A DNA stretch of 64,000 nt from Nitrospira sp. GTDB taxonomy: Bacteria; Nitrospirota; Nitrospiria; Nitrospirales; Nitrospiraceae. Position numbers and translations under genes: made by a program. The notes beneath the pieces were generated by a model that had not been told where the DNA came from, searched no databases, and saw only the letters and a list, made by a program, of their open reading frames with translations. Positions 1 to 64,000 of this stretch are shown piece after piece; position 1 is the first letter of the stretch, and each line of letters starts with the position of its first letter. The stretch covers positions 558,001-622,000 of the forward strand of contig JARFXR010000002.1 of the NCBI GenBank assembly GCA_029194535.1. The letters run 5' to 3'.

Positions 1-92
1 GGAGGAAACCAGGGAGCTGAGAGCTATCGGCCTATGGCAGGAACAAGATTCGTGGAGTAATGAGAAGCACCCGGAATCCAGGTTTCTGATCT

Positions 93-190
93 AGATTCCC
101 GCTTTCGCGGGAATGACGAATAGGGGCGCGGGAATGACGAACAGGGGCGCGGGGATGGCGAACAGGGGGGCGGGAATGACGGCCCTGGAA
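93..190. repeat. Palindromic repeat followed by a 21-bp tandem array
   Basis: A perfect hairpin (ATTCCCGC, TTTC-type loop, GCGGGAAT) at about 95-114 runs into three and a half copies of a 21-bp unit beginning GGGAATGACGAA (109-129, 130-150, 151-171, partial from 172). The same arrangement, with fewer units, recurs at 20559-20614. The left 90 bases hold no gene. This resembles REP-type intergenic repeats; there are no unique spacers, so it is not CRISPR. The sigma-54 regulator gene ends immediately to the right. Confidence 0.8.
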
Positions 191-197
191 TCACGCG

Positions 198-3011
198 TCA
201 TTCATCGCGCTTCACGCGGACAATACCCAGTTTTTTCATGCGCGCTTCAAGCGTCGTGGGTTTTAACCCCAGGATGGCGGCCGCACCCTTGTCGCCGCTC
301 ACGCGCCAGCCGGTTCGTTCCAGCACCTCGAGGATATATCGGCGTTCCGTTTCTTCGAGCGTCACGCTCGCTTCATTTCCGGCCTTGCCGGTCGCGGGCG
401 AGAGCCAATCAATCGGCTCCAACTCAGATCCTTCGCTCAAAATGACGGCGCGCTCGATCACGTGCTCCAACTCACGAATGTTGCCCGGCCATTGGTATCG
501 CTGGAGCGCCGACATCATCCGTTCCGGAATCCGGTCGATCTGTCTTCCGAGATTCGCCGCGAACTTGCGCGCGAAATATTGCACCAGCAGCGGAATGTCG
601 CCATCCCGTTCGCGCAACGCCGGCAGATGAATCGGAAACACGTTCAGCCGGTAATACAAATCGGGGCGATAGTGGCCGGTCTTCGAGAGCTGCTCGAGAT
701 CTCGGTTCGTGGCGGCGATCACCCGTACGTTCACCTTGAAGGTCTCCGTGCCTCCGACCCGCTCGAACTCGCCTTCTTGAAGGACGCGCAGCAACTTGGA
801 TTGCAGCTCGAGCGGAAGGTCCCCGATCTCGTCGAGAAAGATCGTCCCCTTGTCGGCCACCTCGAACCGCCCCATCCGTTTCGCCAACGCGCCGGTAAAG
901 GCGCCTTTTTCATGACCGAACAGCTCGCTCTCGATCAGCCCTGCGGGAATCGCGGCGCAATTGACCTTCACCAACACGCGATTCTTGCGCGGACTCAAAT
1001 TGTGAACGGCCCGAGCAATGAGCTCTTTGCCGGTCCCGGTTTCGCCGGTGATGAGGACGGTGGAATCGGTCGGCGCGACGCGCGCCACCTCTTTCAGAAC
1101 TTTCTTGAGCGGGGTGGATGAGCCGATCAGCTCTTCAAAGTTGTGCGTGCCCTTGATTTCCTCCTGTAGGTAGACGGCCTGCGCTTCGAGTCGGGCCTTT
1201 TCCTGTTCCATCAGCACTTGCTCGGTGATGTCGACGAACATGGTGCGGGTGTAGGCGCCGCTGGGGTCCGGCCGGGACCACCACCGGATCCAGAGGGGGT
1301 TGCCGTTGTCCTTGCGACGCAGTTCGAGCACCACGCCGCTCGTATCGATGCCCTTCCCGATGGACTCGAACGCTTCTTTCAATCGGCGCTGCGCATCCGG
1401 CTGGTCGGGAATGAACGAGAATCCATAGGTCCCATCCACTTGATCGGGCGTGATGCCGAGGGTCTTCAACGCCGTCTTATTGGCTCGGATGAACTTGGAA
1501 TCCAGGCCTTCGTTGACGTACGCGATCGGCGCCTCGTCGAACAAGTCGCGCAAACGCTCTTCATTGTCTTTCAATTGTGCGTCCATCCGGTCTCGCTCCA
1601 TTTCGGCCCCGGCCCTGACCCCGAAGATCTTGAAGACGGAAAGCACGCGCGGGTCGTCGCGCATCGGCATCGTGTCCATGACGGCGAGGTGGCCCATGAC
1701 CGTGCCGGAACGGTCCGAAACCGGAATCGCTAAATAGCTTTCCACCCCCAGCTCCGCCAGTTCCTTCCGGTGGTCCGGGAACAGCTCCTGGACCTTTTCC
1801 GGAAAGAGACAGACTTCTCCGGCCAACACACGTTCGCAAGGGGTATGGGGCAGGTCATATTCGAAGTTGTCCAGGAAGCCGTCGCCGTTCCAGAAGGCCA
1901 GCGTCCGCACGCGCGCCCGATTTCCCTCGACGAACTTGGAGACGAACGCGTACTTGGTCTGAAGGGCCTCGGCCAGATTTCTGACCAGCGACGGAAAAAA
2001 CGCGGCTCCGGTCGCCGCTGCCGTACCTTCGTCGATCTTACGCAGCGTCAGGTCGCTCTTGCGCATGGCCGTTTCGAATCGCAACCGCTCGAACTCCGCC
2101 GCAGCTCGCATGGCGAAAATGCCGAGGATGGAGGTCGCGCGCACAGGATCCGGCATCGGCTTGGAATCCATGATGGCCAGATGCCCTAGGACTCGGTCGT
2201 TGGAGTCTACGACCGGCACCCCGCAGTAGCTGTTGACCCCGATCGCTTGGATGAACGGCACATGAGGATAGAGCTCGCGCAGCTGATCGGGATGATGCAC
2301 AAACTTCCGCATCAGGACCGTTTCGCAGGGACCCTTCGCCGGGACGTCGAACGGCGGCAGCGGCCGGCCCTTGCCCCATGCCGCCCTCGATTGGAACCGG
2401 CCGCCCTGTTCACTGAGCTCCGAGATATACGCGTAATCCACGCCCATCGACGTGGCCAGTTGCTGGACGAGCGAGGGGAAAAACTCCTCGCCGACTTTCG
2501 CTTCGACGCCTTCGACGATGTCCTGCAGAACCATGCCGGTCTGGGCCAACTCACGGGTGCGTGCGCTGATCCGCTTTTCCAGATCCTCCTGCGAGCGTCG
2601 CAGCTGCTGCTCGGCCTCCTTGACTTCGGTCACATCCCTCGAGATTGCAAGCAGCCTTTCCGGCCGGCCGTCTTTGTCGAGAATGGCGGTGACGCACACG
2701 TCCCACCATTTCGGTGTCTTGGTTTGTGTCGTGGCGCAAAATCCTGTGAAGCGTCCGACCGCTCCCTTGCGGGCCGCCTCGATTGCGGCGGCGGCATGCG
2801 TTGCGTCGTCGCCTTCCCAGAATTCGATCCAGCGTGATCCGGCGAACGGGCCGAAGTCGCAAATCTCCAGCGCCGACATGCCGTGGGTGTTCATGGAGAG
2901 CAGATGGCCTTCGAGATCGAGGACTTTGATGCAGTCGCGGCTGCTTTCGACCAGACGAGCGGCGAACTCTTCGCTGCGCCGGAGGGATTCTTCAAGATCG
3001 GGAGATGACAT
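198..3011 (-). CDS. Sigma-54-dependent transcriptional activator with PAS and two GAF domains
   Basis: This cytoplasmic enhancer-binding protein would activate sigma-54 promoters after ATP hydrolysis. An N-terminal PAS domain (about 10-130) and a short coiled coil are followed by two similar GAF domains (about 165-320 and 325-480), a second PAS (about 490-615), an AAA+ domain with Walker A GETGTGKE near residue 655 and the sigma-54 contact motif GAFTGA near residue 702, and a Fis-type helix-turn-helix at the C-terminus. There is no receiver domain, so the GAF/PAS modules probably sense a small molecule or redox state directly, as in FhlA or NorR. I chose the ATG at 3011 because AGGG lies 8 bases upstream; GTG 3020 and ATG 3017 are alternatives. 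The target genes are not evident; the operon at 3146-7122 is the nearest candidate. Length is about 937 residues. Confidence 0.93.
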
Positions 3012-3145
3012 CCGCATCACCCTGTCGTGGGTCGTGTCGAGGAGGCGAAGGAGTGAGGAAGTCTAACATCGGGGAGGAAATGGCTGCAACCGACGGACGG
3101 CATTCATCACCGCTTTTACCGTCATGCGGGGCGGGACCGCCGGAC

Positions 3146-4165
3146 TCATGGTGACACCATCTGCATCACATGGCCGTCCGGATCACGTACAAGAAAGCCT
3201 TTCTTGAAACCCAGGCTTCCGTCAGGAAGCGACGCCACGCCGGATGACACGAATTGAGCCGTCTCTCGTAGAGCCGTCGCCGCCGCCTCGACGTCCGGCA
3301 CGACCAACGTGGTCTGCCAATGCCACAGATCGGTCGGGTGCGAATCGGCGGGGAAGGGACGGCCGGCTGTGGGCAATTCATATTCGAGAAACTCCAAGCC
3401 GGGCGGGGCCATCATGGGGACCAGGCCGGTGACCCGCGTACGGGCTCCAGGCAAACTGTCGAGATACTGTTGCGTCGTGCCCATGTTGAGCGTGCCCCCG
3501 GCAACCGTCATCCCCAACAGATCCCGATAAAATTTTGTGCTGCTTTCGGTGCTTCGCACCGTCATGGCCGTGTGGTCGATGCCCATGAACAGATCGACGC
3601 CCGGCTTCTTCCAGATCGGATTTCCCTTCCCTTCCGGGAACCAGAGCAGTTCGAGATTGTGGCCGTCCGGATCACGAAACTTGATGGCTTTGATGCCCGC
3701 CGCCGCATTCGATGCAGGAATCGTTTGCGGACGGGGAGAAATCTGCCGGACATGATGCCGGCGCAGGCGCGCCCAGGCCTCTTCCATATTGCGCACGACG
3801 ATCGCGACATGCTGGAACCAAAGGTCGTGACTGTACGACGGCATGGGAATCGGTCGCAGATCCGGGGGCGAAATGAACTGTGTCAGTTCGATCTGCTGCT
3901 CGCCAAGTTGCATGCGTGCGACTCGAACCCGCACGCCGAAGATCCCATAGAGTTGATCGTATTCCGGTCCGTCCACCTCTACATCGCTGACCGGCGTGAA
4001 CGTCAGGATATCGCGGTAGAACGCCACCGACCGGTCCATGTCGGAGACGGTGAAGCCGACCGCCGCCACTGCGTGCACGGCGGCGCGCGATTCACCCGCG
4101 TTCACAGTTTCAACGGCAACGAGAACCATGCAGAGGGCGCCAACGGTCAGCCGTAGTGTATTCAT
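3146..4165 (-). CDS. Secreted VOC (glyoxalase/dioxygenase-fold) protein with two domains
   Basis: The 339-residue product starts with a cleavable signal peptide (MNTLRLTVGALCMVLVAVETVNA) and contains two tandem VOC modules, each with the typical DRSVAFYRDIL- or ESSTKFYRDLL-like opening and a RDPDGH-type closing motif with nearby E or M. VOC proteins are metal-dependent lyases, dioxygenases or resistance proteins; the substrate cannot be told from sequence. It is probably periplasmic. ATG 4165 is preferred over the upstream TTG at 4174 since it begins the signal peptide. It lies 15 bases after the NADH dehydrogenase gene and is probably the last gene of that operon. Confidence 0.85.
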   Translation of the reverse strand: MNTLRLTVGALCMVLVAVETVNAGESRAAVHAVAAVGFTVSDMDRSVAFYRDILTFTPVSDVEVDGPEYDQLYGIFGVRVRVARMQLGEQQIELTQFISPPDLRPIPMPSYSHDLWFQHVAIVVRNMEEAWARLRRHHVRQISPRPQTIPASNAAAGIKAIKFRDPDGHNLELLWFPEGKGNPIWKKPGVDLFMGIDHTAMTVRSTESSTKFYRDLLGMTVAGGTLNMGTTQQYLDSLPGARTRVTGLVPMMAPPGLEFLEYELPTAGRPFPADSHPTDLWHWQTTLVVPDVEAAATALRETAQFVSSGVASLPDGSLGFKKGFLVRDPDGHVMQMVSP

Positions 4166-4180
4166 CGGTCCCAATCATGC

Positions 4181-5560
4181 CTATGCTTGCGCGGTCTCTG
4201 CCAACTCTCGCGTTTCAGGAGCCGTGATCGCCGCAGGCGCCTGTCCGCGCACGGTTTGGAATTGCACCAGATCCTTCGAGAAGACGATATCGAGCAGCCA
4301 ATCGAGTACGACGCGGACCTTTTTTTCAATCCGCGGCAACTTGCTCAAATAGATGAACCGCCACATGGACCAGGCGATCACACCGGAAAAGTTGAATCCC
4401 AAGATTCTCGCGACGCCCGTGCGCCGGCCGATGGCCGCAAGCTGGCCGATCGTCTTGAATCGGAACGGCCGTGTATCGGCACCTTGAATCGACGCGAGGA
4501 CGTTGTGCGCGGCAATCTTTGCTTCCCGGAGCGCGTGCTGGCCGGTCGGTGGATGGCTGCCACCGGTCAAGGGATCGGGTATCAAGGCACAATCACCCAA
4601 CGCCCAGACACCAGGCCAGCCCGGCACTTGGAGACAGTCATTGACGAGCAGACGCCCGCCTTTCGTCTGGCAAGGCAGCGTCGCCAGCAAGGGATTCGGC
4701 GAGGTCCCGGCCGTCCACACCAGAGTGCGGCTGACAATGCTGGTCCCATCGCTCAAGCAGACTTCCTCGTCGGACACATTCACGACCTTCGCACTCGTAT
4801 GGATCTCAACGCCACGCGCGGATAATTTCTCGTGCGCATAGCGCCCCAGCGCCTCGCCGAGTTCCGGCAGAATCACCGCTCCGGAATGCACCAGCACCAG
4901 CCGGAGCATCTCCGCGCGGAGGTGTGGGTAAAAGGGCAGCGCTTCGCGCAGAAAATCGTTCATGCCGGCGATGGTCTCCACGCCGGCAAATCCGCCGCCT
5001 GCGACGACAAACGTCAATAGCGGCTTCCGCAGCGAGGCCGCGCATTCGAAGTTGGCTTCTTCCATATGAGCAATCATGCGATTACGGAGGTAGATCGCGT
5101 CGCCGAGTGTCTTCATGGTCAGCGCGCGATCCGCTAGGCCGGGAAGATTGTAGAAATTCGTCACCGATCCGAGCCCGAGTATTAGGTGATCGTAGGGCAA
5201 TGTGTGCCCATGATGCGTCTGCCCATGCGTGACGCGGATCTGCCGCTGTTCGAGATCGATGGAATCCACCTCGCCGTGGAAGAATTCGACACGGCGTAAC
5301 AGTTTGCGAATCGGATTCACGATGTTGGTCATGTCGAGATCGCTTGAGGCCACCTCGTGCAGCATGGGCGTAAACAGAAAGAAATTCTCCCGGTTGACGA
5401 GTGTCACGTCGAAGGATGATTCGCGTCGAAGAATCCGTTCAAACTCCAGGGCCGTATAGACCCCGCCGAAGCCGCCGCCCAGAATCACGACGTGCTTCCG
5501 CCCCGGAACGATCTGGCAGGCCTCTTCCTGGTGCTCGCTCCCGTCCATTCGGGCGATCAT
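4181..5560 (-). CDS. Type II NADH:quinone oxidoreductase (NDH-2 family)
   Basis: A 459-residue flavoprotein with an FAD-binding GGGFGGVYTA motif near the N-terminus, a second dinucleotide fold around VVAGGGFAGVE, the ALGDCA motif that contacts FAD, and a C-terminal amphipathic segment of the type that anchors NDH-2 to the inner membrane. The family transfers electrons from NADH to quinone without pumping protons. The reading frame stays open 71 codons upstream, but the ATG at 5560 overlaps the stop of the GMC gene in an ATGA arrangement, which points to translational coupling and fixes the start. A ferredoxin-NADP or sulfide:quinone role is less likely, because no conserved sulfide-reductase cysteine pair is seen. 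Confidence 0.9.
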   Translation of the reverse strand: MIARMDGSEHQEEACQIVPGRKHVVILGGGFGGVYTALEFERILRRESSFDVTLVNRENFFLFTPMLHEVASSDLDMTNIVNPIRKLLRRVEFFHGEVDSIDLEQRQIRVTHGQTHHGHTLPYDHLILGLGSVTNFYNLPGLADRALTMKTLGDAIYLRNRMIAHMEEANFECAASLRKPLLTFVVAGGGFAGVETIAGMNDFLREALPFYPHLRAEMLRLVLVHSGAVILPELGEALGRYAHEKLSARGVEIHTSAKVVNVSDEEVCLSDGTSIVSRTLVWTAGTSPNPLLATLPCQTKGGRLLVNDCLQVPGWPGVWALGDCALIPDPLTGGSHPPTGQHALREAKIAAHNVLASIQGADTRPFRFKTIGQLAAIGRRTGVARILGFNFSGVIAWSMWRFIYLSKLPRIEKKVRVVLDWLLDIVFSKDLVQFQTVRGQAPAAITAPETRELAETAQA

Positions 5561-7122
5561 GCGACGGCCTCCGGCGATGTTGCGCCTAGTCTTTCCAGCA
5601 GATGGTCTCCAACCCGCAAGGCGTTCGCAATGATCGTGAGCGAGGGGTTCACCGCGCTGCTCGACACGAAGAAGCTCGCATCGACCACGTAAAGGTTGTC
5701 CAGATCGTGCGCCTTGCAATTCACGTCGAGGACGGACGTCTTCGGATCGCGACCAAATCGCACCGTGCCGCATTGGTGCGCGGTGCCGGCGATCGGAATC
5801 TTCTTCCCGAGGTACAAGTGCGTCGGCAGCAGATGTTCTTCGCAGCCCAGGTGGTTCAGCATGCTCTTGAGCTTCTCGGCCAATCGGCGATGGGCTTCGA
5901 GATTGTTTTCGGTATAGGCGAGCGTGATGCCACCGTCCTTGCCGACGAGCACGCGGTTGTCGGGATCGGGCAGGTCTTCAGAGGTCATCCAGAAATCGAG
6001 CGAATGTTTCGCCATCTGATCGAGGGCAAAGCCGGGGGCAAAGGCCGGCGCGCCCGCCCGCAGCGTATTCATGTCCGACTTGCCGATCATCGAGATGTGG
6101 CCCATGGGGAAATCCCAGTCGGCCGAAGCATGATAGAAGTCGTTCAGCCCGATCGTCTTTTGAAAGACAGTCGCATTGGGCGTCTTCGAGATCGCGAGCA
6201 TGGCCGAATTGTTGTGACACATGTAGTGGCGGCCCACCATGTCGGACGAATTTGCCAGGCCGTTCGGGTGTTTGTCGTCCGCGGAGCGTAAGAGCAACGC
6301 CGCCGAATTGATCGCGCCACAGGAGACGACCACAAGGTCGGCCCTGTACGCCTCCATCTGCCCGTTTCGTTCGACGACAACTTCGGTGATCTCGCGCCCC
6401 GACGCGCTTGTCTCGAGGCCGGTCACCATCGCATGAGTGAGCATCGTGACGTTCGGATAGCGCAAGGCCGGTTCCACGCAGATCACATGAGAATCGGCCT
6501 TGGCACCGAGGAGACAAGGAAATCCGTCGCAGGTATTGCAGCGGATGCACGCACTCTTCTCGCTCTGCTCCTCATCGAGCATTACACCGACCGGGAGGTG
6601 AAAGGGATGATAGCCCACCCTGATCCAGTCATCGTGCAGCTCCTGAATACGAGGTTCATGCTTGAGCGGCGGGTACTTGTATTGGGCGCCTGCCGGCGGA
6701 GCAGTCGGATCTTCACCATGTCTTCCGTGCACGTGATAGAGATGTTCGGCCTCTGTGTAATAGGGCTCGAGGTCGTGGTAGTGGATCGGCCATTCCGGTG
6801 AAATCCCGCCCTGGTGCTTCACCTCGCTGAAGTCCTGTTCGCGCATGCGCAAGAGTGCGGCGCCATAGACCTTTGAATTGCCGCCCACGTAATAGTGAAT
6901 GCCGGGGTGAAACGTATTGCCGTCTTTGTCGTGCCAGGTATCCTTGGCCTTGTAGCGGTTCTCGATGAAGACCGTTTTGGTGTTCCAGTTGTCCTTTTCG
7001 CGTGGGAGATAGCCGCCCCGCTCCAGCAGGAGGATCTTCTTCCCCGACGGGGCCAGCTTGTAGGCCAGCGTGCCGCCGCCGGGGCCAGTGCCGATAATGA
7101 TGATGTCGTAGTGAGATGGCAT
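5557..7122 (-). CDS. GMC-family FAD-dependent oxidoreductase
   Basis: The 521-residue protein has an N-terminal Rossmann motif IIIIGTGPGGGTLA, the GMC substrate domain, a cysteine-rich stretch (CIRCNTCDGFPC) typical of one GMC branch, and the C-terminal GT-HQCGTVRFG and VVDASFF/NPSLTIIANA signatures. Such enzymes oxidise sugars or alcohols; the substrate is unknown. The ATG at 7122 begins right at the FAD motif (MPSHYDIIII); the open frame upstream of it runs through repeat-like DNA and is unlikely to be translated. It is the first gene of a coupled operon with NDH-2, which suggests (inference) that electrons from substrate oxidation enter the quinone pool. Confidence 0.92.
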   Translation of the reverse strand: MPSHYDIIIIGTGPGGGTLAYKLAPSGKKILLLERGGYLPREKDNWNTKTVFIENRYKAKDTWHDKDGNTFHPGIHYYVGGNSKVYGAALLRMREQDFSEVKHQGGISPEWPIHYHDLEPYYTEAEHLYHVHGRHGEDPTAPPAGAQYKYPPLKHEPRIQELHDDWIRVGYHPFHLPVGVMLDEEQSEKSACIRCNTCDGFPCLLGAKADSHVICVEPALRYPNVTMLTHAMVTGLETSASGREITEVVVERNGQMEAYRADLVVVSCGAINSAALLLRSADDKHPNGLANSSDMVGRHYMCHNNSAMLAISKTPNATVFQKTIGLNDFYHASADWDFPMGHISMIGKSDMNTLRAGAPAFAPGFALDQMAKHSLDFWMTSEDLPDPDNRVLVGKDGGITLAYTENNLEAHRRLAEKLKSMLNHLGCEEHLLPTHLYLGKKIPIAGTAHQCGTVRFGRDPKTSVLDVNCKAHDLDNLYVVDASFFVSSSAVNPSLTIIANALRVGDHLLERLGATSPEAVA

Positions 7123-7204
7123 GGCGGGTAGTCGGATGAAGAGGGGGAGTCTTACAGGATGGTGGGAGGGAATGAGGATAGCCGGCTTGCTCTGCTCCGG
7201 CGAG

Positions 7205-7265
7205 GGGTGAAGCTGCATGTCGCAGAGCACCCAGCCATCCTCACCCTGACGGGGAGAGGGATAAA
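7205..7265. repeat. Intergenic repeat-like fragment
   Basis: The stretch containing TCACCCTGACGGGGAGAGGG, just 5' of the GMC gene, resembles a widespread short intergenic repeat (TCACCCT...GGGAGAGGG). It explains the spurious N-terminal extension of the GMC reading frame. I recognise the pattern from memory and see only one copy in this window. Confidence 0.35.
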
Positions 7266-7286
7266 CAAGCAAGCTCGGAGGGACCA

Positions 7287-7694
7287 TTAGATAGGCAGTG
7301 TGACGAGATCGCAGTACCTGGCGATTCTCTGAAAATCCTTATCGACCGTCAGGAGCGGGAATCCGTGCTCACAGCATGCCGCCGCAATCAGAAAATCGAT
7401 CGGGCCGGCATTGACGCCCTTTGAGCGGCACAGGGATCGGAGGCGAGCCGCAGCGACGTAGGTCTGTCGATCCAGTTCAAGAAGCGGGTAAGGATCGAGG
7501 AGAGTTAATAAACGGTCGAACTGTCTGGCAGACCGGAGTCCGTCGAGCAGTTCTTGCAGAATGTTGCCGATAAGAAACAGCCCGTCGCCGGAATCAAGAT
7601 GCCACCGAAAGGCCCGAACGTGAGGGTCGGCTTCATCGACCCGAGGCCGCCGCAGCACCAAGGACCAGACGGACGTGTCAACGACCAGATTCAC
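7287..7694 (-). CDS. vapC: VapC-type PIN-domain toxin ribonuclease
   Basis: A 135-residue PIN domain protein with the four acidic residues expected of an active Mg-dependent RNase: D6 in VVDTSVW, a glutamate in the ILQELLDGL helix (about 48), the aspartate in GPIDFLIAA (about 99) and TVDKDF (about 117). The VapC family cleaves tRNA or rRNA and is held inactive by its antitoxin. The start overlaps the 3' end of the upstream antitoxin gene by 17 bases. All key residues are intact, unlike the two other toxin genes in this region. Confidence 0.9.
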   Translation of the reverse strand: MNLVVDTSVWSLVLRRPRVDEADPHVRAFRWHLDSGDGLFLIGNILQELLDGLRSARQFDRLLTLLDPYPLLELDRQTYVAAARLRSLCRSKGVNAGPIDFLIAAACCEHGFPLLTVDKDFQRIARYCDLVTLPI

Positions 7695-7890
7695 GATCGC
7701 GACGGTCCTTCTTATAGTCCCATCCCTTTCGGAATTCGATCGAGCCCATCGCCTTGAGGATATCCCGCTGCCGGCGACGTTGAATGAACTCGTTCAAGGC
7801 CTGCGTGACGGTTTCTTTCTTCGTTCGAAGTTTTCCGATGCGCCGGGCGCGTTCGAGCAACGCGTCATCGATCGCGAGATTCGTCGCCAT
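7678..7890 (-). CDS. vapB: VapB-type antitoxin
   Basis: A 70-residue protein beginning MATNLAIDDALLERA and followed by a basic helical segment (KLRTKKETVTQALNEFIQRRR): a short ribbon-helix-helix antitoxin typical of VapB. It should neutralise the VapC encoded by the overlapping next gene and autorepress the operon. I chose ATG 7890 over an in-frame start at 7917 because GGAGG sits five bases upstream. The C-terminal tail is basic and disordered-looking, as expected for the toxin-binding part. Confidence 0.88.
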   Translation of the reverse strand: MATNLAIDDALLERARRIGKLRTKKETVTQALNEFIQRRRQRDILKAMGSIEFRKGWDYKKDRRDRESGR

Positions 7891-8210
7891 GCGTTCCTCC
7901 ATGTGTAACCGCCACACACAGAGTACGACAGCTTGGCGCGGCTGTCAAACCATCCCGCCGACGGGAAGGACATTGACAACAGCAAGTACATGGGTGGCCT
8001 CTTGAGTCGTGACTTGGGCGTCTGTTTTATTTCAGCCGATACCGACGAAGTGAGCGTTGACCGGCTTGTTGTGCAGATAAAGGAGCCGTCGCTGACTTTT
8101 CTTAACAGTGACAAGAGCTGAATTAAGACAAGAATTGGCATTCCTCGTTTCCCGGCGCGCGGCGGTATTCATCGGCCCGCTTGCTATTTGGCCTGATTGA
8201 GCATTAGCCT
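7891..8210. other. Intergenic region with a GGCGCGCGGCGGTATT motif
   Basis: These 320 bases carry no convincing gene; open frames here have no ribosome site or recognisable product. A G+C-rich block CGGCGCGCGGCGGTATT at about 8153-8170 recurs almost unchanged at 10346-10362, again shortly 5' of a small gene. Its role is unknown. Confidence 0.5.
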
Positions 8211-8438
8211 ATGGCCATGGCAAAAGTGACGCAACTCAAGATTGAGCTGGAGCAGGAAGAAGACGGCCGGTGGATCGGCGAGGTGCCCACGCTGCCGGGT
8301 GGGATGGCCTATGGGCAGACGAAGGCTGCCGCCATGGCCGCCGTTCAAGCCCTGGCTCTTCGTGCGATGGCCGATCGCTTGGAACACAATGAGGCTGTCC
8401 CTGAGGAACTGCTGAACGTCTCATTTATTTCGGCATGA
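8211..8438 (+). CDS. hicB: HicB-type antitoxin
   Basis: A 75-residue protein with the HicB partial RNase-H-like fold signature: KIELEQEEDGRWIGEVPTLPG followed by TKAAAMAAVQALALRAMADRL. HicB antitoxins bind and inhibit HicA mRNA interferases and often repress their own promoter. The stop codon overlaps the start of the downstream hicA in an ATGA arrangement. Translation may start at ATG 8211 or ATG 8217. Because hicA is frameshifted, this antitoxin may now be an orphan. Confidence 0.85.
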   Translation: MAMAKVTQLKIELEQEEDGRWIGEVPTLPGGMAYGQTKAAAMAAVQALALRAMADRLEHNEAVPEELLNVSFISA

Positions 8439-8646
8439 GCCGCTGGCCTTCCAATAAGCTTCTCACATTCTCTCCGCGCTGATCCGCATCGGTTGGCAAA
8501 TCAAGCGAACGACTGGTTCTCACCGTGTGCTTCAACGGAGCGGATGGTCCGATGTCGTCTTTGCCTTTCATGATCGCGAAGAAATCGGCCCACGCATGTT
8601 GGCTCGACTTGCCAAAGTGACGGGTCTTACGCCGGAAGACTTGTGA
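8435..8646 (+). pseudogene. hicA: hicA toxin gene broken by a frameshift
   Basis: From ATG 8435 the frame reads MSRWPSNKLLTFSPR and hits a stop at about 8480. Shifting frame at about 8475 gives a complete HicA body: ALIRIGWQIKRTTGSHRVLQ, then RSGWSDVVFAFHDREEIG and a tail ending LAKVTGLTPEDL, with stop TGA at 8644-8646. HicA proteins have exactly this order, including the catalytic GSH-R histidine. One lost base restores the length expected between MSRWPS and RIGW. The toxin is therefore probably not made, unless the base is a sequencing error or translation slips. Overlaps hicB by four bases. Confidence 0.85.
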
Positions 8647-8730
8647 AGATGATCTCCATCACGGCGAGCGGCGTCCATCGCGTGAAATGCCAGCATTCCC
8701 ACAATCATCTCGTTGACACTTTCCCTTTAG

Positions 8731-8753
8731 TAGGTAACTTCAAATAGGTAACT
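8731..8753. repeat. Direct repeat of TAGGTAACT
   Basis: TAGGTAACT occurs at 8731-8739 and again at 8745-8753, a 14-bp period, between the decayed hicA and the 3' end of the tautomerase gene. It could be an operator remnant or chance. Confidence 0.4.
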
Positions 8754-8763
8754 CCTGTCTTGC

Positions 8764-9045
8764 TCATGTTTCTCCCGAACATGGAATATCTACAAGTTCA
8801 TCGTGAGAAGATTGTGGTAAAGGCAGGCTTCTTCCGTCGGCCGTGTGCTCGTGACGTCGGTATTTGGCGACCGTCATACCGGCGACACCCCAATTGTCGG
8901 TGTCGATTTCTTCGATCACGACGAAGGTTTGGGCCGGTTTCTTGTTCAGCACTGAGACCAGTAGGTCTGTGACTCCCTTGATCAGGGCTTCTTTCTGTTC
9001 AAGGGTGACGCCTTCGCGGGTCACCTGCATGTGGACATAAGGCAT
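8764..9045 (-). CDS. 4-oxalocrotonate tautomerase family protein
   Basis: The 93-residue product begins MPYVHMQVTREGVTLEQKEALI, placing Pro at position 1 after Met removal; that proline is the catalytic base of the tautomerase superfamily. It continues with the typical TDLLVSVLNKKPAQTFVVIEEIDTDNWGVAG. The roughly 60-residue core is followed by about 30 extra residues. ATG 9045 has GGAG seven bases upstream and is clearly the start, 58 bases after the SDR gene, so the two are probably co-transcribed under the divergent HxlR regulator. The natural substrate is unknown. Confidence 0.88.
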   Translation of the reverse strand: MPYVHMQVTREGVTLEQKEALIKGVTDLLVSVLNKKPAQTFVVIEEIDTDNWGVAGMTVAKYRRHEHTADGRSLPLPQSSHDELVDIPCSGET

Positions 9046-9103
9046 AGTCAGTCTCCTTCCTTGGATCGTTCGAGCGCTCGCAAGGAGCGCTCGGACCTCT
9101 CGT

Positions 9104-9826
9104 TCACCATTTCCCAGCATGGGCCCCGCCGTCGACGTGCAGCACTTCACCGGTCACGAATGTGGCCTCGGTGAGGTAGAGCACGGCATCGACGATCTCC
9201 GAGACCTTCCCGATTCGTTGGATCGGATGGAGGGTCTTCAAGAATCCGTGCATTTCAGGCTTGTGCATTGGGGTATCGATGATCCCGGGACTGATGGCAT
9301 TGAACCTGATTCCGTCTCCCGCGAACTCGATGGCGAGGGCGGCAGTGACCGCGTTCAATCCTCCCTTGGTGAGAACAGGGATGGCGGCAGCTATGCCTGC
9401 GACAGGCTGGTCTGCCAGTGTTGTCGTGATATTGATGACATGGCCTGCACCCTGTCGCTTCATCTGCCGGACGACCTCTTGGGTCGCATAGAGAAATCCG
9501 GACAGATTCGTCGAGACCATGCGTTCGAAGTCTTCCTTCGTATAGTCCGTGAAGGGCTTGGGGATGAAAATGCCGGCATTGTTGACTAGCACGTCGATCG
9601 TCCCGAACCGCTGGACGGCGGTGTCGACGATGCGCCGTGCCGTCTCGGGATCGGCGATGTCGCCGTCAATCAGAGCCAACTCTTCCGAGGGCGCGAGAGC
9701 GCCCGATTCCGTGATGCGCCTCGAATTGGCGACGACGCGGTAGCTATGCTCGAGCATTGCGGTGGTCAGACCGAGCCCGATCCCGCTGGATGCCCCAGTG
9801 ACGATTGCGGTCTTCCTCGTTGCCAT
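9104..9826 (-). CDS. SDR-family oxidoreductase lacking the catalytic tyrosine
   Basis: A 240-residue short-chain dehydrogenase fold: nucleotide motif TGASSGIGLG (10-19), NNAG at 82-85, and the C-terminal PG-I-TPMH and VTGEVLHVDGG elements. In the usual YxxxK motif the lysine is present (K154) but the tyrosine position is proline (P150). I recall a subfamily with this same LTKGGL arrangement, so the change is probably ancestral, not a recent mutation, and the enzyme may use another residue or be regulatory. ATG 9826 has GGAG seven bases upstream. It is divergent from an HxlR regulator that probably controls it. Confidence 0.88.
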   Translation of the reverse strand: MATRKTAIVTGASSGIGLGLTTAMLEHSYRVVANSRRITESGALAPSEELALIDGDIADPETARRIVDTAVQRFGTIDVLVNNAGIFIPKPFTDYTKEDFERMVSTNLSGFLYATQEVVRQMKRQGAGHVINITTTLADQPVAGIAAAIPVLTKGGLNAVTAALAIEFAGDGIRFNAISPGIIDTPMHKPEMHGFLKTLHPIQRIGKVSEIVDAVLYLTEATFVTGEVLHVDGGAHAGKW

Positions 9827-9940
9827 GATGCGACTCCTTTCGATGGGTGATGGGTGAGTGACTGTTGTTTCTCCTGCGAGCCAAGCTAAGGCGTGTACTG
9901 GCATAAGGCAATGTGCTATCTTTTGGTAAGTGCATTTTGG

Positions 9941-9958
9941 ACTTTCCATTTGGAAAGT
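9941..9958. promoter_or_regulatory. Candidate HxlR operator in the divergent promoter region
   Basis: ACTTTCC (9941-9947), spacer ATTT, GGAAAGT (9952-9958) is a perfect 7-bp inverted repeat between the divergent SDR and HxlR genes. Its place just before the regulator start suits autoregulation and control of the SDR/tautomerase operon. No binding consensus for this regulator is known to me. Confidence 0.5.
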
Positions 9959-9975
9959 GAATGGGAGAGGGTTGG

Positions 9976-10332
9976 ATGGCCGTCAAGCGCAGGGTATCGA
10001 AGGTTGCGCCGCCGCCGTTAGGCTGCCCACTCACAGCGTGCATGCAATTCCTCAAAGGAGCCTGGACACCCAACGTGATCTGGTACCTACGCGAGGGGCC
10101 TCGGCGTTTCAGCGAATTGATGGCGGATATTCACGGTGTGTCGCCGAAAGTATTCTCGGCGCGGCTGAAGCGACTGGAGCGGGACGGCATCGTGACGCGC
10201 CAAGTGATGCCGACTTCACCGCCGACGGTGGAGTATGCGTTGACCGATCTTGGGCATGAACTCACACCGGCCATCGAGGCGATCGTGCAGGTGGGTTACA
10301 AGCTCAAACGACGGCGGATCGCCATCGGGTGA
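9976..10332 (+). CDS. HxlR-family winged-helix transcriptional regulator
   Basis: The 118-residue protein has the family signature GCPLTACMQFLKGAWTPNVIWYL, then EGPRRFSELM and SPKVFSARLKRLERDGIV (recognition helix region) and YALTDLGHEL. The N-terminal cysteine in GCPL (C17) is the position that senses aldehydes or thiol stress in some HxlR proteins such as HypR. ATG 9976 is preferred because GGGAGAGG lies just upstream; ATG 9961 in the same frame is possible. Divergent from the SDR/tautomerase pair, its likely target. Confidence 0.9.
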   Translation: MAVKRRVSKVAPPPLGCPLTACMQFLKGAWTPNVIWYLREGPRRFSELMADIHGVSPKVFSARLKRLERDGIVTRQVMPTSPPTVEYALTDLGHELTPAIEAIVQVGYKLKRRRIAIG

Positions 10333-10420
10333 GATCTGCGCGTTTCGCGGCGCGCGGCGGTATTGGCTGGCCCTATCTTTCCCGTTGACGGAGGCCTTGT
10401 CACTCTGGGACCATGGCCTC

Positions 10421-10651
10421 GTGCATTTCGAGCTGCTTGGCCCGATCACGCAGATTGAAACGTTTGCGGTTGGGTCTCGAATTCGGGAGGTTGCGCGACT
10501 CCGGAAGTGCTATGGGAAAGGCCGTTGGCGGAAGCGAAAGGGTATCGGGAGGGTTCGATTGACGGATGGTTCTGCTCACCTCGCCGAGATTCACTGGTAC
10601 GAAGCGACAGGGATAGGCCGGAGAGAATACAAGATCAAACGCTTACTCTGA
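10421..10651 (+). CDS. Small conserved hypothetical protein (basic, RGRW/HWYEATGIGR motif)
   Basis: From the GTG at 10421 the frame gives 76 residues: VHFELLGPITQIETFAVGS, a basic RKCYGKGRWRKRKG segment, and HWYEATGIGRREYKIKRLL at the end. I recall similar small proteins of unknown function in several phyla, usually next to a partner like the following gene. The start is uncertain: no in-frame ATG fits, and a TTG at 10397 has GGAGG only two bases before it. The product is strongly basic, so it may bind nucleic acid, but nothing proves this. Ten bases separate it from the next gene. Confidence 0.6.
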   Translation: MHFELLGPITQIETFAVGSRIREVARLRKCYGKGRWRKRKGIGRVRLTDGSAHLAEIHWYEATGIGRREYKIKRLL

Positions 10652-10661
10652 GGTCATCGCA

Positions 10662-10898
10662 ATGCGAAAACCGAAACACGCCCCTTCAAGATTTCTGATC
10701 TGTGTGGACAACAAGGGTTACACGGTTTCACTTGAGCGGCGGAAGGTCTATCTGGCGCTTCCCGATGCCGTGGCCCTCAAGCACGGCCAGGTGCGAGTGA
10801 TCGACGAGTCGGGCGAGGACTATCTCTATCCCAAGAGTCTCTTTCTGCCCATCACCGTTCCTCAATCCCTCCGAAAAGCGATCCTTAAAGCCGCCTAG
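10662..10898 (+). CDS. Small conserved hypothetical protein (ICVDNKGY/DESGEDYLYP family)
   Basis: A 78-residue protein: FLICVDNKGYTVSLERRKVY, then ALPDAVALKHGQVRVIDESGEDYLYPKSLFLPI. I recall homologues in Nitrospira and other phyla, with no assigned function, encoded beside the preceding small gene. GAGG lies upstream of ATG 10662. The stop codon TAG (10896-10898) is provided by the terminal repeat of the downstream MITE-like element, so insertion may have changed the original C-terminus. Confidence 0.75.
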   Translation: MRKPKHAPSRFLICVDNKGYTVSLERRKVYLALPDAVALKHGQVRVIDESGEDYLYPKSLFLPITVPQSLRKAILKAA

Positions 10899-11083
10899 GA
10901 GTCTGTCCGAGTAATCCTTCGTGACGAGGCAAAGGAGCTGTGAGCAGATGCAAGGCCGCAGGCTCGGAAAAACCGGAGGCGTATTCGCTGGAATACGTTG
11001 AGGATTTTTTCGGGCCGAGAACGACGCAGATGCCCGCAGATCGTTTGCCGCAGTAGAACGGCATTACTCGGACAGACTCCTAG
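10895..11083. mobile_element. MITE-like element, perfect 21-bp terminal inverted repeats
   Basis: CTAGGAGTCTGTCCGAGTAA(T) at 10895-10915 is matched exactly, inverted, at 11063-11083. The 189-bp element encodes no protein. Inside it, GGAGGCGTATTCGCTGGAAT continuing ACGTTGAGG (10975-11003) forms a hairpin that resembles the core of two other elements in this window. CTAG flanks the inner repeat on both sides and could be a target duplication. No transposase is nearby, so it must be mobilised in trans if at all. I recall similar sequences in Nitrospira. Confidence 0.85.
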
Positions 11084-11138
11084 CTAGCTCCGGTTGCGCC
11101 ACGCGCGGCGGTTCGACAATCGTCCGCCACGGACCTCG

Positions 11139-11168
11139 TTGCAAGAGACCCCGCGGCTTTCCTAGAAT
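11139..11168 (+). promoter_or_regulatory. Sigma-70-like promoter for the TPR gene
   Basis: TTGCAA (11139-11144), 18-base spacer, TAGAAT (11163-11168). Transcription would begin about at 11175, essentially on the ATG at 11176, and there is no ribosome-binding site, so the message may be leaderless. Confidence 0.5.
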
Positions 11169-11175
11169 CCTCTTT

Positions 11176-11886
11176 ATGGTTGGGCTATCCTCTTGGCTCG
11201 CGGTGCCTGTGATCCTCGCTCCCCTAGCCTCTGTCGACCTCGACCACAGCACGGTCTATCTCGTCCAGCACGCCGGCAGTCCAGCGCCCGGGCCGACCGA
11301 AATGGATTTGGAAGTGGAGTTTCGGCGATCGCGCGACGCGCTGCGGGCACGGCCGGAGTTCCAAGGGGACACTGCCGACGCTCACTATCGATTGGGCAAG
11401 GCTCTTCACGGTCGCGGCGACATGGTCGGCGGGGCAGAGGAATATCGCCTTGCTATCCGGTGTGATCCTCGCTTCGGGGAGGCCTATCGAGACCTCGGCA
11501 CGCTGTTGCTCGATTGGCATGATTACCCCGGTGCAGTTGCGGCCCTTGAGCAGGCCGTGCAATTGGGACGGCAGGATAGTGAGACCTACTATTGGTTGGG
11601 GAGAGGCCTGATGGGAAAGAGCGATTGGCCTGCGGCGGCGGCGGCCCTTGAGACTGCGGTACGAATCAAACCCGATGACGCGGAGGCCTATGCGGACTTA
11701 GGGCTGGTCCGCATGGTGCAGGGTGACGTGACGGGTGCAGCGGACGCGCTTCGAGCCTCGATTGAGTTGAAACCGGACAATGCGGACGCGCATGCGCTGC
11801 TGGAGACGCTGACCCTCCATCACTCCGATCGTGACCAAGTGATTCGAGCCGCGCAGCAAGTTTTGGCCCTGATGTTTCGCCGATAG
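11176..11886 (+). CDS. TPR-repeat protein, probably exported
   Basis: A 236-residue protein with an N-terminal hydrophobic segment (LSSWLAVPVILAPLASV) that may be a signal peptide or anchor, followed by about four tetratricopeptide repeats: AHYRLGKALHGRGDMVGGAEEYRLAI, then AYRDLGTLL-, TYYWLGRGL- and AYADLGLVR-type helices. TPR domains bind other proteins; the partner is unknown. No ribosome site precedes ATG 11176, but a good promoter ends seven bases upstream, suggesting leaderless translation. The next gene is convergent and ends eight bases away. Confidence 0.8.
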   Translation: MVGLSSWLAVPVILAPLASVDLDHSTVYLVQHAGSPAPGPTEMDLEVEFRRSRDALRARPEFQGDTADAHYRLGKALHGRGDMVGGAEEYRLAIRCDPRFGEAYRDLGTLLLDWHDYPGAVAALEQAVQLGRQDSETYYWLGRGLMGKSDWPAAAAALETAVRIKPDDAEAYADLGLVRMVQGDVTGAADALRASIELKPDNADAHALLETLTLHHSDRDQVIRAAQQVLALMFRR

Positions 11887-11894
11887 CCTTCGGC

Positions 11895-12467
11895 TCACGG
11901 GGTCCAGTCCGGCTGTGCGTCGGTCGCGGAGAGCACGATCACCTGCACATAGAGCTGATGGCCATACGGCTGTTCCCAGGATTTGAGTAGCAGCTGGTGA
12001 TTCTCCCGCACTTCGATCCATCCAAGCGACACCCATCCTGCTGCCGAGGGCAGTTCTCCCTTCACACAGGTTTTCCCGCACAGGTTCACCCAGGGATGTC
12101 CCGGCTCACCCGCTCCATACAGCCAGACAGCATACCGGCCCTCCGGCAAACGCGAGGTCGCTCGAATCGGCGAGACACCGGGAAGCGGCTGGCGAAACAT
12201 GACGACCCGGTCGGCCTCTCGGCGCGGCACACCGCAGCGGTCGCCCGAGGCATAGACCCAGAGGGCATATTCGCCCGAGTCGGCTTTGCAGTCTTCGAAC
12301 GCCACGTCGGTTCCGCCTTTCCAATCGGCGGCGCGGAAGACTTGCGACGTCGCCGGTGAAGCGGGAGGTTGACGTTGCTCCTCATCGGCCGCATGGCCCA
12401 CCGCGATGAGGGTACACACCAGTCCACCGGCGAGCCCGAGCCGTCTCGACAGAGATCGTCGATCCAT
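11895..12467 (-). CDS. Secreted hypothetical protein
   Basis: A 190-residue product with a clear signal peptide (MDRRSLSRRLGLAGGLVCTLIAVGHA) and a mature part with several cysteines (EDCKAD, DRCGVP, LCGKTC) likely to pair as disulfides in the periplasm. It contains repeated aromatic beta-like segments such as YALWVYASGDRCG and YAVWLYGAGEPG, two similar halves that may be an internal duplication. No family recognised. ATG 12467 is chosen for the signal peptide; an upstream start at 12503 is possible. Confidence 0.7.
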   Translation of the reverse strand: MDRRSLSRRLGLAGGLVCTLIAVGHAADEEQRQPPASPATSQVFRAADWKGGTDVAFEDCKADSGEYALWVYASGDRCGVPRREADRVVMFRQPLPGVSPIRATSRLPEGRYAVWLYGAGEPGHPWVNLCGKTCVKGELPSAAGWVSLGWIEVRENHQLLLKSWEQPYGHQLYVQVIVLSATDAQPDWTP

Positions 12468-12614
12468 ACTCCGCTTGTAGCCGACCGGCTTGCCGCTCGT
12501 CAATGGACGAGGAGCGGCACAGGGGCCTCAGGACCGCTTTGCGGCGCGCGGCGCCAGTTCATGGATCCTTGGCAAGCTGTGACTGTAGGAGTGCTGGGAG
12601 GCGGCTGACAAGCG

Positions 12615-15296
12615 TCATTCCCCGGACTGTTGAATCAGCTTTGCGACCAATCCGGTCCAACCGGTCTGGTGGCTTGCGCCGATCCCGGCCCCGTTGTCGC
12701 CATGGAAGTATTCGTAGAACAGGATGTGATTCCGCCAATCCGGGTCGTCCTGGAGCCTGGTGGTCCCGCCGAAGACGGGACGTGTTCCATCCGCATTCCG
12801 CAGGAAGATGTGGATCAATCGGCGTGAGAGGTCCGTCGCCGCTTCCCCAAGGCTCAAATGCCGGCCCGATCCGGTCGGGTACTCGACGTGGTACCGGTCC
12901 CCGAGAAAGTAATGGAGCTTTTGCAAGGATTCGATCAGCAGGTAGTTGACCGGGAACCAGATCGGTCCCCGCCAGTTGGAATTGCCTCCGAACAGGTCGG
13001 TGCCGGATTCAGCCGGTTCATACTCCACCCGATGCTCCCGTCCCATCACCGAGACGACATAGGGATGATCCCGGTGATATCGCGATAACGCTCGAATCCC
13101 GTATGGCGAAAGAAATTCCTGCTCGTCGAACATGTAGCGGAGCACGGAGCGCAAGCGATCACGACTCACCAGCGAGAGAAAACGTCGGAGGCCGCCGTCG
13201 TGGGACTGCGTTTCAAGATGCTGAGCCAATTCAGGACGATTCTCGATGAACCACTGCATCCGGTGCTTGAATCGAGGCAGACAGTCGATGAGATCGGAGT
13301 CGAGCGTTTCGACCGCGAACAGGGGGATGAGGCCGACCATGGACCGGACTTTCATGTGTGTGGTTTCGCCGTGCGGCAAGTGCAAAACGTCATAAAAAAA
13401 GCCGTCCTGGCGATCCCATAATTCAATCTTCTCCCCGCCGATGTTGTTCATGGCGCTGCAGATGTACACGAAGTGCTCGAAGAATTTGCTGGCGACGTCT
13501 TCGTACGCCGGGTTGTCGCGGGCCAACTCCAATGCGATCGTCAGCATGTTCAGGCAGTACATGCCCATCCAACTGGTGGCATCCGATTGTTCGATGTGTC
13601 CGCCGGTCGGCAACGGCGCGCTTCGATCGAACACCCCGATGTTGTCGAGACCGAGAAACCCTCCTTGAAAGATGTTCTTGCCTTCGGTGTCTTTGCGATT
13701 CACCCACCAGGTAAAGTTCAGCAGCAGCTTATGGAAGACCCGCTCCAGGAACCGGCGATCGCCGGCTCCGTTCATTTTCTTGTCGATCTTGTAGACGCGC
13801 CAGGCCGCCCAGGCATGGACGGGAGGATTCACGTCGCCGAACGACCATTCGTAGGCCGGGATCTGGCCGTTGGGATGCATGTACCATTCGCGCAGCATGA
13901 GCACGAGTTGTTCCTTGGCGAATGTCGGATCGACGAGCGCGAGCGGGATGCAGTGAAACGCGAGATCCCAGGCGGCATACCATGGGTATTCCCACTTATC
14001 CGGCATCGAGATGACATCGGCATTGTAGAGATGCGCCCAGTCGGCGTTGCGACCGCGCAGGCGTTCGTGCGGCGGCCGTTCGGCCGTCGAATCGCCCTTG
14101 AGCCATCGGTTGATATCGTAGTGGTAAAACTGCTTGCTCCAGAGGAGTCCGGCAAACGCCTGTCGTTGAACCAAGCGCGCGTCTTCTGATAGATGGGTCG
14201 GCGCCAATCCGTCATAGAACTCGTCGGCTTCCTGAAGACGGTCGGCGAATACCTGGTCGAAGTCCTTTTCCGTGAAGACGAGGTTGTGCGCCTCGTTTGT
14301 GAATCGCAAACGAAGGGTCTGCGTCTCACCGGGCGCCAGGGTGAGGACGTAATGGGCCGCGGCCTTGGTTCCGATGCGGTCGGGATTGACCGCCCCCTTA
14401 TCCCCTTCCACGACATAGTCGTGGAAGCCATCCTTCACGTACCGGGCGCCTTCCGGGTCGCCGTAGAGGCGGCGCGTATTCGTCTCATTTTCCGTGAAGA
14501 GGAGCGTCGGCCGGCCGTCGCACAGAAGCCGGCGAAGGCCATACTGCTCGTGCGTCGACTCAATCACGGTCAGGCGCGCCGTGGGCTCCCCTTCTTTGAG
14601 GCAGGGACGTCGGATGCCTGATCCCCATGACCATGTATTGCGATACCAGAGTGTGGGAAGCAGGGTGAGCTCGGCGTCGTCCGGACCGCGATTGACAACA
14701 TGGATTCTGATGCACAGGTCTTCCGGCGTCGCCTTGGCATACTCCACAAAGACGTCGAAATACCGGTTCTCGTCGAAGATGCCGGTGTCGATCAATTCGA
14801 ACTCAGGATCATGACGCCGCCGACTGTGATTCTCCTCGAGGAGCCTGGCGTACGGGAACGCGCCTTGCGGATACTTGTACAGGTACTTCATGTACGAATG
14901 CGTCGGCGTTGAATCCAGATAGTAGTAGCATTCCTTGACATCCTCGCCGTGATTGCCCTCGCGACCGGTCAGTCCAAAGAGTCGTTCCTTCAAGATGGGG
15001 TCCCGTCCGTTCCACAACGCCAAGGCAAAGCAGATCTCTTGGTGACGATCACACACGCCTGCGAGCCCGTCTTCGTTCCAACGATAGGCCCGTGACCTGG
15101 CATGATCGTGGGGAAACGATTGCCACGCTTGACCGTCATAACTGTAGTCCTCGCGCACCGTTCCCCATGCCCGCTCGCTGAGATATGGCCCCCAACGTTT
15201 CCAGTGCCGGCGCCGCTGCGCGTCTTCTTGAAGACGCAGCTGCTCTGCCGGGACCGGCTGTGGAAAGAAGGACGGGCTTCGACGACGCGAGGTCAT
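12615..15296 (-). CDS. GH63-type glycoside hydrolase (MGH1-like glucosidase)
   Basis: A cytoplasmic 893-residue enzyme of the bacterial mannosyl-oligosaccharide-glucosidase-like family. Recognisable blocks include [18 protein letters not shown] near the N-terminus, [15 protein letters not shown] and DNIGVFDRS in the (alpha/alpha)6 barrel, [16 protein letters not shown], and [20 protein letters not shown] at the C-terminus. The family hydrolyses alpha-glucosidic bonds, for example in compatible solutes; the precise substrate is not determined by sequence. The open frame extends 94 codons upstream, but [14 protein letters not shown] at 15296 fits the family start. It lies 41 bases from the beta-propeller gene upstream, perhaps one operon. 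Confidence 0.88.
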
Positions 15297-15337
15297 AATG
15301 GATGGAGTCGGCCGGTCTCCGAAAGTCTTACAAGACG

Positions 15338-16354
15338 CTAGAAGTGAGCGCCGCCTGTGGTCAGAGGCAGGCGATAGACCGCATGGCCGCTTGTGATGAA
15401 GAGCGTCGTTCCATCCTCTCCCCATGCGACGTTGGAGGTCGGTTGCCCGGTCTCGATCATCCCGAGTAACGTCCCATCCGGAGCGATCACGCTGACCCCG
15501 CCCGGGCGAGCGCCGAAGATATTTCCCCACCGATCCACTTTCAGTCCGTCGGGACCGAAGAACGGATCCTGCCTCCATCTCGCGGCATCGAACAGGACCC
15601 GGCCGTTGGTAACCGTTCCATCCGGCTTCACATCGTAGGCCAGCCAGGCGGCCCGCTTCGGACCCACATCGGAGACGTAGAGGATCCGCTCATCCGGTGA
15701 AAACGCGATGCCGTTCGGCGCATGGATATTGTCAATGACCAGGGAGACCGTCCCGTCCTGCGTAACGCGGTAGACGCCTTGCACCGGTGCCTTGTCCGGA
15801 TCGTCAAAACCGTTCGGAAGCCCGAACGGAGGATCGGTAAAGTACAGCGCGCCGTCGGATTTGAAGACGAGATCGTTGGGACTGTTAAGGCGATGGCCGT
15901 TGTACCGATCAACCAATGGGGTGATTCGGCCATCCGCCTCCAATCTGCCGATCTCCCTGTCGCCATGACGGCACAGCACGAGCCGCCCGTTCTCATCCAA
16001 CGCCAACCCGTTCGAACCGGGCTCTCTGCCCGAAAAGGGCATGGCGCCGCTGTAGCCGCTGTGATCGAGGAAGAGACTGACGCCCTCGCCGGGCTTCCAC
16101 TTGTAAATGGCATTCGACGGAATATCCGAAAAGAGCAGATAGCCGCCTTGTTTATGCCAGACAGGGCCTTCCACCCAGCTGAACCCATCGGCGATTTTCT
16201 CCAACTTCGCGTCCTTGGGGACGAGCTGGGCGAAGCGGGGATCGAGGCCGGTGATGGTCGCCGCGACGGGTTCGGCCAACGCGGTCGTATGGAAAAACTG
16301 AACCCCGAAGGCCACGGACAACAGCGTGATGGTGAGCACAGAAGGAGGAAACAT
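15338..16354 (-). CDS. Secreted SMP-30/gluconolactonase-like beta-propeller protein
   Basis: The 338-residue protein has a signal peptide ([27 protein letters not shown]) and a six-bladed propeller with family marks: [67 protein letters not shown] and [10 protein letters not shown]. The glutamate in EGP, asparagines in NSPNDL and NGI, and aspartate near GPDGLKVD correspond to the divalent metal site. Such enzymes hydrolyse sugar lactones. ATG 16354 has GGAGG seven bases upstream. A longer paralogue is encoded at 18836-20458. Confidence 0.9.
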
Positions 16355-16414
16355 AGGGAAACCTCCGGCTATCACTCTGTCGAATCAGCTGGTCAGGTCT
16401 TACAGGGCCGGCCA

Positions 16415-16625
16415 GCCCGCATTATTCATGACGGTTCGTCGCGAAATCACGCAGTCGCCTAGCGAGACGGGCGTGCGGAGCTGCGAGAGCCTGAGGCGTA
16501 CTTGAAACAGTACGTCGAGGGAGCGAGCGGCGAGTCCGACCGCCTGCGCGCCTGAAACCCGCGCGCAGGCTTGTTGTAGCCGCGAATCCGTGATTGCAGC
16601 AGAAGTGCTCATGAATAATGCGGGC
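16415..16625. mobile_element. MITE-like element, perfect 17-bp terminal inverted repeats
   Basis: GCCCGCATTATTCATGA (16415-16431) is repeated inverted as TCATGAATAATGCGGGC (16609-16625). The 211-bp interior has no gene but holds the hairpin CTGAGGCGTACTTGAAACAG continuing TACGTCGAGG (16491-16520), similar to the core of the elements at 10895 and 35584, and a second G+C-rich inverted repeat (CCTGCGCGC / GCGCGCAGG). The terminal sequence differs from the other two elements. The 240 bases to the right, before the next gene, contain nothing I can assign. Confidence 0.85.
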
Positions 16626-16865
16626 GACGTGGCGAGGTGAAGAGAGTGGGTGTCATCCGCGGCATCATGAAGAATCGTCGCGCGCCGGGGAACTCTACGC
16701 GAGTTTTGCGACCCATGCCGCGAAGCCTCCGCACGGCCCATCCATCAGTCAATGCTCAGGCATGACCCCGTTCGTTTCCGGAGCACTCCTGAATGGTCGG
16801 AACGTGACGATTGACTCCCGCACAGGTCAGAAATAGAGCAGGTTGAGTCCGTAGGGAGGGGAGGT

Positions 16866-17405
16866 ATGAAAGCCGCCACGCGCACAGTGAATGTCCATGA
16901 GGCCAAGACACATTGTTCTAAACTCCTGGCCGCCGTCGCGAAGGGGCAGCGCATCACGATTTGCAAAGCCGGGACGCCCGTGGCCGAGTTGGGACCGCTC
17001 GAAACCAACATTCCGGTCCGCCGTCCAGGGTTGCTGAAAGGACGCATAGGCATCGCGGACGATTTTGATGCGCCGTTACCAACTGACATGATCGCCGTGT
17101 TCGAGCGTGGGAGACCACACCCGTACCTAATCAGTGATGCTTCACTCTGGGAGGTCGTTATTAAGGTTCAAATGAACAAGCTCTCCGCAGATCCGGCCGA
17201 GCGCGCGGCTAAGATCGCGGACAGTGGGTTTCAGGAATTGCCGGTCTCCGTCCTTCACACTCTGGCCCTTGAACGGTTACCACTGCATCATCGCGACCCC
17301 TTTGACCGTATCTTGTTGGCGCAAGCCCAGGTGGAACAATTGCGCTTGCTCGCCGGTGATGCGAGTTTGAAGCCGTATGGTCCGGTGTGTCAGGTACTCC
17401 ATTAG
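16866..17405 (+). CDS. Phd/YefM-type antitoxin fused in frame to a truncated PIN toxin
   Basis: The 179-residue product reads as an almost complete antitoxin (VNVHEAKTHCSKLLAAVAKG through LLKGRIGIADDFDAPLPTD, residues 1-76), then directly as the C-terminal two thirds of a VapC-like PIN protein (SDASLWEVVIKVQMNKL, LPLHHRDPFDRILLAQAQ, LLAGDASLKPYG). The first 35-40 PIN residues, including the first catalytic aspartate of the LLDTH strand, are missing. An internal deletion removing the antitoxin stop and toxin start explains it. The ribosome site GGGAGGGGAGG precedes ATG 16866. Toxin activity is unlikely; DNA binding by the antitoxin part may persist. Confidence 0.85.
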   Translation: MKAATRTVNVHEAKTHCSKLLAAVAKGQRITICKAGTPVAELGPLETNIPVRRPGLLKGRIGIADDFDAPLPTDMIAVFERGRPHPYLISDASLWEVVIKVQMNKLSADPAERAAKIADSGFQELPVSVLHTLALERLPLHHRDPFDRILLAQAQVEQLRLLAGDASLKPYGPVCQVLH

Positions 17406-17456
17406 ACTAACCGAGCTACGATTCAGCTCTTGAGGTCAAGCCTGAGTACTGGCTTT

Positions 17457-17762
17457 TCACTCGCCATACACGTACGTCAACGTGCCGTTCTCGACCTGCG
17501 TTGGGAGGGTGATCAATCGCGAATCTCGATCGGCCGGGCCTTTGAGACATTTCCCCTGGCCGCATTCAAACTCCGCCGCATGCCATTCGCAGATTAGCTT
17601 GTTGCCGTCTCGCCTCATCGGGCCTCCCAGGTGCATGCACATATTCAGAACGGCCTTCGGCTTCCCGTGAATCGTGAAGACCAAGACCTCGCGACCGAAA
17701 AAGTCAACCGTCTTGGTCTTGTCATCAGGAATATCCTCCAGTTTGCACAGAGCCAGCTTCAT
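17457..17762 (-). CDS. Rieske-type [2Fe-2S] ferredoxin
   Basis: A 101-residue soluble protein with both cluster-binding boxes: CMH at 42-44 (MCMHLGG) and CEWH at 58-61 (ICEWHAAEF), giving the two-cysteine, two-histidine ligation of Rieske clusters. No signal or anchor is present. It resembles NirD or biphenyl dioxygenase-type ferredoxins, which pass electrons to an oxygenase or reductase. ATG 17762 has GGAG seven bases upstream. It follows the quinone oxidoreductase gene by 36 bases and is likely co-transcribed. Confidence 0.9.
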   Translation of the reverse strand: MKLALCKLEDIPDDKTKTVDFFGREVLVFTIHGKPKAVLNMCMHLGGPMRRDGNKLICEWHAAEFECGQGKCLKGPADRDSRLITLPTQVENGTLTYVYGE

Positions 17763-17798
17763 GACCACTCTCCTTTCTCTATAGGGACAGGTTCATGT

Positions 17799-18806
17799 CT
17801 ACGGCACCAGCACGAGCTTGCCGGTCGTGCGCCGTCCTTCGAGCGCGCGATGTGCGTCGGCTGCACGTTCCAGCGGAAAAGTCTCGTTGATCGTGACCTT
17901 GATCTGACCGTGCAAGGCGAGGTCGAACAACTCCGCTAGCCCTGTCTTCAGGCTCACTGGGGTCAGAAGGGGCGCGAAAGCGAAGCCGGTAATCGACTGG
18001 TTCTTGAAAATGAGACCAAGCAGTTCCGGCACTCCGAGTTGGAAACTCTGAACGTTGAGTGCGCCATAGATGACAAGTCGGCCTAGCGGCGCCAGCGCTT
18101 GAAGAGCAGCATTGGTGACCGCACCACCGACGGATTCGTAGATGATGTCAGGTCCGGCTCCACCACTAGCCGCGCGCGCCTGCTCGACCCAATCCGCGCG
18201 GGCGTAGTTCACACCGGCATCGGCGCCCAGTGAACGGGCGAAGTCGAGTTTCTCGGTCGTACTCGCAGCGGCAATCACGGCCTTGGCTCCGCCGCGTTTG
18301 GCGAGCTGCACAAGAAGACTGCCGACTCCTCCCGCGGCGGCGCTGACCAGCACGGCTTTGCATTGCGGAGCAACTTGTTTGATGAGATACAGGGCGGTGA
18401 GTCCCTGTATCATCAATGCCGTCGCGACCTCAAACGACAACTCGTCCGGGATCGGGACCACAACGCCCGCATCGATCAACACATACTCGGCATACCCGCC
18501 GACAAGCGCGCCGGCGGCGAACAGCGGAGCCACGACACGGGCACCCACAGCCAGCCCGCCGACACCGGCCCCGAGCGCTTCTATTACGCCGGCGACCTCG
18601 TTGCCGGGAACCGCTGGAAGCTCGGGCGTTACCGCGTAACGATTCTGCCGCATCAGCGTCTCGGAAAGGTTGACACCAACGGCACGGACTCTGACCAGTA
18701 CCTGGCCGGGGCCTGGCCTGGGTGTAGGAGTTTCGACAAGCTCCAAGACTTCGGGCCCACCAAAGCGGTTCATCTGGACAGCTCTCATTGTGCGACTTAC
18801 AGACAT
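17799..18806 (-). CDS. NADPH:quinone oxidoreductase-like MDR protein
   Basis: The 335-residue protein belongs to the zinc-free quinone-reductase branch of medium-chain dehydrogenases: an N-terminal GroES-like domain (VGVNLSETLMRQNRY, LPAVPGNEVAGVIEALG), the nucleotide-binding AAAGGVGSLLVQLAK, and a C-terminus typical of the family (FPLERAADAHRALEGRRTTGKLVL). The cysteines that bind structural zinc are absent. It probably reduces quinones or enones with NADPH. GAGGAGG lies seven bases before ATG 18806. Forms a likely operon with the Rieske gene. Confidence 0.9.
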   Translation of the reverse strand: MSVSRTMRAVQMNRFGGPEVLELVETPTPRPGPGQVLVRVRAVGVNLSETLMRQNRYAVTPELPAVPGNEVAGVIEALGAGVGGLAVGARVVAPLFAAGALVGGYAEYVLIDAGVVVPIPDELSFEVATALMIQGLTALYLIKQVAPQCKAVLVSAAAGGVGSLLVQLAKRGGAKAVIAAASTTEKLDFARSLGADAGVNYARADWVEQARAASGGAGPDIIYESVGGAVTNAALQALAPLGRLVIYGALNVQSFQLGVPELLGLIFKNQSITGFAFAPLLTPVSLKTGLAELFDLALHGQIKVTINETFPLERAADAHRALEGRRTTGKLVLVP

Positions 18807-18835
18807 TCTTGATCCTCCTCAAACTCCTATTCAGG

Positions 18836-20458
18836 TTATGGTCGCACTCCCGCAACGTTCAGTCTGATCCGATAGATTCCGGTCAACGCCGTGATGTATA
18901 GCGTCTTCCCATCGTCGTCGCCCCAGGCCATGTTGTGGGGATCTTCCGGGCCCTTAATGAGCCCGAGTTGTTTGCCTTGCGGCGAAAGGATCCAGAGCCC
19001 GCCGGGGCCGGTTGAATAGACGTTGCCTTTCTGATCGACTTTCATTCCGTCCAGCGCGTCGTTGCCCGGCGCATTCGTCATATCGAAGAACAGTGTGCCG
19101 TTCGACAGGGTGCAGTCGGCGTTCACGTCATACCGCAAGATGACTTTCTTCTTGTCGTTCCAATTGTTCACATAGAGCTGCTTCTCGTCCGGTGACAGCG
19201 CGATGCCGTTCGGCGCGTCCAGGTCGGTGCTGACCAGTTTCACCTGACCGTCTTTGACACAATAGACGCCGCTGTAGGGCAACTCCTTGCCCGGGTCGTC
19301 AAAGACGTTGGGCAAACCAAACGGCGGATCGGTGAAGTAGAGGGTGCCGTCGGAACGATAGACGAGATCATTCGGGCTGTTCAGCCGTTTGCCGTCGTAG
19401 CGATCCGCCAACACGGTAATATTGCCGTGCGGCTCGACGCGAATGACCCGGCGGTTGCCGTGCTGGTTGATCGTAAGACGTCCCTTGTCATCGAGCGTGA
19501 GTCCGTTCGAGCCGGCCTGGCGGTACTCTCCGACGTTGAAACCGCTGTAGCCGCTCTTTGTCCGGAAGGCGGATACCTGCCCTTCAGGTGACCAACGATA
19601 GATGGTGTTGGCGTTGGGATCGCTGAAGAGGAGATATCCCGGGGTGTTGGCGGAGGCGGGGACCCACACCGGTCCCTCGGTGAAGAGAAAACCACCAGCG
19701 AGTTTTTCCAATTGTGTCCCTGGGGGGACGATCTGATCGAGCGCCGGATGGACCTTCACGATCTCAGTATTCACGAACTGCGTCTGGCCGATCTGATTGG
19801 CTTTGTAGAAGTCGAGCGTGGCGGAGCGGACCCAAATGAAGTTGCCGGGCGGATTCGAGAGGGGACCGTTGATGCCGAAGACGGCTAGGTGAATCTTCTG
19901 ACCAGGTTGTGCGTGCTTCGTCAGCACCACCCGATTGGGCGCGTTGAAGCCTTTGACCAACTGCCCGCCTGCCTGGCCCAGCACAAGCGGCAGCTTCCCA
20001 TCGATCCAGACCTCCGCATAGTCATCGATGGCGATTTCGAAGACGACGGTCGAGCCGGTCGGGTCGAACGAACCAATTGTCTCAGGGATCGTCACGCTCG
20101 TGCGATACCAATTGAAGCAGAGCCGCCCGGTCGATCGACGTTCTTCGAGTTGAGCGGGCTTGATCTGCTCCCATTTTGAATCGTCGAAGGCCGCCGCGCT
20201 GGCATGGACGTCGAGATCCTGCGTGCGATTCGGCGGGCCGGATGGCGCCAGATCAGCGCCTGGACTGTGGTGATCGACATCGACGACCTTGACGTTGCTG
20301 TACCGCCACTGCCCCTTGACCAACGCGATCCCCTCGTCGGTCTTCAGATCGACGATCGCCTCCGGCCGCACCCCCGGCGCGTCGGAGGTGACTTGGGCAT
20401 AGGCCGGCTGCGTGACCAGCACCAGAACCGTTGCAGTCAGTACCCTCCAACTCTTCAT
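18836..20458 (-). CDS. Secreted SMP-30-like propeller with an N-terminal galactose-binding-like domain
   Basis: A 540-residue exported protein: signal peptide (MKSWRVLTATVLVLVTQPAYA), then a beta-sandwich region (about 60-215, with FNWYRTSVTIPE and FEIAIDDYAEVWIDGKL, like the sugar-binding domain of beta-galactosidases), then a six-bladed SMP-30 propeller ([54 protein letters not shown]). Probably a periplasmic lactonase targeted to a carbohydrate. ATG 20458 has GGGAG six bases upstream; the frame is open further upstream only through the repeat at 20559-20614. It is a paralogue of the protein at 15338-16354. Confidence 0.88.
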   Translation of the reverse strand: MKSWRVLTATVLVLVTQPAYAQVTSDAPGVRPEAIVDLKTDEGIALVKGQWRYSNVKVVDVDHHSPGADLAPSGPPNRTQDLDVHASAAAFDDSKWEQIKPAQLEERRSTGRLCFNWYRTSVTIPETIGSFDPTGSTVVFEIAIDDYAEVWIDGKLPLVLGQAGGQLVKGFNAPNRVVLTKHAQPGQKIHLAVFGINGPLSNPPGNFIWVRSATLDFYKANQIGQTQFVNTEIVKVHPALDQIVPPGTQLEKLAGGFLFTEGPVWVPASANTPGYLLFSDPNANTIYRWSPEGQVSAFRTKSGYSGFNVGEYRQAGSNGLTLDDKGRLTINQHGNRRVIRVEPHGNITVLADRYDGKRLNSPNDLVYRSDGTLYFTDPPFGLPNVFDDPGKELPYSGVYCVKDGQVKLVSTDLDAPNGIALSPDEKQLYVNNWNDKKKVILRYDVNADCTLSNGTLFFDMTNAPGNDALDGMKVDQKGNVYSTGPGGLWILSPQGKQLGLIKGPEDPHNMAWGDDDGKTLYITALTGIYRIRLNVAGVRP

Positions 20459-20524
20459 TTCAAACTCCCTCTTCCAACCATTGACCTCGTTCGATGATTC
20501 TCCTCCCTTGTCTTTCGCTGTCAT

Positions 20525-20614
20525 TCCGGGCTTGACCCGAATCCAGTCTGTCAGAGCTGGATTCCCGCTTTCGCGGGAATGACGAAGAGGGGCGCGAGAA
20601 TGACGGCCTTGGAG
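20525..20614. repeat. Palindromic repeat with the 21-bp unit, second copy
   Basis: ATTCCCGCTTTCGCGGGAAT (20561-20580) is followed by one full 21-bp unit (20575-20595) and a partial unit ending in GAATGACGGCCTTGGAG, matching the element at 93-190. The flanking TCATTCCGGGCTTGACCCGA at 20521 onward belongs to the same kind of widely dispersed intergenic repeat. Confidence 0.75.
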
Positions 20615-20660
20615 TGTGAGACGCACGGCACCCATTGCGTGCGCTTTCTCGGGTCACGCC

Positions 20661-21575
20661 TCACCGCACCTTCACGACGTAATAATCAAACGGCGGCTCC
20701 ACTTCCTTGAACCAATGCGGCACGCCGTTCGGAATAATCACCACGTCGCCCGGGACAAGCTTCCTTGTCTCCCCACCGCTGACCGTCGTCGCGCGGAATT
20801 CATGCGGCGCGATCGCTTTCGTGCCCGCCGGTGTGCCGCCGGTGATCAACGTGGCCGAGCCCTTCAGGACGTAGACGATATCGGTGTCGTACTCGTGAAT
20901 TTCAACGACGCCGGCCTTGTCGCGATGACTGGCGTGCACCATGTAGTTTCGCGAGGTATGCATGATGTTCTCGTCTTCGCCGACGAGGACTGCGCCCTTG
21001 GCGAACGAGGCGGCCACCTTCCGGCTCTCGATATAGGTGACGGGCAGCGGGGTATTGCCGTTCGTCATGCCGGCCATCTCCATGCTGTCGAGCGACTTGG
21101 CGCCGACGATGGCCAGCTCTTCATCTTGCTGAGCGCTGGATGCGCCGCTGACGCCGATCGCGCCGACCACCTTTCCTTCCCATTCGAGCGGGATCCCGCC
21201 TTGCAAAGGGGTGAAGTGTTGGAGATCGCCGCCGAGCGCGACCATCGAGGTGCGCCCGCTCTTGATCGCTTCTTCAAAGACCTTTGTCGGCTTCTTGAAC
21301 AACGCGGATGTGCGTGCCTTACCGATCGCGATGTTGGCGCTGGCGGCGAAGGTCTGGTCCAATCGTTCAAGTGCCAGGAGGTTGCCTCCCTCGTCGACGA
21401 CCGCGATGGAACCGCCTGGAGCGTTCACGCGCTTCGCTTCTGCGATTGTCGCCGCAATGACTTTCTTGGCTCCCTCCAAGGTAAGCCCTTGCTTATCCGA
21501 GACTGAGCCGGCGTAGCTGGTCGAGGTCAACATCGTGAACATGATTCCTATCCCGATGGTCGTGAGGCATTGCAT
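20661..21575 (-). CDS. Secreted GlcG/HbpS-like protein fused to a cupin domain
   Basis: The 304-residue product has a signal peptide (MQCLTTIGIGIMFTMLTSTSYA), a GlcG/HbpS-type domain (about 28-195: LTLEGAKKVIAATIAEAKR, SIAVVDEGGNLLALERLD, GGIPLEWEGKVVGAIGVSG) and a C-terminal cupin (about 215-304) with YDTDIVYVLKGSATLITGG and PGDVVIIPNGVPHWF. HbpS-like proteins bind haem or act as extracellular sensors; the cupin may bind a metal. The combination is less common than either alone. GGGAG precedes ATG 21575. The next gene upstream encodes a shorter GlcG-like paralogue. Confidence 0.88.
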   Translation of the reverse strand: MQCLTTIGIGIMFTMLTSTSYAGSVSDKQGLTLEGAKKVIAATIAEAKRVNAPGGSIAVVDEGGNLLALERLDQTFAASANIAIGKARTSALFKKPTKVFEEAIKSGRTSMVALGGDLQHFTPLQGGIPLEWEGKVVGAIGVSGASSAQQDEELAIVGAKSLDSMEMAGMTNGNTPLPVTYIESRKVAASFAKGAVLVGEDENIMHTSRNYMVHASHRDKAGVVEIHEYDTDIVYVLKGSATLITGGTPAGTKAIAPHEFRATTVSGGETRKLVPGDVVIIPNGVPHWFKEVEPPFDYYVVKVR

Positions 21576-21684
21576 GGTGATTCTCCCTCCCCTTCTCTGA
21601 TCGGGCCGTCAGCCCTCAGCAGTCAACTCTCGGCTCCGAATCTGGTCCCTGAGCTGAAAGCTCGGCACTGAAAGCTGTCAGCTC

Positions 21685-21790
21685 GTATGGCGTCCCACAG
21701 AGTGTGCTCATACTCCGTTCACCCTGAGCCCGTCGAAGGGCACCTACTTGCAATGAGTTCCGCTCATGGTTCGACTGATCTCACCACGAA
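21685..21790. repeat. Dispersed intergenic repeat fragment
   Basis: The 236-bp gap holds GTTCACCCTGAGCCCGTCGA (from about 21717) and, 45 bases on, CGCTCATGGTTCGACTGATC, followed by a CACCACGAACG end. These are the two halves of a repeat family (TTCGACGGGCTCAGGGTGAAC and GTTCGTGGTGAG...CGAACC in reverse) that I recall from many bacterial genomes. There is no gene here. Confidence 0.45.
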
Positions 21791-21810
21791 CGAATTTCCG
21801 GGACAGCACA

Positions 21811-22305
21811 TTACTGTTTTGTAAACGACGCCGCCACGGCGGCCCCAGCCAAGGCGATATCCTCATCCACTTGCGGCGTCTCGCCGCTGACGCCGATCGC
21901 GCCGATGACCCTCCCCTTCACGGTGATCGGCACGCCGCCTTGCAAGGCGACCGCACCGTGGAGCGCCAGGGCCGACACGCGTCCGTTCTTTACTTGGTCC
22001 TCGAATACTTTGCTGGGGCGCCGATAGATCGCCGCGGTTCTCGCCTTGTCGATGCCGACGTTCACGCTGGCAACCTGCGTATCATCCAGCCGCTCCAACA
22101 GGAGAAGGCTGCCGCCGTCATCGACGACGGCAATCACGACCCGCGCGCCCTCGGCCTTCGCCTTGGCCTCCGCCGCTGCCGCGATGGTCTTCGCGCCGTC
22201 CAACGTGAGCGAGCTCTTCTCGACCAGTTGTGCCTGTTGTGATTGGGCCGTCGTCGCACCTACCGATAGCCCGATGGTCATTACCGCAAGCGAGAGGATT
22301 CTCAT
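21811..22305 (-). CDS. Secreted GlcG/HbpS-like haem-degrading/sensor-family protein
   Basis: A 164-residue protein with signal peptide (MRILSLAVMTIGLSVGATTAQS) and a single GlcG/HbpS domain: LTLDGAKTIAAAAEAKAKAEG, VIAVVDDGGSLLLLERLDD, KARTAAIYRRPSKVFED and GGVPITVKGRVIGAIGVSG. It aligns with the N-terminal domain of the cupin fusion encoded downstream. Periplasmic location is expected. GGAG lies six bases before ATG 22305. The biochemical role of the family is not settled. Confidence 0.88.
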   Translation of the reverse strand: MRILSLAVMTIGLSVGATTAQSQQAQLVEKSSLTLDGAKTIAAAAEAKAKAEGARVVIAVVDDGGSLLLLERLDDTQVASVNVGIDKARTAAIYRRPSKVFEDQVKNGRVSALALHGAVALQGGVPITVKGRVIGAIGVSGETPQVDEDIALAGAAVAASFTKQ

Positions 22306-22375
22306 CGTTCACTCCTTTGTTCCGGCAAGCCGGAGAGATGCCGCGCACCTCTCCGGTCTCTACCGGGCAGTTCCG

Positions 22376-22855
22376 TTACCGGCTCATCGCCATACCGTCA
22401 GCCTTCATGCCGCTGTCGGCCTTCATATCATTGCGCATCCGCTCGCCGGAAGCGGTTTGAATCGGCTTGGCAAACGGCGCTTCTCCCAGCAAAGTTTCTG
22501 CGTAGGCGCACCAGATCTGGACCTTGGCCACGTCATGGACATAGGACGGCAACGTGATGGTGCGGTTCTGCTTATCCCCTTTGATCGCAAGGCGATTCAG
22601 CAAATACACATTGCCTTTCGTATCGACCACCTGCCAATGCGGCGCGGGCGTTTCGGGAATTTTGAAATCATCCGACCAGGTCAACGTGTCGCCGTTGCCT
22701 GACCGGCCGTGTGTGGCGGTGCCGCTGTTCGCCTTGACGCCTTCGAATTTCGCCGTGGTGTGCACTTCGGCGGCAGAGCCGTTCGACGCCGCGACTAATC
22801 CGGCAACGGCGACCCAAGACAGAAACCCCGTTGTGAATGCGCTCTTCGCCCTCAT
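22376..22855 (-). CDS. Secreted DM13-like protein
   Basis: The 159-residue product has a signal peptide (MRAKSAFTTGFLSWVAVAGLVAASNGSAA) and a beta-rich domain: TLTWSDDFKIPETPAPHWQV, NVYLLNRLAIKGDKQNRTI, and LPSYVHDVAKVQIWCAYAET. The W-C-aromatic motif near the end, preceded by an LP-x-Y segment, resembles DM13 domains, which are proposed to act in electron transfer through the conserved cysteine. A Met-rich tail (MRNDMKADSGMKADGMAMSR) could bind metal. GGAGG is five bases before ATG 22855. Confidence 0.75.
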   Translation of the reverse strand: MRAKSAFTTGFLSWVAVAGLVAASNGSAAEVHTTAKFEGVKANSGTATHGRSGNGDTLTWSDDFKIPETPAPHWQVVDTKGNVYLLNRLAIKGDKQNRTITLPSYVHDVAKVQIWCAYAETLLGEAPFAKPIQTASGERMRNDMKADSGMKADGMAMSR

Positions 22856-22991
22856 AACGTCCTCCTTGTGGTGTGAGTACCGTGCGGCGCTGATTCTCTT
22901 CAACCCCGCTTGCTCCCGCAGCTGCCCGTCTGTCGAGCAAGAGCTCGAGTCCTTACAGGATACCGGTGGACGGAGGTCTGTCTCGGTCCCC

Positions 22992-23783
22992 TCAGCTCGT
23001 GTAGCAGCAACGGAAAATGCACCGCTTGTCATTCTGATGGTGGAGTTTCGCGCAGAGGACGCGACGGACACCGTACAGGCGGACATAGCACTCCGCCGCG
23101 AGCAACATGCCGATGAGAGGAGCGGTCAGATAGATCCAAAAACCTGTCCACACGTGAGATGGAAGGGCGGAGGCAAACGAGCGAGCCGGATTCATGCTCA
23201 TTCCAGATAACGGGGCCTCGATACTGATATACGCCGCGACCAGACAACCGGCAAGAACGCCGGTCCATGGATTGAGCGCGACGCGATTCGATGTGATGAG
23301 AATAACCAGCATCAGCACAAACGACATCACGACTTCAGCGGTAAATGCCGCGCCGCTTCCCGCTGATCCCGGCACCGTGACGGCATAGTTCACCGCCGGA
23401 TGTTCGACCGCCATACCGATCACCGTTGCGCCGATGAGCAACCCCGCCAAACCTCCACCGAACTGGGCGACCATGTAGCACGCCGTATCGACTCCTTGGA
23501 TTTTCCCCAAACGAAAGAACGTGACTGTCACCGCCGGATTCAAATGAGCGCCGGATCGTTTGCCCCACGACGAATAGATGAGGGCGATCGCGGTCATCCC
23601 CATAGCCAATCCGATCACGACCCGTCTGATGGTCTGATTGGGAAACAATTCGTGAAAAGGCGAGAGCGGATATTCGAGCAACGTGGTCACAAGCACAGCT
23701 GAGATCATGAAGAGACCGAGCCCCGCGGCTTCCATCAGATACTCGGGCCAATGTCTCCGCATGGTATCAACGACGATTTGCAT
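22992..23783 (-). CDS. Aquaporin (MIP family channel)
   Basis: A 263-residue inner-membrane protein with six predicted membrane helices and both hallmark half-helix motifs, HLNPAV (N82) and MNPARS (about N200). It should conduct water or small neutral solutes. The selectivity filter cannot be assigned with confidence. The C-terminus ends in an unusual Cys/Arg-rich tail (CIFRCCYTS). ATG 23783 is preferred; GTG 23795 in frame is also possible, and neither has a strong ribosome site. Confidence 0.92.
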   Translation of the reverse strand: MQIVVDTMRRHWPEYLMEAAGLGLFMISAVLVTTLLEYPLSPFHELFPNQTIRRVVIGLAMGMTAIALIYSSWGKRSGAHLNPAVTVTFFRLGKIQGVDTACYMVAQFGGGLAGLLIGATVIGMAVEHPAVNYAVTVPGSAGSGAAFTAEVVMSFVLMLVILITSNRVALNPWTGVLAGCLVAAYISIEAPLSGMSMNPARSFASALPSHVWTGFWIYLTAPLIGMLLAAECYVRLYGVRRVLCAKLHHQNDKRCIFRCCYTS

Positions 23784-23988
23784 AGCTCTGCTCACCCTTC
23801 GTCGGACTCAGTCGCACGAATCGCTCGCTTCTTACAGGGCGACATCTCTACTTACCCAATGACGCGACCGCAGCCATTCTCAGCAGGGGCATGGCGAAGC
23901 AGGCGCACTTGACAATCCCCCCTGAGAGGGCGTTGGATGGAGGGCTGACGCGTGGCTTCTGGCTCCGATGCTCGCCCTCTCGTGCCGT

Positions 23989-26295
23989 ATGAGGAAGCGA
24001 GTCAGCCTCCAACGCCTGGTCACCCTCTGGGTCCTTTCTATAGGCCTGCTCACCGGAGCCTTCGGCCTGCTATACGCCTACTGGCACGCCAAGCATTCGC
24101 TGCGGAGCACCATCGGTCTTACCTTTCTGGAACTGGCTCATCAAAGCGCGGACAAGGTCGGGCTCATTCTGGAAAAAGAAGTGGAATGGGTCGAACGCCT
24201 GGCCTCGACGACGGACGTCGTGGACGCTGTCACGTCTGGGACGGGAGTGGCCTTCGATCGGCCCGCATTCCAGCGCTGGCGTGAGAGTCAACTACGCTAC
24301 TTTCGTTCGATGGTCATCTTGGACCGTCAGGGCCGCTCGGTGGGCGGAGTCATCAGCGATGTTACCAGGGCACACTATAACCAACAGCTCTGGTGGCCCG
24401 TCGTCTTTGAGCAACGACAAATCTGGGTGGGGGAACTGCGGTCGAACGAAGCGGGGTCCGGATACTGGGAAGTCGCCGTTCCGATCACGGATCGCCGTGG
24501 AGCCGTCATCGGCGCGATCAAAGTCGTGATCGAGAAAGACCAACTGTTCGCGTCCGTCTTTCGCAGCCGTATCGGCGAGACCGGACATGTCATGCTGTTG
24601 ACGAGTCGAGGTCTTGTCCTCGCCTGTCCGATTCTTCCTTCCACTCAGCATCGCGTGGTTCAAGTCGAGGGAAGGGCGTTGTTCGATGCGGCCTACCCCA
24701 TTTCCGACGCGCGATGGCTGGAGACGCAGGACGACGGACATGGAAAAGCGGGCGGCATCGTCGGCGTCGCGCCGGTCGTCCTCCGTTCCGATATCGCGCA
24801 GGCCGGCAAGTGGTTCATTCTTGTTCGCCAGGATCCGGATGAAACCTATGCGCCGTTGACCGTCTTGATGCGCAGGCTGGCCGCCTTCGGGGTCCTCGCT
24901 GTAGGGATCGTGGCATTCCTCCGGTGGCGTTTGGCGTTGCGAATCGTGCAGCCGATCCGAGCATTGGTCCGTCGGATGAAGCAGTTCGGAGAGATTGCGC
25001 CTCCCACGATGCCGGCGCCGATGGAACAAGTCGGCATCGTCGAACTGGACGACCTCGCCGCGAGTTTCGACGACCTGGCCAGACGGCTTGCCGGAACCGC
25101 CGGCGAACGCGAACAATACGTGACACAGCTCGAACGGGCCAATCGAGAACTGGCGACATCCGAAGAGCACTATCGCATGTTGTGGAATCATTCTCTCCAC
25201 ATTCGATTGCTGGTCGATGCCGACGGGCAGATTCGGGATCTCAACCGGCGAGGGGAAATTAAATTGTGGCGCCCCGCCGCCGATGTCGTCGGCACCCCGG
25301 TGCTGTCATTGTTCGCCGAACCGGAACGCCCGCGGCTCCGCCGATTGCTGGCCGACACGTTCGCCGCAGGCAGAGAATCCGTGGCCGGTGAAGTGATCGT
25401 GCCGGCGCCGACCGGGGATCTCTATATCATGGACGTCGATCTCGTCCCCCTCGAAAAGGGCGGCGCGGTCGAAGCGGTCATGGTCCAATTGACCGATCTG
25501 ACCGAGAAGAAGCAGCTTCAGGAGCAGCTACTCCGGTCGGAGCGGTTGGCCTCGTTGAGCCACTTCGCTTCGATGTTCGCGCACGACATCCGTAACCCCC
25601 TCGCAGGGATCAAGAAAACATTGGAACTGCTCTCGGATGGGCAGACCGTGACCCTCGACAGGCCCCGGCGGTGGTGCGACGACATGCGCTTCACGGTCGA
25701 CTTGCTGCTGGGCATGATCAATGACATGCTCGACGTCTACCAAGACAGCTATTCAGGACTTCCGCTACTGACCTCCGCCGTCTCGCTCAAGGCACTGGCG
25801 GACGAAGCCTTGCGACCATTCCGGATGGAAGCAGAGTCAAAGGGCATTCGATTCCTCGTCGATCTCGAGCCGGAAGAGATCCGGGTAAGCGTAGACGGCC
25901 GGCGCCTGTTGCGCGTCCTCATCAACCTCGTCCACAACGCCGTGAAGTTCTCGCCGGCGGGTGGGACGATCGCCGTGCAGATCCGCGGCGAGCATCACGG
26001 CAGCCGGCGTCCGGGCGCGTGCGCCGGCTCATCGCACGTGACGATCCGGGTGATGGACGAAGGGCCGGGAGTCGCCGAGGAGGATCTGCCCCACCTGTTC
26101 GACTTGTTCTTCAAGAAGAAGGAGGCGGGCGACATCAGGACCGGACGCGGGCTGGGACTCCACTTTTGCCGGCTGGTCATGGAAGCCCACGGCGGCGGCA
26201 TCAGCGCGGACAACCGTCGCGGCGGCGGCGCCGTCTTTTCCTTGGTGTTACCGGTGAAGCAGGACATCTATGCCGGTCACGCTGCTGATCGCTGA
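23989..26295 (+). CDS. Membrane sensor histidine kinase (dCache-HAMP-PAS-HisKA-HATPase)
   Basis: About 768 residues: a first membrane helix (about 10-33), a large periplasmic sensor domain of the double-Cache type, a second membrane helix (about 295-315), a HAMP-like linker, a PAS domain (about 390-500), HisKA with the phosphoacceptor in FAHDIRNPLAG near residue 531, and an ATPase domain (INLVHNAVKFS, MDEGPGV, TGRGLGLHFC). It would phosphorylate the NarL-type regulator encoded by the next gene, which overlaps by 26 bases. The start is ambiguous: ATG 23968 is also in frame and neither has a clear ribosome site. The ligand is unknown. Confidence 0.92.
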   Translation: MRKRVSLQRLVTLWVLSIGLLTGAFGLLYAYWHAKHSLRSTIGLTFLELAHQSADKVGLILEKEVEWVERLASTTDVVDAVTSGTGVAFDRPAFQRWRESQLRYFRSMVILDRQGRSVGGVISDVTRAHYNQQLWWPVVFEQRQIWVGELRSNEAGSGYWEVAVPITDRRGAVIGAIKVVIEKDQLFASVFRSRIGETGHVMLLTSRGLVLACPILPSTQHRVVQVEGRALFDAAYPISDARWLETQDDGHGKAGGIVGVAPVVLRSDIAQAGKWFILVRQDPDETYAPLTVLMRRLAAFGVLAVGIVAFLRWRLALRIVQPIRALVRRMKQFGEIAPPTMPAPMEQVGIVELDDLAASFDDLARRLAGTAGEREQYVTQLERANRELATSEEHYRMLWNHSLHIRLLVDADGQIRDLNRRGEIKLWRPAADVVGTPVLSLFAEPERPRLRRLLADTFAAGRESVAGEVIVPAPTGDLYIMDVDLVPLEKGGAVEAVMVQLTDLTEKKQLQEQLLRSERLASLSHFASMFAHDIRNPLAGIKKTLELLSDGQTVTLDRPRRWCDDMRFTVDLLLGMINDMLDVYQDSYSGLPLLTSAVSLKALADEALRPFRMEAESKGIRFLVDLEPEEIRVSVDGRRLLRVLINLVHNAVKFSPAGGTIAVQIRGEHHGSRRPGACAGSSHVTIRVMDEGPGVAEEDLPHLFDLFFKKKEAGDIRTGRGLGLHFCRLVMEAHGGGISADNRRGGGAVFSLVLPVKQDIYAGHAADR

Positions 26296-26911
26296 AGATC
26301 AACGTCTGTTCAGGCAAAGCCTGCGGCTGTTGCTGGAACGGGAACGCGATCTCCGGGTGGTGGGAGAAGCCACCGACGGGCGGGAGGCGTTCGAGCAGGC
26401 TATGAAGCTCAGACCGGAGATGATCCTCATGGACGTGGATATGCCGCGGCTCGACGGAGTGACCGCGACGCGCCTGATCCGAGGCTGCCTGCCCGACACC
26501 AACGTGCTGATGCTCTCGGTCCATGACGAAGACGCCAGAATCGTGGCCGCGGTTCAGGCCGGCGCCTGCGGCTACATCCTCAAGGACGCCGACCACGCCG
26601 AGTTCTTGCGGATCATCCGCGCGACGCACCGCGGCGAACATCTCCACTTGCCGTTCATGCCGGACCGCTTCGCGCACCGGGCGGTCTCCGCATTGCAAGG
26701 GTCCGGGACCCCGCCGCCGGGCCTCGTCCACCTCACCGAACGAGAACGGGAAATTCTCGCGCACGCCGCCTCCGGACAAGGCAACAAGGAGATCGCCGAC
26801 CGTCTGGGCCTGTCGCTCGATACGGTCAAGACTCACCTCCATCACATCTATCAAAAGCTTCACGTCACCGGCCGGGTCGAAGCCATTCTCTCCTATCTGA
26901 GAGCCTGCTAG
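26270..26911 (+). CDS. NarL/FixJ-type response regulator
   Basis: The 213-residue protein has a receiver domain with acidic pocket (AEDQ), phosphorylation site D55 in MILMDVDMPRLDG and conserved K in ILKDAD, then a LuxR-type helix-turn-helix (LTEREREILAHAASGQGNKEIADRLGLSLDTVKTHLHHIYQKL). It is the cognate partner of the kinase whose gene it overlaps; AGGA precedes ATG 26270. Candidate targets are the two small exported proteins encoded just downstream. Confidence 0.94.
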   Translation: MPVTLLIAEDQRLFRQSLRLLLERERDLRVVGEATDGREAFEQAMKLRPEMILMDVDMPRLDGVTATRLIRGCLPDTNVLMLSVHDEDARIVAAVQAGACGYILKDADHAEFLRIIRATHRGEHLHLPFMPDRFAHRAVSALQGSGTPPPGLVHLTEREREILAHAASGQGNKEIADRLGLSLDTVKTHLHHIYQKLHVTGRVEAILSYLRAC

Positions 26912-27067
26912 CCGCTCATCACCGCGGGCGGACACCGGAATCACCCGATCGGTGTAGATGAAATCCACCCTTCAGGCGATGGTCTGCCGTCCGACCGCTT
27001 CGTAGAATCAGGCGGATCGAGGGACGGCGCATCACGGCGCAGGACTCTTCACGAAGGAGGTCGCGTG

Positions 27068-27409
27068 ATGAAACGGGACAATCTTATAGGCTATGCGATG
27101 CTGGTGATGGGGTTTGCCGCCATGGCTGTCGTGTTGATCGGTCTCTCCGCCCTCGCGGCGGATGAACCGATGGAGAAAGCCATCGGCCCGGCGATGGACT
27201 CCGGGAACTCCGCGCCGGACCACGGGTTGTCGATGCAGCGCATCGACCCGAAGACCGGCGAGTTGACGGAGGAGATGGAGAGGCCGATGGGCGTGCCGGA
27301 CGCCGGCGCCCAAGCGGGACCGGCGGACTCGAAGGCCTTTACCGGACCGACCAGGAACGAGATCAGCTTCGCGAACTGCACGGAAGGCAATGACTGCGTG
27401 TCATTCTAG
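27068..27409 (+). CDS. Small exported hypothetical protein
   Basis: A 113-residue protein with an N-terminal hydrophobic segment (LIGYAMLVMGFAAMAVVLIGLSALAA) that is a signal peptide or anchor. The remainder is acidic and probably disordered, with several PM/MD motifs and two cysteines at the C-terminus (FANCTEGNDCVSF) able to form a disulfide. No family recognised. GGAGG lies seven bases before ATG 27068. It follows the two-component pair by 156 bases and may be under its control. Confidence 0.7.
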   Translation: MKRDNLIGYAMLVMGFAAMAVVLIGLSALAADEPMEKAIGPAMDSGNSAPDHGLSMQRIDPKTGELTEEMERPMGVPDAGAQAGPADSKAFTGPTRNEISFANCTEGNDCVSF

Positions 27410-27416
27410 CCAACCC

Positions 27417-27434
27417 GCCGGCCTGCGGGCCGGC
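27417..27434 (+). terminator. G+C-rich hairpin between two small genes
   Basis: GCCGGCC / GGCCGGC with a four-base loop directly follows the small exported protein gene. There is no T-tract, so it may be an mRNA-stabilising hairpin, not a terminator. Confidence 0.35.
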
Positions 27435-27484
27435 AACGGACGGTGCGGCCTATTCGCAGCGACCGCACATCAAAGGAGAACGTC

Positions 27485-27853
27485 ATGAAGATCCTGACGA
27501 TAGTGAGCGCGCTGATCTGTTTCTGGCTCCTGCTCGCAACGGCAGGTCAAGCGGAAGTGTCGACGACCTGGATCGACGAGTTGACCAACTCCGTGAGCTT
27601 CTACAAGAGCAACTACCCGGCCTCCAACTGGGAGCCGTACCTCGGCAAACTCGCGGTCGTGAAGGACGCCCTAGGCCGCGGCGATCAAGCGATGGTGAGG
27701 AAGGAAATGGGGAGGTGGTTCAAGATGCTGCGGAACCACGAATACGGCATCCACGACGTGGCGGCCGATGAACTGTACAACTTCGCGCTGATCGTGACGC
27801 CGATTCAAGAATTCAACATCGCCGTCCCGACGGGCGGCGGAGGCGGATTCTAG
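27485..27853 (+). CDS. Small secreted hypothetical protein
   Basis: A 122-residue product with a signal peptide (MKILTIVSALICFWLLLATAGQA) and a mostly helical mature part containing WIDELTNSVSFYKSNYPASN and KEMGRWFKMLRNHEYGIHD, ending in a glycine run (PTGGGGGF). The aromatic/His/Met content might suit ligand or metal binding but no family is recognised. GGAG lies six bases before ATG 27485. Probably the same transcript as the preceding small gene. Confidence 0.7.
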   Translation: MKILTIVSALICFWLLLATAGQAEVSTTWIDELTNSVSFYKSNYPASNWEPYLGKLAVVKDALGRGDQAMVRKEMGRWFKMLRNHEYGIHDVAADELYNFALIVTPIQEFNIAVPTGGGGGF

Positions 27854-27918
27854 ACCGCATCTCAAGATTGCGTGACCTGACGCTTCCGGCCCATGTCACG
27901 GATCGCTGCAGATGGTAG

Positions 27919-28119
27919 TGGCATGCCTACTATCTGATGGGCACCCACTACCATCTCTCGCTCGCATTCGAGTCGTCTCAGAAAGCCGATCGATGGATCA
28001 CTCGAAGCTTGAGGTCCGTTGCGACCTTTCGGCGATATTTGGCCGAACCGACCGATCGAGCTGCGAAATCTCATTTTCAAGCCCCGTCAGGGAAAAGCGA
28101 TTGCCTTGTCAGAATTTGA
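27919..28119 (+). pseudogene. Possible relic of a REP-associated (Y1) transposase
   Basis: One frame reads WHAYYLMGTHYHLSLAFES, which resembles the HUH motif region of IS200/REP-type tyrosine transposases (usual form Y-x-LM-x-NHYHLL). A stop precedes it directly, there is no start codon at the usual distance, and nothing upstream or downstream matches the rest of such a protein. If real, only about 65 codons survive. The rest of the 460-bp gap between 27853 and 28319 contains nothing else recognisable except the repeats at 28244. Confidence 0.4.
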
Positions 28120-28243
28120 CGAGGTCGATGCGGTTCCTCTCATCGGTGCCGACCGCGGCCTAGATCGGTTTCCACGTCGAGGGGTCTGCGTGGGCCAGTC
28201 GCCGAAACGACACCCATCCGGCGGCAGATTGAGTTCCTGCATC

Positions 28244-28274
28244 CTTTAGGGGCGAGCTCCGTCTTTAGGGGTGA
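28244..28274. promoter_or_regulatory. Direct repeat CTTTAGGGG upstream of the ArsI-like gene
   Basis: CTTTAGGGGCGA (28244-28255) and CTTTAGGGGTGA (28263-28274) lie 19 bases apart, 45 bases before the coding start. Their spacing of about two helical turns could suit a dimeric regulator, but no binding protein is known. Confidence 0.35.
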
Positions 28275-28318
28275 CGGCAATGGAGCCTTCACGAGAACCC
28301 CAAAAGAAGGAGACCGCC

Positions 28319-28795
28319 ATGAGACCACATCTGTCTCTCGATGTCCGCAATGTCCCCGTCTCGGTGGAGTTCTACCGGAAGGTGTTTGGCCTTGCCCCGC
28401 AGAAGCAGACGAGCGACTACGCGAAGTTTGACCTGACGCGTCCGGCCCTGAACCTCTCGCTCGTATCCTCGACCGGCCGAATCAGCTCCGTGAATCACTT
28501 GGGTATTGAGGTGGAATCGCCGGCAGAGATCGCCGCATGGAAGGACCGTCTCCAGCAAGAAGGCCTTATCGATCGAGTGGAGGACAACGTCGCCTGCTGT
28601 TTTGCCCGGCAGGACAAGGTCTGGTTCTCGGATCCCGACGGGAACGCGTGGGAGGTATTTACGGTGCATGAGCAGTTGTCGGTGACCGGGCCGGTCTCCA
28701 ATACCGGATGCTGCGCGCCTTCCGGGAAGCGCCCCGCGAGCGGAACATGCGCCACACCGAACTCTGAGATCACCGCGCCGCCCGCCCTGCAGTAG
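28319..28795 (+). CDS. ArsI-like VOC protein (possible C-As lyase)
   Basis: The 158-residue protein resembles ArsI, the dioxygenase that breaks the carbon-arsenic bond of trivalent organoarsenicals: H4 in RPHLSLDV, H60 in VNHLGIEV and E112 in WEVF occupy the metal-ligand positions, and C93-C94 (VACCFARQDKVW) match the vicinal cysteine pair that holds the arsenical. A further CC pair lies in the C-terminal tail (NTGCCAPSGK). GGAG precedes ATG 28319. No ars operon is adjacent, though SigZ, YnfA and a heavy-metal pump are. A cadmium-induced CadI-type protein is the alternative reading. Confidence 0.78.
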   Translation: MRPHLSLDVRNVPVSVEFYRKVFGLAPQKQTSDYAKFDLTRPALNLSLVSSTGRISSVNHLGIEVESPAEIAAWKDRLQQEGLIDRVEDNVACCFARQDKVWFSDPDGNAWEVFTVHEQLSVTGPVSNTGCCAPSGKRPASGTCATPNSEITAPPALQ

Positions 28796-28848
28796 GAAAT
28801 TGATTGTACGGTGAGGCATACTGATGTCGGGCTCTGCGGGAGGGACTG

Positions 28849-29424
28849 ATGGAGAACACCGCGGTTGAGATGTGGCAACTCATGCACAGCGCGCTTAGGG
28901 CATTCATCTACAAGCGCGTGCGTCATGAGGCTGAAACCGAAGACATCCTGCAAGAGGTCTTCTTACGCGTGCATCACAAACTCGGACAGTTGAAAGATCC
29001 CGACCGTGTCACCTCGTGGATCTATCAAATCACCCGGCACGTCATCATCGATTATTACCGTTCGCCGGAACGCCGTCGTGAAATCCCGGTCGGATTGACC
29101 ACGGACCTCGAAAAGCAAGAGCCACAATCTGATGCTGAGATGGACTCAGATGCCAAGCGGGAACTGTCCGGCTGCCTTCGGCCGATGCTGGAACGCCTTT
29201 CAGCCGAGTACCGCGAGGCGATACGCCTGGTGGATCTTGAAGGGCTGACACAGAGCGAAGCAGCCACCCGCCTGGGGCTTTCGATTCCAGGCATGAAATC
29301 CCGCGTGCAGCGCGGGCGCAAACAATTGCGGCAACTGCTCGACGACTGTTGCGTGATCGAACTGGATAGTCGTCGAGGGGTGACCGACTTTGAACTCCGT
29401 CGGCCCGGCTCTTGTAGTAACTAG
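28849..29424 (+). CDS. sigZ: SigZ-like extracytoplasmic-function sigma factor
   Basis: A 191-residue sigma-70-type factor with region 2 (ILQEVFLRVHHKLGQLKDPDRVTSWIYQITRHVIIDYYR) and region 4 (LSAEYREAIRLVDLEGLTQSEAATRLGLSIPGMKSRVQRGRKQL). The C-terminal cysteine pattern DDCCVIELDSRRGVTDFE is typical of SigZ proteins and may bind a metal. Such factors are associated with metal or metalloid stress. GGGAGG lies five bases before ATG 28849, and the gene follows the ArsI-like gene by 53 bases. Converges with ynfA. No anti-sigma gene is visible. Confidence 0.88.
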   Translation: MENTAVEMWQLMHSALRAFIYKRVRHEAETEDILQEVFLRVHHKLGQLKDPDRVTSWIYQITRHVIIDYYRSPERRREIPVGLTTDLEKQEPQSDAEMDSDAKRELSGCLRPMLERLSAEYREAIRLVDLEGLTQSEAATRLGLSIPGMKSRVQRGRKQLRQLLDDCCVIELDSRRGVTDFELRRPGSCSN

Positions 29425-29548
29425 CTCACGAAGTGAGCATACAGGTGTTCATTCGCACAACCTCGCCCCACACGTGACCACGAAGCAGGATACTACGCGG
29501 CGTCGTACCAGATACGCTCCCTCCGGAGACCTAAGACTCGTAGCACGT

Positions 29549-29875
29549 TTAGCGCGGCATATACATGATCACGGCAACACCAACCAGGCAAATCAATCCA
29601 CCGACGACGTCATAGACATCCGGGCCAATGTGGTCGATAGTCCAGCCCCACAGGATCGACAGCACGATAAACCAGCCGCCGTAGGCGGCATAGACGCGGC
29701 CAAAGTGCGCCGGTTGAAAGGTCGGGATCACGCCGTACAGGATAAGAACTGCGGCTCCCGCGACGGCATATCCCCACGGCCGACCCTCTCGAAGCCACAG
29801 CCACACCAGATAGCCGCCACCGATCTCACACAAGCCCGCAAGCACGAACAGTCCGAAAGAAACAGGAATCGACAT
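29549..29875 (-). CDS. ynfA: YnfA family membrane protein
   Basis: A 108-residue protein of the UPF0060 family with four membrane helices, the [18 protein letters not shown] motif and the AAYGG and DxxGG elements of small multidrug-resistance-like transporters. Its substrate is uncertain. GGGAG lies six bases before ATG 29875. It follows the czcA-type gene by 62 bases on the same strand and may share its transcript. Confidence 0.9.
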
Positions 29876-29937
29876 GAGAAACTCCCTTCGGTAGACAATC
29901 GCGGTAGAGCCTGTGCCCGCTCACGTTCGTGCGCTGG

Positions 29938-32900
29938 CTAGCCGCGACGACCCATTTTGGCATACAGAGCCGGGATCACAAGCAAGGTTAATGCGGTCGA
30001 AGTGATGAGCCCGCCGATCACCACGGTGGCCAGGGGCCGCTGCACTTCAGCCCCCATCGTCGTCGCCATCGCCATGGGTACAAAGCCCAGGCTGGCGACG
30101 AGCGCCGTCATGAGGACGGGACGCAGTCGGTCGAGCGAGCCTTCGATCACCGCTTCTTCAGTCGAACGACCGTCAGTCTCGAGTTGGCCGATATGACTGA
30201 TCAGGACGACGCCGTTCAACACCGCGATCCCGAAGAGCGCGATGAAGCCGATAGCCGCGGAGATGCTCAAAGGCAAACCTCGCACCCAGAGCGCCAGCAC
30301 GCCGCCGGACAATGCCAGCGGCACGTTCAAGAAAATCAACAGCGCAGGTCGCATGGCGCCGAAAATCACTGAAAGCACGCTGAGAATCAGCACCAGCGTA
30401 ATCGGAACCACGACGGCCAATCGTCGCGACGCGTCCTGCAGATGCTCGAACTGCCCGCCCCAAACCAGATAGTACCCGGTCGGGAGAGCAACCCGTTCGG
30501 CCACTATGCGTCGTGCCTCAGCGACAAAGCCGCCGAGATCCCTGCCTCTGATATTGGCTTCCACCATGATCCGGCGCTGCACGTCCTGCCGGCTGACTTG
30601 AGCCGGTCCGCTGTCTACGATGATCTCGGCGACCCGAGACAACGGGACGAGTTCGCCTTCCGGAGTGGGCAACAATACGGCCCCGATGCTTTTCGGATCG
30701 ATCGTCGCTCCTGCGCGGAGCCGGACCACCAGCTCGAATCGCCGCACCCCTTGAATGACCGTACCGACGACCCGTCCGGCGCGCGTGGTCTCGACGACGG
30801 CCAAGACATCATCGGCCGTGAATCCGTATCGCGCGATTTGGTCCCGATCGACGACGACCCGAAGCATCGGCAACCCGGCAATCTGCTCGACCTTCACGTC
30901 GGCAGCGCCGGCAACCGCCTCAATCGCCCGCCCCGTCGCTTCCGCCGTTTCTTTGAGCCGATCCAAATCGTCGCCGAAAATCTTGACGGCCAGATCCGAC
31001 CGCGAACCGGCGATCAATTCGTTGAACCGCATTTCGATCGGCTGCGTGAAGCCGAGACCGACTCCGGGCACATGCTGCTCGATGGCCGATTTGAACTTCT
31101 CGATCAACGCTTCTCTCGTCCTGGCGCTCGACCATTCGTCGCGTGGCTTGAGAATCACGAACACGTCGGACAGTTCGATGCCCATCACGTCCGTGGCAAT
31201 TTCAGGACTTCCGGTCCGGGTCACGACCGTGACGACTTCGGGGAACCGCCTGAGCACTTTCTCGATCTGAAGGGACGTCGCGACCGATTCGCTCAGCGAG
31301 ACACTCGGCAACCGCCAGACCTGTATGGCGAGATCTCCTTCATCAAGACGAGGCACGAATTCCACCCCAAGAGTCCAGCCGATGACAAGACTCACGACAA
31401 AGAACACCGCAGCAGGGAGCACCACCCATCGTGGACGGTTGATTGCCCAGCGAAGAGCGGAACCGTACGTGAGCCGGAACATCTGCGTCACGCGAGGCTC
31501 CCGTTCTGCGGCGGTGGAGGCGACACACCATGTGGCGAGAACGGGAGTGACGGCGACGGCAATGATCAGCGAACCCATCAGCGCGAGAATCACGGTCAGG
31601 GCCATGGGTCGGAACAGTTTCCCTTCGATGCCCGTCAGCGTCAGAATCGGCAGATATACGAGAATGATGATCCCGACCGCAAAGGTCACCGGCCGCAGCA
31701 CTTCGGTTGCCGCGGAGTGGATCTCCGACGTCCGTTGTTCCGACGTTGCTGCCTGAACCTTGGAGAGCCGCCGGAGGATATTGTCGATCATGACCACCGA
31801 CCCGTCCACCAGCAGCCCAAAGTCGACCGCCCCCAAACTCATCAAATTGCCGGAGAGCCCGGCTTGAGCCATGCCGATAAAGGCGATCAACATCGAAAGC
31901 GGGATCGCGGCTGCGACGATCAGGCCGGCCCGGAGATTCCCCAAGAACAGAAACAACACGGCCACGACGAGCACGCCGCCTTCCAGCAGATTGTTGCGCA
32001 CGGTCCTGATGACCTTCGACACGAATTGCGTCCGATCGTAATAGGGCTCGATCGTCACGCCGGCGGGCAGCGTCGCTTGAATATCGCGCACACGCGCTTT
32101 GACCCGTTGGACGACGCGATGGGCATTCTCGCCCGCCAACATTTGTACGAGTCCGATGACCGTCTCGCCTTCGCCATCGGCCGTGGCCGCGCCGATCCGG
32201 AGCGCCGGCGCCGCCTTGACTTCCCCAAGATCGCCGATTCGAATCGGCACGCCTCCTGCGCCATGGTCCACGATGATCTTCGCTATGCTCTCCGGATTCG
32301 TCGCCAGCGCCTCTCCACGAATCAGCACTTGCTCCCGCAAGTGCTCTATGTAGCCTCCGCCTGCAATGGCGTTGTTTCGGTGCAGCGCATCGAACACGGT
32401 GGGAAGGGCCAATTTATACGAGAGCAACTTGACCGGATCGACGATCACCTGGTACTGCTGCGTTTCACCGCCCCAAATATTCACTTCCACGACGCCCGGC
32501 ACGGCCCGCAGCCGCATGCCGATGTCCCACTCGAGCATCGTGCGCAATTCCATCGCACCGAGCTGTCGGCTCTTCAAGGTGAACATGTACACTTCTCCGA
32601 GGCCTGTCGTGAGCGGCCCCAGCATGGGACGTCCATATTCCGGCGGAATACGTTCAAGCGCACGGGTCAATCGTTCGCTGACCAACTGCCTTGCACGATA
32701 AATGTCGACCTGATCATCAAAGATCGCCGTGACGGCAGACAGGCCGTACCGTGAGATCGAACGTAACTCCTGCAACCCCGGCAAGCCGCTCAAGGCCGCT
32801 TCAATGGGAAACGTGACCAGTTGTTCCACTTCGACGGGCCCGAGAGCCGGAGCTCGGGTCAAGACCTGGACTTGCACAGGCGTCAAATCGGGAACGGCAT

Positions 32901-33006
32901 CGATCGGCAACGTACGAAGCGACCAGAGACCGCCGGCGATCGTCAACAGGATGGCGACGAGGGTAAAGAAGCGATATCGGAGCGACAGGGTCAGGAGGGT
33001 CGCCAT
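29938..33006 (-). CDS. czcA: Heavy-metal efflux RND transporter (CzcA-type inner-membrane pump)
   Basis: A complete 1022-residue HME-RND pump with twelve membrane helices and two large periplasmic loops. The fourth helix reads VDFGLLVDGSVVMIDN (about residues 394-410), the DFG/DG pattern of divalent-cation pumps (Zn, Co, Cd, Ni), not the Cu/Ag-type CusA pattern. It would drive metal ions across the envelope by proton exchange, with the adaptor and outer-membrane factor encoded upstream. The stop of the adaptor gene lies one base before this ATG, so the two are coupled. Confidence 0.93.
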   Translation of the reverse strand: MATLLTLSLRYRFFTLVAILLTIAGGLWSLRTLPIDAVPDLTPVQVQVLTRAPALGPVEVEQLVTFPIEAALSGLPGLQELRSISRYGLSAVTAIFDDQVDIYRARQLVSERLTRALERIPPEYGRPMLGPLTTGLGEVYMFTLKSRQLGAMELRTMLEWDIGMRLRAVPGVVEVNIWGGETQQYQVIVDPVKLLSYKLALPTVFDALHRNNAIAGGGYIEHLREQVLIRGEALATNPESIAKIIVDHGAGGVPIRIGDLGEVKAAPALRIGAATADGEGETVIGLVQMLAGENAHRVVQRVKARVRDIQATLPAGVTIEPYYDRTQFVSKVIRTVRNNLLEGGVLVVAVLFLFLGNLRAGLIVAAAIPLSMLIAFIGMAQAGLSGNLMSLGAVDFGLLVDGSVVMIDNILRRLSKVQAATSEQRTSEIHSAATEVLRPVTFAVGIIILVYLPILTLTGIEGKLFRPMALTVILALMGSLIIAVAVTPVLATWCVASTAAEREPRVTQMFRLTYGSALRWAINRPRWVVLPAAVFFVVSLVIGWTLGVEFVPRLDEGDLAIQVWRLPSVSLSESVATSLQIEKVLRRFPEVVTVVTRTGSPEIATDVMGIELSDVFVILKPRDEWSSARTREALIEKFKSAIEQHVPGVGLGFTQPIEMRFNELIAGSRSDLAVKIFGDDLDRLKETAEATGRAIEAVAGAADVKVEQIAGLPMLRVVVDRDQIARYGFTADDVLAVVETTRAGRVVGTVIQGVRRFELVVRLRAGATIDPKSIGAVLLPTPEGELVPLSRVAEIIVDSGPAQVSRQDVQRRIMVEANIRGRDLGGFVAEARRIVAERVALPTGYYLVWGGQFEHLQDASRRLAVVVPITLVLILSVLSVIFGAMRPALLIFLNVPLALSGGVLALWVRGLPLSISAAIGFIALFGIAVLNGVVLISHIGQLETDGRSTEEAVIEGSLDRLRPVLMTALVASLGFVPMAMATTMGAEVQRPLATVVIGGLITSTALTLLVIPALYAKMGRRG

Positions 33007-33007
33007 A

Positions 33008-34186
33008 TCAGTTCGCCTCGCCGGATTCGATATGCTCTTTCAGCAGAACATTCTTGAGATCGAATACCCCGTCGGAGACGACCTCCTCGCCGCCCTGAAG
33101 GCCCTTCTTGACTTCGATCCACTGGTCGGCCTCGCGGCCGGTTTCGATCGTGGTGAAGGCAAACCCGTCGGGACGCCGGACGAACAGGCCCCGCGTCTTC
33201 TCCACCATCGTCAGCGCGGACGCCGGTACGGCGAGTGCGGGAGAGCCTTCCAGCGCAAATGACACCTCCACGAACTCATTCGGCTTGAGTCGTCCACCGC
33301 TGTTCGGCACGTCGAACCGGATTTTCACAGTCCGCGTTTTTTCGTCGGCCACCGGGGCAATATAGGCGAGCGCGGCGGTGATCGCTTCTCCGCCTTTCGG
33401 AACAATGGTGCCTTGATCGCCTTCCTTGAACTTCCGGGCGAGCTCGATGGGCAGGTTGGCGAAGACCCAGACCCGACTGGTATCGACCACTTGAAATAAT
33501 TCGTTTCCCGGCGCCACCCCCTGGCCCCGGACGGCATTCTGCTCGACGATGGTGCCGCTGATCGGCGAGGTGAGAGTATACCGATGACTCTCTTCGTGCC
33601 GGCCCCGTTCCAATTCCGTCAGCTCCGCATTCGAGACTCCCATGTTGAGCAGTTTTTCTCGAATATGCTGGTAGCGGGCCTTCGTCTCGAGATAGCGCCC
33701 ATTGTCTTCAACGAGTTTCCGTTCGGGCACGATATCCTCTGCGCGAAGCTTTTCAGTGCGGCGCAGATTGTTCTCAGCCACATCAGACTGGGCTTTCGAC
33801 ACCAGATATTCTTCGATCAATTGGTCGAGCTGCAGACTCCCAATGGCTGCCAACGCCTGCCCCTTCTTCACCCGGTCGCCCAACTGAACGTGGATCTGTT
33901 CAATCTGCCCTTCGATCCGCGACGTGATCTTGGCCACCTGCTTGAGGTCCAGCGCGACCTCTCCGGGCGCTGTGATGACCTCGGGCACCGCGCGCAAGGC
34001 CACGACGACGGTTTTCAGGCGCTCACGGACGGCTGCGGGCGGTTGAATAGTTCTCGCATGACCCGCTTCCTGGTTTGCCTGTACTTGAGGAGCAGGTGTT
34101 GGCGGCTCGCCTCCCCGATCACCGCACCCGGTCAGCAGGACCATCATGAGCAGGCTCGATCTGATGATTCTCGGTGGTTGTGTCAT
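33008..34186 (-). CDS. czcB: RND efflux periplasmic adaptor lipoprotein (CzcB-type)
   Basis: A 392-residue membrane-fusion protein: lipoprotein signal with lipobox LLTGC, a barrel-sandwich (lipoyl) domain (GRVKKGQALAAIGS), a long alpha-hairpin (LIEEYLVSKAQSDVAENNLRRTEKL), and a beta-barrel domain with FANLPIELARKFKEGDQG. It bridges the inner-membrane pump and outer-membrane channel. ATG 34186 is the start, with GGGAG seven bases upstream. It lacks the Met-rich N-terminus of copper adaptors, in agreement with a divalent-metal role. Confidence 0.9.
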   Translation of the reverse strand: MTQPPRIIRSSLLMMVLLTGCGDRGGEPPTPAPQVQANQEAGHARTIQPPAAVRERLKTVVVALRAVPEVITAPGEVALDLKQVAKITSRIEGQIEQIHVQLGDRVKKGQALAAIGSLQLDQLIEEYLVSKAQSDVAENNLRRTEKLRAEDIVPERKLVEDNGRYLETKARYQHIREKLLNMGVSNAELTELERGRHEESHRYTLTSPISGTIVEQNAVRGQGVAPGNELFQVVDTSRVWVFANLPIELARKFKEGDQGTIVPKGGEAITAALAYIAPVADEKTRTVKIRFDVPNSGGRLKPNEFVEVSFALEGSPALAVPASALTMVEKTRGLFVRRPDGFAFTTIETGREADQWIEVKKGLQGGEEVVSDGVFDLKNVLLKEHIESGEAN

Positions 34187-34226
34187 GGACGCTCTCCCGT
34201 CTCGCGAATCTGCCGTCGATATCGGG

Positions 34227-35486
34227 TCATAGCGGAGCTCCGAGATCGCGTTCCAAACGGACAAGCGCAATCGACAGATCCGCGCTCACCTGCGCGTATT
34301 CGTACAAGGTCTGCCGATACACCCGCTGTGCATCCAGCAGATCCAACAGGCTGGCCGCGCCCTGGCGAAAGCTGGTCCGGGCGATAGTGAGAATCTGTTC
34401 GGCTTGCTTGAGTAAGCCCGTTTCAAAGACTCGAAGCTGCTCTTGAGCCGTCCGGACGTCTTGACTGTGCTGGATCACGGCCTGCTCCAGCTCATTCTGC
34501 GCGCGCTGCCGCTCGGCGACCGCCCGATGTTTCGCGCCCAAGGCGGTCTCGATTTCTCCCTGGCGTCGATACCAGATCGGAATCGGAACCGCCAGGCCGG
34601 CAATAATCGACTGGTCTCCAGCCTCCCGGTGATAGGTCCCTAGCACATTGATGTTCGGGATGCGGGACTCTCGCTCGAACTCGACCGTCCGCTCGGCTTG
34701 CTCGGCCAGCTTTGATAAACGCCGGAGCGCCGGGTGGCGTTCAACTGCTTCAGTCACAAGTTGATCCACATTGAGCTCCTGCTTGAGGGGCTGGAAACCT
34801 CCTACGATGGAAAACTGTTTACCCAGCCCTCCGGCAGTCAGCGTATTCAGTCGCGACCTGGCAACCAGCAGACCATTGCGCGCTCTGGCCGCTTCCTTCT
34901 GGGCCTTTTGTAACTCGACACCGGCTTTCATGGTATCGAAGGACGTCGCCTCCCCTGCCGCCACTCGCAGTTTGGCAGTGCGCAAGACCTCTTCGACCGT
35001 TGCCACGTTCTGTGCCGCGAGTTCCGCATCCCGTTGCGCGAGCAGCAATTGGTAGAAGCCGACTTTGACATCGGTCAGCAGATTCAGCTTGGCCGCTTCC
35101 AGTCCGGCGCTTGCGCCTGCAACACCTGCATTCGCAGCCTCCTGTCGAGCCTGCCGCTTGGGCGACCATTCGATCGGCTGTCCGACCGTAATGGTATGTT
35201 CGATGATCGAGACGCCGGTACTGGGGTCGCGAATCGAACCTTTACCGGCACCGCCTTCGAGGATTGGATTGGGATAGGCTCCGGCGGCGATCTGCTGTCC
35301 ACGGCTTTCCTTCATCGCCCCTTGCGCTTCAGCCAGCATCGGGCTGCGCCCGACCGCGAGAGCCATGATTTCTTCCAGCGAATAGGGATTGGAGCGAGCC
35401 TCATCCGCCCAGGCCGTAGGAGCGGATTGACTGAAACTCACCACCAGAGTTGCCAATACTATGGATATGGGTGCACGAAACCTCAT
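34227..35486 (-). CDS. czcC: TolC-family outer-membrane efflux protein (CzcC-type)
   Basis: A 419-residue outer-membrane factor with a signal peptide (MRFRAPISIVLATLVVSFSQSAPTAWA) and two long alpha-helical repeats typical of the family (for example ALAQRDAELAAQNVATVEEVL and RTSFRQGAASLLDLLDAQRVYRQTLYEYAQ). It forms the exit duct for the RND pump. GGAGG is six bases before ATG 35486. Forty bases separate it from the adaptor gene. Confidence 0.9.
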   Translation of the reverse strand: MRFRAPISIVLATLVVSFSQSAPTAWADEARSNPYSLEEIMALAVGRSPMLAEAQGAMKESRGQQIAAGAYPNPILEGGAGKGSIRDPSTGVSIIEHTITVGQPIEWSPKRQARQEAANAGVAGASAGLEAAKLNLLTDVKVGFYQLLLAQRDAELAAQNVATVEEVLRTAKLRVAAGEATSFDTMKAGVELQKAQKEAARARNGLLVARSRLNTLTAGGLGKQFSIVGGFQPLKQELNVDQLVTEAVERHPALRRLSKLAEQAERTVEFERESRIPNINVLGTYHREAGDQSIIAGLAVPIPIWYRRQGEIETALGAKHRAVAERQRAQNELEQAVIQHSQDVRTAQEQLRVFETGLLKQAEQILTIARTSFRQGAASLLDLLDAQRVYRQTLYEYAQVSADLSIALVRLERDLGAPL

Positions 35487-35583
35487 CGGGGACCTCCCTT
35501 CCTGCGCACACCTTGGTCTCATGGCGAAACACGAGAGATCCACCCAAGGTGTCTGCGACAGCTGCGTACCGTGCGAAGGACTA

Positions 35584-35709
35584 GCAGGCTGTTGACAAAG
35601 CCCGCCAGCTGCGTTCTCGCCTCGCTCAGAGGCTCAACGTACGGCAAAGAGTACGCTTCGCCTCTTCCCTCGCTGCGGCCTTGCTGGACGGCCTTTCTGA
35701 ACAGCCTGC
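35584..35709. mobile_element. MITE-like element with short terminal inverted repeats
   Basis: GCAGGCTGTT (35584-35593) and AACAGCCTGC (35700-35709) are perfect 10-bp inverted ends; with two mismatches the match extends to 17 bases. The 126-bp element has a central hairpin (CTCAACGTAC...GTACGCTTCGCCTC, 35633-35664) that, read on the other strand, matches the GAGGCG...TACGTTGAG core of the elements at 10895 and 16415. It sits between the histidine-rich protein gene and czcC. I recall this as a very common Nitrospira repeat. Confidence 0.82.
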
Positions 35710-35794
35710 AGGGCATGCTGCTGGCGTCTGTGACCGCAGATACGACTCCATTTCTGAAATCATCACGTCGTTCGTCAACACACTGCTAAGGGAT

Positions 35795-36295
35795 TTAGAT
35801 GAGGAAACTGGGCGGGGCGCGTGAAGGAATCTCGTGGATCACGCTCGGAATAGCAGGAGCCAACGCATCGGGCTGGTCTTCTCGCTCCTGCTGATGAGGA
35901 TCGATGACGACGGCACAGGCGCCAGCTAGTACCGGCGCGAAAAACGGTTTGAACGCTTTCCTATCGTTCGAGTCATTCAAAAAAGAAAAGCCAAACTCGG
36001 GATGTCCCACGCCACTATGCGAGACGTGTGAGGACAGAGTCGTTCCCGGATGGGCAGCCTCACCGTTCGCACCGATCTGGTCGTGGCTGTCAGATTCGCA
36101 GTCCAGATCGTGAGACAGGACCGTGTGGACGGTCCCAGCATGGACGTGCGTCGCTTCTCCGTGGCGGTGATCCACGTCCGGATGCACGTGAAACAAGGGG
36201 ACCGCCAACATCCAGGCGCAAGCCCACACGAGGATGGCCACGCGACACCATGCGACGCTGCGAGAGCTGATGGTCATAGGGGTTGAGCCTAACAT
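35795..36295 (-). CDS. Histidine-rich exported/membrane protein at the head of the efflux operon
   Basis: About 166 residues: one hydrophobic segment near the N-terminus (VAILVWACAWMLAVPLF) followed by a periplasmic part rich in histidine (HVHPDVDHRHGEATHVHAG, then SSHVSHSGVGHPE), well suited to bind Zn or related ions. Such proteins often precede czc-type operons. The start is either ATG 36295 (GAGG five bases upstream) or ATG 36277. A MITE-like element now separates it from czcC, so its coupling to the pump may be altered. Confidence 0.7.
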   Translation of the reverse strand: MLGSTPMTISSRSVAWCRVAILVWACAWMLAVPLFHVHPDVDHRHGEATHVHAGTVHTVLSHDLDCESDSHDQIGANGEAAHPGTTLSSHVSHSGVGHPEFGFSFLNDSNDRKAFKPFFAPVLAGACAVVIDPHQQEREDQPDALAPAIPSVIHEIPSRAPPSFLI

Positions 36296-36418
36296 AGTCC
36301 CCTCATTGCAGCAACGAACGCGACGGTCCAGTAGCAGGTCAGTTGCCATCAGCGGTCTGACGGATTCACCCGCATAGCAACTCAGCACCATGCTGACGCC
36401 GCTGAACGCGCGTTCAGG

Positions 36419-38722
36419 TCATGCCGGTTGAATCGTGACCTTCCACATATTGAGCTTGCCGATATCCTCCGCTGCTCGATCGGACACACGCAGGCGCCAA
36501 TTGCCGGCGATCGGCTTGCCGACGAGACCTGCGAGCTCCGGCGTCGTCGCGCGGGTGTACGTCTTGAGGATATTCTTGGTTTGTCCTCCCGTCAGGTTGT
36601 GAAGCAGGACTTCCGTACCGGCAGGAGACACGAGACTGACCCGCAGATCTCCTATATAGGTGTGACCGATGTCGACTGCGACTTCGACATCGCCGGCGCT
36701 GCCCGACGCTGTTGCGACCAATGTGCGCTCGATGCCGGCCGGTTGATTGTCCGGGATGACCGTCCCTGGTGATTCCTGTAATACAATCGGCCCTGCGGTC
36801 GCAGTTCCAGAGGTGAACTCTAAGAACCACCGGTTGAGAGTACCCAGGTCTTTGGAAGCGAGGTCTCTGACCCGCAACGTCCACACACCTTGAGTGCTTC
36901 GACCTCGCCATCCCGCCAATGGAGGGAGCGTGCTCGGGTCATAGGTCATTTTCAGATCATCCGCACCACCGCCCTCGTTCTTCGGGTGCAAGACGATCGA
37001 CGCCCCCCACGGGGCCAGCACAGTCACTTCGAGATCGCCACGGTAGGTGTGCGTGATCTCCACCCCCACCTTGAGATCTGCAATCGTGGCCACATCGTTC
37101 ACCTGTATGGTGTCGGTGATACCGCTCGCTTGATTGTCGGGAATGCCGCGGTTCGGCGCCGACTCACGGCGTATGGTGCCGGTAGCCGGCGGGTCGCCGA
37201 CATTGGAGAACATGCAGCGGAAACTCATCGTGGCATTGGTGGCTGAAATATTGTCGATGGCAAGGTACGATGCCGTGCCGTCCCACCACTTGCTGCTCGG
37301 GACCGTGTCGTCGGCAAAGCGAGCGGCGGCGCCGACATACAGGTCATTCACGTCTCCCATTTCAGTGCGCGAACGCTCGAGTTCGAATAGACCATCCGCC
37401 TGCTCCAAGGACAACTCATAGTGGCTAGTGGCGCTCATGTGCTCATTGCTGTTGTCACCCTGCTCGTCAATATGCCAAATCGCCAACCCCGCATCGGGCA
37501 GCGCACTGTCGCGCCCTGTTTTCGCCCGATTCTCGACGAGGAAGTACTCGTTATTGCCCTTCGCAAACATCGCGAACTCATTTTGCGCCACGTTCAGGCT
37601 GACCGTGACGCCATGCTCCAGATTGATGACCCTTCCAGCCCATCCCGAGAGGCGTTTGAGGTACGCACTGATGTTCACCGGATTTTTCGGATCGGCATGG
37701 CTGCCGGCACACATCAAGCAAAACATGCCCACACCGGCTGATTCATTTCCATAGTCGTAGAGATCTGGATAGTCGCACAGCATGTGGCCGTTCTCATGGC
37801 AAAACGTCCCCAGCACCAATTCATGGCCCATCGCGGTGAATTGATAGTCGAACGCCGACTTCCCAGGCATAAGCGGGACTTCCGTGCCCATCATCCACGC
37901 GTGAGGCCACAGCCCCTCGCTCCAGTTGTTGACCACAGGCCCCGCATAGAACACGTTCATCGCATAGACTTTGCCGGTCTCATCGACCGTCAGCGGGGAA
38001 AAGTCGAATCCATTGGCTTTCCAATGGGTGAGAGCCTCCCGAATCAACTCCCGCGCTCGGACCCCCATTTCGATCGCTGGATCCGTGTAGTAGGTCTTCG
38101 GGTGCTGTGCCCGATAATAGGGGGCGACCAGATTGGTATAGTTCAACTGCCCGAGGGAGTTGTCGACAAAGTAGTCGTGCACCGAGCCATTGTTGCCGAA
38201 GCCGTTGTAGCCGACCTGGTTACAGAATCGCTCGACTTCTTCACGCGCGATGGAAGCCGGCGCGTCGGAAAAATCGATCAGTAGGCAAAGCCCGACATAG
38301 TCGCCGACCGTCGTGCGTTGTGGGGGAGCGAACGCGGGACCTCCCCTGGCAACGATCGTACGCATCGCACGCATGAGATCTTTCCGCTCCCGACGCCGCT
38401 GATCGCAACGCCGGCCCCCGAAACGCCTGGCCCCTGCCATCCCCGCCTCTCTCGCGCTGGCTGCTTCAATGCGCACCCCTCGACCGACGCGGCTGCGGCC
38501 TTCGCCGGGGCTGGAACGGGCATCGCGCAGCGGTTCCAATCTGGTCCTATCCGCCGACAACTGGGCCACCTCCCAATAACCGGTCTGTGGATTTTTCGTG
38601 ACCGTGTAGCCGTCCAAGGTCTCGAAGACCGCATAGTGCTGATCGCCCCACCCACGCACTTGCAGCGCCGTGCCGTCGGGCTGTGTGAAGCTGAACGTCT
38701 GGCCGATAAAGGACGTTGCCAT
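36419..38722 (-). CDS. M6-family metalloprotease with two P/Homo B domains
   Basis: A 767-residue zinc protease: propeptide-like N-terminus (LDGYTVTKNPQTGYWEVAQL), an M6 (immune inhibitor A-like) catalytic domain with the zinc motif HENGH near residue 310 followed by YPDLYDYG, and two consecutive proprotein-convertase P domains at the C-terminus (IPDNQASGI...TYRGDLEVTV and IPDNQPAGI...TYIGDLRVSL). The family is normally secreted, yet I see no signal peptide from the start at 38722, which has GGAGG five bases upstream. It might be exported by another route or act inside the cell. The amidohydrolase gene lies 166 bases upstream. Confidence 0.88.
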   Translation of the reverse strand: MATSFIGQTFSFTQPDGTALQVRGWGDQHYAVFETLDGYTVTKNPQTGYWEVAQLSADRTRLEPLRDARSSPGEGRSRVGRGVRIEAASAREAGMAGARRFGGRRCDQRRRERKDLMRAMRTIVARGGPAFAPPQRTTVGDYVGLCLLIDFSDAPASIAREEVERFCNQVGYNGFGNNGSVHDYFVDNSLGQLNYTNLVAPYYRAQHPKTYYTDPAIEMGVRARELIREALTHWKANGFDFSPLTVDETGKVYAMNVFYAGPVVNNWSEGLWPHAWMMGTEVPLMPGKSAFDYQFTAMGHELVLGTFCHENGHMLCDYPDLYDYGNESAGVGMFCLMCAGSHADPKNPVNISAYLKRLSGWAGRVINLEHGVTVSLNVAQNEFAMFAKGNNEYFLVENRAKTGRDSALPDAGLAIWHIDEQGDNSNEHMSATSHYELSLEQADGLFELERSRTEMGDVNDLYVGAAARFADDTVPSSKWWDGTASYLAIDNISATNATMSFRCMFSNVGDPPATGTIRRESAPNRGIPDNQASGITDTIQVNDVATIADLKVGVEITHTYRGDLEVTVLAPWGASIVLHPKNEGGGADDLKMTYDPSTLPPLAGWRGRSTQGVWTLRVRDLASKDLGTLNRWFLEFTSGTATAGPIVLQESPGTVIPDNQPAGIERTLVATASGSAGDVEVAVDIGHTYIGDLRVSLVSPAGTEVLLHNLTGGQTKNILKTYTRATTPELAGLVGKPIAGNWRLRVSDRAAEDIGKLNMWKVTIQPA

Positions 38723-38888
38723 GGTATCCTCCTGTCTATGACAATGGTGTAGCGAGACCCTCGCGCTCAATCGCTCGGGTGCATCATCTCGATCACAGAT
38801 GCTCTCTCGGTTGATCCCGGCCCGATGTGTGAGTGACGACGGACATCATCTTCACCGCCTCAGTCTGTGTGGGGCCTGATCGATCATC

Positions 38889-40595
38889 CTATACGTACAC
38901 ACGCTTCAGACCGGCCTTGACATAGTCCGGGAGGTTCGGTTGCGCCTCAATACCCGTCAGGAACGCGGGATCGTCGGCAACCGTCAGTGGATCCAATGTC
39001 AGCGGCTCGACGACTTGTGAGAGCGCGGCAGCCGCGCGATCCAATCCTCGGAGGGCCCCGGTCAATTCCCTCTCACCACGCATGGGTAGCCGAGGACGGA
39101 GTTCAACGCCTGAATCCTCAAGCTCATCCAGTGCGAGCGTCCACTCTTGAGCCTCGGACATTCCCCTGACGATGCCGGACAATCTCGGCCGAGGACGATC
39201 CGGAGGTGCTTCCAATTCGGCGGCCAACTCCGGCAACTCTTGTAGCGCTTCTTGAAGCATGTCGGTCGCATCCTTCAGCGTCAGCGCCGTGACTGTGGGA
39301 TCGGCGGTGTCCTGGCGCAGGAATACTGTCCTCTTACTCCTGCCGACTCGAATGCTTTCACCGGCGGCGCCCAATCGCTGCATGAGGCTGGGCAGGCCGT
39401 ATCGCGCCACGCCGTTGATCATCACGAGCCGAACCGAGGTCTCCGTTGCCTCCAAGAGCTGCTCATACGGGTCGCCTGACTTGCCGGCAATCACCATAAG
39501 ATCGGCGCGTTTGCCGGGCTCGAGCGATCCAAGAACCTGATCCCATTGTAAGATCGAAGCGGCCTGACGTGTCGCCATCGCCACAATGTCTCGATCGCTG
39601 AACACACCGGCCATCTCTTGGCTGACCAACCGGGCGACCTTGAGTTCTCCCAAGAGATTCTTGCTCCCCGAGGGTGCCCAGTCTGAGCCGATTCCGATCC
39701 GTACTCCGGCCTGCTTGGCCGCGCCGACATCGGCTGTTTGGCCGTACAAGAGCAGGTTACTCAAGGGCGACCACACCATCGCGCCTTGTCTGCTTCCGAG
39801 GACGTTGAAATCCTCCGACGACAATCCGGCACAATGGATTCCCGCCAGTTGCTTTCCGATCGCCCATTGATCGTCCGAAATCTGCAAGGCGAGAAAGTGC
39901 TTCCGAGCACGCTCGTCTATCCCTTCACTGAGATGCAGGAGAAAGCACGTCGCCTTCTCGAGCCGCCTCAAGAACCGGCTCGCGTCTTTGGCGTCAATGT
40001 CATCCACGCGGGCGTCAGCATTCGGCAAGGCAGCTTCGTTCGTCTGTTCGACGTTCCGCACGATCCCGCGGTAGTAGCGCCGGATCCCGGCATGACTGAA
40101 CAATTGAATCCCCTGGCTTGTCGTCACGCCGCCGAACAAGCTTTTGCATTCCACATAGCGAACTAAGGCCGGCACCAATTCCGGAGTGTTTCCAATGATT
40201 TTCATCGGTCCGCTGATCAGTTTTCGATACAGGGCTGTTCCCGACCACTGATCGCGGTTGTAGTATTTCTTGGGCACTTGCCAAAGCTGAAGGGCATTGT
40301 ACGCGAGGTGATTGTGCAGCTCGATCAGGCCCGGAAAGATCGTCCCACCGACATCTACAACAGTTACAGCCTCAAATCCGGCCGGACGAGGCGCTCGGGA
40401 TTCCGTCACCGCGACAATATTGCTTCGATCGATGTAGACCGTTCCCTGGGGAATCACCCGGAACGCGTCATCCATCAGCACGAGGCGACCGCTCAGCGCA
40501 AGCTTCGGACCAGTCAATGGATCGATAGGATCAGCAGGCGGCGCCTGTGCGGGACCGACAGGTCTACGGCGCTTCTTGGAGTCCGGATTGCTCAT
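38889..40595 (-). CDS. Amidohydrolase-family protein with a C-terminal helical extension
   Basis: A 568-residue metal-dependent hydrolase of the imidazolonepropionase/atrazine-chlorohydrolase type. Metal ligands visible: H94 and H96 (ELHNHLAYN), a histidine in LLHLSEG, HCAGL, and the aspartate in GIGSDWAPSGSKN; PGKRADLMVI closes the core. About 150 residues after the usual family end are helical and charged (TDMLQEALQELPELAAELEAP), with no known match. The substrate is unknown. Its ATG overlaps the stop of the uracil-DNA glycosylase gene (ATGA), so the two proteins are made together. Confidence 0.85.
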   Translation of the reverse strand: MSNPDSKKRRRPVGPAQAPPADPIDPLTGPKLALSGRLVLMDDAFRVIPQGTVYIDRSNIVAVTESRAPRPAGFEAVTVVDVGGTIFPGLIELHNHLAYNALQLWQVPKKYYNRDQWSGTALYRKLISGPMKIIGNTPELVPALVRYVECKSLFGGVTTSQGIQLFSHAGIRRYYRGIVRNVEQTNEAALPNADARVDDIDAKDASRFLRRLEKATCFLLHLSEGIDERARKHFLALQISDDQWAIGKQLAGIHCAGLSSEDFNVLGSRQGAMVWSPLSNLLLYGQTADVGAAKQAGVRIGIGSDWAPSGSKNLLGELKVARLVSQEMAGVFSDRDIVAMATRQAASILQWDQVLGSLEPGKRADLMVIAGKSGDPYEQLLEATETSVRLVMINGVARYGLPSLMQRLGAAGESIRVGRSKRTVFLRQDTADPTVTALTLKDATDMLQEALQELPELAAELEAPPDRPRPRLSGIVRGMSEAQEWTLALDELEDSGVELRPRLPMRGERELTGALRGLDRAAAALSQVVEPLTLDPLTVADDPAFLTGIEAQPNLPDYVKAGLKRVYV

Positions 40596-41413
40596 AACTG
40601 CGGTGCAATCCCCTTAGGCACGGTGACCGTGATGTTACGCCGTTTGGCGTTGACATCCGCCCCCACGCGTCTGGCCCAGTTGTCTTGCTCCCGCATCCAC
40701 GAAGGAAGTCCCGGCGGCAAATCCATTTCTGGAATCATGACTTTGTCCCCCGGCTGCCACGTCTCAGCATAGAGTTGGAGCGGTTTCACGCTGTCCGGAT
40801 GGGTTATGGCCGGATGGAGGGTTTGCAGGGCGTCGTTCCATTTCTTCAGCATCGTCTTGGTCGCTGTGCGCAACTTGTCTTTGTCGCCTTTCGATGAGCT
40901 CTCCGGCTGGGTCGGATGTGTGATGGGCACGTAGGTGATCGAGTGGGCTTGTCCCTCGGGTGTGGCAGCCCATAGCTTCCAGGCCTCATCCGCCAAGGTC
41001 CCAAGCGCCACCACCGCTTCGATGTGTTGCCCGGCCATCAGCGCGTTCAGCCACCGATGGCGATACTCGATGAGCGCCGGCGTTTTCCTATTCTTTGCAC
41101 TCACGCTTCCGTAAACGCTGTACAGGAACGTGTTGATCATGACGTAGCTTCTATCGATCCCCAATTTTGCCAACAATCCTTGAATTCGCTGTCCTGCTTC
41201 ACCGACAAGGATTCGACGAACGATCGTTTCGTTTTGCGCCGGGTCCTGTCCGATCAGCAGGACCCTCGCGGATCCATCCAGCCTGCCCCGATGAAAGATA
41301 GGGCCCCACTCCAGACGAAAGTCATCTGCTGGGTACACGCTGTCGGCCGGATAGTTTTCACAGAGGGTTTTGAACGGCTCCTGACCATACCCAGGATCAA
41401 ATTGACGTCCCAT
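40592..41413 (-). CDS. Uracil-DNA glycosylase superfamily protein
   Basis: The 273-residue protein has the active-site motif VLLIGQDPAQNE, which corresponds to the GQDPYH water-activating loop of UDGs, and a second conserved region around ITHPTQPESS, equivalent to the DNA-intercalating HPSPLS-type loop. Family members remove uracil or damaged bases. No 4Fe-4S cysteine set is present, so it is not a typical family 4 enzyme. About 60 extra residues at the C-terminus have no match. AGGGGG lies five bases before ATG 41413. Coupling to an amidohydrolase is unusual. Confidence 0.8.
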   Translation of the reverse strand: MGRQFDPGYGQEPFKTLCENYPADSVYPADDFRLEWGPIFHRGRLDGSARVLLIGQDPAQNETIVRRILVGEAGQRIQGLLAKLGIDRSYVMINTFLYSVYGSVSAKNRKTPALIEYRHRWLNALMAGQHIEAVVALGTLADEAWKLWAATPEGQAHSITYVPITHPTQPESSSKGDKDKLRTATKTMLKKWNDALQTLHPAITHPDSVKPLQLYAETWQPGDKVMIPEMDLPPGLPSWMREQDNWARRVGADVNAKRRNITVTVPKGIAPQL

Positions 41414-42040
41414 CGTATCCCCCTACCCTATCTCCCTGCGCTGCAACCAACTTTCCCCGACTTCGCGGAGACATCGTCATGAATCATGTCGGCTAGCAGC
41501 CTATTCCGACTGTGGTAGCAGTTTGCGTACCATCAGATTCATGAGTTTTGTAGAAACGCTTCCTGTCTGCGTAGGCTAGAATTACCAACTACTTTCTTGT
41601 TGATCGGGCAGCAGGCACTGTTTCAACGTAGGCGGCGTGGGTCAACCCGTGTGGATCAATATCGGTACAACCGATCAGCCCAAAATGATTCATCCTCGGC
41701 GATCGGCTGGCGATGACACTCGGCACTTCCACATATGGGGCAGGTCTCTCGCCCCTCCAGTCAGCGCCCACTATTCGACGGAATGGGCCAGCCCATAGAG
41801 TCGGCTGTGCCCGTGACACAAATAATTCCACCATTTATTTTCCCCCATACTTATTCTTACTTATGAAGACTTTCTGAATCGTAGAGTGGAGTCTCATCCG
41901 CACAGAGCCTAGAGACTAGGGGTTTCCCTAGTCCTTCTTCACTTCATTCCTTCGTAGGGCAGATTTTGTATTGCTTTTGTCGTAAGGGAGAGTGCTCGGA
42001 TTCAGGACGATGCAACTCTTCCAAAAGAAAGGGACAGACA
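41414..42040. other. Gene-poor region, locally A+T-rich
   Basis: These 627 bases separate the divergent glycosylase and lipoprotein genes. An 81-codon frame on the minus strand (41589-41834; entered separately) is the only candidate gene. The stretch around 41835-41870 is clearly richer in A+T than the surroundings. No repeat, RNA gene or strong promoter was recognised. Confidence 0.5.
41589..41834 (-). CDS. Possible small hypothetical protein
   Basis: An 81-codon frame (MVELFVSRAQPTLWAGPF onward) preceded by GGGGG seven bases before the ATG and by A+T-rich DNA that could hold a promoter. The sequence matches no family I know and has no evident structural feature. It could be a real small gene or chance. 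Confidence 0.3.
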   Translation of the reverse strand: MVELFVSRAQPTLWAGPFRRIVGADWRGERPAPYVEVPSVIASRSPRMNHFGLIGCTDIDPHGLTHAAYVETVPAARSTRK

Positions 42041-42394
42041 ATGAAACACACCATCTCCGCCATTGGATTCCTGAGGCAGGCGTTTCCTGTTCTCCTTCTT
42101 GTGGCGGGCTTGGCTTCCGCCCAAGGCTGCGCCGACTATCACGTCACAGTCCCTGATTCGCACCCCAACGACATCAACTACAAAGGCAGGACCGTCTATG
42201 CATTGGCCTGGGGGAAGTGGTATGACCCACAGGTCTTGGAGGCCGATTGTGGGCGAGAAACCATCAACGATGTGGTCATCAAACGCAACTATCTCCATGA
42301 CCTGGCCAGCGTGTTTACCTTTGGTATCTGGATGCCGATCGAGGTGAACTTTCGCTGCGCGTCGCAGCGTCCCCGTGATGGTGTTATCCGATAG
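42041..42394 (+). CDS. Small Bor-like lipoprotein
   Basis: The 117-residue product has a lipoprotein signal (VLLLVAGLASAQGC, lipobox AQGC) and a domain with WGKWYDPQVLEADCGRETIN, DVVIKRNYLHDLASVFTFGI and a WMPIEVNFRC ending. This general layout is like the Bor/Iss-type lipoproteins of phages and bacteria, with a likely disulfide between the two mature-domain cysteines. The match is from memory and moderate. AAGGG lies upstream of ATG 42041. First of a four-gene co-directional unit. Confidence 0.7.
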   Translation: MKHTISAIGFLRQAFPVLLLVAGLASAQGCADYHVTVPDSHPNDINYKGRTVYALAWGKWYDPQVLEADCGRETINDVVIKRNYLHDLASVFTFGIWMPIEVNFRCASQRPRDGVIR

Positions 42395-42441
42395 GGAAGA
42401 TCCCGGAGTCCACACACCTCCCAATTCGTAAGGAGAAGGTC

Positions 42442-43986
42442 ATGGCGAAGAGAGCGAGTTTTCTTCAAAAGGGTTCTTGGATCAACCGCCACCAATCGTA
42501 CGAACAGACCATCGAAGGATATTACAATTTCTCCCAATCGCCGGATGGCGACGAATTGGAGCTATACAACGGGGTCACCAAAGAACTGCAAGATATGATC
42601 GCCGAGGCCGTTCAGACCGGAACATCGTTGCGTGCGATGGGCAGTTCCTGGTCCTTGAGCAAAGTCGGAGTGACGGAGCACAGGCTCATCAACACCAAGA
42701 ATCTCAGCCTCGCATTCAGACTGGCCGACCGCCATTTCTCCCCGGCCTATGCGGGCGATCCCACCAAGGTGCGGTTCGTGGAAGCCGGCAACGAGATCGT
42801 TCAGGTCAATCGCTATCTCTTCGACCAGGGATTGTCTCTCAAAGCCTCCGGATCGAACAACGGGCAGACATTGCCCGGCGTGATATCCACCGGCACACAC
42901 GGGTCCGCGTTCAAGTTCGGAGCCACCCAGGACTTTGTCGTGGGCATCCATCTTATTACGGGACCCTCCAAGCATGTGTATTTGCAGCGCGCATCCTATC
43001 CCGTCGTGCAGCCCAGCTTTGCGGCAGCGCTGGGCGCAGAGTTGAAGAATGACGACACGTTGTTCAACGCGGCCTTGGTCAGCTTCGGCTCCTTTGGGAT
43101 CATCCATGGACTGATGATCGAAGCGCGCGAGCGGTTCCTGCTGCACGCCTTCCGATCGTGGCATGCATTCGACGAACCAATCAAGAAAGCCATTACTTCC
43201 CTGGACTTCTCCGGGCTCCGGCCTTTTGAGGATTTGCACAATAAGCCGGCCTCCCAGCTCTATCACTTTCAAGTGCATTTCTTACCGAACGAAGGCACTC
43301 CACCGGACGAGGTATCCGTCACGGTGATGTTCGAGGAACCGTACACAGACGCCTATCAGCCGCCCAGCTGGGGCGCCGACAAGCCGGGGCCCGGGGCGTC
43401 AGGTCTGGAGGTCATGGGAGCGCTCCTCGGCGCCGTCCCCAATCCGCTGCAACCGTTCGTAAAGACTGTTCTGAATCCACAGGTAAGAAGTTTCCTCGAT
43501 CCTTATGAAGTCAAAGGAACCTTTCTCGATCTCTTCCGCGGCGAGATCGTGAAAGGCAAGGTCTTTGTGTCGGCTTTGGGGCTTCCATTGTCGAGGGCGC
43601 TCGATGCGCTCGCTGTGCTGTTCAATATCTACAAAGATTTCGGGACCATTCTCCCGATGACCTATACCATGCGCTTTGTGAAAGGAACGCAGGCGCTCAT
43701 CGGATTTACCAAGTTTGATCCGACCTGCGTGCTCGAAATGGACGGGCTCAACACTCCGAGGATGTGGGACTACGCGAGACAGGTCTGGAGCAAGCTGGAG
43801 CAAGAGGGCATTCCGTTTACGATGCACTGGGGCAAGTTCAATGACTTTCTGACAAGACCCCGTTTGCAGAACATGTATGGAACGAACCTCGACAAGTGGA
43901 TACAGAGCCGCGAACAATTGCTGACTCCGGAGGTGAGACAAGTCTTTACCAATGAGTTCCTGAGAAAGGTCGGGCTTGCGACGTGA
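42442..43986 (+). CDS. FAD-linked oxidoreductase of the aldonolactone-oxidase type
   Basis: A 514-residue VAO-fold flavoprotein. The FAD-binding half includes LRAMGSSWSLSKVGV, LKASGSNNGQTLPGVISTGT and HGSAFKFGATQDFVVG, as in gulonolactone/arabinonolactone oxidases; the C-terminal half contains the cap domain and a HWGKFNDF motif similar to the HWGK/R end of that family. In covalent members the first motif reads GSGHS, with histidine linked to FAD; here it is GSSWS, so FAD is probably bound noncovalently. No signal peptide. Ribosome site AAGGAGAA precedes ATG 42442. Confidence 0.85.
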   Translation: MAKRASFLQKGSWINRHQSYEQTIEGYYNFSQSPDGDELELYNGVTKELQDMIAEAVQTGTSLRAMGSSWSLSKVGVTEHRLINTKNLSLAFRLADRHFSPAYAGDPTKVRFVEAGNEIVQVNRYLFDQGLSLKASGSNNGQTLPGVISTGTHGSAFKFGATQDFVVGIHLITGPSKHVYLQRASYPVVQPSFAAALGAELKNDDTLFNAALVSFGSFGIIHGLMIEARERFLLHAFRSWHAFDEPIKKAITSLDFSGLRPFEDLHNKPASQLYHFQVHFLPNEGTPPDEVSVTVMFEEPYTDAYQPPSWGADKPGPGASGLEVMGALLGAVPNPLQPFVKTVLNPQVRSFLDPYEVKGTFLDLFRGEIVKGKVFVSALGLPLSRALDALAVLFNIYKDFGTILPMTYTMRFVKGTQALIGFTKFDPTCVLEMDGLNTPRMWDYARQVWSKLEQEGIPFTMHWGKFNDFLTRPRLQNMYGTNLDKWIQSREQLLTPEVRQVFTNEFLRKVGLAT

Positions 43987-44044
43987 ACCTCCTCGCCTGG
44001 TCGGCGTGAATGTGACCCTGGATGGAGAAAAGGAAGGAGTCCAC

Positions 44045-44878
44045 ATGAAGCGTCTCATTCCCGTCCTGCTGATCGCAGGCCTGCTCAGCGCATGTGCAAA
44101 TCTCAAAGAAGTACGCGATTTCGCGACAGAGTCAGCAAGATTCTCCACCTATACCGACCTCACGACAAGGTTTCGCGACACCACCGACCGCGAGCGTCCC
44201 TACCTCACAGGCGACCTCCTCGCGCAGGAAGAGGCCACCGACAAAGGTCGCAAGGAAGTCTACCCGGAGTTGCTCAAGATTCACGAGCGTGTCTCCCTGT
44301 ATTTCAGGACACTGGCACAGTTGGCCGGTGACGAGACGTTTGACCTGTCACATGAGATGACGGCCGCCGGCGATACTCTCAAGCAACATCCCGCTTTCGG
44401 CATCGAGGCCAAGCAGGTTGATTCCTATTCATCGATAGGCAACACAGTTTCGAAATGGATCACATCAGGGTACCAACAGAGCGCCGTTCGCGAGATGGTT
44501 CGGAAGGGAGATCCGGACATCCAGGTGCTCTTGGGGGGCATGGGTGATCTTGTTCGCCTGTTTAGAAAGACTCACGCCCAGGAGAAGAGCATCGTGCTGG
44601 GCTTTTATGAAGTGGAACTCCCGTTCCGGAATGGTCCGCAGGATGCGCTACTGGCGGCGTTGGCGAAAACGCATGTTCAGTCGAAGGCCGCGGAGTATCG
44701 CCTGGTCGAATCCAAGTACGATGATGCGGAAAGCGGAATTCGGAAAATCATGCAGGGCCACAGAGCGCTGGTCGACAATGTGAACAACATCAGCGCCACC
44801 GACGTGAAAACCCTGCTGCAGGGCACCTCGAACGACATTCGAGTCCTGGGAGGACACCTTCAGACTCTTCACAATTGA
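44045..44878 (+). CDS. Hypothetical helical lipoprotein
   Basis: The 277-residue product has a lipoprotein signal with lipobox LLSAC (MKRLIPVLLIAGLLSAC) and a long, mainly alpha-helical, charged mature part (ARFSTYTDLTTRFRDTTDRE, VYPELLKIHERVSLYFRTLA, HVQSKAAEYRLVESKYDDAE). It has the look of a periplasmic coiled-coil or four-helix protein, but I recognise no family. GGAG is five bases before ATG 44045. The downstream gene encodes another helical protein and is 32 bases away. Confidence 0.75.
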   Translation: MKRLIPVLLIAGLLSACANLKEVRDFATESARFSTYTDLTTRFRDTTDRERPYLTGDLLAQEEATDKGRKEVYPELLKIHERVSLYFRTLAQLAGDETFDLSHEMTAAGDTLKQHPAFGIEAKQVDSYSSIGNTVSKWITSGYQQSAVREMVRKGDPDIQVLLGGMGDLVRLFRKTHAQEKSIVLGFYEVELPFRNGPQDALLAALAKTHVQSKAAEYRLVESKYDDAESGIRKIMQGHRALVDNVNNISATDVKTLLQGTSNDIRVLGGHLQTLHN

Positions 44879-44910
44879 ACTGCGATCCTGACCTTGATGG
44901 AGGTTGACGT

Positions 44911-45321
44911 ATGGCACTATCCAAGAAAAGGGAGGTTGAGGATCTGGCCGATGCCTTGGTCGGATCCGCTGATGCTATTCATGACCGGATCATTAAAGAA
45001 ATCGAAAGACGGAAACTCAAGCAGTTTCAGGCATACTCGCTGTTCCGAGACGAGACCTCGTTGCGTGTCAAAGCCAATGCCCTCTATCTGGAAGCCGTGA
45101 AGCTCACCGTCAGTGACTTAGAGCTGGCCCAAACAGACCTCATGAAGGTCATCAATAAGGCCACATCGAAGATCAAGACAGTCGAAACGATCGCCGCTTT
45201 TATCGACCTTGCGGCCGATCTGTTGGTTCTTGCGGCCGCAGCCTATGCGGCAAAACCCGGCCCCATCATTTCGGCATTGAATGAGGTGCGAATGGACATC
45301 GGCGAACAAGTGGAGGGTTAA
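44911..45321 (+). CDS. Hypothetical helical protein
   Basis: A 136-residue, helix-rich protein with charged segments (DRIIKEIERRKLKQFQAY, LYLEAVKLTVSDLELAQTDL) and a weakly hydrophobic region near the C-terminus (AAFIDLAADLLVLAAAAYAA) that may contact the membrane or pair with the lipoprotein encoded upstream. No signal peptide and no known family. GGAGG is seven bases before ATG 44911. Last gene of the plus-strand unit that begins at 42041. Confidence 0.75.
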   Translation: MALSKKREVEDLADALVGSADAIHDRIIKEIERRKLKQFQAYSLFRDETSLRVKANALYLEAVKLTVSDLELAQTDLMKVINKATSKIKTVETIAAFIDLAADLLVLAAAAYAAKPGPIISALNEVRMDIGEQVEG

Positions 45322-45379
45322 ACAGGATCAACGCCCCCCAACGCGCTATCCCACGGACGGACAACGACCGCGCAACATT

Positions 45380-45895
45380 TTAGCACACATGAAGTACAGC
45401 ATGGGGAAACTCCGAACTTGGCGCATCAGGCGACAACGTCACCGGCAGGTGATCCAGTAGCTCCCGTGAGGAAATCTTTCCCTCCCAATATTGCAATAGA
45501 TGAGCGAACATGCGCTGTTGATCGACGCCATGTCTCTCCGCCAGAATGAAGTAGAGGAGCGGTTCAACGTGGGCGATGGTCGACAATGCCACGCAGTGGC
45601 CCTGGACCCACTCCGCCAGCCCCCGGACCATCAAGTAGACGGCGATCCCTCTCAGGTCGGCCCGCGACAGATGCTCGCGCTCCATGACTCTGCGCACTCC
45701 CTCATCCGATTCGCATAGATCGAGGAACTCTTCCAGCGCACGTTTCTTTTCGGTCGGTCCATCCTGCTCCCTCGCACGCATGAGGTCGGCGACAATGCGT
45801 GAAACCCGTTCGTGCGGCGGGGCGATGGCTTTTTCCAGCCTGTGAAGTTTGGCTCCCTTGTTCCGGGAAAGCGGCATCCTTGTCAGGAATCCCAT
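45380..45895 (-). CDS. Hypothetical helical protein
   Basis: A 171-residue soluble, helix-rich protein (VSRIVADLMRAREQDGPTEK, LEEFLDLCESDEGVRRVMER, LLYFILAERHGVDQQRMFAH). No family or catalytic motif is recognised. GGAGG five bases before ATG 45895 fixes the start. It lies 365 bases beyond the end of the large protease/giant-protein operon on the same strand, with its own promoter-like sequence upstream, and is probably an independent gene. Confidence 0.7.
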   Translation of the reverse strand: MGFLTRMPLSRNKGAKLHRLEKAIAPPHERVSRIVADLMRAREQDGPTEKKRALEEFLDLCESDEGVRRVMEREHLSRADLRGIAVYLMVRGLAEWVQGHCVALSTIAHVEPLLYFILAERHGVDQQRMFAHLLQYWEGKISSRELLDHLPVTLSPDAPSSEFPHAVLHVC

Positions 45896-46259
45896 GATGT
45901 CCTCCTTGCCTGTAAGGGCGATGGATGGGTCCATCTCTCTATGCCCTGTCACGGTGTCGCGCGTGACCCAAGCCGGCATGCAATTGAAATCGAGAACCAA
46001 GCGAGATTCAGTTGAATGACGTGCTGACGGGAGGATCGGATTGGGAAGGACTGCAGAGGTAGCGATGGAGCCTTTGATCCGGCATGGTGGCTATCTGGTG
46101 GTCTTCTACTTATGGACGCATGGGTAGGTCAAGACATCCGATACATTCTTGACGACCATCAATATCGGACATCATACCAATCGCGCGAGGTTTTGCAACC
46201 AGAAAAATATGTTTATGATCGGGGCGAGTCGGCCCTCCCATCCTGGGCGTGAGTCGTGT
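45896..46259. other. Intergenic region after the giant-protein operon
   Basis: No gene or repeat is recognised in these 364 bases. The part around 46165-46215 is comparatively A+T-rich and contains a promoter-like pair on the minus strand. No hairpin with a T-run follows the operon's last stop codon. Confidence 0.5.
46171..46198 (-). promoter_or_regulatory. Sigma-70-like promoter reading toward 45895
   Basis: On the minus strand, TTGCAA (46198-46193), a 16-base spacer and TATGAT (46176-46171). The start site would be near 46164, leaving a leader of about 270 bases before the gene at 45895. Confidence 0.4.
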
Positions 46260-48137
46260 TCACTTCGGCTTCTCCGGAACGTCGAGAATCTGGTCGAATG
46301 CCAGCCCGCTGCTGCCTTCCCCTCGACCCGTCGTCTTGCGGACTCCCAACCACTGAAACACGCGTCCGCCGTACCACCGTGTTCTCTGAAACGACTGCGT
46401 CACGAGGATACCAGCCCGAGGGACTTCTTCCTCGTGGATGAAATAGGGAGTCCGCTTCGGCTTGGCGTCCAGCCCTTCCCGCAGGAGTTCGGTGCGCGGA
46501 CGGATGCGCGCCGGGTGGTCATCGCCCTTGAGAAAGCGCAGCATCGCGGCGCGTTGCAAGCGAATCTCCCGGTTGCTGCCTGGGTCATGCACGGGAATGA
46601 ATGGAATCCAATTCTCCGGTACGGAATTCATCACCGAGTAGCGAATTTTGGCCCGATACTCGGGTTCGGGAGTCGGGCTGACTGCCGCCAGCCGTTCGAA
46701 CACCTTTCGAGTCTCAGACGCCGCTTCGAAACCGGGCTTGGGGCGTCCGTGGGGAAGCGTGATCGTCTTCTCAATGCCCCACACCATATTCGCCATCTCG
46801 TCACGCATGACCGCCACTTCTTCACGCGCAGGGCCGTCCTGTATCTTCGGCGTACTCGAAGGCAGGAGGAGCGCGAGATCGGCTGCCGCCGCCTCGTTTC
46901 CTTTTACGTTGAGTGAAAACATTCGCCAGGTCGACCACTGGTCATCGAGGCCCCGTCCCGCGGGGTCGATCCAAAACCGTTCACCGAACACGTTTGCGAC
47001 GGCTAGTCCTTTGACGCGCGACAGACTTCCCGCAGGCAATCGGAAGGGGGTCAAAAACCAGTCGTTGGCGTACGCCAAGCCGAACTCCATGACCAACAAT
47101 TTCGCCAGGTCGGTCGTACCGGGTTTGATGGCGCCAAAATTGGTTTTTCCATCTTCAAACGCCCACCAGCGAGTCAGCGGCATGCCGCTAAAAATGATGT
47201 TGGTCGGCCAGAAGGTCCGGGTGAACGTCGCCGGCGCCGGCGGAGATCCCGCCGGTTCACCCAGAGCGCGTTGAGACGTATCGAAGTCGAAGTTGTACCA
47301 GTCCAAGTGGCCGTGATAGTACTCGTCCGCCGCCAGCACGTCTTCTCCGTCGGACTTCGGTGCGGCGCAGGCGAACTGATATTCGAGATAGTCGGAGCGC
47401 CAAGCCTTCTGTTGCGGATCTTCCGGCTGATAGAACTGCCGCTCGTACCAGGCTCTAAAGGCAATCATCGCCGTGTTCAACGGCGCGGCGGGTCCCGCGG
47501 TGATCGACGTCCAGTCCGGGGCGAAGTTGCTCTCCTTAAGAAAGCTATGGAATTCGTAGCCGTCCAACGCCCGGCCGCCGGACACTGCGGCGAACTGTTG
47601 CCACGCTTCGCGATGCGCGCACACCGCCGCATCCGCGGCCGCGTCGGGATCGGGCCGCGCGATAGGGAAGCGGGTCAGGAAGTCGGCTCGCACACCCGCG
47701 CCGACACCGGCCGCGGCGAGTAGCTTCAACCAGTAACGCCCCATCACCAGCCGCAGATCCAGCGCGACCTTCTGATCTCCCTGACGAAACGCGATCGGCA
47801 GCTGCTCGACCTGCGTCTCCAGCGGGATGGTCTCGTCGAACGGCCTCGCTGCGTGGCCGTCAGGCTTGTATGTGTGGGGGCGCGCCGATTCCATATGAAT
47901 TTTCGCCAGTGCGGGAGATCCGGCGTCTTCTCCCTTGAATTCGCCCATCTGCCATTGCCGGCTGAGCATCCATAGGGCGTCATGAATCTCGGCGCGCAAC
48001 GCGCGATCGAAGCTCGTGCGATTGCGCGGGCGACCTTCGGTGCGTTCCCAGGTGACGATCGACGGGTTGGCGCGAGCCAGCACCGCGGCCTTCATATCGG
48101 TGACGAGAGTCGAGGAGAGCGCGTTGATCAATGGCAT
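46260..48137 (-). CDS. Large hypothetical protein (625 aa), last gene of the giant-protein operon
   Basis: A 625-residue protein without signal peptide or membrane helix. The N-terminal third has HDALWMLSRQWQMGEFKGEDAG-like sequence, and the middle is rich in aromatic residues (WYERQFYQPEDPQQKAWRSD, DEYYHGHLDWYNFDFDTS, FWPTNIIFSGMPLTRWWAFE). I recognise no domain, but the clean block structure implies a folded, conserved protein. It starts four bases after the 1826-residue gene and is surely co-translated with it. Confidence 0.8.
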   Translation of the reverse strand: MPLINALSSTLVTDMKAAVLARANPSIVTWERTEGRPRNRTSFDRALRAEIHDALWMLSRQWQMGEFKGEDAGSPALAKIHMESARPHTYKPDGHAARPFDETIPLETQVEQLPIAFRQGDQKVALDLRLVMGRYWLKLLAAAGVGAGVRADFLTRFPIARPDPDAAADAAVCAHREAWQQFAAVSGGRALDGYEFHSFLKESNFAPDWTSITAGPAAPLNTAMIAFRAWYERQFYQPEDPQQKAWRSDYLEYQFACAAPKSDGEDVLAADEYYHGHLDWYNFDFDTSQRALGEPAGSPPAPATFTRTFWPTNIIFSGMPLTRWWAFEDGKTNFGAIKPGTTDLAKLLVMEFGLAYANDWFLTPFRLPAGSLSRVKGLAVANVFGERFWIDPAGRGLDDQWSTWRMFSLNVKGNEAAAADLALLLPSSTPKIQDGPAREEVAVMRDEMANMVWGIEKTITLPHGRPKPGFEAASETRKVFERLAAVSPTPEPEYRAKIRYSVMNSVPENWIPFIPVHDPGSNREIRLQRAAMLRFLKGDDHPARIRPRTELLREGLDAKPKRTPYFIHEEEVPRAGILVTQSFQRTRWYGGRVFQWLGVRKTTGRGEGSSGLAFDQILDVPEKPK

Positions 48138-48141
48138 AACG

Positions 48142-51100
48142 TCACAACCTATTCAAAGTGACTGCCGTGAAATTCCGAGCCGCACGAGCCAGGATATCGG
48201 CGGAAATCGTCATCGGCGACCACGACGTCTCAGTCAGGACAGCCGGAAGCAGCGCGGCGAACTGCCGGCCCAGTGCGTCAGGCTCCACAGCCCGTGTGCG
48301 CGCGGCATCGAGGGCCTCGTTGAGTGAAGCCACGATGTCGTTCCACCGCCATGCTCCGGTAAAGGCGGCCGGCGTAGCCAACAACCAGACCTGCGGAGGC
48401 TCCGCGTTGGGTCGGTCAAAGTGGAAGGCCAGGCCTGTGACCTCCTCCTGTTGCGGGATCACTTCCGTCCATTCGTCCACCAGCAGGCCGCATTGAAAGA
48501 TGTCGGGCTGGAACACCTCGCTGTAGTGGGCGGTGTACAGCAAGCGCTCGGTCTCGAGCGTATTGGCCCCGTTTCCAGGATCGAATTCGAGAGCCAGCCA
48601 ATTCTCGCCCGCATGAAAAGGCAACTGCAGCGGTCTCAATATCGGTTCGGTCAGCCCGAACGCCCCGTTGAGTACCACAGTGTTTTCCAAGTGAAACATC
48701 TTCTCCCGTACCCGCGCCACGCCGTGCAGCCATTCGTCCACCGGCAGCGGCAGCGGACTTTCCGGACGAGTGGAGACGTATGTGAGAAGACTGTCCGAAG
48801 CATCCAACGCGTTCTTCCATTCCGATCCCGCGGCCGTCGTGGTCTTGAAGCTCGGAATCATGCGGAAGTCGTCGCCGAGAAGCATTCGTCCAGCCTCGCC
48901 GAGCAGCGTGACTTGCTCGACGGGGTCGGCCGATGCATGGTGCGCGGCAACGGCTGCAGACGCCGCATCCAAGCGGCGGGTGGCTTCGGCGACGATCGCT
49001 TGCGTGCCTGTGACGAACCGGTCCAGCATGAGTCGCATGGCCGTGGTTTGATCCGTCAGGCTGAACGCCGTCGGATCGAAATCTGTCAACGGCAATTGCG
49101 CCACGATCTGCTGATGCAACCCGAACAGCGTGCCGGGCTGCGCCGCTGTGATGTTTTGCAGCACGGTGAGCTTCGCCTCGAACAGATTTTGCCGGTTCAC
49201 CGCCTCGGCCAACATGGCGGCCGGTGCAAGATCGAGCGGCAGGGCTGCGGTCGAAACCAGAACCGCGGCCTCCCGCAACCGCGGGGCATCCGCGCCGGTG
49301 GGAACCACCAATGCGGTCGTGATCACGCGGGAAGCCGCCAGGCGATCGGACCAGTCTTTCGTCAACGCGTTCAGCTTCTTCACCACCGCGGCATAAATGT
49401 CACCCCGGTCCTGCCACGTCATGGCAAAACCGGCGTGCGGCACGCCGAACAGATTGCACCTCGCCGATAGCCCGCCGAATTGCACAAGGTGGGCGTCGAG
49501 ATTCGTAAGAATGTTGCCGGTTGCATCGGGCTCAACCCCCGCGAGGAATGTGTTCGCTTGGGTTCGCAGCGCGGTCAGCGCCAGTGCCACGGCGTCAATC
49601 CGGCTCGAATCCAGACGGATCGTCCCGAGGTTGGAAACGGTGGCTTCCCCCGGCAACTGCACGTCCGTCGCCTGGAGCGGACGCGAACGCAGCAAGAGCG
49701 CCCGCAAGCTCGTCAACAAGGGCATCGCCTCGAACAAGGTGATCTTCCCGGCCTCCGGCTCGGTGAAAGCGAGCGTGATGCGCGTGTGCGGGCGTATATC
49801 GGGTCGCGCGGTCACAAACCTCAGGACCAGATCCTCGAGCGCCGTGGCCGTCTGAGTCGCGGCCTCGTTCACCATGAACAACAGGTCAAGAGGATCAAGG
49901 CCCAGATCGGCCTGTCTGACGAAGACCCGAACGGGGTTCCCGGCCGGGTCGGAGTACCGCACGACGAGGCCCAAGTCGTCGGGCGCAGGCAGGTGATCCG
50001 CCAGCCAATCGTTCACGCTCGGTTCACCTTGCTTGCGCGGGTTGTCACCAGGGGCCGCGGTCTTGTCCGAACGCAGGTGAATGGCGACGCGATGGGTCAA
50101 GGTGTATCCGCTGCGCGGCGTGCGGACCACTTCCGGATCCGGCGCCGGGTCCGCGCCCGCGTATGCGTTCATGGTCGCCGCGGCTCGGTCGGCGTTGCCC
50201 ATCACCACCTGGTGCACGCTCTCCGCCATGGCCACGTCCGCCACTCCATCCGCCGAGTCGAACAACTCGCGCGCGAACGACGTCACGCGAGTCCGTTCGG
50301 CCGGCGTCGATCCGGGAAGAATCGCGGCAAGCGGATCCGGGTTGCTTTGATTGCTGTCAAGGAAGTTCATCAGCGCGAATCCATCCACCACGTTGTTCGC
50401 TTCAATGAATTCGACCGGGGTGTTCGGCGTTTGCGTCGACTTCAGCTTCTGGGCGTTGAGCGAGAACTGATTCCGCAGGTCGAGGATGAACTTGTCTAAT
50501 CCTGTGCCGTCATCGTGCAAACGCCGCTCCAGGTGATAACCGAGCAACGCGCCAAGCTTTTGCCCGTTACGAATGCCGTCGATCAATCCTAGGGACCTGC
50601 GCACGCGTTCCGAAGACAGGTTGATCGACAGCAGGTCCGGATGTGAGGGAGTGGCGGTGGCTCGATACCCGTTGCGAAGTACGGCGGCGGTGACGGCGTG
50701 GTTCAGCGAAGGCGCATGAACGAACCCGCCGTTGTTGCTGTCGCGCATCAATTGAGGTTGCCCCGGCGCGTTGTTGAACACCCGGTCGAGCGCGCCTTCC
50801 AGCCGGACCGGCGTCAGCCTTCTGGGTTGAGGCTTCACGCCCTCGAGCCAACCGTACGCTCCGATGTGAATGCCGCGGCGCGCGCCTGCGTTCTCGGCGC
50901 GGTCGGCAAACCGCATGAACGACAATTGCAAATGGTTCAGCCCCGTCTTCCAGGCGTCCAGCCGGTAATGGCACACATCGAAATGTTCGCGCAGCAACCG
51001 TTCCAACGGGGCGGTGGGCGTCTTGACCAGCCGCTCGAGCGCGGCCAGGAGGTCGCGCAGTTCGTCCGCCTCGCTGAGCGTTTCGATTGAGTCGACGATG

Positions 51101-53622
51101 TACTGGGCGAGCGGGTAGTTCGCGCGGCCTGTGACCTGAGGGAAATCCAAATACAGATGAGCCCAGGGGCTTTCGGACGTGACCGCTTTGTCATGGGCCG
51201 GCGCGGCGACGTGGATGAACGTCTGCGGCGCCTTCCAACCGGCGAATAGGTCGGCGCTGACGAACGGCCGCTTGACGTGTCGCGATGCACGTTCGAACGC
51301 CAGCAGCAACGCTTGGCGGAGAAACAGATACAGGAGGGCGTTCGGTTTGTTCCCGTCGGTGAACCCGACTTCACGGCGAATATCGTCCACCGAGTCGCGC
51401 CCCTTCTTCAGCAGCCATCCGATGTAATTGAGCGGAGCGGGTGCGGGCGTGTACTCACGTACCGGAGCTGTTTCCGATGCAGGACGATCATCGACCAGGA
51501 TGTCGTGCAGTTGAAACGGCCGGCCGAAGTAATTGCGCGACAGAATGTCCGGAATGTCGATGCCCTGGTGCCCGAGCTCGCGCAAGAGCAGTCCTCCCGC
51601 TGCGTCGGGCGTCTGTTTCAACGTATCCGGCGCGCCGTTCAAACCGAGGACCACGGTGTTGTAGCTCACGTTGTACGGCTCGCCGAGCACGGCGTGGACC
51701 TCTTCGCACAGGGGATGCAAGCCCAAGACGTCGAGCAGCGTCTGCTGCGGATCGGGATCGCCCGGCGCGCCGATTTGCTTGACCTTGTCGGCCAAGCCTC
51801 GCCAGATCGTATCGAGCTTCAGCAGCAGCTCATACAACCGCATCGTATACACCGAGTCGGCGTCCTTGCGTTCTGCCGACTGCTTGACCCAACCCAGAGT
51901 GCGGAACGGTGAAATCGGGAGAATCCCATACGGTTGGCGGCCGATCCGAACCGCAGGCGCCGGGCCGCGGCCGGAGACGTACTTCAAGAAAAATGATCGC
52001 GTCTGCCGTATCGCTGTATCGTCCAGCACGGGATTCAGCATGCGCTCGAAATAATAGCCCCAGGTGGCGGGCCATAACGCTGTATTGATGGCGCGCGCCT
52101 CGAGTTGATCCTTCTGCCCTGCGTTGGGGACTTGCTGCAGGACCGCCGGGTCGAGTCCCAGCCACTCGGCCAGCCACTGGCCGTCGGCTTTGCGCAGAGG
52201 ATCGGCGCTCGGAGTGAACTGCGTCGAGCTCTTCACGAACACGTCGTAGCTGTCGTCAGGATCGTCGGTGCGGTTGAAGGGCGATGTCGCTTCCTCCGTA
52301 TTGTTTGTCGGCGTTCCTTGCGGCACGATCGCGAAACCGCTCCGGCTATACAGATGATGTGTGAACAGGTCCTGCAAGTCTGCAGCGTTTCGTTCCGCAT
52401 CCGCACTCAGGCGGATGCCCACGACAAATACCCTCTCGAACCCGTCGGCGGCTTGGCTGGGACTGAGAGGCACCTTCAGGCCGAGGCCCTTGGCCTCCGC
52501 GGCTGCGAAATCCGTCATCCACCGAATGTCCTCGGCAATTTGTAGATCGCCCGCGTCCTCAACGAATTGTTGGGCTTCTGTCGGATCAGGTCCCGTCGTC
52601 AGCGGAAGCACGACAGGATTGAACGGCATCTGCAACGGCGGCTGCCCGCTGTTTTGACCGATGAAGATGAAGCGGTCCGGAAACAGATATACCTTGGGGG
52701 GCTCGGTCCAGGACAAGTTCTTCGTGTCCAGCTCGGACAGCGGCGGAAACCGCAACAGCGCGACGTCCGGATTCGTCTCCGCAGACGCGGCCCACGCTCG
52801 AATGTTGTCCGGCACGAAGTCGCGAACGATCTGTTCCGCCAGAGCCACGGAGCTTCCGGGCGCACCGGCCAGGTTCTGGAACGCGGTGTCCGACAGCGTC
52901 GCGTCGCCTCGAGCCTGCCAGACCGCCCGCCAGTAGTCGGCAATCACATTCTGCGGCAACGGTAAGGGCTGGTCGGCGGCGATTACCAGCACGATGGCTT
53001 CCGGTCGCGCCTTGGCGGGCTTATCGGCGGCATTGAGCGGAGCGAACTGCTGCAGAATCCATGCTGCCCGACCGGACCCTACGCTCCCCACCAAACCTCG
53101 CCAGGCAGCTCGCTCCTGATCCTCGATCCCGCCGGCCTTCCAGGATTCGATGTAATACCGTCTCGCCGCTCTGACCTCGGTGCCCGAGAGCGCCGTCTCG
53201 AACGTGTCGATCAAGCAGTCGTCGGGATAGATCCGGACCCAGAGTTCGGATCGCATGAACCGCGTCTCAATCCGTACCGGGAACATCAGCAGAGGGATGC
53301 CGTCGTCAAGACGCTCCACAAATTGCGCCGGATCGCTGAAGGCAAAGAAGTCGCGTGCAAATCGATCCATTGATCTGCGCGCGACCGTGTATTGCGTTTC
53401 GGCTTCCTTGAGCGCATTGGCGGCGTTCGCGCGATCCTTGCGCAATTGAACCAGCCGTTGCACGGCGTCGAGATTGTGCTCTCCGGCTCGGCGCTCGAGC
53501 TGGGCGATCTGCGCGTCCAAGCGCTGCAAGAGCCGGTTCGCGGCCGCGCGCGCTTTTCGAGCTTCGGAGTGTTTGTCACGCGCCTGATTCAGTTGTTGAC
53601 GAACTTGCTCGAACTCGCTCAT
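48142..53622 (-). CDS. Giant hypothetical protein (1826 aa)
   Basis: An N-terminal coiled coil (about 1-95: charged heptads with ANRLLQRLDAQIAQLERRAG) precedes many globular blocks: FPVRIETRFMRSELWVRIYP (about 115-135), WPATWGYYFERMLNP, VRIGRQPYGILPISPFRTLG (about 560), RRGIHIGAYGWLEGVKPQPR, GGFVHAPSLNHAVTAAVLRN and LGALLGYHLERRLHD (about 1000-1050). No signal peptide or membrane helix. I recall uncharacterised homologues in other phyla carrying the last two blocks, but no function. It is six bases after the 1110-residue gene and four before the 625-residue gene. The size, coiled coil and lack of catalytic motifs suggest a structural or scaffold part; this is an inference. Confidence 0.85.
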   Translation of the reverse strand: MSEFEQVRQQLNQARDKHSEARKARAAANRLLQRLDAQIAQLERRAGEHNLDAVQRLVQLRKDRANAANALKEAETQYTVARRSMDRFARDFFAFSDPAQFVERLDDGIPLLMFPVRIETRFMRSELWVRIYPDDCLIDTFETALSGTEVRAARRYYIESWKAGGIEDQERAAWRGLVGSVGSGRAAWILQQFAPLNAADKPAKARPEAIVLVIAADQPLPLPQNVIADYWRAVWQARGDATLSDTAFQNLAGAPGSSVALAEQIVRDFVPDNIRAWAASAETNPDVALLRFPPLSELDTKNLSWTEPPKVYLFPDRFIFIGQNSGQPPLQMPFNPVVLPLTTGPDPTEAQQFVEDAGDLQIAEDIRWMTDFAAAEAKGLGLKVPLSPSQAADGFERVFVVGIRLSADAERNAADLQDLFTHHLYSRSGFAIVPQGTPTNNTEEATSPFNRTDDPDDSYDVFVKSSTQFTPSADPLRKADGQWLAEWLGLDPAVLQQVPNAGQKDQLEARAINTALWPATWGYYFERMLNPVLDDTAIRQTRSFFLKYVSGRGPAPAVRIGRQPYGILPISPFRTLGWVKQSAERKDADSVYTMRLYELLLKLDTIWRGLADKVKQIGAPGDPDPQQTLLDVLGLHPLCEEVHAVLGEPYNVSYNTVVLGLNGAPDTLKQTPDAAGGLLLRELGHQGIDIPDILSRNYFGRPFQLHDILVDDRPASETAPVREYTPAPAPLNYIGWLLKKGRDSVDDIRREVGFTDGNKPNALLYLFLRQALLLAFERASRHVKRPFVSADLFAGWKAPQTFIHVAAPAHDKAVTSESPWAHLYLDFPQVTGRANYPLAQYIVDSIETLSEADELRDLLAALERLVKTPTAPLERLLREHFDVCHYRLDAWKTGLNHLQLSFMRFADRAENAGARRGIHIGAYGWLEGVKPQPRRLTPVRLEGALDRVFNNAPGQPQLMRDSNNGGFVHAPSLNHAVTAAVLRNGYRATATPSHPDLLSINLSSERVRRSLGLIDGIRNGQKLGALLGYHLERRLHDDGTGLDKFILDLRNQFSLNAQKLKSTQTPNTPVEFIEANNVVDGFALMNFLDSNQSNPDPLAAILPGSTPAERTRVTSFARELFDSADGVADVAMAESVHQVVMGNADRAAATMNAYAGADPAPDPEVVRTPRSGYTLTHRVAIHLRSDKTAAPGDNPRKQGEPSVNDWLADHLPAPDDLGLVVRYSDPAGNPVRVFVRQADLGLDPLDLLFMVNEAATQTATALEDLVLRFVTARPDIRPHTRITLAFTEPEAGKITLFEAMPLLTSLRALLLRSRPLQATDVQLPGEATVSNLGTIRLDSSRIDAVALALTALRTQANTFLAGVEPDATGNILTNLDAHLVQFGGLSARCNLFGVPHAGFAMTWQDRGDIYAAVVKKLNALTKDWSDRLAASRVITTALVVPTGADAPRLREAAVLVSTAALPLDLAPAAMLAEAVNRQNLFEAKLTVLQNITAAQPGTLFGLHQQIVAQLPLTDFDPTAFSLTDQTTAMRLMLDRFVTGTQAIVAEATRRLDAASAAVAAHHASADPVEQVTLLGEAGRMLLGDDFRMIPSFKTTTAAGSEWKNALDASDSLLTYVSTRPESPLPLPVDEWLHGVARVREKMFHLENTVVLNGAFGLTEPILRPLQLPFHAGENWLALEFDPGNGANTLETERLLYTAHYSEVFQPDIFQCGLLVDEWTEVIPQQEEVTGLAFHFDRPNAEPPQVWLLATPAAFTGAWRWNDIVASLNEALDAARTRAVEPDALGRQFAALLPAVLTETSWSPMTISADILARAARNFTAVTLNRL

Positions 53623-53628
53623 CGTCCT

Positions 53629-56600
53629 TTACCTTGGCAGCATTTCCGACCCGTGCACGGCCACCAGAACCGGCACTTGATAGAGCACATAGGCGATGTC
53701 GGCGGCATTCGAAACGTTGGTCCATCGAATGTCGTCGTCCTCATGGGCTTGTTGCAGGATCCCCTGGGGATCGTCGGCTCCCGGAGGAGTGATGTGTAAA
53801 TCGTTTTGGGCCGCGCGAAGGAACGTAGAGTCCTGCTCCTGAACATCGCCCCAACCGAGATCGTTCCACGTTCGAAAGACATTGTTGTTTCCTTCGTCGA
53901 GACCGAATCGCGGCTCGCCCGGGCGCTCCTTGATGACGAAGAACCAACCCGGATCATCCGGCGCGGTGGGCGTTTCGCCCTTGGCATCGTCTATCGTCAA
54001 GTCGAATCCGAAAAAGTAAATATCGGGATATACCTGCGCGCTATAGAGCGGTGTTTTCACTTTGTCGCGCGGCGGGTTCTCTTCTTCGGAAGCCGGAATC
54101 TCCACCAGGACCCGCGGCCGGCCGCGATCGATGGCACCCGACGGCCTGTCCCCCACACGCCGCCAGTCGGCGCGATGTGCGTAGATGACCGCGTTGGGAT
54201 AACGTTTCAGCAGTTCGCCCCGAATCACCAACACAACCTCTTCGCGCGGGGGCGCCGTGGCGTCCTTCGGGTCGTTCCGTCCCAATTCTGAATCCTTCGG
54301 CCACTTGTGTATTTCCTCGATGTCGAACAATTGCTCGCGTCGTTGCTGCGCTTTGGGATCATGCGGGTCGAGATACGCGCGCACATCCCAGAACTGCCGG
54401 AAATAACTGCCGCGCTGGTCGGTGGGGAATTCGCGCCACAGCAGCTCACGGGCGAATTCATGATTGACCCCCACCATATACGATTCGATGAATTTCTGGT
54501 TTGTCTCGAGCAATGAGATGGTGTTCTGCTCGATCAGATGGATGTTGGGCAGGAACAGTTCCGGCGAAATATCCCGCAGCGGTTCGTACATCGGCAGATC
54601 GATCTTCGGATATTCCATGATGTCGTCGAAATCGAACACGAGGTTGCCCGCGATGCGGCCTGGAACGGCAATCTGACTCCAGACCCGCGGCGGTAGGGTG
54701 CGGGCGGGTTCCGTGCCGAGCACGGTTGCGTTGACGAATGCGGTCACATCCAGCCTTACGGGTTCCGGAGGCCGAGGTGCTGCGGCCACCGTCTGTTGAA
54801 AGGTGAAGAGCCCGCGCAACGCCGTCTTGAAATTCGTGGCTTCAGGGCTGTCGACATCGCCGGTGCCGGGCCGAAATCCGCTGCCGGGTTGACTCAAGTG
54901 GAAATCCGGACTCTTGGGCAACTCGTCCACCGCTTCTGGCGCGCGGCCTGATTCGCCGAGCATGTCGGCGACTTGAGTCTGGTGCCGCCAGCTCCGCATG
55001 ATTTGCAAGCCGTAATATCCGGCGCCTACGGCAAGCCCGCCGACCGCCACGGCGGCGGCCGGCGGAAAAACGATGACGAGCAGCAAGAGAATCAGCAGGC
55101 CGATCCCCAAGGGAATCCATGGCAGCCAGGCGTATCGACGCAGCAACGGCAGCAGCCAAGCCGGCGCGCCCCTGGGCTCCACCTGCCGGGCGACTTGATC
55201 GATCGTCGGCAAACTGGGTGGCAGCGATTTGGGCGCAGCCGGCGCGATATCGCCGTTATTCCACCGCTGCAGCAGGCCTTGTGCCGCAGGGCCCGCTAAC
55301 GCCCCCAACCCCGCGAGCTTCATGGCGCGACTGCCGGAGCGGACCGACTTCCGGAACGGCGCCGAGATGGCGGTCCGCGTCAGCGGGCTTGCGCTCACTC
55401 GGTAGCCCAATGTGACACCACCGCCCACGATTCGCCGCTGGACCGCCCCAGTGAAGAGGATCAGCTTTTCAGGATGCGCTTCCGCGAGCGACTTCACGTA
55501 AGCCGCATGCCACTGTTTTCCCACCGCCAGCGCAAACTGTCCCCGCCGCAGGCGACGGTTGGCCTCCAGGACATCGCCTAACTGCTCCCAGGCTTTGTCC
55601 ATGTACGTTTCCTGATTGTCCTGCACGACTCTTGTGCCGAAGCCTGAAGCGACGCGATAGCGCGGATCGAGGTTCAACTCATGAAGCCAGTTCCGATTGT
55701 GAGCCACGTCGCTGCCGCCGCGCTCCTTGAGCACCCGGCTGACAGCCGCGTGCCAGCGGCCGTACACCGGCGGCGTCACCACCGGATCGTCACTGTCGTC
55801 GGCTGGAATCGGGGGAAGACCGGCGCCGGCATTGGCCGCCGATGCGCTCGTCGCGGCGTAATCGTCGGCCAGATTGAGCAATGCCGCCAAACGCCCCTGG
55901 AACGGTTGCGGATAGGGATTGGCAGGCGGCGTGGCCCACCGATCGTACTTGTCGAACTCTGCCTTATCTTCGGGCTTCAGTGTCGAGTACGGTACGCGAA
56001 GTGCGCCTCCCAATCGCAGAATGTCGTTGAGCATGCCCAGGTTCGGCAGCGAGGCGCCGGGATTTTGCACATCCATGTCGCGCAGGCCGACGCGCACGTC
56101 CATCGGTCGAGGCTTCAACAAACGCACAAGGAACTCGAAGTCGCCCATCGCGCCCGTGCGGAACTGCCAGCGAAAGTAGTACGGAAAGCTGCCGGCTTCC
56201 GGTCTCGCGGCGCCGCCCCACGCGGGCGCGGCCGCATCGAGGTCTGGCGGGATGTCCAGGTTCAGCCCCGCCCGACGGCCCGTTTCAAACGCCGGGACGA
56301 CGAAGGCGTGATAGGTCTTGTTCTCGGCCAAATCGCGCGGGCTCATCAGCCGGGAGTAGGCCATGTCCGTATTTGTTCGCAGGATGGATTCGAACTGCGA
56401 CAGCGCCGCACCGGTGTCCGGGGCTACGACCTCGGCTCCGGCGTGCAGCGCCTGATTCACGTGCACGTGGGCCCAGGCCCAGAGCTCGTCATGCCGCGGC
56501 AGCAACTTGGTCAGATCGCCTTTGATGGTGATGAACGGAAGAGGCCGGTTCTGAATATTCTTGCCGTCCTCAAATTCCGTCGCCTCTTCGAGGACGAGCA

Positions 56601-56961
56601 GCGCGATCCATGGTGTGAGTCTGTGGAGACCGGTATCGGCCGGCGCGGGCGTGTACCGCCAGGGAAAGTCTTCGTCGTAAAACTCGATGAAGGGCAGGTA
56701 GTTCGGTTCGAAATTCGTGATCCAGTTTCGCGGCTCGACGCGGATGATCGCCTTGGGATCGATGCCCACGATATCGCCGGGACCGTAGAGGCTCACGTCG
56801 CGCTCGACGGGCGTGTGTTCGTCGTCGCCGATTCCCGTACCGGCGATGTCGAGTTGCACCTTGATCTTGGCTCGCACGGCCGTCGCGCCGCCTTGAATCT
56901 GATTGGCGATTCCCTGCCGAAGCCATGGCAGAAACGTATACGTGGCAACGGGTGAAGGCAT
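53629..56961 (-). CDS. Giant hypothetical protein with a central membrane segment (1110 aa)
   Basis: The N-terminus reads YTFLPWLRQGIANQIQGG, then a beta-rich region (IIRVEPRNWITNFEPNYLPF, LTPWIALLVLEEATEFEDG). At about 612-652 lie one or two hydrophobic helices (LPWIPLGIGLLILLLLVIVF and AAAVAVGGLAVGAGYYGL). The C-terminal part has the motif NHEFARELLWREFPTDQRG (about 833-851) followed by YFRQFWD, which I recall as conserved in uncharacterised proteins of other phyla. No signal peptide, so a large domain lies on each side of the hydrophobic segment. The gene begins five bases after the DUF6603-like gene. Confidence 0.85.
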   Translation of the reverse strand: MPSPVATYTFLPWLRQGIANQIQGGATAVRAKIKVQLDIAGTGIGDDEHTPVERDVSLYGPGDIVGIDPKAIIRVEPRNWITNFEPNYLPFIEFYDEDFPWRYTPAPADTGLHRLTPWIALLVLEEATEFEDGKNIQNRPLPFITIKGDLTKLLPRHDELWAWAHVHVNQALHAGAEVVAPDTGAALSQFESILRTNTDMAYSRLMSPRDLAENKTYHAFVVPAFETGRRAGLNLDIPPDLDAAAPAWGGAARPEAGSFPYYFRWQFRTGAMGDFEFLVRLLKPRPMDVRVGLRDMDVQNPGASLPNLGMLNDILRLGGALRVPYSTLKPEDKAEFDKYDRWATPPANPYPQPFQGRLAALLNLADDYAATSASAANAGAGLPPIPADDSDDPVVTPPVYGRWHAAVSRVLKERGGSDVAHNRNWLHELNLDPRYRVASGFGTRVVQDNQETYMDKAWEQLGDVLEANRRLRRGQFALAVGKQWHAAYVKSLAEAHPEKLILFTGAVQRRIVGGGVTLGYRVSASPLTRTAISAPFRKSVRSGSRAMKLAGLGALAGPAAQGLLQRWNNGDIAPAAPKSLPPSLPTIDQVARQVEPRGAPAWLLPLLRRYAWLPWIPLGIGLLILLLLVIVFPPAAAVAVGGLAVGAGYYGLQIMRSWRHQTQVADMLGESGRAPEAVDELPKSPDFHLSQPGSGFRPGTGDVDSPEATNFKTALRGLFTFQQTVAAAPRPPEPVRLDVTAFVNATVLGTEPARTLPPRVWSQIAVPGRIAGNLVFDFDDIMEYPKIDLPMYEPLRDISPELFLPNIHLIEQNTISLLETNQKFIESYMVGVNHEFARELLWREFPTDQRGSYFRQFWDVRAYLDPHDPKAQQRREQLFDIEEIHKWPKDSELGRNDPKDATAPPREEVVLVIRGELLKRYPNAVIYAHRADWRRVGDRPSGAIDRGRPRVLVEIPASEEENPPRDKVKTPLYSAQVYPDIYFFGFDLTIDDAKGETPTAPDDPGWFFVIKERPGEPRFGLDEGNNNVFRTWNDLGWGDVQEQDSTFLRAAQNDLHITPPGADDPQGILQQAHEDDDIRWTNVSNAADIAYVLYQVPVLVAVHGSEMLPR

Positions 56962-56966
56962 GGCGG

Positions 56967-59900
56967 TCAGTGGCTCCTGTCCGGCATCACGGCTTCATGC
57001 GCAGGGATCACATGCAAGGCGCCCGCAAACTCAGGGCTCACGAGCGTGTGCGCACGCATGTAGTCGTACGCCTCGGCTTCGCTGGCGAACACGGCCTTCG
57101 TCGGATTGACCGGTTTGTTGTCGACATTCGTGGCCACGACGTAGGCTTCCTGCCGCACCGTCACTTTGTCATCGAAGGGCACAAACAGTTTCTTCGTCGC
57201 CTGAGACAATTCCGACTTTGCCGCCGAGTTGCCGCGAAGGAAATGCGTGAAGAGCGTGCCGCTGAATGCGACGAAGCGCATGAGCGTCTTCTTGTATTTG
57301 CTGTCGAAGATGATCATTTCGTAGCGCACGGTGCGCTTGACCGCCCGCGACGACACCGCTTGCCGGCCGACGGCGGACAGCACGACCCCGCCGTCCTGAA
57401 GTTCATACCCCTTGCGGCTCAACTTCTCATCATTGCTCAGATCGAGAAACTGCCCCATCGCGAACTGTTCTTTGCGGTCGCCGTTTTTACCCAAGCCCGT
57501 GGTCGTGACCTTGACGGTGAAGCGTGTGGCGTCGGCCACCTTCTGGCTCCCGACTTTGGCGATGTCGAGATCGAGCGGCACGCGCCGCTGGCTCACGACC
57601 AGAGCGCCCACCGGGTGCAGGACCAGACCCTCCGTGTCGGCCGGTCGGCGCAACGACACCAGCAGACTATTGCCCGGCGGCAATTCCGCGCGCCAGTTCT
57701 CGGCCTTATTGAATTCGTCGGCCAGGAGGGGCATCACCGGAATCGGCGGCAGCGACGTATCCTCGCGGTCGCCCCAGGTAATATCGAAGTCCGCGGAGAT
57801 ATCGAAGAAGAGCAGGGACAGTGTGCCCTCGCCTTTGGCTCGCCACGGCGTCGGACCTTCAAGCGAAAAGTCGAGGCGGATCGAGAAGAGGCCGAGCCCG
57901 AATACCTTGAGCTCCACGGAGCCGGAGATGTCGATGACGAAGTAGAACGGCGAGAACTGAAACAGCGCGTCGAACGCGACGTGCCCGAAGATTCCGAGTT
58001 CGTCGAATCCCAGCCGCAGTTCCGCGCGCGCGCCGAACTGCACGGTGTTGGACGTGACCGCAAAATAGCATTCGACCCGGATCCGCGATACGGGCGTGTT
58101 CAGGATGTCGATGGCGAGCCGCTTGGGTACGGGGAACGGCAAGGGGGGCGGGTTGAATCGTGGATGGAAACCGCCGACCGACAGCACGAAATTGGCATCG
58201 TCGCCCCAGGCGACGAGCAAGCCCATACCCCCTTCGATGCTGATGAACAGCACGCGCGACTCGAACAGCTCCGCGAAAAACCAAAGCCGGCTCTTGTCCG
58301 GCTCGATCGCGCCGATGAAATTCACCTGAATCAGGATCAGCGCCGCCTCCTCGGCCGGCAGTGCCACTTTGAGGACCCCCAAGATCGCGATCTTCCCCGG
58401 CGGGATCTCGACGATCAGGCCCAGCGAGATGCTGGCCAGCGTCGGCGTGCCCCAGCCGATCTTGGCCATCAGACCCACCAGGAACCGGCCTTCCATCGGC
58501 GGGAAATACACTCGCAGATCGCTGATGATGCGCGGCGCGTTCGCCACCACATCCTTGGGGAACATGACGCTGTTGATTCCACCGGTCCGCACGCCCGTCG
58601 CGATCACGGTGAGTTGCATCGTCCGGTTCAACCCCAGTAGTCCACCGAGGCCGCTCAGCGTAAAGCCGAAGCCCAATTGGATGCCGGTAAACTCGGCGGA
58701 AATAATGAGGAGCAGCGAGAAGCCCTTGCTCCCATCCGGCATGCGGGTCGTCACCAGACCGATCGCCTTGACGGTCACGATGTCCATGACCGCCAGCTCG
58801 AGCGCCCCGGCGTATTCTTCCTTCTCAAAGTCGAAGTAGAGATAGCCGCCGCCCTTCACCACGCCCGTGTCCACCGCCAGGCCCAGGCCGCGGGGCGGTT
58901 TGAACGCGAATCCGACATCGAGCGGACCGAGATTGCCTTTGTGGTCGTCGTCGAAGGCGAACATCGCCTGGACGCCCATGTTTTCAACCACCGCCGTCAA
59001 GGGACCCAGGTTCGCCTTCAGATCCGCGCCGAGGCTGATGGGGAGCCCTTGCGGCGTCAACCCGATTCCGACGGTCAACGACTCGATTTCGACGACCGCC
59101 AGATTCACATGCAGCGGAATTTGGATTTCGAGTCCGCCGCTGCCTTCGAAGTAAAACCCTTTGCGCGACACCCCCATGGCGATATCGAATTGGGTGGAGA
59201 ATTTCGCCGCCGAAAGGATCGTGCCGATGAATCCGTCCGCTTCGGATAGATCGATGACCAGTTGCCCGCCCTTGATTCTGGCATCGGCTCCGACGTCGCC
59301 ATCCGCCGTGAGAGTCGCGCTGTCGAAGGTCAGCGTCGAGCTCAGCCCCATCGAGAATTCCTGAAACTCGAGGCGGCTTTTCCCAGGGTCGCCGACAAGA
59401 ATGTACGCATTCGCGCCGGGCGTCGGCTTGGTGCGAAAGGTCGCTTGCATCGTTCCCTGTACGGGCGCCGACGGCGAAGTGATCGCAAACGATCCATCGG
59501 ATTGGAGGATGAGCGCTGCGGCTACGGCTGCCTGCGCTTCCGTGGCGAACTCGAGCGACCACTCCGGCCCTCCGGTTGTGAACGTGCTCGCACCCTTCAA
59601 CGGTTCATGGACCGCGACACGCAGTCCCGGCGGTGACACATCGGTTTTGGGTTGGATCTCCAAAAACACGAGGTCCAACGTGGGAACCGGCCCATCGGTG
59701 TACAGGGCAGGCAAACCCATTTCGAGCGAGAGGGTCTCGAGCTTGCGGAGCAAGTCGCGGCCGTCGAAGCCCGGATTTCCCCAACCGTATTTCGCCCGCA
59801 ACAGGTCGCCGGGTGACTTGAACAAGTCGCTGATCGCGCCGAGATGCAGCTCGCGTTTCGTGAACGGCGGCTTTGTGGGATCCGGTGATCCGACGTTGTT

Positions 59901-60392
59901 CCGTGTGCGGCTGAAGACTCCGATAAAGTCGAGGCTCGCGGCCGCCACCGGAAGCGCATCTTCGGTTTGTCGAATGACCAAGTACTCCACCAGCCGCTTC
60001 GGCAGCGCGTCGGCGAACGCGTTCACATCGGCCGGCGCCAAGCCTGGGTACGAGTTCGCCTTGATCGCGTTCGCCACCGTCGTGAATCCAGCGATCAAAT
60101 CGGCAATTCGCTTGATGATCTGGAAGGCCGCCTGAACGGCGGTCGCTTGATCGTCGGCCTCGACAGCCGCGCTGAGAGAGCGGGTGAGTTCCGGGAGACT
60201 GACGAGGGCTGCGGAAATCGACTGTACCGCGTTGCTGAACCCAGGATCCGAAGTCAAGCTGTTCGGGAATTGGATGCCTAATTCAGCCAGGAGATCCAGC
60301 GTGGTGCCGTCCTCGATATGTTCGCGAAGCGGCGAAAAGACGCCGGCAAGTCCGCTGACCAGGTTGTCGATTGTTCCCGGTTCACCAGGCAC
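56967..60392 (-). CDS. Large DUF6603-like beta-rich protein (1141 aa)
   Basis: After a helical N-terminal region (about 1-190), roughly 600 residues consist of repeated amphipathic beta strands such as LPISLGADLKANLGPLTAVV and FGFTLSGLGGLLGLNRTMQL; the latter is the signature I associate with DUF6603. The C-terminal 230 residues form another beta-rich region. No signal peptide is seen. The long alternating pattern could build an extended beta sheet or groove; that is speculation. GTG 60392 is chosen because AAGGGG lies six bases upstream; it overlaps the protease gene end by 11 bases. GTG 60419 in the same frame is possible. Confidence 0.82.
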   Translation of the reverse strand: MPGEPGTIDNLVSGLAGVFSPLREHIEDGTTLDLLAELGIQFPNSLTSDPGFSNAVQSISAALVSLPELTRSLSAAVEADDQATAVQAAFQIIKRIADLIAGFTTVANAIKANSYPGLAPADVNAFADALPKRLVEYLVIRQTEDALPVAAASLDFIGVFSRTRNNVGSPDPTKPPFTKRELHLGAISDLFKSPGDLLRAKYGWGNPGFDGRDLLRKLETLSLEMGLPALYTDGPVPTLDLVFLEIQPKTDVSPPGLRVAVHEPLKGASTFTTGGPEWSLEFATEAQAAVAAALILQSDGSFAITSPSAPVQGTMQATFRTKPTPGANAYILVGDPGKSRLEFQEFSMGLSSTLTFDSATLTADGDVGADARIKGGQLVIDLSEADGFIGTILSAAKFSTQFDIAMGVSRKGFYFEGSGGLEIQIPLHVNLAVVEIESLTVGIGLTPQGLPISLGADLKANLGPLTAVVENMGVQAMFAFDDDHKGNLGPLDVGFAFKPPRGLGLAVDTGVVKGGGYLYFDFEKEEYAGALELAVMDIVTVKAIGLVTTRMPDGSKGFSLLLIISAEFTGIQLGFGFTLSGLGGLLGLNRTMQLTVIATGVRTGGINSVMFPKDVVANAPRIISDLRVYFPPMEGRFLVGLMAKIGWGTPTLASISLGLIVEIPPGKIAILGVLKVALPAEEAALILIQVNFIGAIEPDKSRLWFFAELFESRVLFISIEGGMGLLVAWGDDANFVLSVGGFHPRFNPPPLPFPVPKRLAIDILNTPVSRIRVECYFAVTSNTVQFGARAELRLGFDELGIFGHVAFDALFQFSPFYFVIDISGSVELKVFGLGLFSIRLDFSLEGPTPWRAKGEGTLSLLFFDISADFDITWGDREDTSLPPIPVMPLLADEFNKAENWRAELPPGNSLLVSLRRPADTEGLVLHPVGALVVSQRRVPLDLDIAKVGSQKVADATRFTVKVTTTGLGKNGDRKEQFAMGQFLDLSNDEKLSRKGYELQDGGVVLSAVGRQAVSSRAVKRTVRYEMIIFDSKYKKTLMRFVAFSGTLFTHFLRGNSAAKSELSQATKKLFVPFDDKVTVRQEAYVVATNVDNKPVNPTKAVFASEAEAYDYMRAHTLVSPEFAGALHVIPAHEAVMPDRSH

Positions 60393-61773
60393 GTGGTACC
60401 CCTTTGAGCGGTACACCACCTACGAATCGATGGAAGTTGGCCATCGCCTCGTCGGCCGATTCGGCGCGCTCCGCACAGGCGAGCACCGTGAGATAGTGTT
60501 CGGTGACCGCATCCGCTAAAGCGGGACTGCCGTATTGCCGGAACACTGCCGCCATCGACACGATCGCATTCTCGACTCGTGTTCCGGCGATTTCGCGCGG
60601 CACCCGATGCGTCGGCTCTCGGACGCTTTTCAGGAAGTGCGCCAGGAACGCCGGTCCTTGGCATCGCTGCCACGCGACTTTCGCCGCCCGGTGATGATTC
60701 ACCAGATGACGGACTTCAGAAGAATGCAGACGGATCAGCCCGCTCCACTGCCGTCCGAACTCCGTGCCTTCCCAATCACGACGGAGGGCGAGCGCCCGCT
60801 CTATGCCCCGCGAATATTCGACGAGGGGAATTCCCCCAACCGGGACGGCTCCGGCGGTTCCGGTGACCGGAAAAACAATATTCAAGCGCGCCATGACATC
60901 CGCGATGTGGTTTCCGAAACTAATACCGTCGCTCCCCGCATGATGGAGGCCCACGATCCGGCGTGTCGCTTCCTCCACATACACCGAACCTGAGTCGCCC
61001 GGCCTGCTCATGACCGTATCCGGCGCTGTCGGCGCGACACGGATCTGCCCGACAAATGTCGCGCCATCGCTGCGCGTGAATGTCGGTTCGTTGTCTTGCG
61101 TGACGACGCCGTGGGTGAACCCGGACGTGTCCCCGTACTTGACGACCGGCATGCCCTTGGTTGCGACCCCGTGCCCGCGTATGGCCCCCACGGCGAGGAT
61201 GTCGTGGCTGAAACGCACGCCTCCGTTCAAGGTTGCAATTGAGCCGTCGACGTGATCCGTGAGGGCGGCATCGACCAATGTTCCGATGTCGCAACACTCG
61301 CAGCACCACGAGTCGCACAGACATCCGATTCCGACTCGATCGCCGATGCTGCTGGCCACATGATGATTCGTAAGCACCAACGGTGTCTGTTCGGGTGCGT
61401 GGGTATTGGCCGCCGTGGCCAGGCATATGACGCCCAACGTTCCGTTTGAAACGCCCCAGAGGCTCTGCGTGAGTTTCATGCCACCGCAGAGCACGTCATG
61501 CGGATCGATACGCGTCCGGCCGATCACGTCGGTCGGTATGCCCAGTATCGCGGCTGGAATCCGATCGGCCGAAACCAGCTCGGCGGTGGATTTCTTCCGC
61601 TCGACGTATACCTGAAACACCACGTGCTCCGTTGCCAAACCCCGGGTTTCCTTGATCCCCACGAGAACGTCGATCACGCCGGGAATGCGCCGCAACTGCG
61701 CGCGGGCTTCGGGCAGTTGGCGCTCCGCGCGGGCTATTTCCACCGCGAATTGTTCCGGAGTCTTTTCAGGCAT
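60382..61773 (-). CDS. Trypsin-like serine protease, paralogue 1, with Cys cluster and C-terminal helical module
   Basis: A 463-residue protein without signal peptide. The N-terminal region (1-85: IPGVIDVLVGIKET, FQVYVERKKS, GIPTDVIG) is a common prefix of this protease type. The triad is visible as H138 (TNHHVA), D176 (VDGSIATL) and S261 (PGDSGSVYV). Between H and D lies C151, C153, C157, C158, C160 and C161 (CLCDSWCCECCDIG), which may bind metal or form disulfides. Residues 350-440 form a helical module also present in paralogue 2 and as the free protein at 63167. ATG 61773 overlaps the previous stop by eight bases, with AAAGG six bases upstream. The substrate is probably within the operon, but this is inference. 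Confidence 0.88.
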   Translation of the reverse strand: MPEKTPEQFAVEIARAERQLPEARAQLRRIPGVIDVLVGIKETRGLATEHVVFQVYVERKKSTAELVSADRIPAAILGIPTDVIGRTRIDPHDVLCGGMKLTQSLWGVSNGTLGVICLATAANTHAPEQTPLVLTNHHVASSIGDRVGIGCLCDSWCCECCDIGTLVDAALTDHVDGSIATLNGGVRFSHDILAVGAIRGHGVATKGMPVVKYGDTSGFTHGVVTQDNEPTFTRSDGATFVGQIRVAPTAPDTVMSRPGDSGSVYVEEATRRIVGLHHAGSDGISFGNHIADVMARLNIVFPVTGTAGAVPVGGIPLVEYSRGIERALALRRDWEGTEFGRQWSGLIRLHSSEVRHLVNHHRAAKVAWQRCQGPAFLAHFLKSVREPTHRVPREIAGTRVENAIVSMAAVFRQYGSPALADAVTEHYLTVLACAERAESADEAMANFHRFVGGVPLKGVPRAW

Positions 61774-63163
61774 GGCCGGCCTTTGGTGCGGCCGGCCGCC
61801 CGCCCGCGACAAGCCGCACGTTCGCCATGACGTCCCCGGCAGTTCCGGTGCGTTCTGCGCATTCCAATACCGTCAAGTAATGTGCAGCCACGGCCTCCGC
61901 CAAGTCGGCGCTTCCATATTCCTGGAACACGGCGGCCATCGACACGATCGCATTCTCGACTCGAGTTCCGGCGATTTCGCGCGGCACCCGGTGCGTCGGC
62001 TCCCGAGCGCTTTTCAGGAAGTGCGCCAGGAAAGCCGGTCCTTGACATCGCTGCCACGCGACTTTCGCCGCCCGGTGATGATTCACCAGACGGCGGACTT
62101 CAGGAGCGTGAGCCCGGATGAGATCGGCCCAATCGCGGCCGAATGCGGTGTCTGCCAGATCGCGTTCCAGCGCCATCACAGGCTCAAGCACAGGCTCAAG
62201 GAACCGGCCTTCAGGAATCCCGACAAGCGGAATGGCTCCAGGCGTCCCCGTGACGGGGAAATCCATCTTGAATAGGTCCATGACGTCGGCAATATGGCTC
62301 CCCTTGGCGATTCCGGCGTCGGTTCCCGTGTGATTGAGCCCCACGATCCGCCGGGTCGCTTCCTCGACATAGACGGAACCGGAGTCGCCGTGATCGCTCA
62401 TCTTGTCGAATCCGGGCTCTGGCGCCACGCGAATCTGATGATCGAAATGCGCGTGGTCGTCATCTCTGTCGATCGTGTCGTCGTCATCGGTAACCCGTCC
62501 TCGCGTAAAGCCCGTCCGGTGTCCGTACTTGACGACGATCATTCCGATCGTCGCGACACCCGTGCCGCGTATTGCGCCGACGCCGAGAATGTCGTGGCTG
62601 AAGCGCACCTCCGGGTGGAGTGTGCCGACCGCGCCGTCGACTCGATTCGTCAGTCCGGCGTCGGTCAGTCGGCCGATATCACAGCACTCACAACACCACG
62701 AATCACAGATGTTCCCGTGACCGACGACGTCGCCGACACTATGAGCCACGTGATGATTCGTGAGCAGGAGCGGCGTGTTCGCCGAGACGTGGGTATTGCC
62801 CGCCGTCGCCAATCCGATTGCGCCGAGTGTCCCGTACTTCCCGCACCAGGTATCTTGCGTTATGTGCATGCCACCGCAGATGACGTCGTGCCGGACATCG
62901 CGCTCGCGGCCAATCACGTCGGTCGCAATTCCGGCAATCTCCGTCGGGATTCGATCGGTGGAAGCAATGTCCGCCGAAGGCCGCTTCCGGGCCACGTATA
63001 CCCGGAAGACGACCTGCTGAGTCGCCTTTCCTCCAGTCTCCTTGAGGCCCACTCGAACATCGAACACACCAGGAATCCGCAACAGTTTCACGCGAGCGTC
63101 CGCCAGCTTCGCCTTTGCATGCTGAATCTCGATGTCGAACTGCTCCTTCGTCTTTTCGGGCAT
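61766..63163 (-). CDS. Trypsin-like serine protease, paralogue 2, with Cys cluster and C-terminal helical module
   Basis: The 465-residue protein aligns without gaps to paralogue 1 through residue 270: H138, D176 and S261 are all kept, and so are C153, C157, C158, C160 and C161 (position 151 is Asn). Differences concentrate in the region 222-255, here very acidic (DDDDTIDRDDDHAHF), which could alter substrate choice or bind cations. Residues 358-414 are almost identical to paralogue 1 at both protein and DNA level, while the rest is far more diverged. It begins three bases after the 130-residue module gene. No export signal. Confidence 0.88.
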   Translation of the reverse strand: MPEKTKEQFDIEIQHAKAKLADARVKLLRIPGVFDVRVGLKETGGKATQQVVFRVYVARKRPSADIASTDRIPTEIAGIATDVIGRERDVRHDVICGGMHITQDTWCGKYGTLGAIGLATAGNTHVSANTPLLLTNHHVAHSVGDVVGHGNICDSWCCECCDIGRLTDAGLTNRVDGAVGTLHPEVRFSHDILGVGAIRGTGVATIGMIVVKYGHRTGFTRGRVTDDDDTIDRDDDHAHFDHQIRVAPEPGFDKMSDHGDSGSVYVEEATRRIVGLNHTGTDAGIAKGSHIADVMDLFKMDFPVTGTPGAIPLVGIPEGRFLEPVLEPVMALERDLADTAFGRDWADLIRAHAPEVRRLVNHHRAAKVAWQRCQGPAFLAHFLKSAREPTHRVPREIAGTRVENAIVSMAAVFQEYGSADLAEAVAAHYLTVLECAERTGTAGDVMANVRLVAGGRPAAPKAGHA

Positions 63164-63166
63164 GGG

Positions 63167-63559
63167 TTACGGTCCCGCACCTCGAATGCCCGCCAGGCTG
63201 CAGCGCTCGCGCGCCAGGCGAAAAATCCGCAGGGCATGCTCGGCTATCGCCGAACGCAATCCCTGTGAACCGTGTCGCTGCAGCACGTCGGCCATCTGCA
63301 ACATCAACATTTCCAGGGAGACACCCTCGACCTCCTCGGGAATGGAGATGTCCGCGCAAGCGCGTTGCTGTACCGCGGCTCGAACGAAGAGCGGGCCCTT
63401 GTAACGCTGCCAGACCACGCCCACACGGCGGTTGGTGTTGACCAGACCGATCACTTCCTCGATATGCTTCTGGAACGCGTCGGCCAGCGCTGGGCCGTCA
63501 GGGAGCCGGTACAAGGCTGCTTCGAACGGCTCGAGTTTCATGCGAGGCTGATCGCTCAT
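63167..63559 (-). CDS. Free-standing copy of the protease C-terminal helical module
   Basis: A 130-residue protein homologous to residues 350-440 of the two proteases: VNTNRRVGVVWQRYKGPLFV corresponds to VNHHRAAKVAWQRCQGPAFL, and MLMLQMADVLQRHGSQGLRS to AIVSMAAVFRQYGSPALADA. Its start ATG 63559 overlaps the stop of the upstream partial protease gene by four bases (ATGA). Thus in the first protease the module is a separate polypeptide; in the next two it is fused. This suggests that the module works with the protease domain, for example as an inhibitor, adaptor or targeting unit. GTG 63565 is an alternative start. Confidence 0.82.
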   Translation of the reverse strand: MSDQPRMKLEPFEAALYRLPDGPALADAFQKHIEEVIGLVNTNRRVGVVWQRYKGPLFVRAAVQQRACADISIPEEVEGVSLEMLMLQMADVLQRHGSQGLRSAIAEHALRIFRLARERCSLAGIRGAGP

Positions 63560-64000
63560 GGGCACCCCGTGGCCGGAATATCGAGCCCGGCATCAGCCTG
63601 TCCAGCGATGACGATTTGCAAGTCCCGCATCACAGGACCGATATGGTTCGCTACCCCCCTCGTGCGGGTGGCCGAATCGACCGCCCACAGCAGGCCGATG
63701 ACCTGCTTGGCGCTGTTCACAATGACGGAGCCGGAATCGCCGAGGTCGGCGAAGGTGGCGGGAGCAGTCGGGGCTGCCGGTTCGATCAGGATTTGCGAGC
63801 CTTCAAACAACACATCGATGACGCGTCCCGTGGTCAAACCGGTGTTGATGCCGCGTTTGGTGACGGTTTCGAAGCAGACCGCCTGAGCCGCTCCGGTCAA
63901 CGTCCCGATTTCCTCGATCTCGTTGACGCCATCCGCCGATTCGATCTCGTTGGCAATATCGTCGTCCAGTTGGACAACTGCGCAGTCGATTCTGTCGTTC
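63556..64000 (-). CDS. Third trypsin-like serine protease (5' part beyond the window)
   Basis: The frame is open to the right edge of the window. The visible 147 codons begin NDRIDCAVVQLDDDIANEIE, where the aspartate of DCAVV is the expected catalytic residue, and include LGDSGSVIVNSAKQVIGLLW with the catalytic serine. The histidine part and start codon lie outside. It resembles the other two proteases in the serine region but ends in GLDIPATGCP without the helical module, which is encoded by the overlapping next gene. The operon promoter must be further right. Confidence 0.8.
   Translation of the reverse strand, partial: NDRIDCAVVQLDDDIANEIESADGVNEIEEIGTLTGAAQAVCFETVTKRGINTGLTTGRVIDVLFEGSQILIEPAAPTAPATFADLGDSGSVIVNSAKQVIGLLWAVDSATRTRGVANHIGPVMRDLQIVIAGQADAGLDIPATGCP

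What the first reader, a model, noticed from the sequence alone, without database searches (positions are those of the whole stretch)
46260..64000. Operon of three trypsin-like proteases and four very large proteins of unknown function
At least eight genes on one strand are packed with gaps of 3-6 bases or overlaps of 4-11 bases over more than 17.7 kb. They encode proteases plus proteins of 1141, 1110, 1826 and 625 residues. None of the seven complete ones has a signal peptide. Tight coupling means that they are made in fixed proportion and probably assemble or process one another. I know of no characterised system with this composition; phage-tail or contractile-injection parts (sheath, tube, baseplate, DUF4157 protease) are absent. 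A proteolytically triggered defence, toxin or surface-assembly system are all possible; none is shown.
Basis: partly seen in the sequence, partly recalled or inferred. Interest (0 to 1): 0.88.

Follow-up and report, generated by a model that had tools for sequence, protein, structure and literature searches.

The report
Giant four-protein platform with swappable enzymes
Many unrelated bacteria and some archaea share an apparently undescribed set of four very large proteins, always in the same gene order, onto which evolution keeps plugging different enzymes (proteases, lipases, oxidases), and this looks like an unknown molecular machine that carries interchangeable enzymes.

Summary
The operon is real: eight genes, ending at 46260 and starting at 64533, just past the window. 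The four giants (A = DUF6603, B 1110, C 1826, D 625 aa) are a conserved system. A-B-C-D order holds in nearly all of about 90 loci from at least 14 bacterial phyla and from haloarchaeal plasmids; the B scan found 518 relatives in 84,980 species genomes. In the window's phylum the four occur together in 18 of 198 genomes. B, C and D have no detectable relative of known structure or function.

The proteases are not essential parts. They fill a slot upstream of A that elsewhere holds subtilases, M64 peptidases, PhoD, phospholipase D, tyrosinase, galactose-oxidase-like or amidase enzymes, without signal peptides. Residues 1-480 of A follow the enzyme type (5 changes on that tree, 18 on the trees of the rest). 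Residues 481-1150, B, C and D do not. DNA comparisons show cassette swaps with breakpoints mostly near A residue 505, one between syntenic flanks. A ~90-residue C-terminal domain shared by trypsin-like and subtilase enzymes was found only in these operons (23 of 23 hits).

Best reading: a platform that carries a cognate enzyme payload, probably to act outside the cytoplasm. The modular architecture is shown; transport and target are inferred.

The parts
46260..48137 (-). D, 625 aa, most conserved platform protein, no known relatives
   Evidence: directly follows C in nearly all loci
48142..53622 (-). C, 1826 aa, N-terminal coiled coil, platform protein
   Evidence: follows B in nearly all loci
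53629..56961 (-). B, 1110 aa platform protein with a central hydrophobic hairpin
   Evidence: no confident match in PDB or BFVD
55018..55134 (-). Hydrophobic hairpin of B (residues 610-648)
   Evidence: hydropathy (maximum 2.92); present in most relatives; helix pair in the AF2 model
56967..58979 (-). A residues 481-1150 (1150-aa numbering): constant part with most of DUF6603, long amphipathic beta strands
   Evidence: (PF20248, 2.4e-132); does not track enzyme type
58980..60419 (-). A residues 1-480: enzyme-specific part of A; start probably at 60392 (1141 aa)
   Evidence: start codons
60382..61773 (-). Trypsin-like protease 3 (from ATG 61773; longest ORF starts at 61812), with C-terminal docking domain
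60496..60756 (-). C-terminal ~90-aa domain of protease 3
61766..63163 (-). Trypsin-like protease 2 with C-terminal docking domain, triad H138 D176 S261
61880..62140 (-). C-terminal ~90-aa domain of protease 2
63167..63565 (-). Free-standing copy of the ~90-aa domain (132-aa gene)
63556..64000 (-). Trypsin-like protease 1, 325 aa, first gene of the operon, cut by the window edge (start at window-extended 64533 = contig C2:622533)

Best explanation
The operon encodes a modular enzyme-carrying complex. SHOWN: four giant proteins (A-B-C-D) form a conserved, co-inherited gene platform. Upstream of A sits an exchangeable enzyme gene. The enzyme and residues 1-480 of A travel together as a cassette, while A 481-1150, B, C and D stay constant. 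Two unrelated serine-protease folds share a C-terminal domain found only in this system. INFERRED: the first half of A holds its cognate enzyme, with the small domain as a docking tag for the proteases. The amphipathic beta part of A joins it to B, C and D. The hydrophobic hairpin of B contacts or enters a membrane. The complex carries the enzyme, made without signal peptide, to substrates outside the cytoplasm or in a target cell, perhaps after release by lysis. In this organism the payload is three trypsin-like protease units.
For: Order and co-occurrence. Exchangeable enzyme slot. A 1-480 tracks enzyme type: same-type pairs 7-16 points more identical, z 8-11, against |z| of 2 or less in A 481+, B, C and D; 5 changes on the A 1-480 tree against 18 on each of the A 481-1150 and B trees. 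DNA breakpoints: L040 and L041 are 86% identical over 13 kb from A residue ~503 on, but A 1-480 is 23% identical; L034/L036 are swapped between homologous flanks. Within subtilases, enzyme and A 1-480 similarity correlate (partial rho 0.85, Mantel p 0.0005). Tandem enzyme-A pairs before one B-C-D: G034. Docking domain only in the operon: 20 of 20 hits in 43 genomes and 3 of 3 in this one. No signal-peptide-like start in 340 core proteins or convincingly in 66 slot enzymes. Hairpin in B; amphipathic strands in A.
Against: No experiment, expression or localisation data. Transport, release and target are inferred. Linked inheritance of enzyme and A 1-480 could partly reflect a recombination hotspot at the start of the conserved DUF6603 region rather than binding; linkage could also produce the within-class correlation, which is weak for trypsins (Mantel p 0.054). 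B lacks the hairpin in several lineages. C and D were not modelled, and no complex was predicted. A's structural matches have rmsd near 10 A and low TM-scores, so they show only a long antiparallel beta meander.
Confidence: 0.5

Rival explanations
1. An intracellular defence or cell-death system: the giants sense invasion and switch on a cytoplasmic effector enzyme, as in conflict systems with interchangeable proteases, lipases and nucleases.
For: Exchangeable effectors with intact protease triads, no signal peptides, patchy distribution (18 of 198 genomes), presence on plasmids. Trypsin-like and caspase-like effectors with small adaptor domains are typical of such systems (PMC7159879).
Against: No PADLOC model matches at a meaningful E-value. 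Of 116 neighbouring genes few match defence models, and the rest look like mixed housekeeping genes. No NTPase: Walker A pattern in 3 of 340 core proteins. Tyrosinase, galactose-oxidase-like and murein amidase enzymes are unusual defence effectors.
Confidence: 0.2
2. A cell-surface or extracellular degradative complex of the producer itself: the giants form a scaffold that displays a hydrolase or oxidase for feeding or envelope work.
For: Enzymes act on extracellular polymers. Plasmid annotation lists surface-type domains (BGTF, lamin-tail, VCBS) in platform proteins of haloarchaea and Streptomyces.
Against: No signal peptides. Rapid cassette exchange between nearly identical platforms resembles conflict or targeting systems more than nutrition.
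Confidence: 0.17
3. A cytoplasmic or membrane-bound compartment or scaffold that houses an enzyme and controls its activity, with no export.
For: No signal peptides, a hydrophobic hairpin that could anchor to the inner membrane, long amphipathic beta structure in A.
Against: Payload types normally act on extracellular substrates; the scatter across phyla and habitats argues against one metabolic role.
Confidence: 0.13

Closest known systems
Tc (ABC) toxin complexes
   Same: Few very large proteins without classical signal peptides (my knowledge) and a non-conserved enzyme carried by a constant shell and translocator (PMC6868009).
   Different: No RHS, SpvB/TcB or VRP1/TcA domain in any protein. 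The enzyme is a separate upstream gene, and the variable half is the N-terminus of A, not a TcC C-terminus.
Extracellular contractile injection systems, tailocins, type VI secretion
   Same: One operon with exchangeable payload genes and a constant apparatus (my knowledge).
   Different: No phage-type sheath in the whole genome (PF04984) and no tail family match beyond weak chance hits.
NTP-dependent conflict systems with effector-associated domains (PMC7159879)
   Same: Interchangeable effectors, including trypsin-like and caspase-like peptidases, with small adaptor domains.
   Different: No NTPase motif; the ~90-aa domain matches no Pfam family and was found only here.
Polymorphic toxin systems (CDI, Rhs)
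   Same: Recombination swaps the enzymatic module on a constant carrier (my knowledge).
   Different: The swapped module is upstream and N-terminal, it spans two genes, no consistent immunity gene was seen in the loci, and the carrier proteins are unrelated by the family searches made.
Pfam DUF6603 (PF20248)
   Same: A is a clear member.
   Different: The family has no described function, and no paper in the searched library mentions it.
Large antiparallel beta proteins (FimD, LptD, OprD-type porins, ApoB)
   Same: Long run of amphipathic antiparallel strands in A.
   Different: Low TM-scores and rmsd near 10 A; no signal peptide; present in haloarchaea and actinomycetes, which lack a canonical outer membrane.

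Membership tests
DUF6603 (PF20248) | Match above Pfam's gathering score | tested here: met
   A residues 437-997, E 2.4e-132, 442.5 bits against cut-off 27
Trypsin-like serine protease | His-Asp-Ser triad with GDSG | tested here: met
   H138, D176, G259-D260-S261-G262 invariant in 15 sequences; PHROG protease 20754 at 1.5e-24
Tc (ABC) toxin complex | TcA, TcB and TcC domain families | tested here: not met
   No such Pfam family at E up to 1 in any window protein
eCIS / tailocin | Phage-type contractile sheath | tested here: not met
   PF04984 absent from the whole genome; the control search found it in 3 known genomes
Type VI secretion | TssB/TssC sheath and TssM/TssL membrane complex | not tested
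   Only PF04984 was searched genome-wide; none of the operon proteins matches T6SS Pfam families
NTP-dependent conflict systems | NTPase component (Walker A) | tested here: not met
   Pattern in 3 of 340 core proteins and in none of the window proteins
Effector-associated (EAD) adaptor domains | Match to a known adaptor family | tested here: inconclusive
   The ~90-aa domain matches no Pfam family; remote similarity was not tested beyond the PDB
Outer-membrane beta-barrel | Signal peptide for export to the outer membrane | tested here: not met
   No N-terminal hydrophobic segment in the A proteins
Outer-membrane beta-barrel | Closed transmembrane barrel fold | tested here: inconclusive
   VIA Z 12-16 but rmsd about 10 A; Foldseek TM 0.15 or less by query length
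Known anti-phage systems (PADLOC-DB) | Match to a PADLOC model | tested here: not met
   Only hits at E above 0.04
Protein delivery machine (functional claim) | Complex formation and transfer of the enzyme across a membrane | not testable with these tools
   Needs biochemistry and imaging

The most novel reading that the evidence does not exclude
A new class of protein-delivery or export machine, unrelated to contractile, Tc or secretion-system parts, in which four giant proteins carry any of many folded enzymes through a cognate 480-residue adaptor, used across bacterial phyla and in archaea.
Probability: 0.42. Interest if true: 0.95.

Novelty: categorically new. Interest (0 to 1): 0.85.

Why it matters
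Few multi-gene systems this large and this widespread remain undescribed. It has a natural adaptor code: the first 480 residues of A and the enzyme are inherited as a pair, and enzymes of many chemistries have been plugged onto the same platform. If it moves proteins it would be a new kind of transport machine in bacteria and archaea. If it is a defence or degradative complex it would still be a new architecture. The cassette boundary, the protease docking domain and the hairpin in B give direct, testable handles.

Tried and rejected
Sequence profiles of B and D against the PDB gave nothing real; A and C matched only designed or coiled helices, taken as chance. B against BFVD and PDB by fold gave no confident match; weak helical-hairpin similarity to alpha-pore toxins and Tc subunits (Z about 5) was not used as evidence. 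Profile comparison found no relationship among B, C and D. Natural enzyme-A fusions were looked for: long A ORFs in GC-rich loci show no enzyme domain in the stretches read. Missing genes in about 20 loci were mostly ORF-calling artefacts; tblastn restored them except A in L078 and D in L036 and L028. Viral contigs gave no match for B. Rfam found nothing in the window. Literature searches for DUF6603/PF20248 and for descriptions of such a cluster found no paper; subscription journals and preprints were not covered. The host's name was not determined.

Full report
OBSERVATION. Eight same-strand genes run from 46260 to 64533; the last part lies just beyond the window and was read from the same contig. 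From the operon start they are: trypsin-like protease 1 (325 aa), a 132-aa protein, protease 2 (465 aa), protease 3 (463 aa from ATG 61773), A (1141 or 1150 aa), B (1110), C (1826) and D (625). Junctions are gaps of 3-6 bases or overlaps of about 8-11. The next gene upstream on that strand, a predicted lipoprotein, is 480 bp away. Pfam recognises only DUF6603 in A; NCBIfam and PADLOC find nothing meaningful; PHROGs recognises the proteases.

A CONSERVED PLATFORM. B relatives were first found in 3 of 60 related genomes and in 13 plasmids from Streptomyces, Nocardia, Rhizobium, Paraburkholderia, Gemmatirosa and haloarchaea. A scan of 84,980 species genomes with a B alignment gave 518 confirmed relatives, a lower bound because it rests on two peptide patterns; the 80 best, from 14 phyla, were kept. 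The gene order A-B-C-D recurs almost without exception; the apparent gaps were mostly ORF-calling artefacts, leaving A undetected in L078 and D undetected in L036 and L028. In 198 genomes of the window's phylum, A is found in 19, B and C in 18, and D in the same 18 plus one marginal hit; one genome (G057) has A alone. Fourteen well-known control genomes have no DUF6603.

THE ENZYME SLOT. The gene just upstream of A is an enzyme of very different kinds: trypsin-like, subtilase, M64 peptidase, PhoD-like, phospholipase D, tyrosinase, galactose/glyoxal-oxidase-like, and N-acetylmuramoyl amidase. Two further groups share an invariant His and a GC(R/N)(I/V)G motif that may mark a cysteine peptidase (inference). 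None of 340 core proteins has an N-terminal hydrophobic segment, and none of 66 slot enzymes has a convincing one; three borderline matches are either truncated or not signal-like. G034 carries two enzyme-A pairs before one B-C-D, and G001 has a second enzyme-A pair followed by a 105-aa remnant of B.

THE CASSETTE BOUNDARY LIES INSIDE A. For pairs of loci I regressed identity in windows along A, B, C and D on the identity of the other platform proteins and compared pairs with the same and with different enzyme class. A 1-480 is 7-16 percentage points more identical when the enzyme class is the same (z 8-11 by label permutation, 26 loci). A 481-1150, B, C and D show nothing, |z| 2 or less; a 38-locus version gives z 8-18 for the first half and weak residual signals (z up to 3.8) beyond it (which stopped with an error in the last, empty window after these values had printed). 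On trees, five enzyme classes need 5 changes on A 1-480 (minimum 4) but 18 on A 481-1150 and 18 on B. DNA comparison shows the events. L040 (Nitrosomonas ureae, tyrosinase) and L041 (Methylococcales, trypsins) are 86% identical over 13 kb from A residue ~503 to the end of D, but A 1-480 is only 23% identical. In L034 and L036 (Bacteroidota) both flanks align and only the enzyme plus the first part of A differ. Similarity in six differing pairs begins at A residues 466-522 (window numbering), four of them at 503-507; same-enzyme control pairs align through this point. Within subtilase loci, enzyme similarity predicts A 1-480 similarity after controlling for B and A 481+ (rho 0.85, Mantel p 0.0005); for trypsins the effect is weak (p 0.054).

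A SYSTEM-SPECIFIC DOMAIN. Trypsin-like and subtilase enzymes share a ~90-aa C-terminal domain. In 43 whole genomes all 20 hits fall inside the operon loci, and in the window's genome all 3 do. It has no relative of known structure. Its presence on two unrelated protease folds suggests docking (inference).

STRUCTURE. AlphaFold2 with 65 aligned sequences models A (pLDDT 81.7) as an N-terminal helical bundle followed by about 40 beta strands. The strands are strongly amphipathic: face difference 0.94 against 0.35 +/- 0.05 in shuffles. Structural matches are usher, LptD, porins and ApoB, with rmsd near 10 A and low TM-scores, so only a long antiparallel meander is shown. B (pLDDT 86.2) has no confident match; its hydrophobic hairpin is present in most relatives but missing in some lineages. 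C and D were not modelled. Because A also occurs in haloarchaea and actinomycetes and lacks a signal peptide, an ordinary outer-membrane role is unlikely (inference).

INTERPRETATION. The evidence shows a constant four-protein platform and an exchangeable enzyme module whose cognate partner is the first half of A. I infer that A 1-480 holds the enzyme, A 481+ joins it to B-C-D, and the hairpin of B lets the complex meet a membrane, so that enzymes made without signal peptides reach substrates outside the cytoplasm. The alternative that linkage and a recombination hotspot at the conserved DUF6603 start explain the pattern cannot be excluded, but it also requires that the module boundary be preserved repeatedly. 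Defence, surface-scaffold and compartment readings remain open; the neighbourhoods give little support to defence.

KNOWN SYSTEMS. Tc toxins, contractile systems and NTP-dependent conflict systems each lack a defining feature here. The logic, an exchangeable enzyme on a constant carrier, is that of polymorphic toxins and Tc complexes, but the parts are unrelated by every test made. No paper in the searched open-access library mentions the family.

Noticed in passing
window 60496-60756 and 61880-62140: Proteases 2 and 3 are 64% identical overall but nearly identical in the C-terminal domain, as after recent duplication or gene conversion.
   Followed up: partly
L027 (GenBank MT835531.1): A record deposited as 'Bacteriophage sp.' from human faeces carries B-C-D and is probably a bacterial contig.
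   Followed up: partly
L025:17902-25790: In a Rhizobium lusitanum plasmid both B and C are split into two adjacent ORFs with overlapping ends.
   Followed up: no
L021 and L024: Haloarchaeal C proteins are 2300-3200 aa and are annotated with a BGTF surface domain; D is annotated with a lamin-tail domain.
   Followed up: no
L016:7563-7880: A 105-aa remnant of the B N-terminus follows a second DUF6603 gene in a relative of the same genus, apparently a decayed second platform.
   Followed up: no
L003:9222-10343 (window-extended 69221-70342): A clostripain-like cysteine peptidase gene (by reading its sequence) lies about 5 kb upstream of the operon start on the same strand; linkage untested.
   Followed up: no
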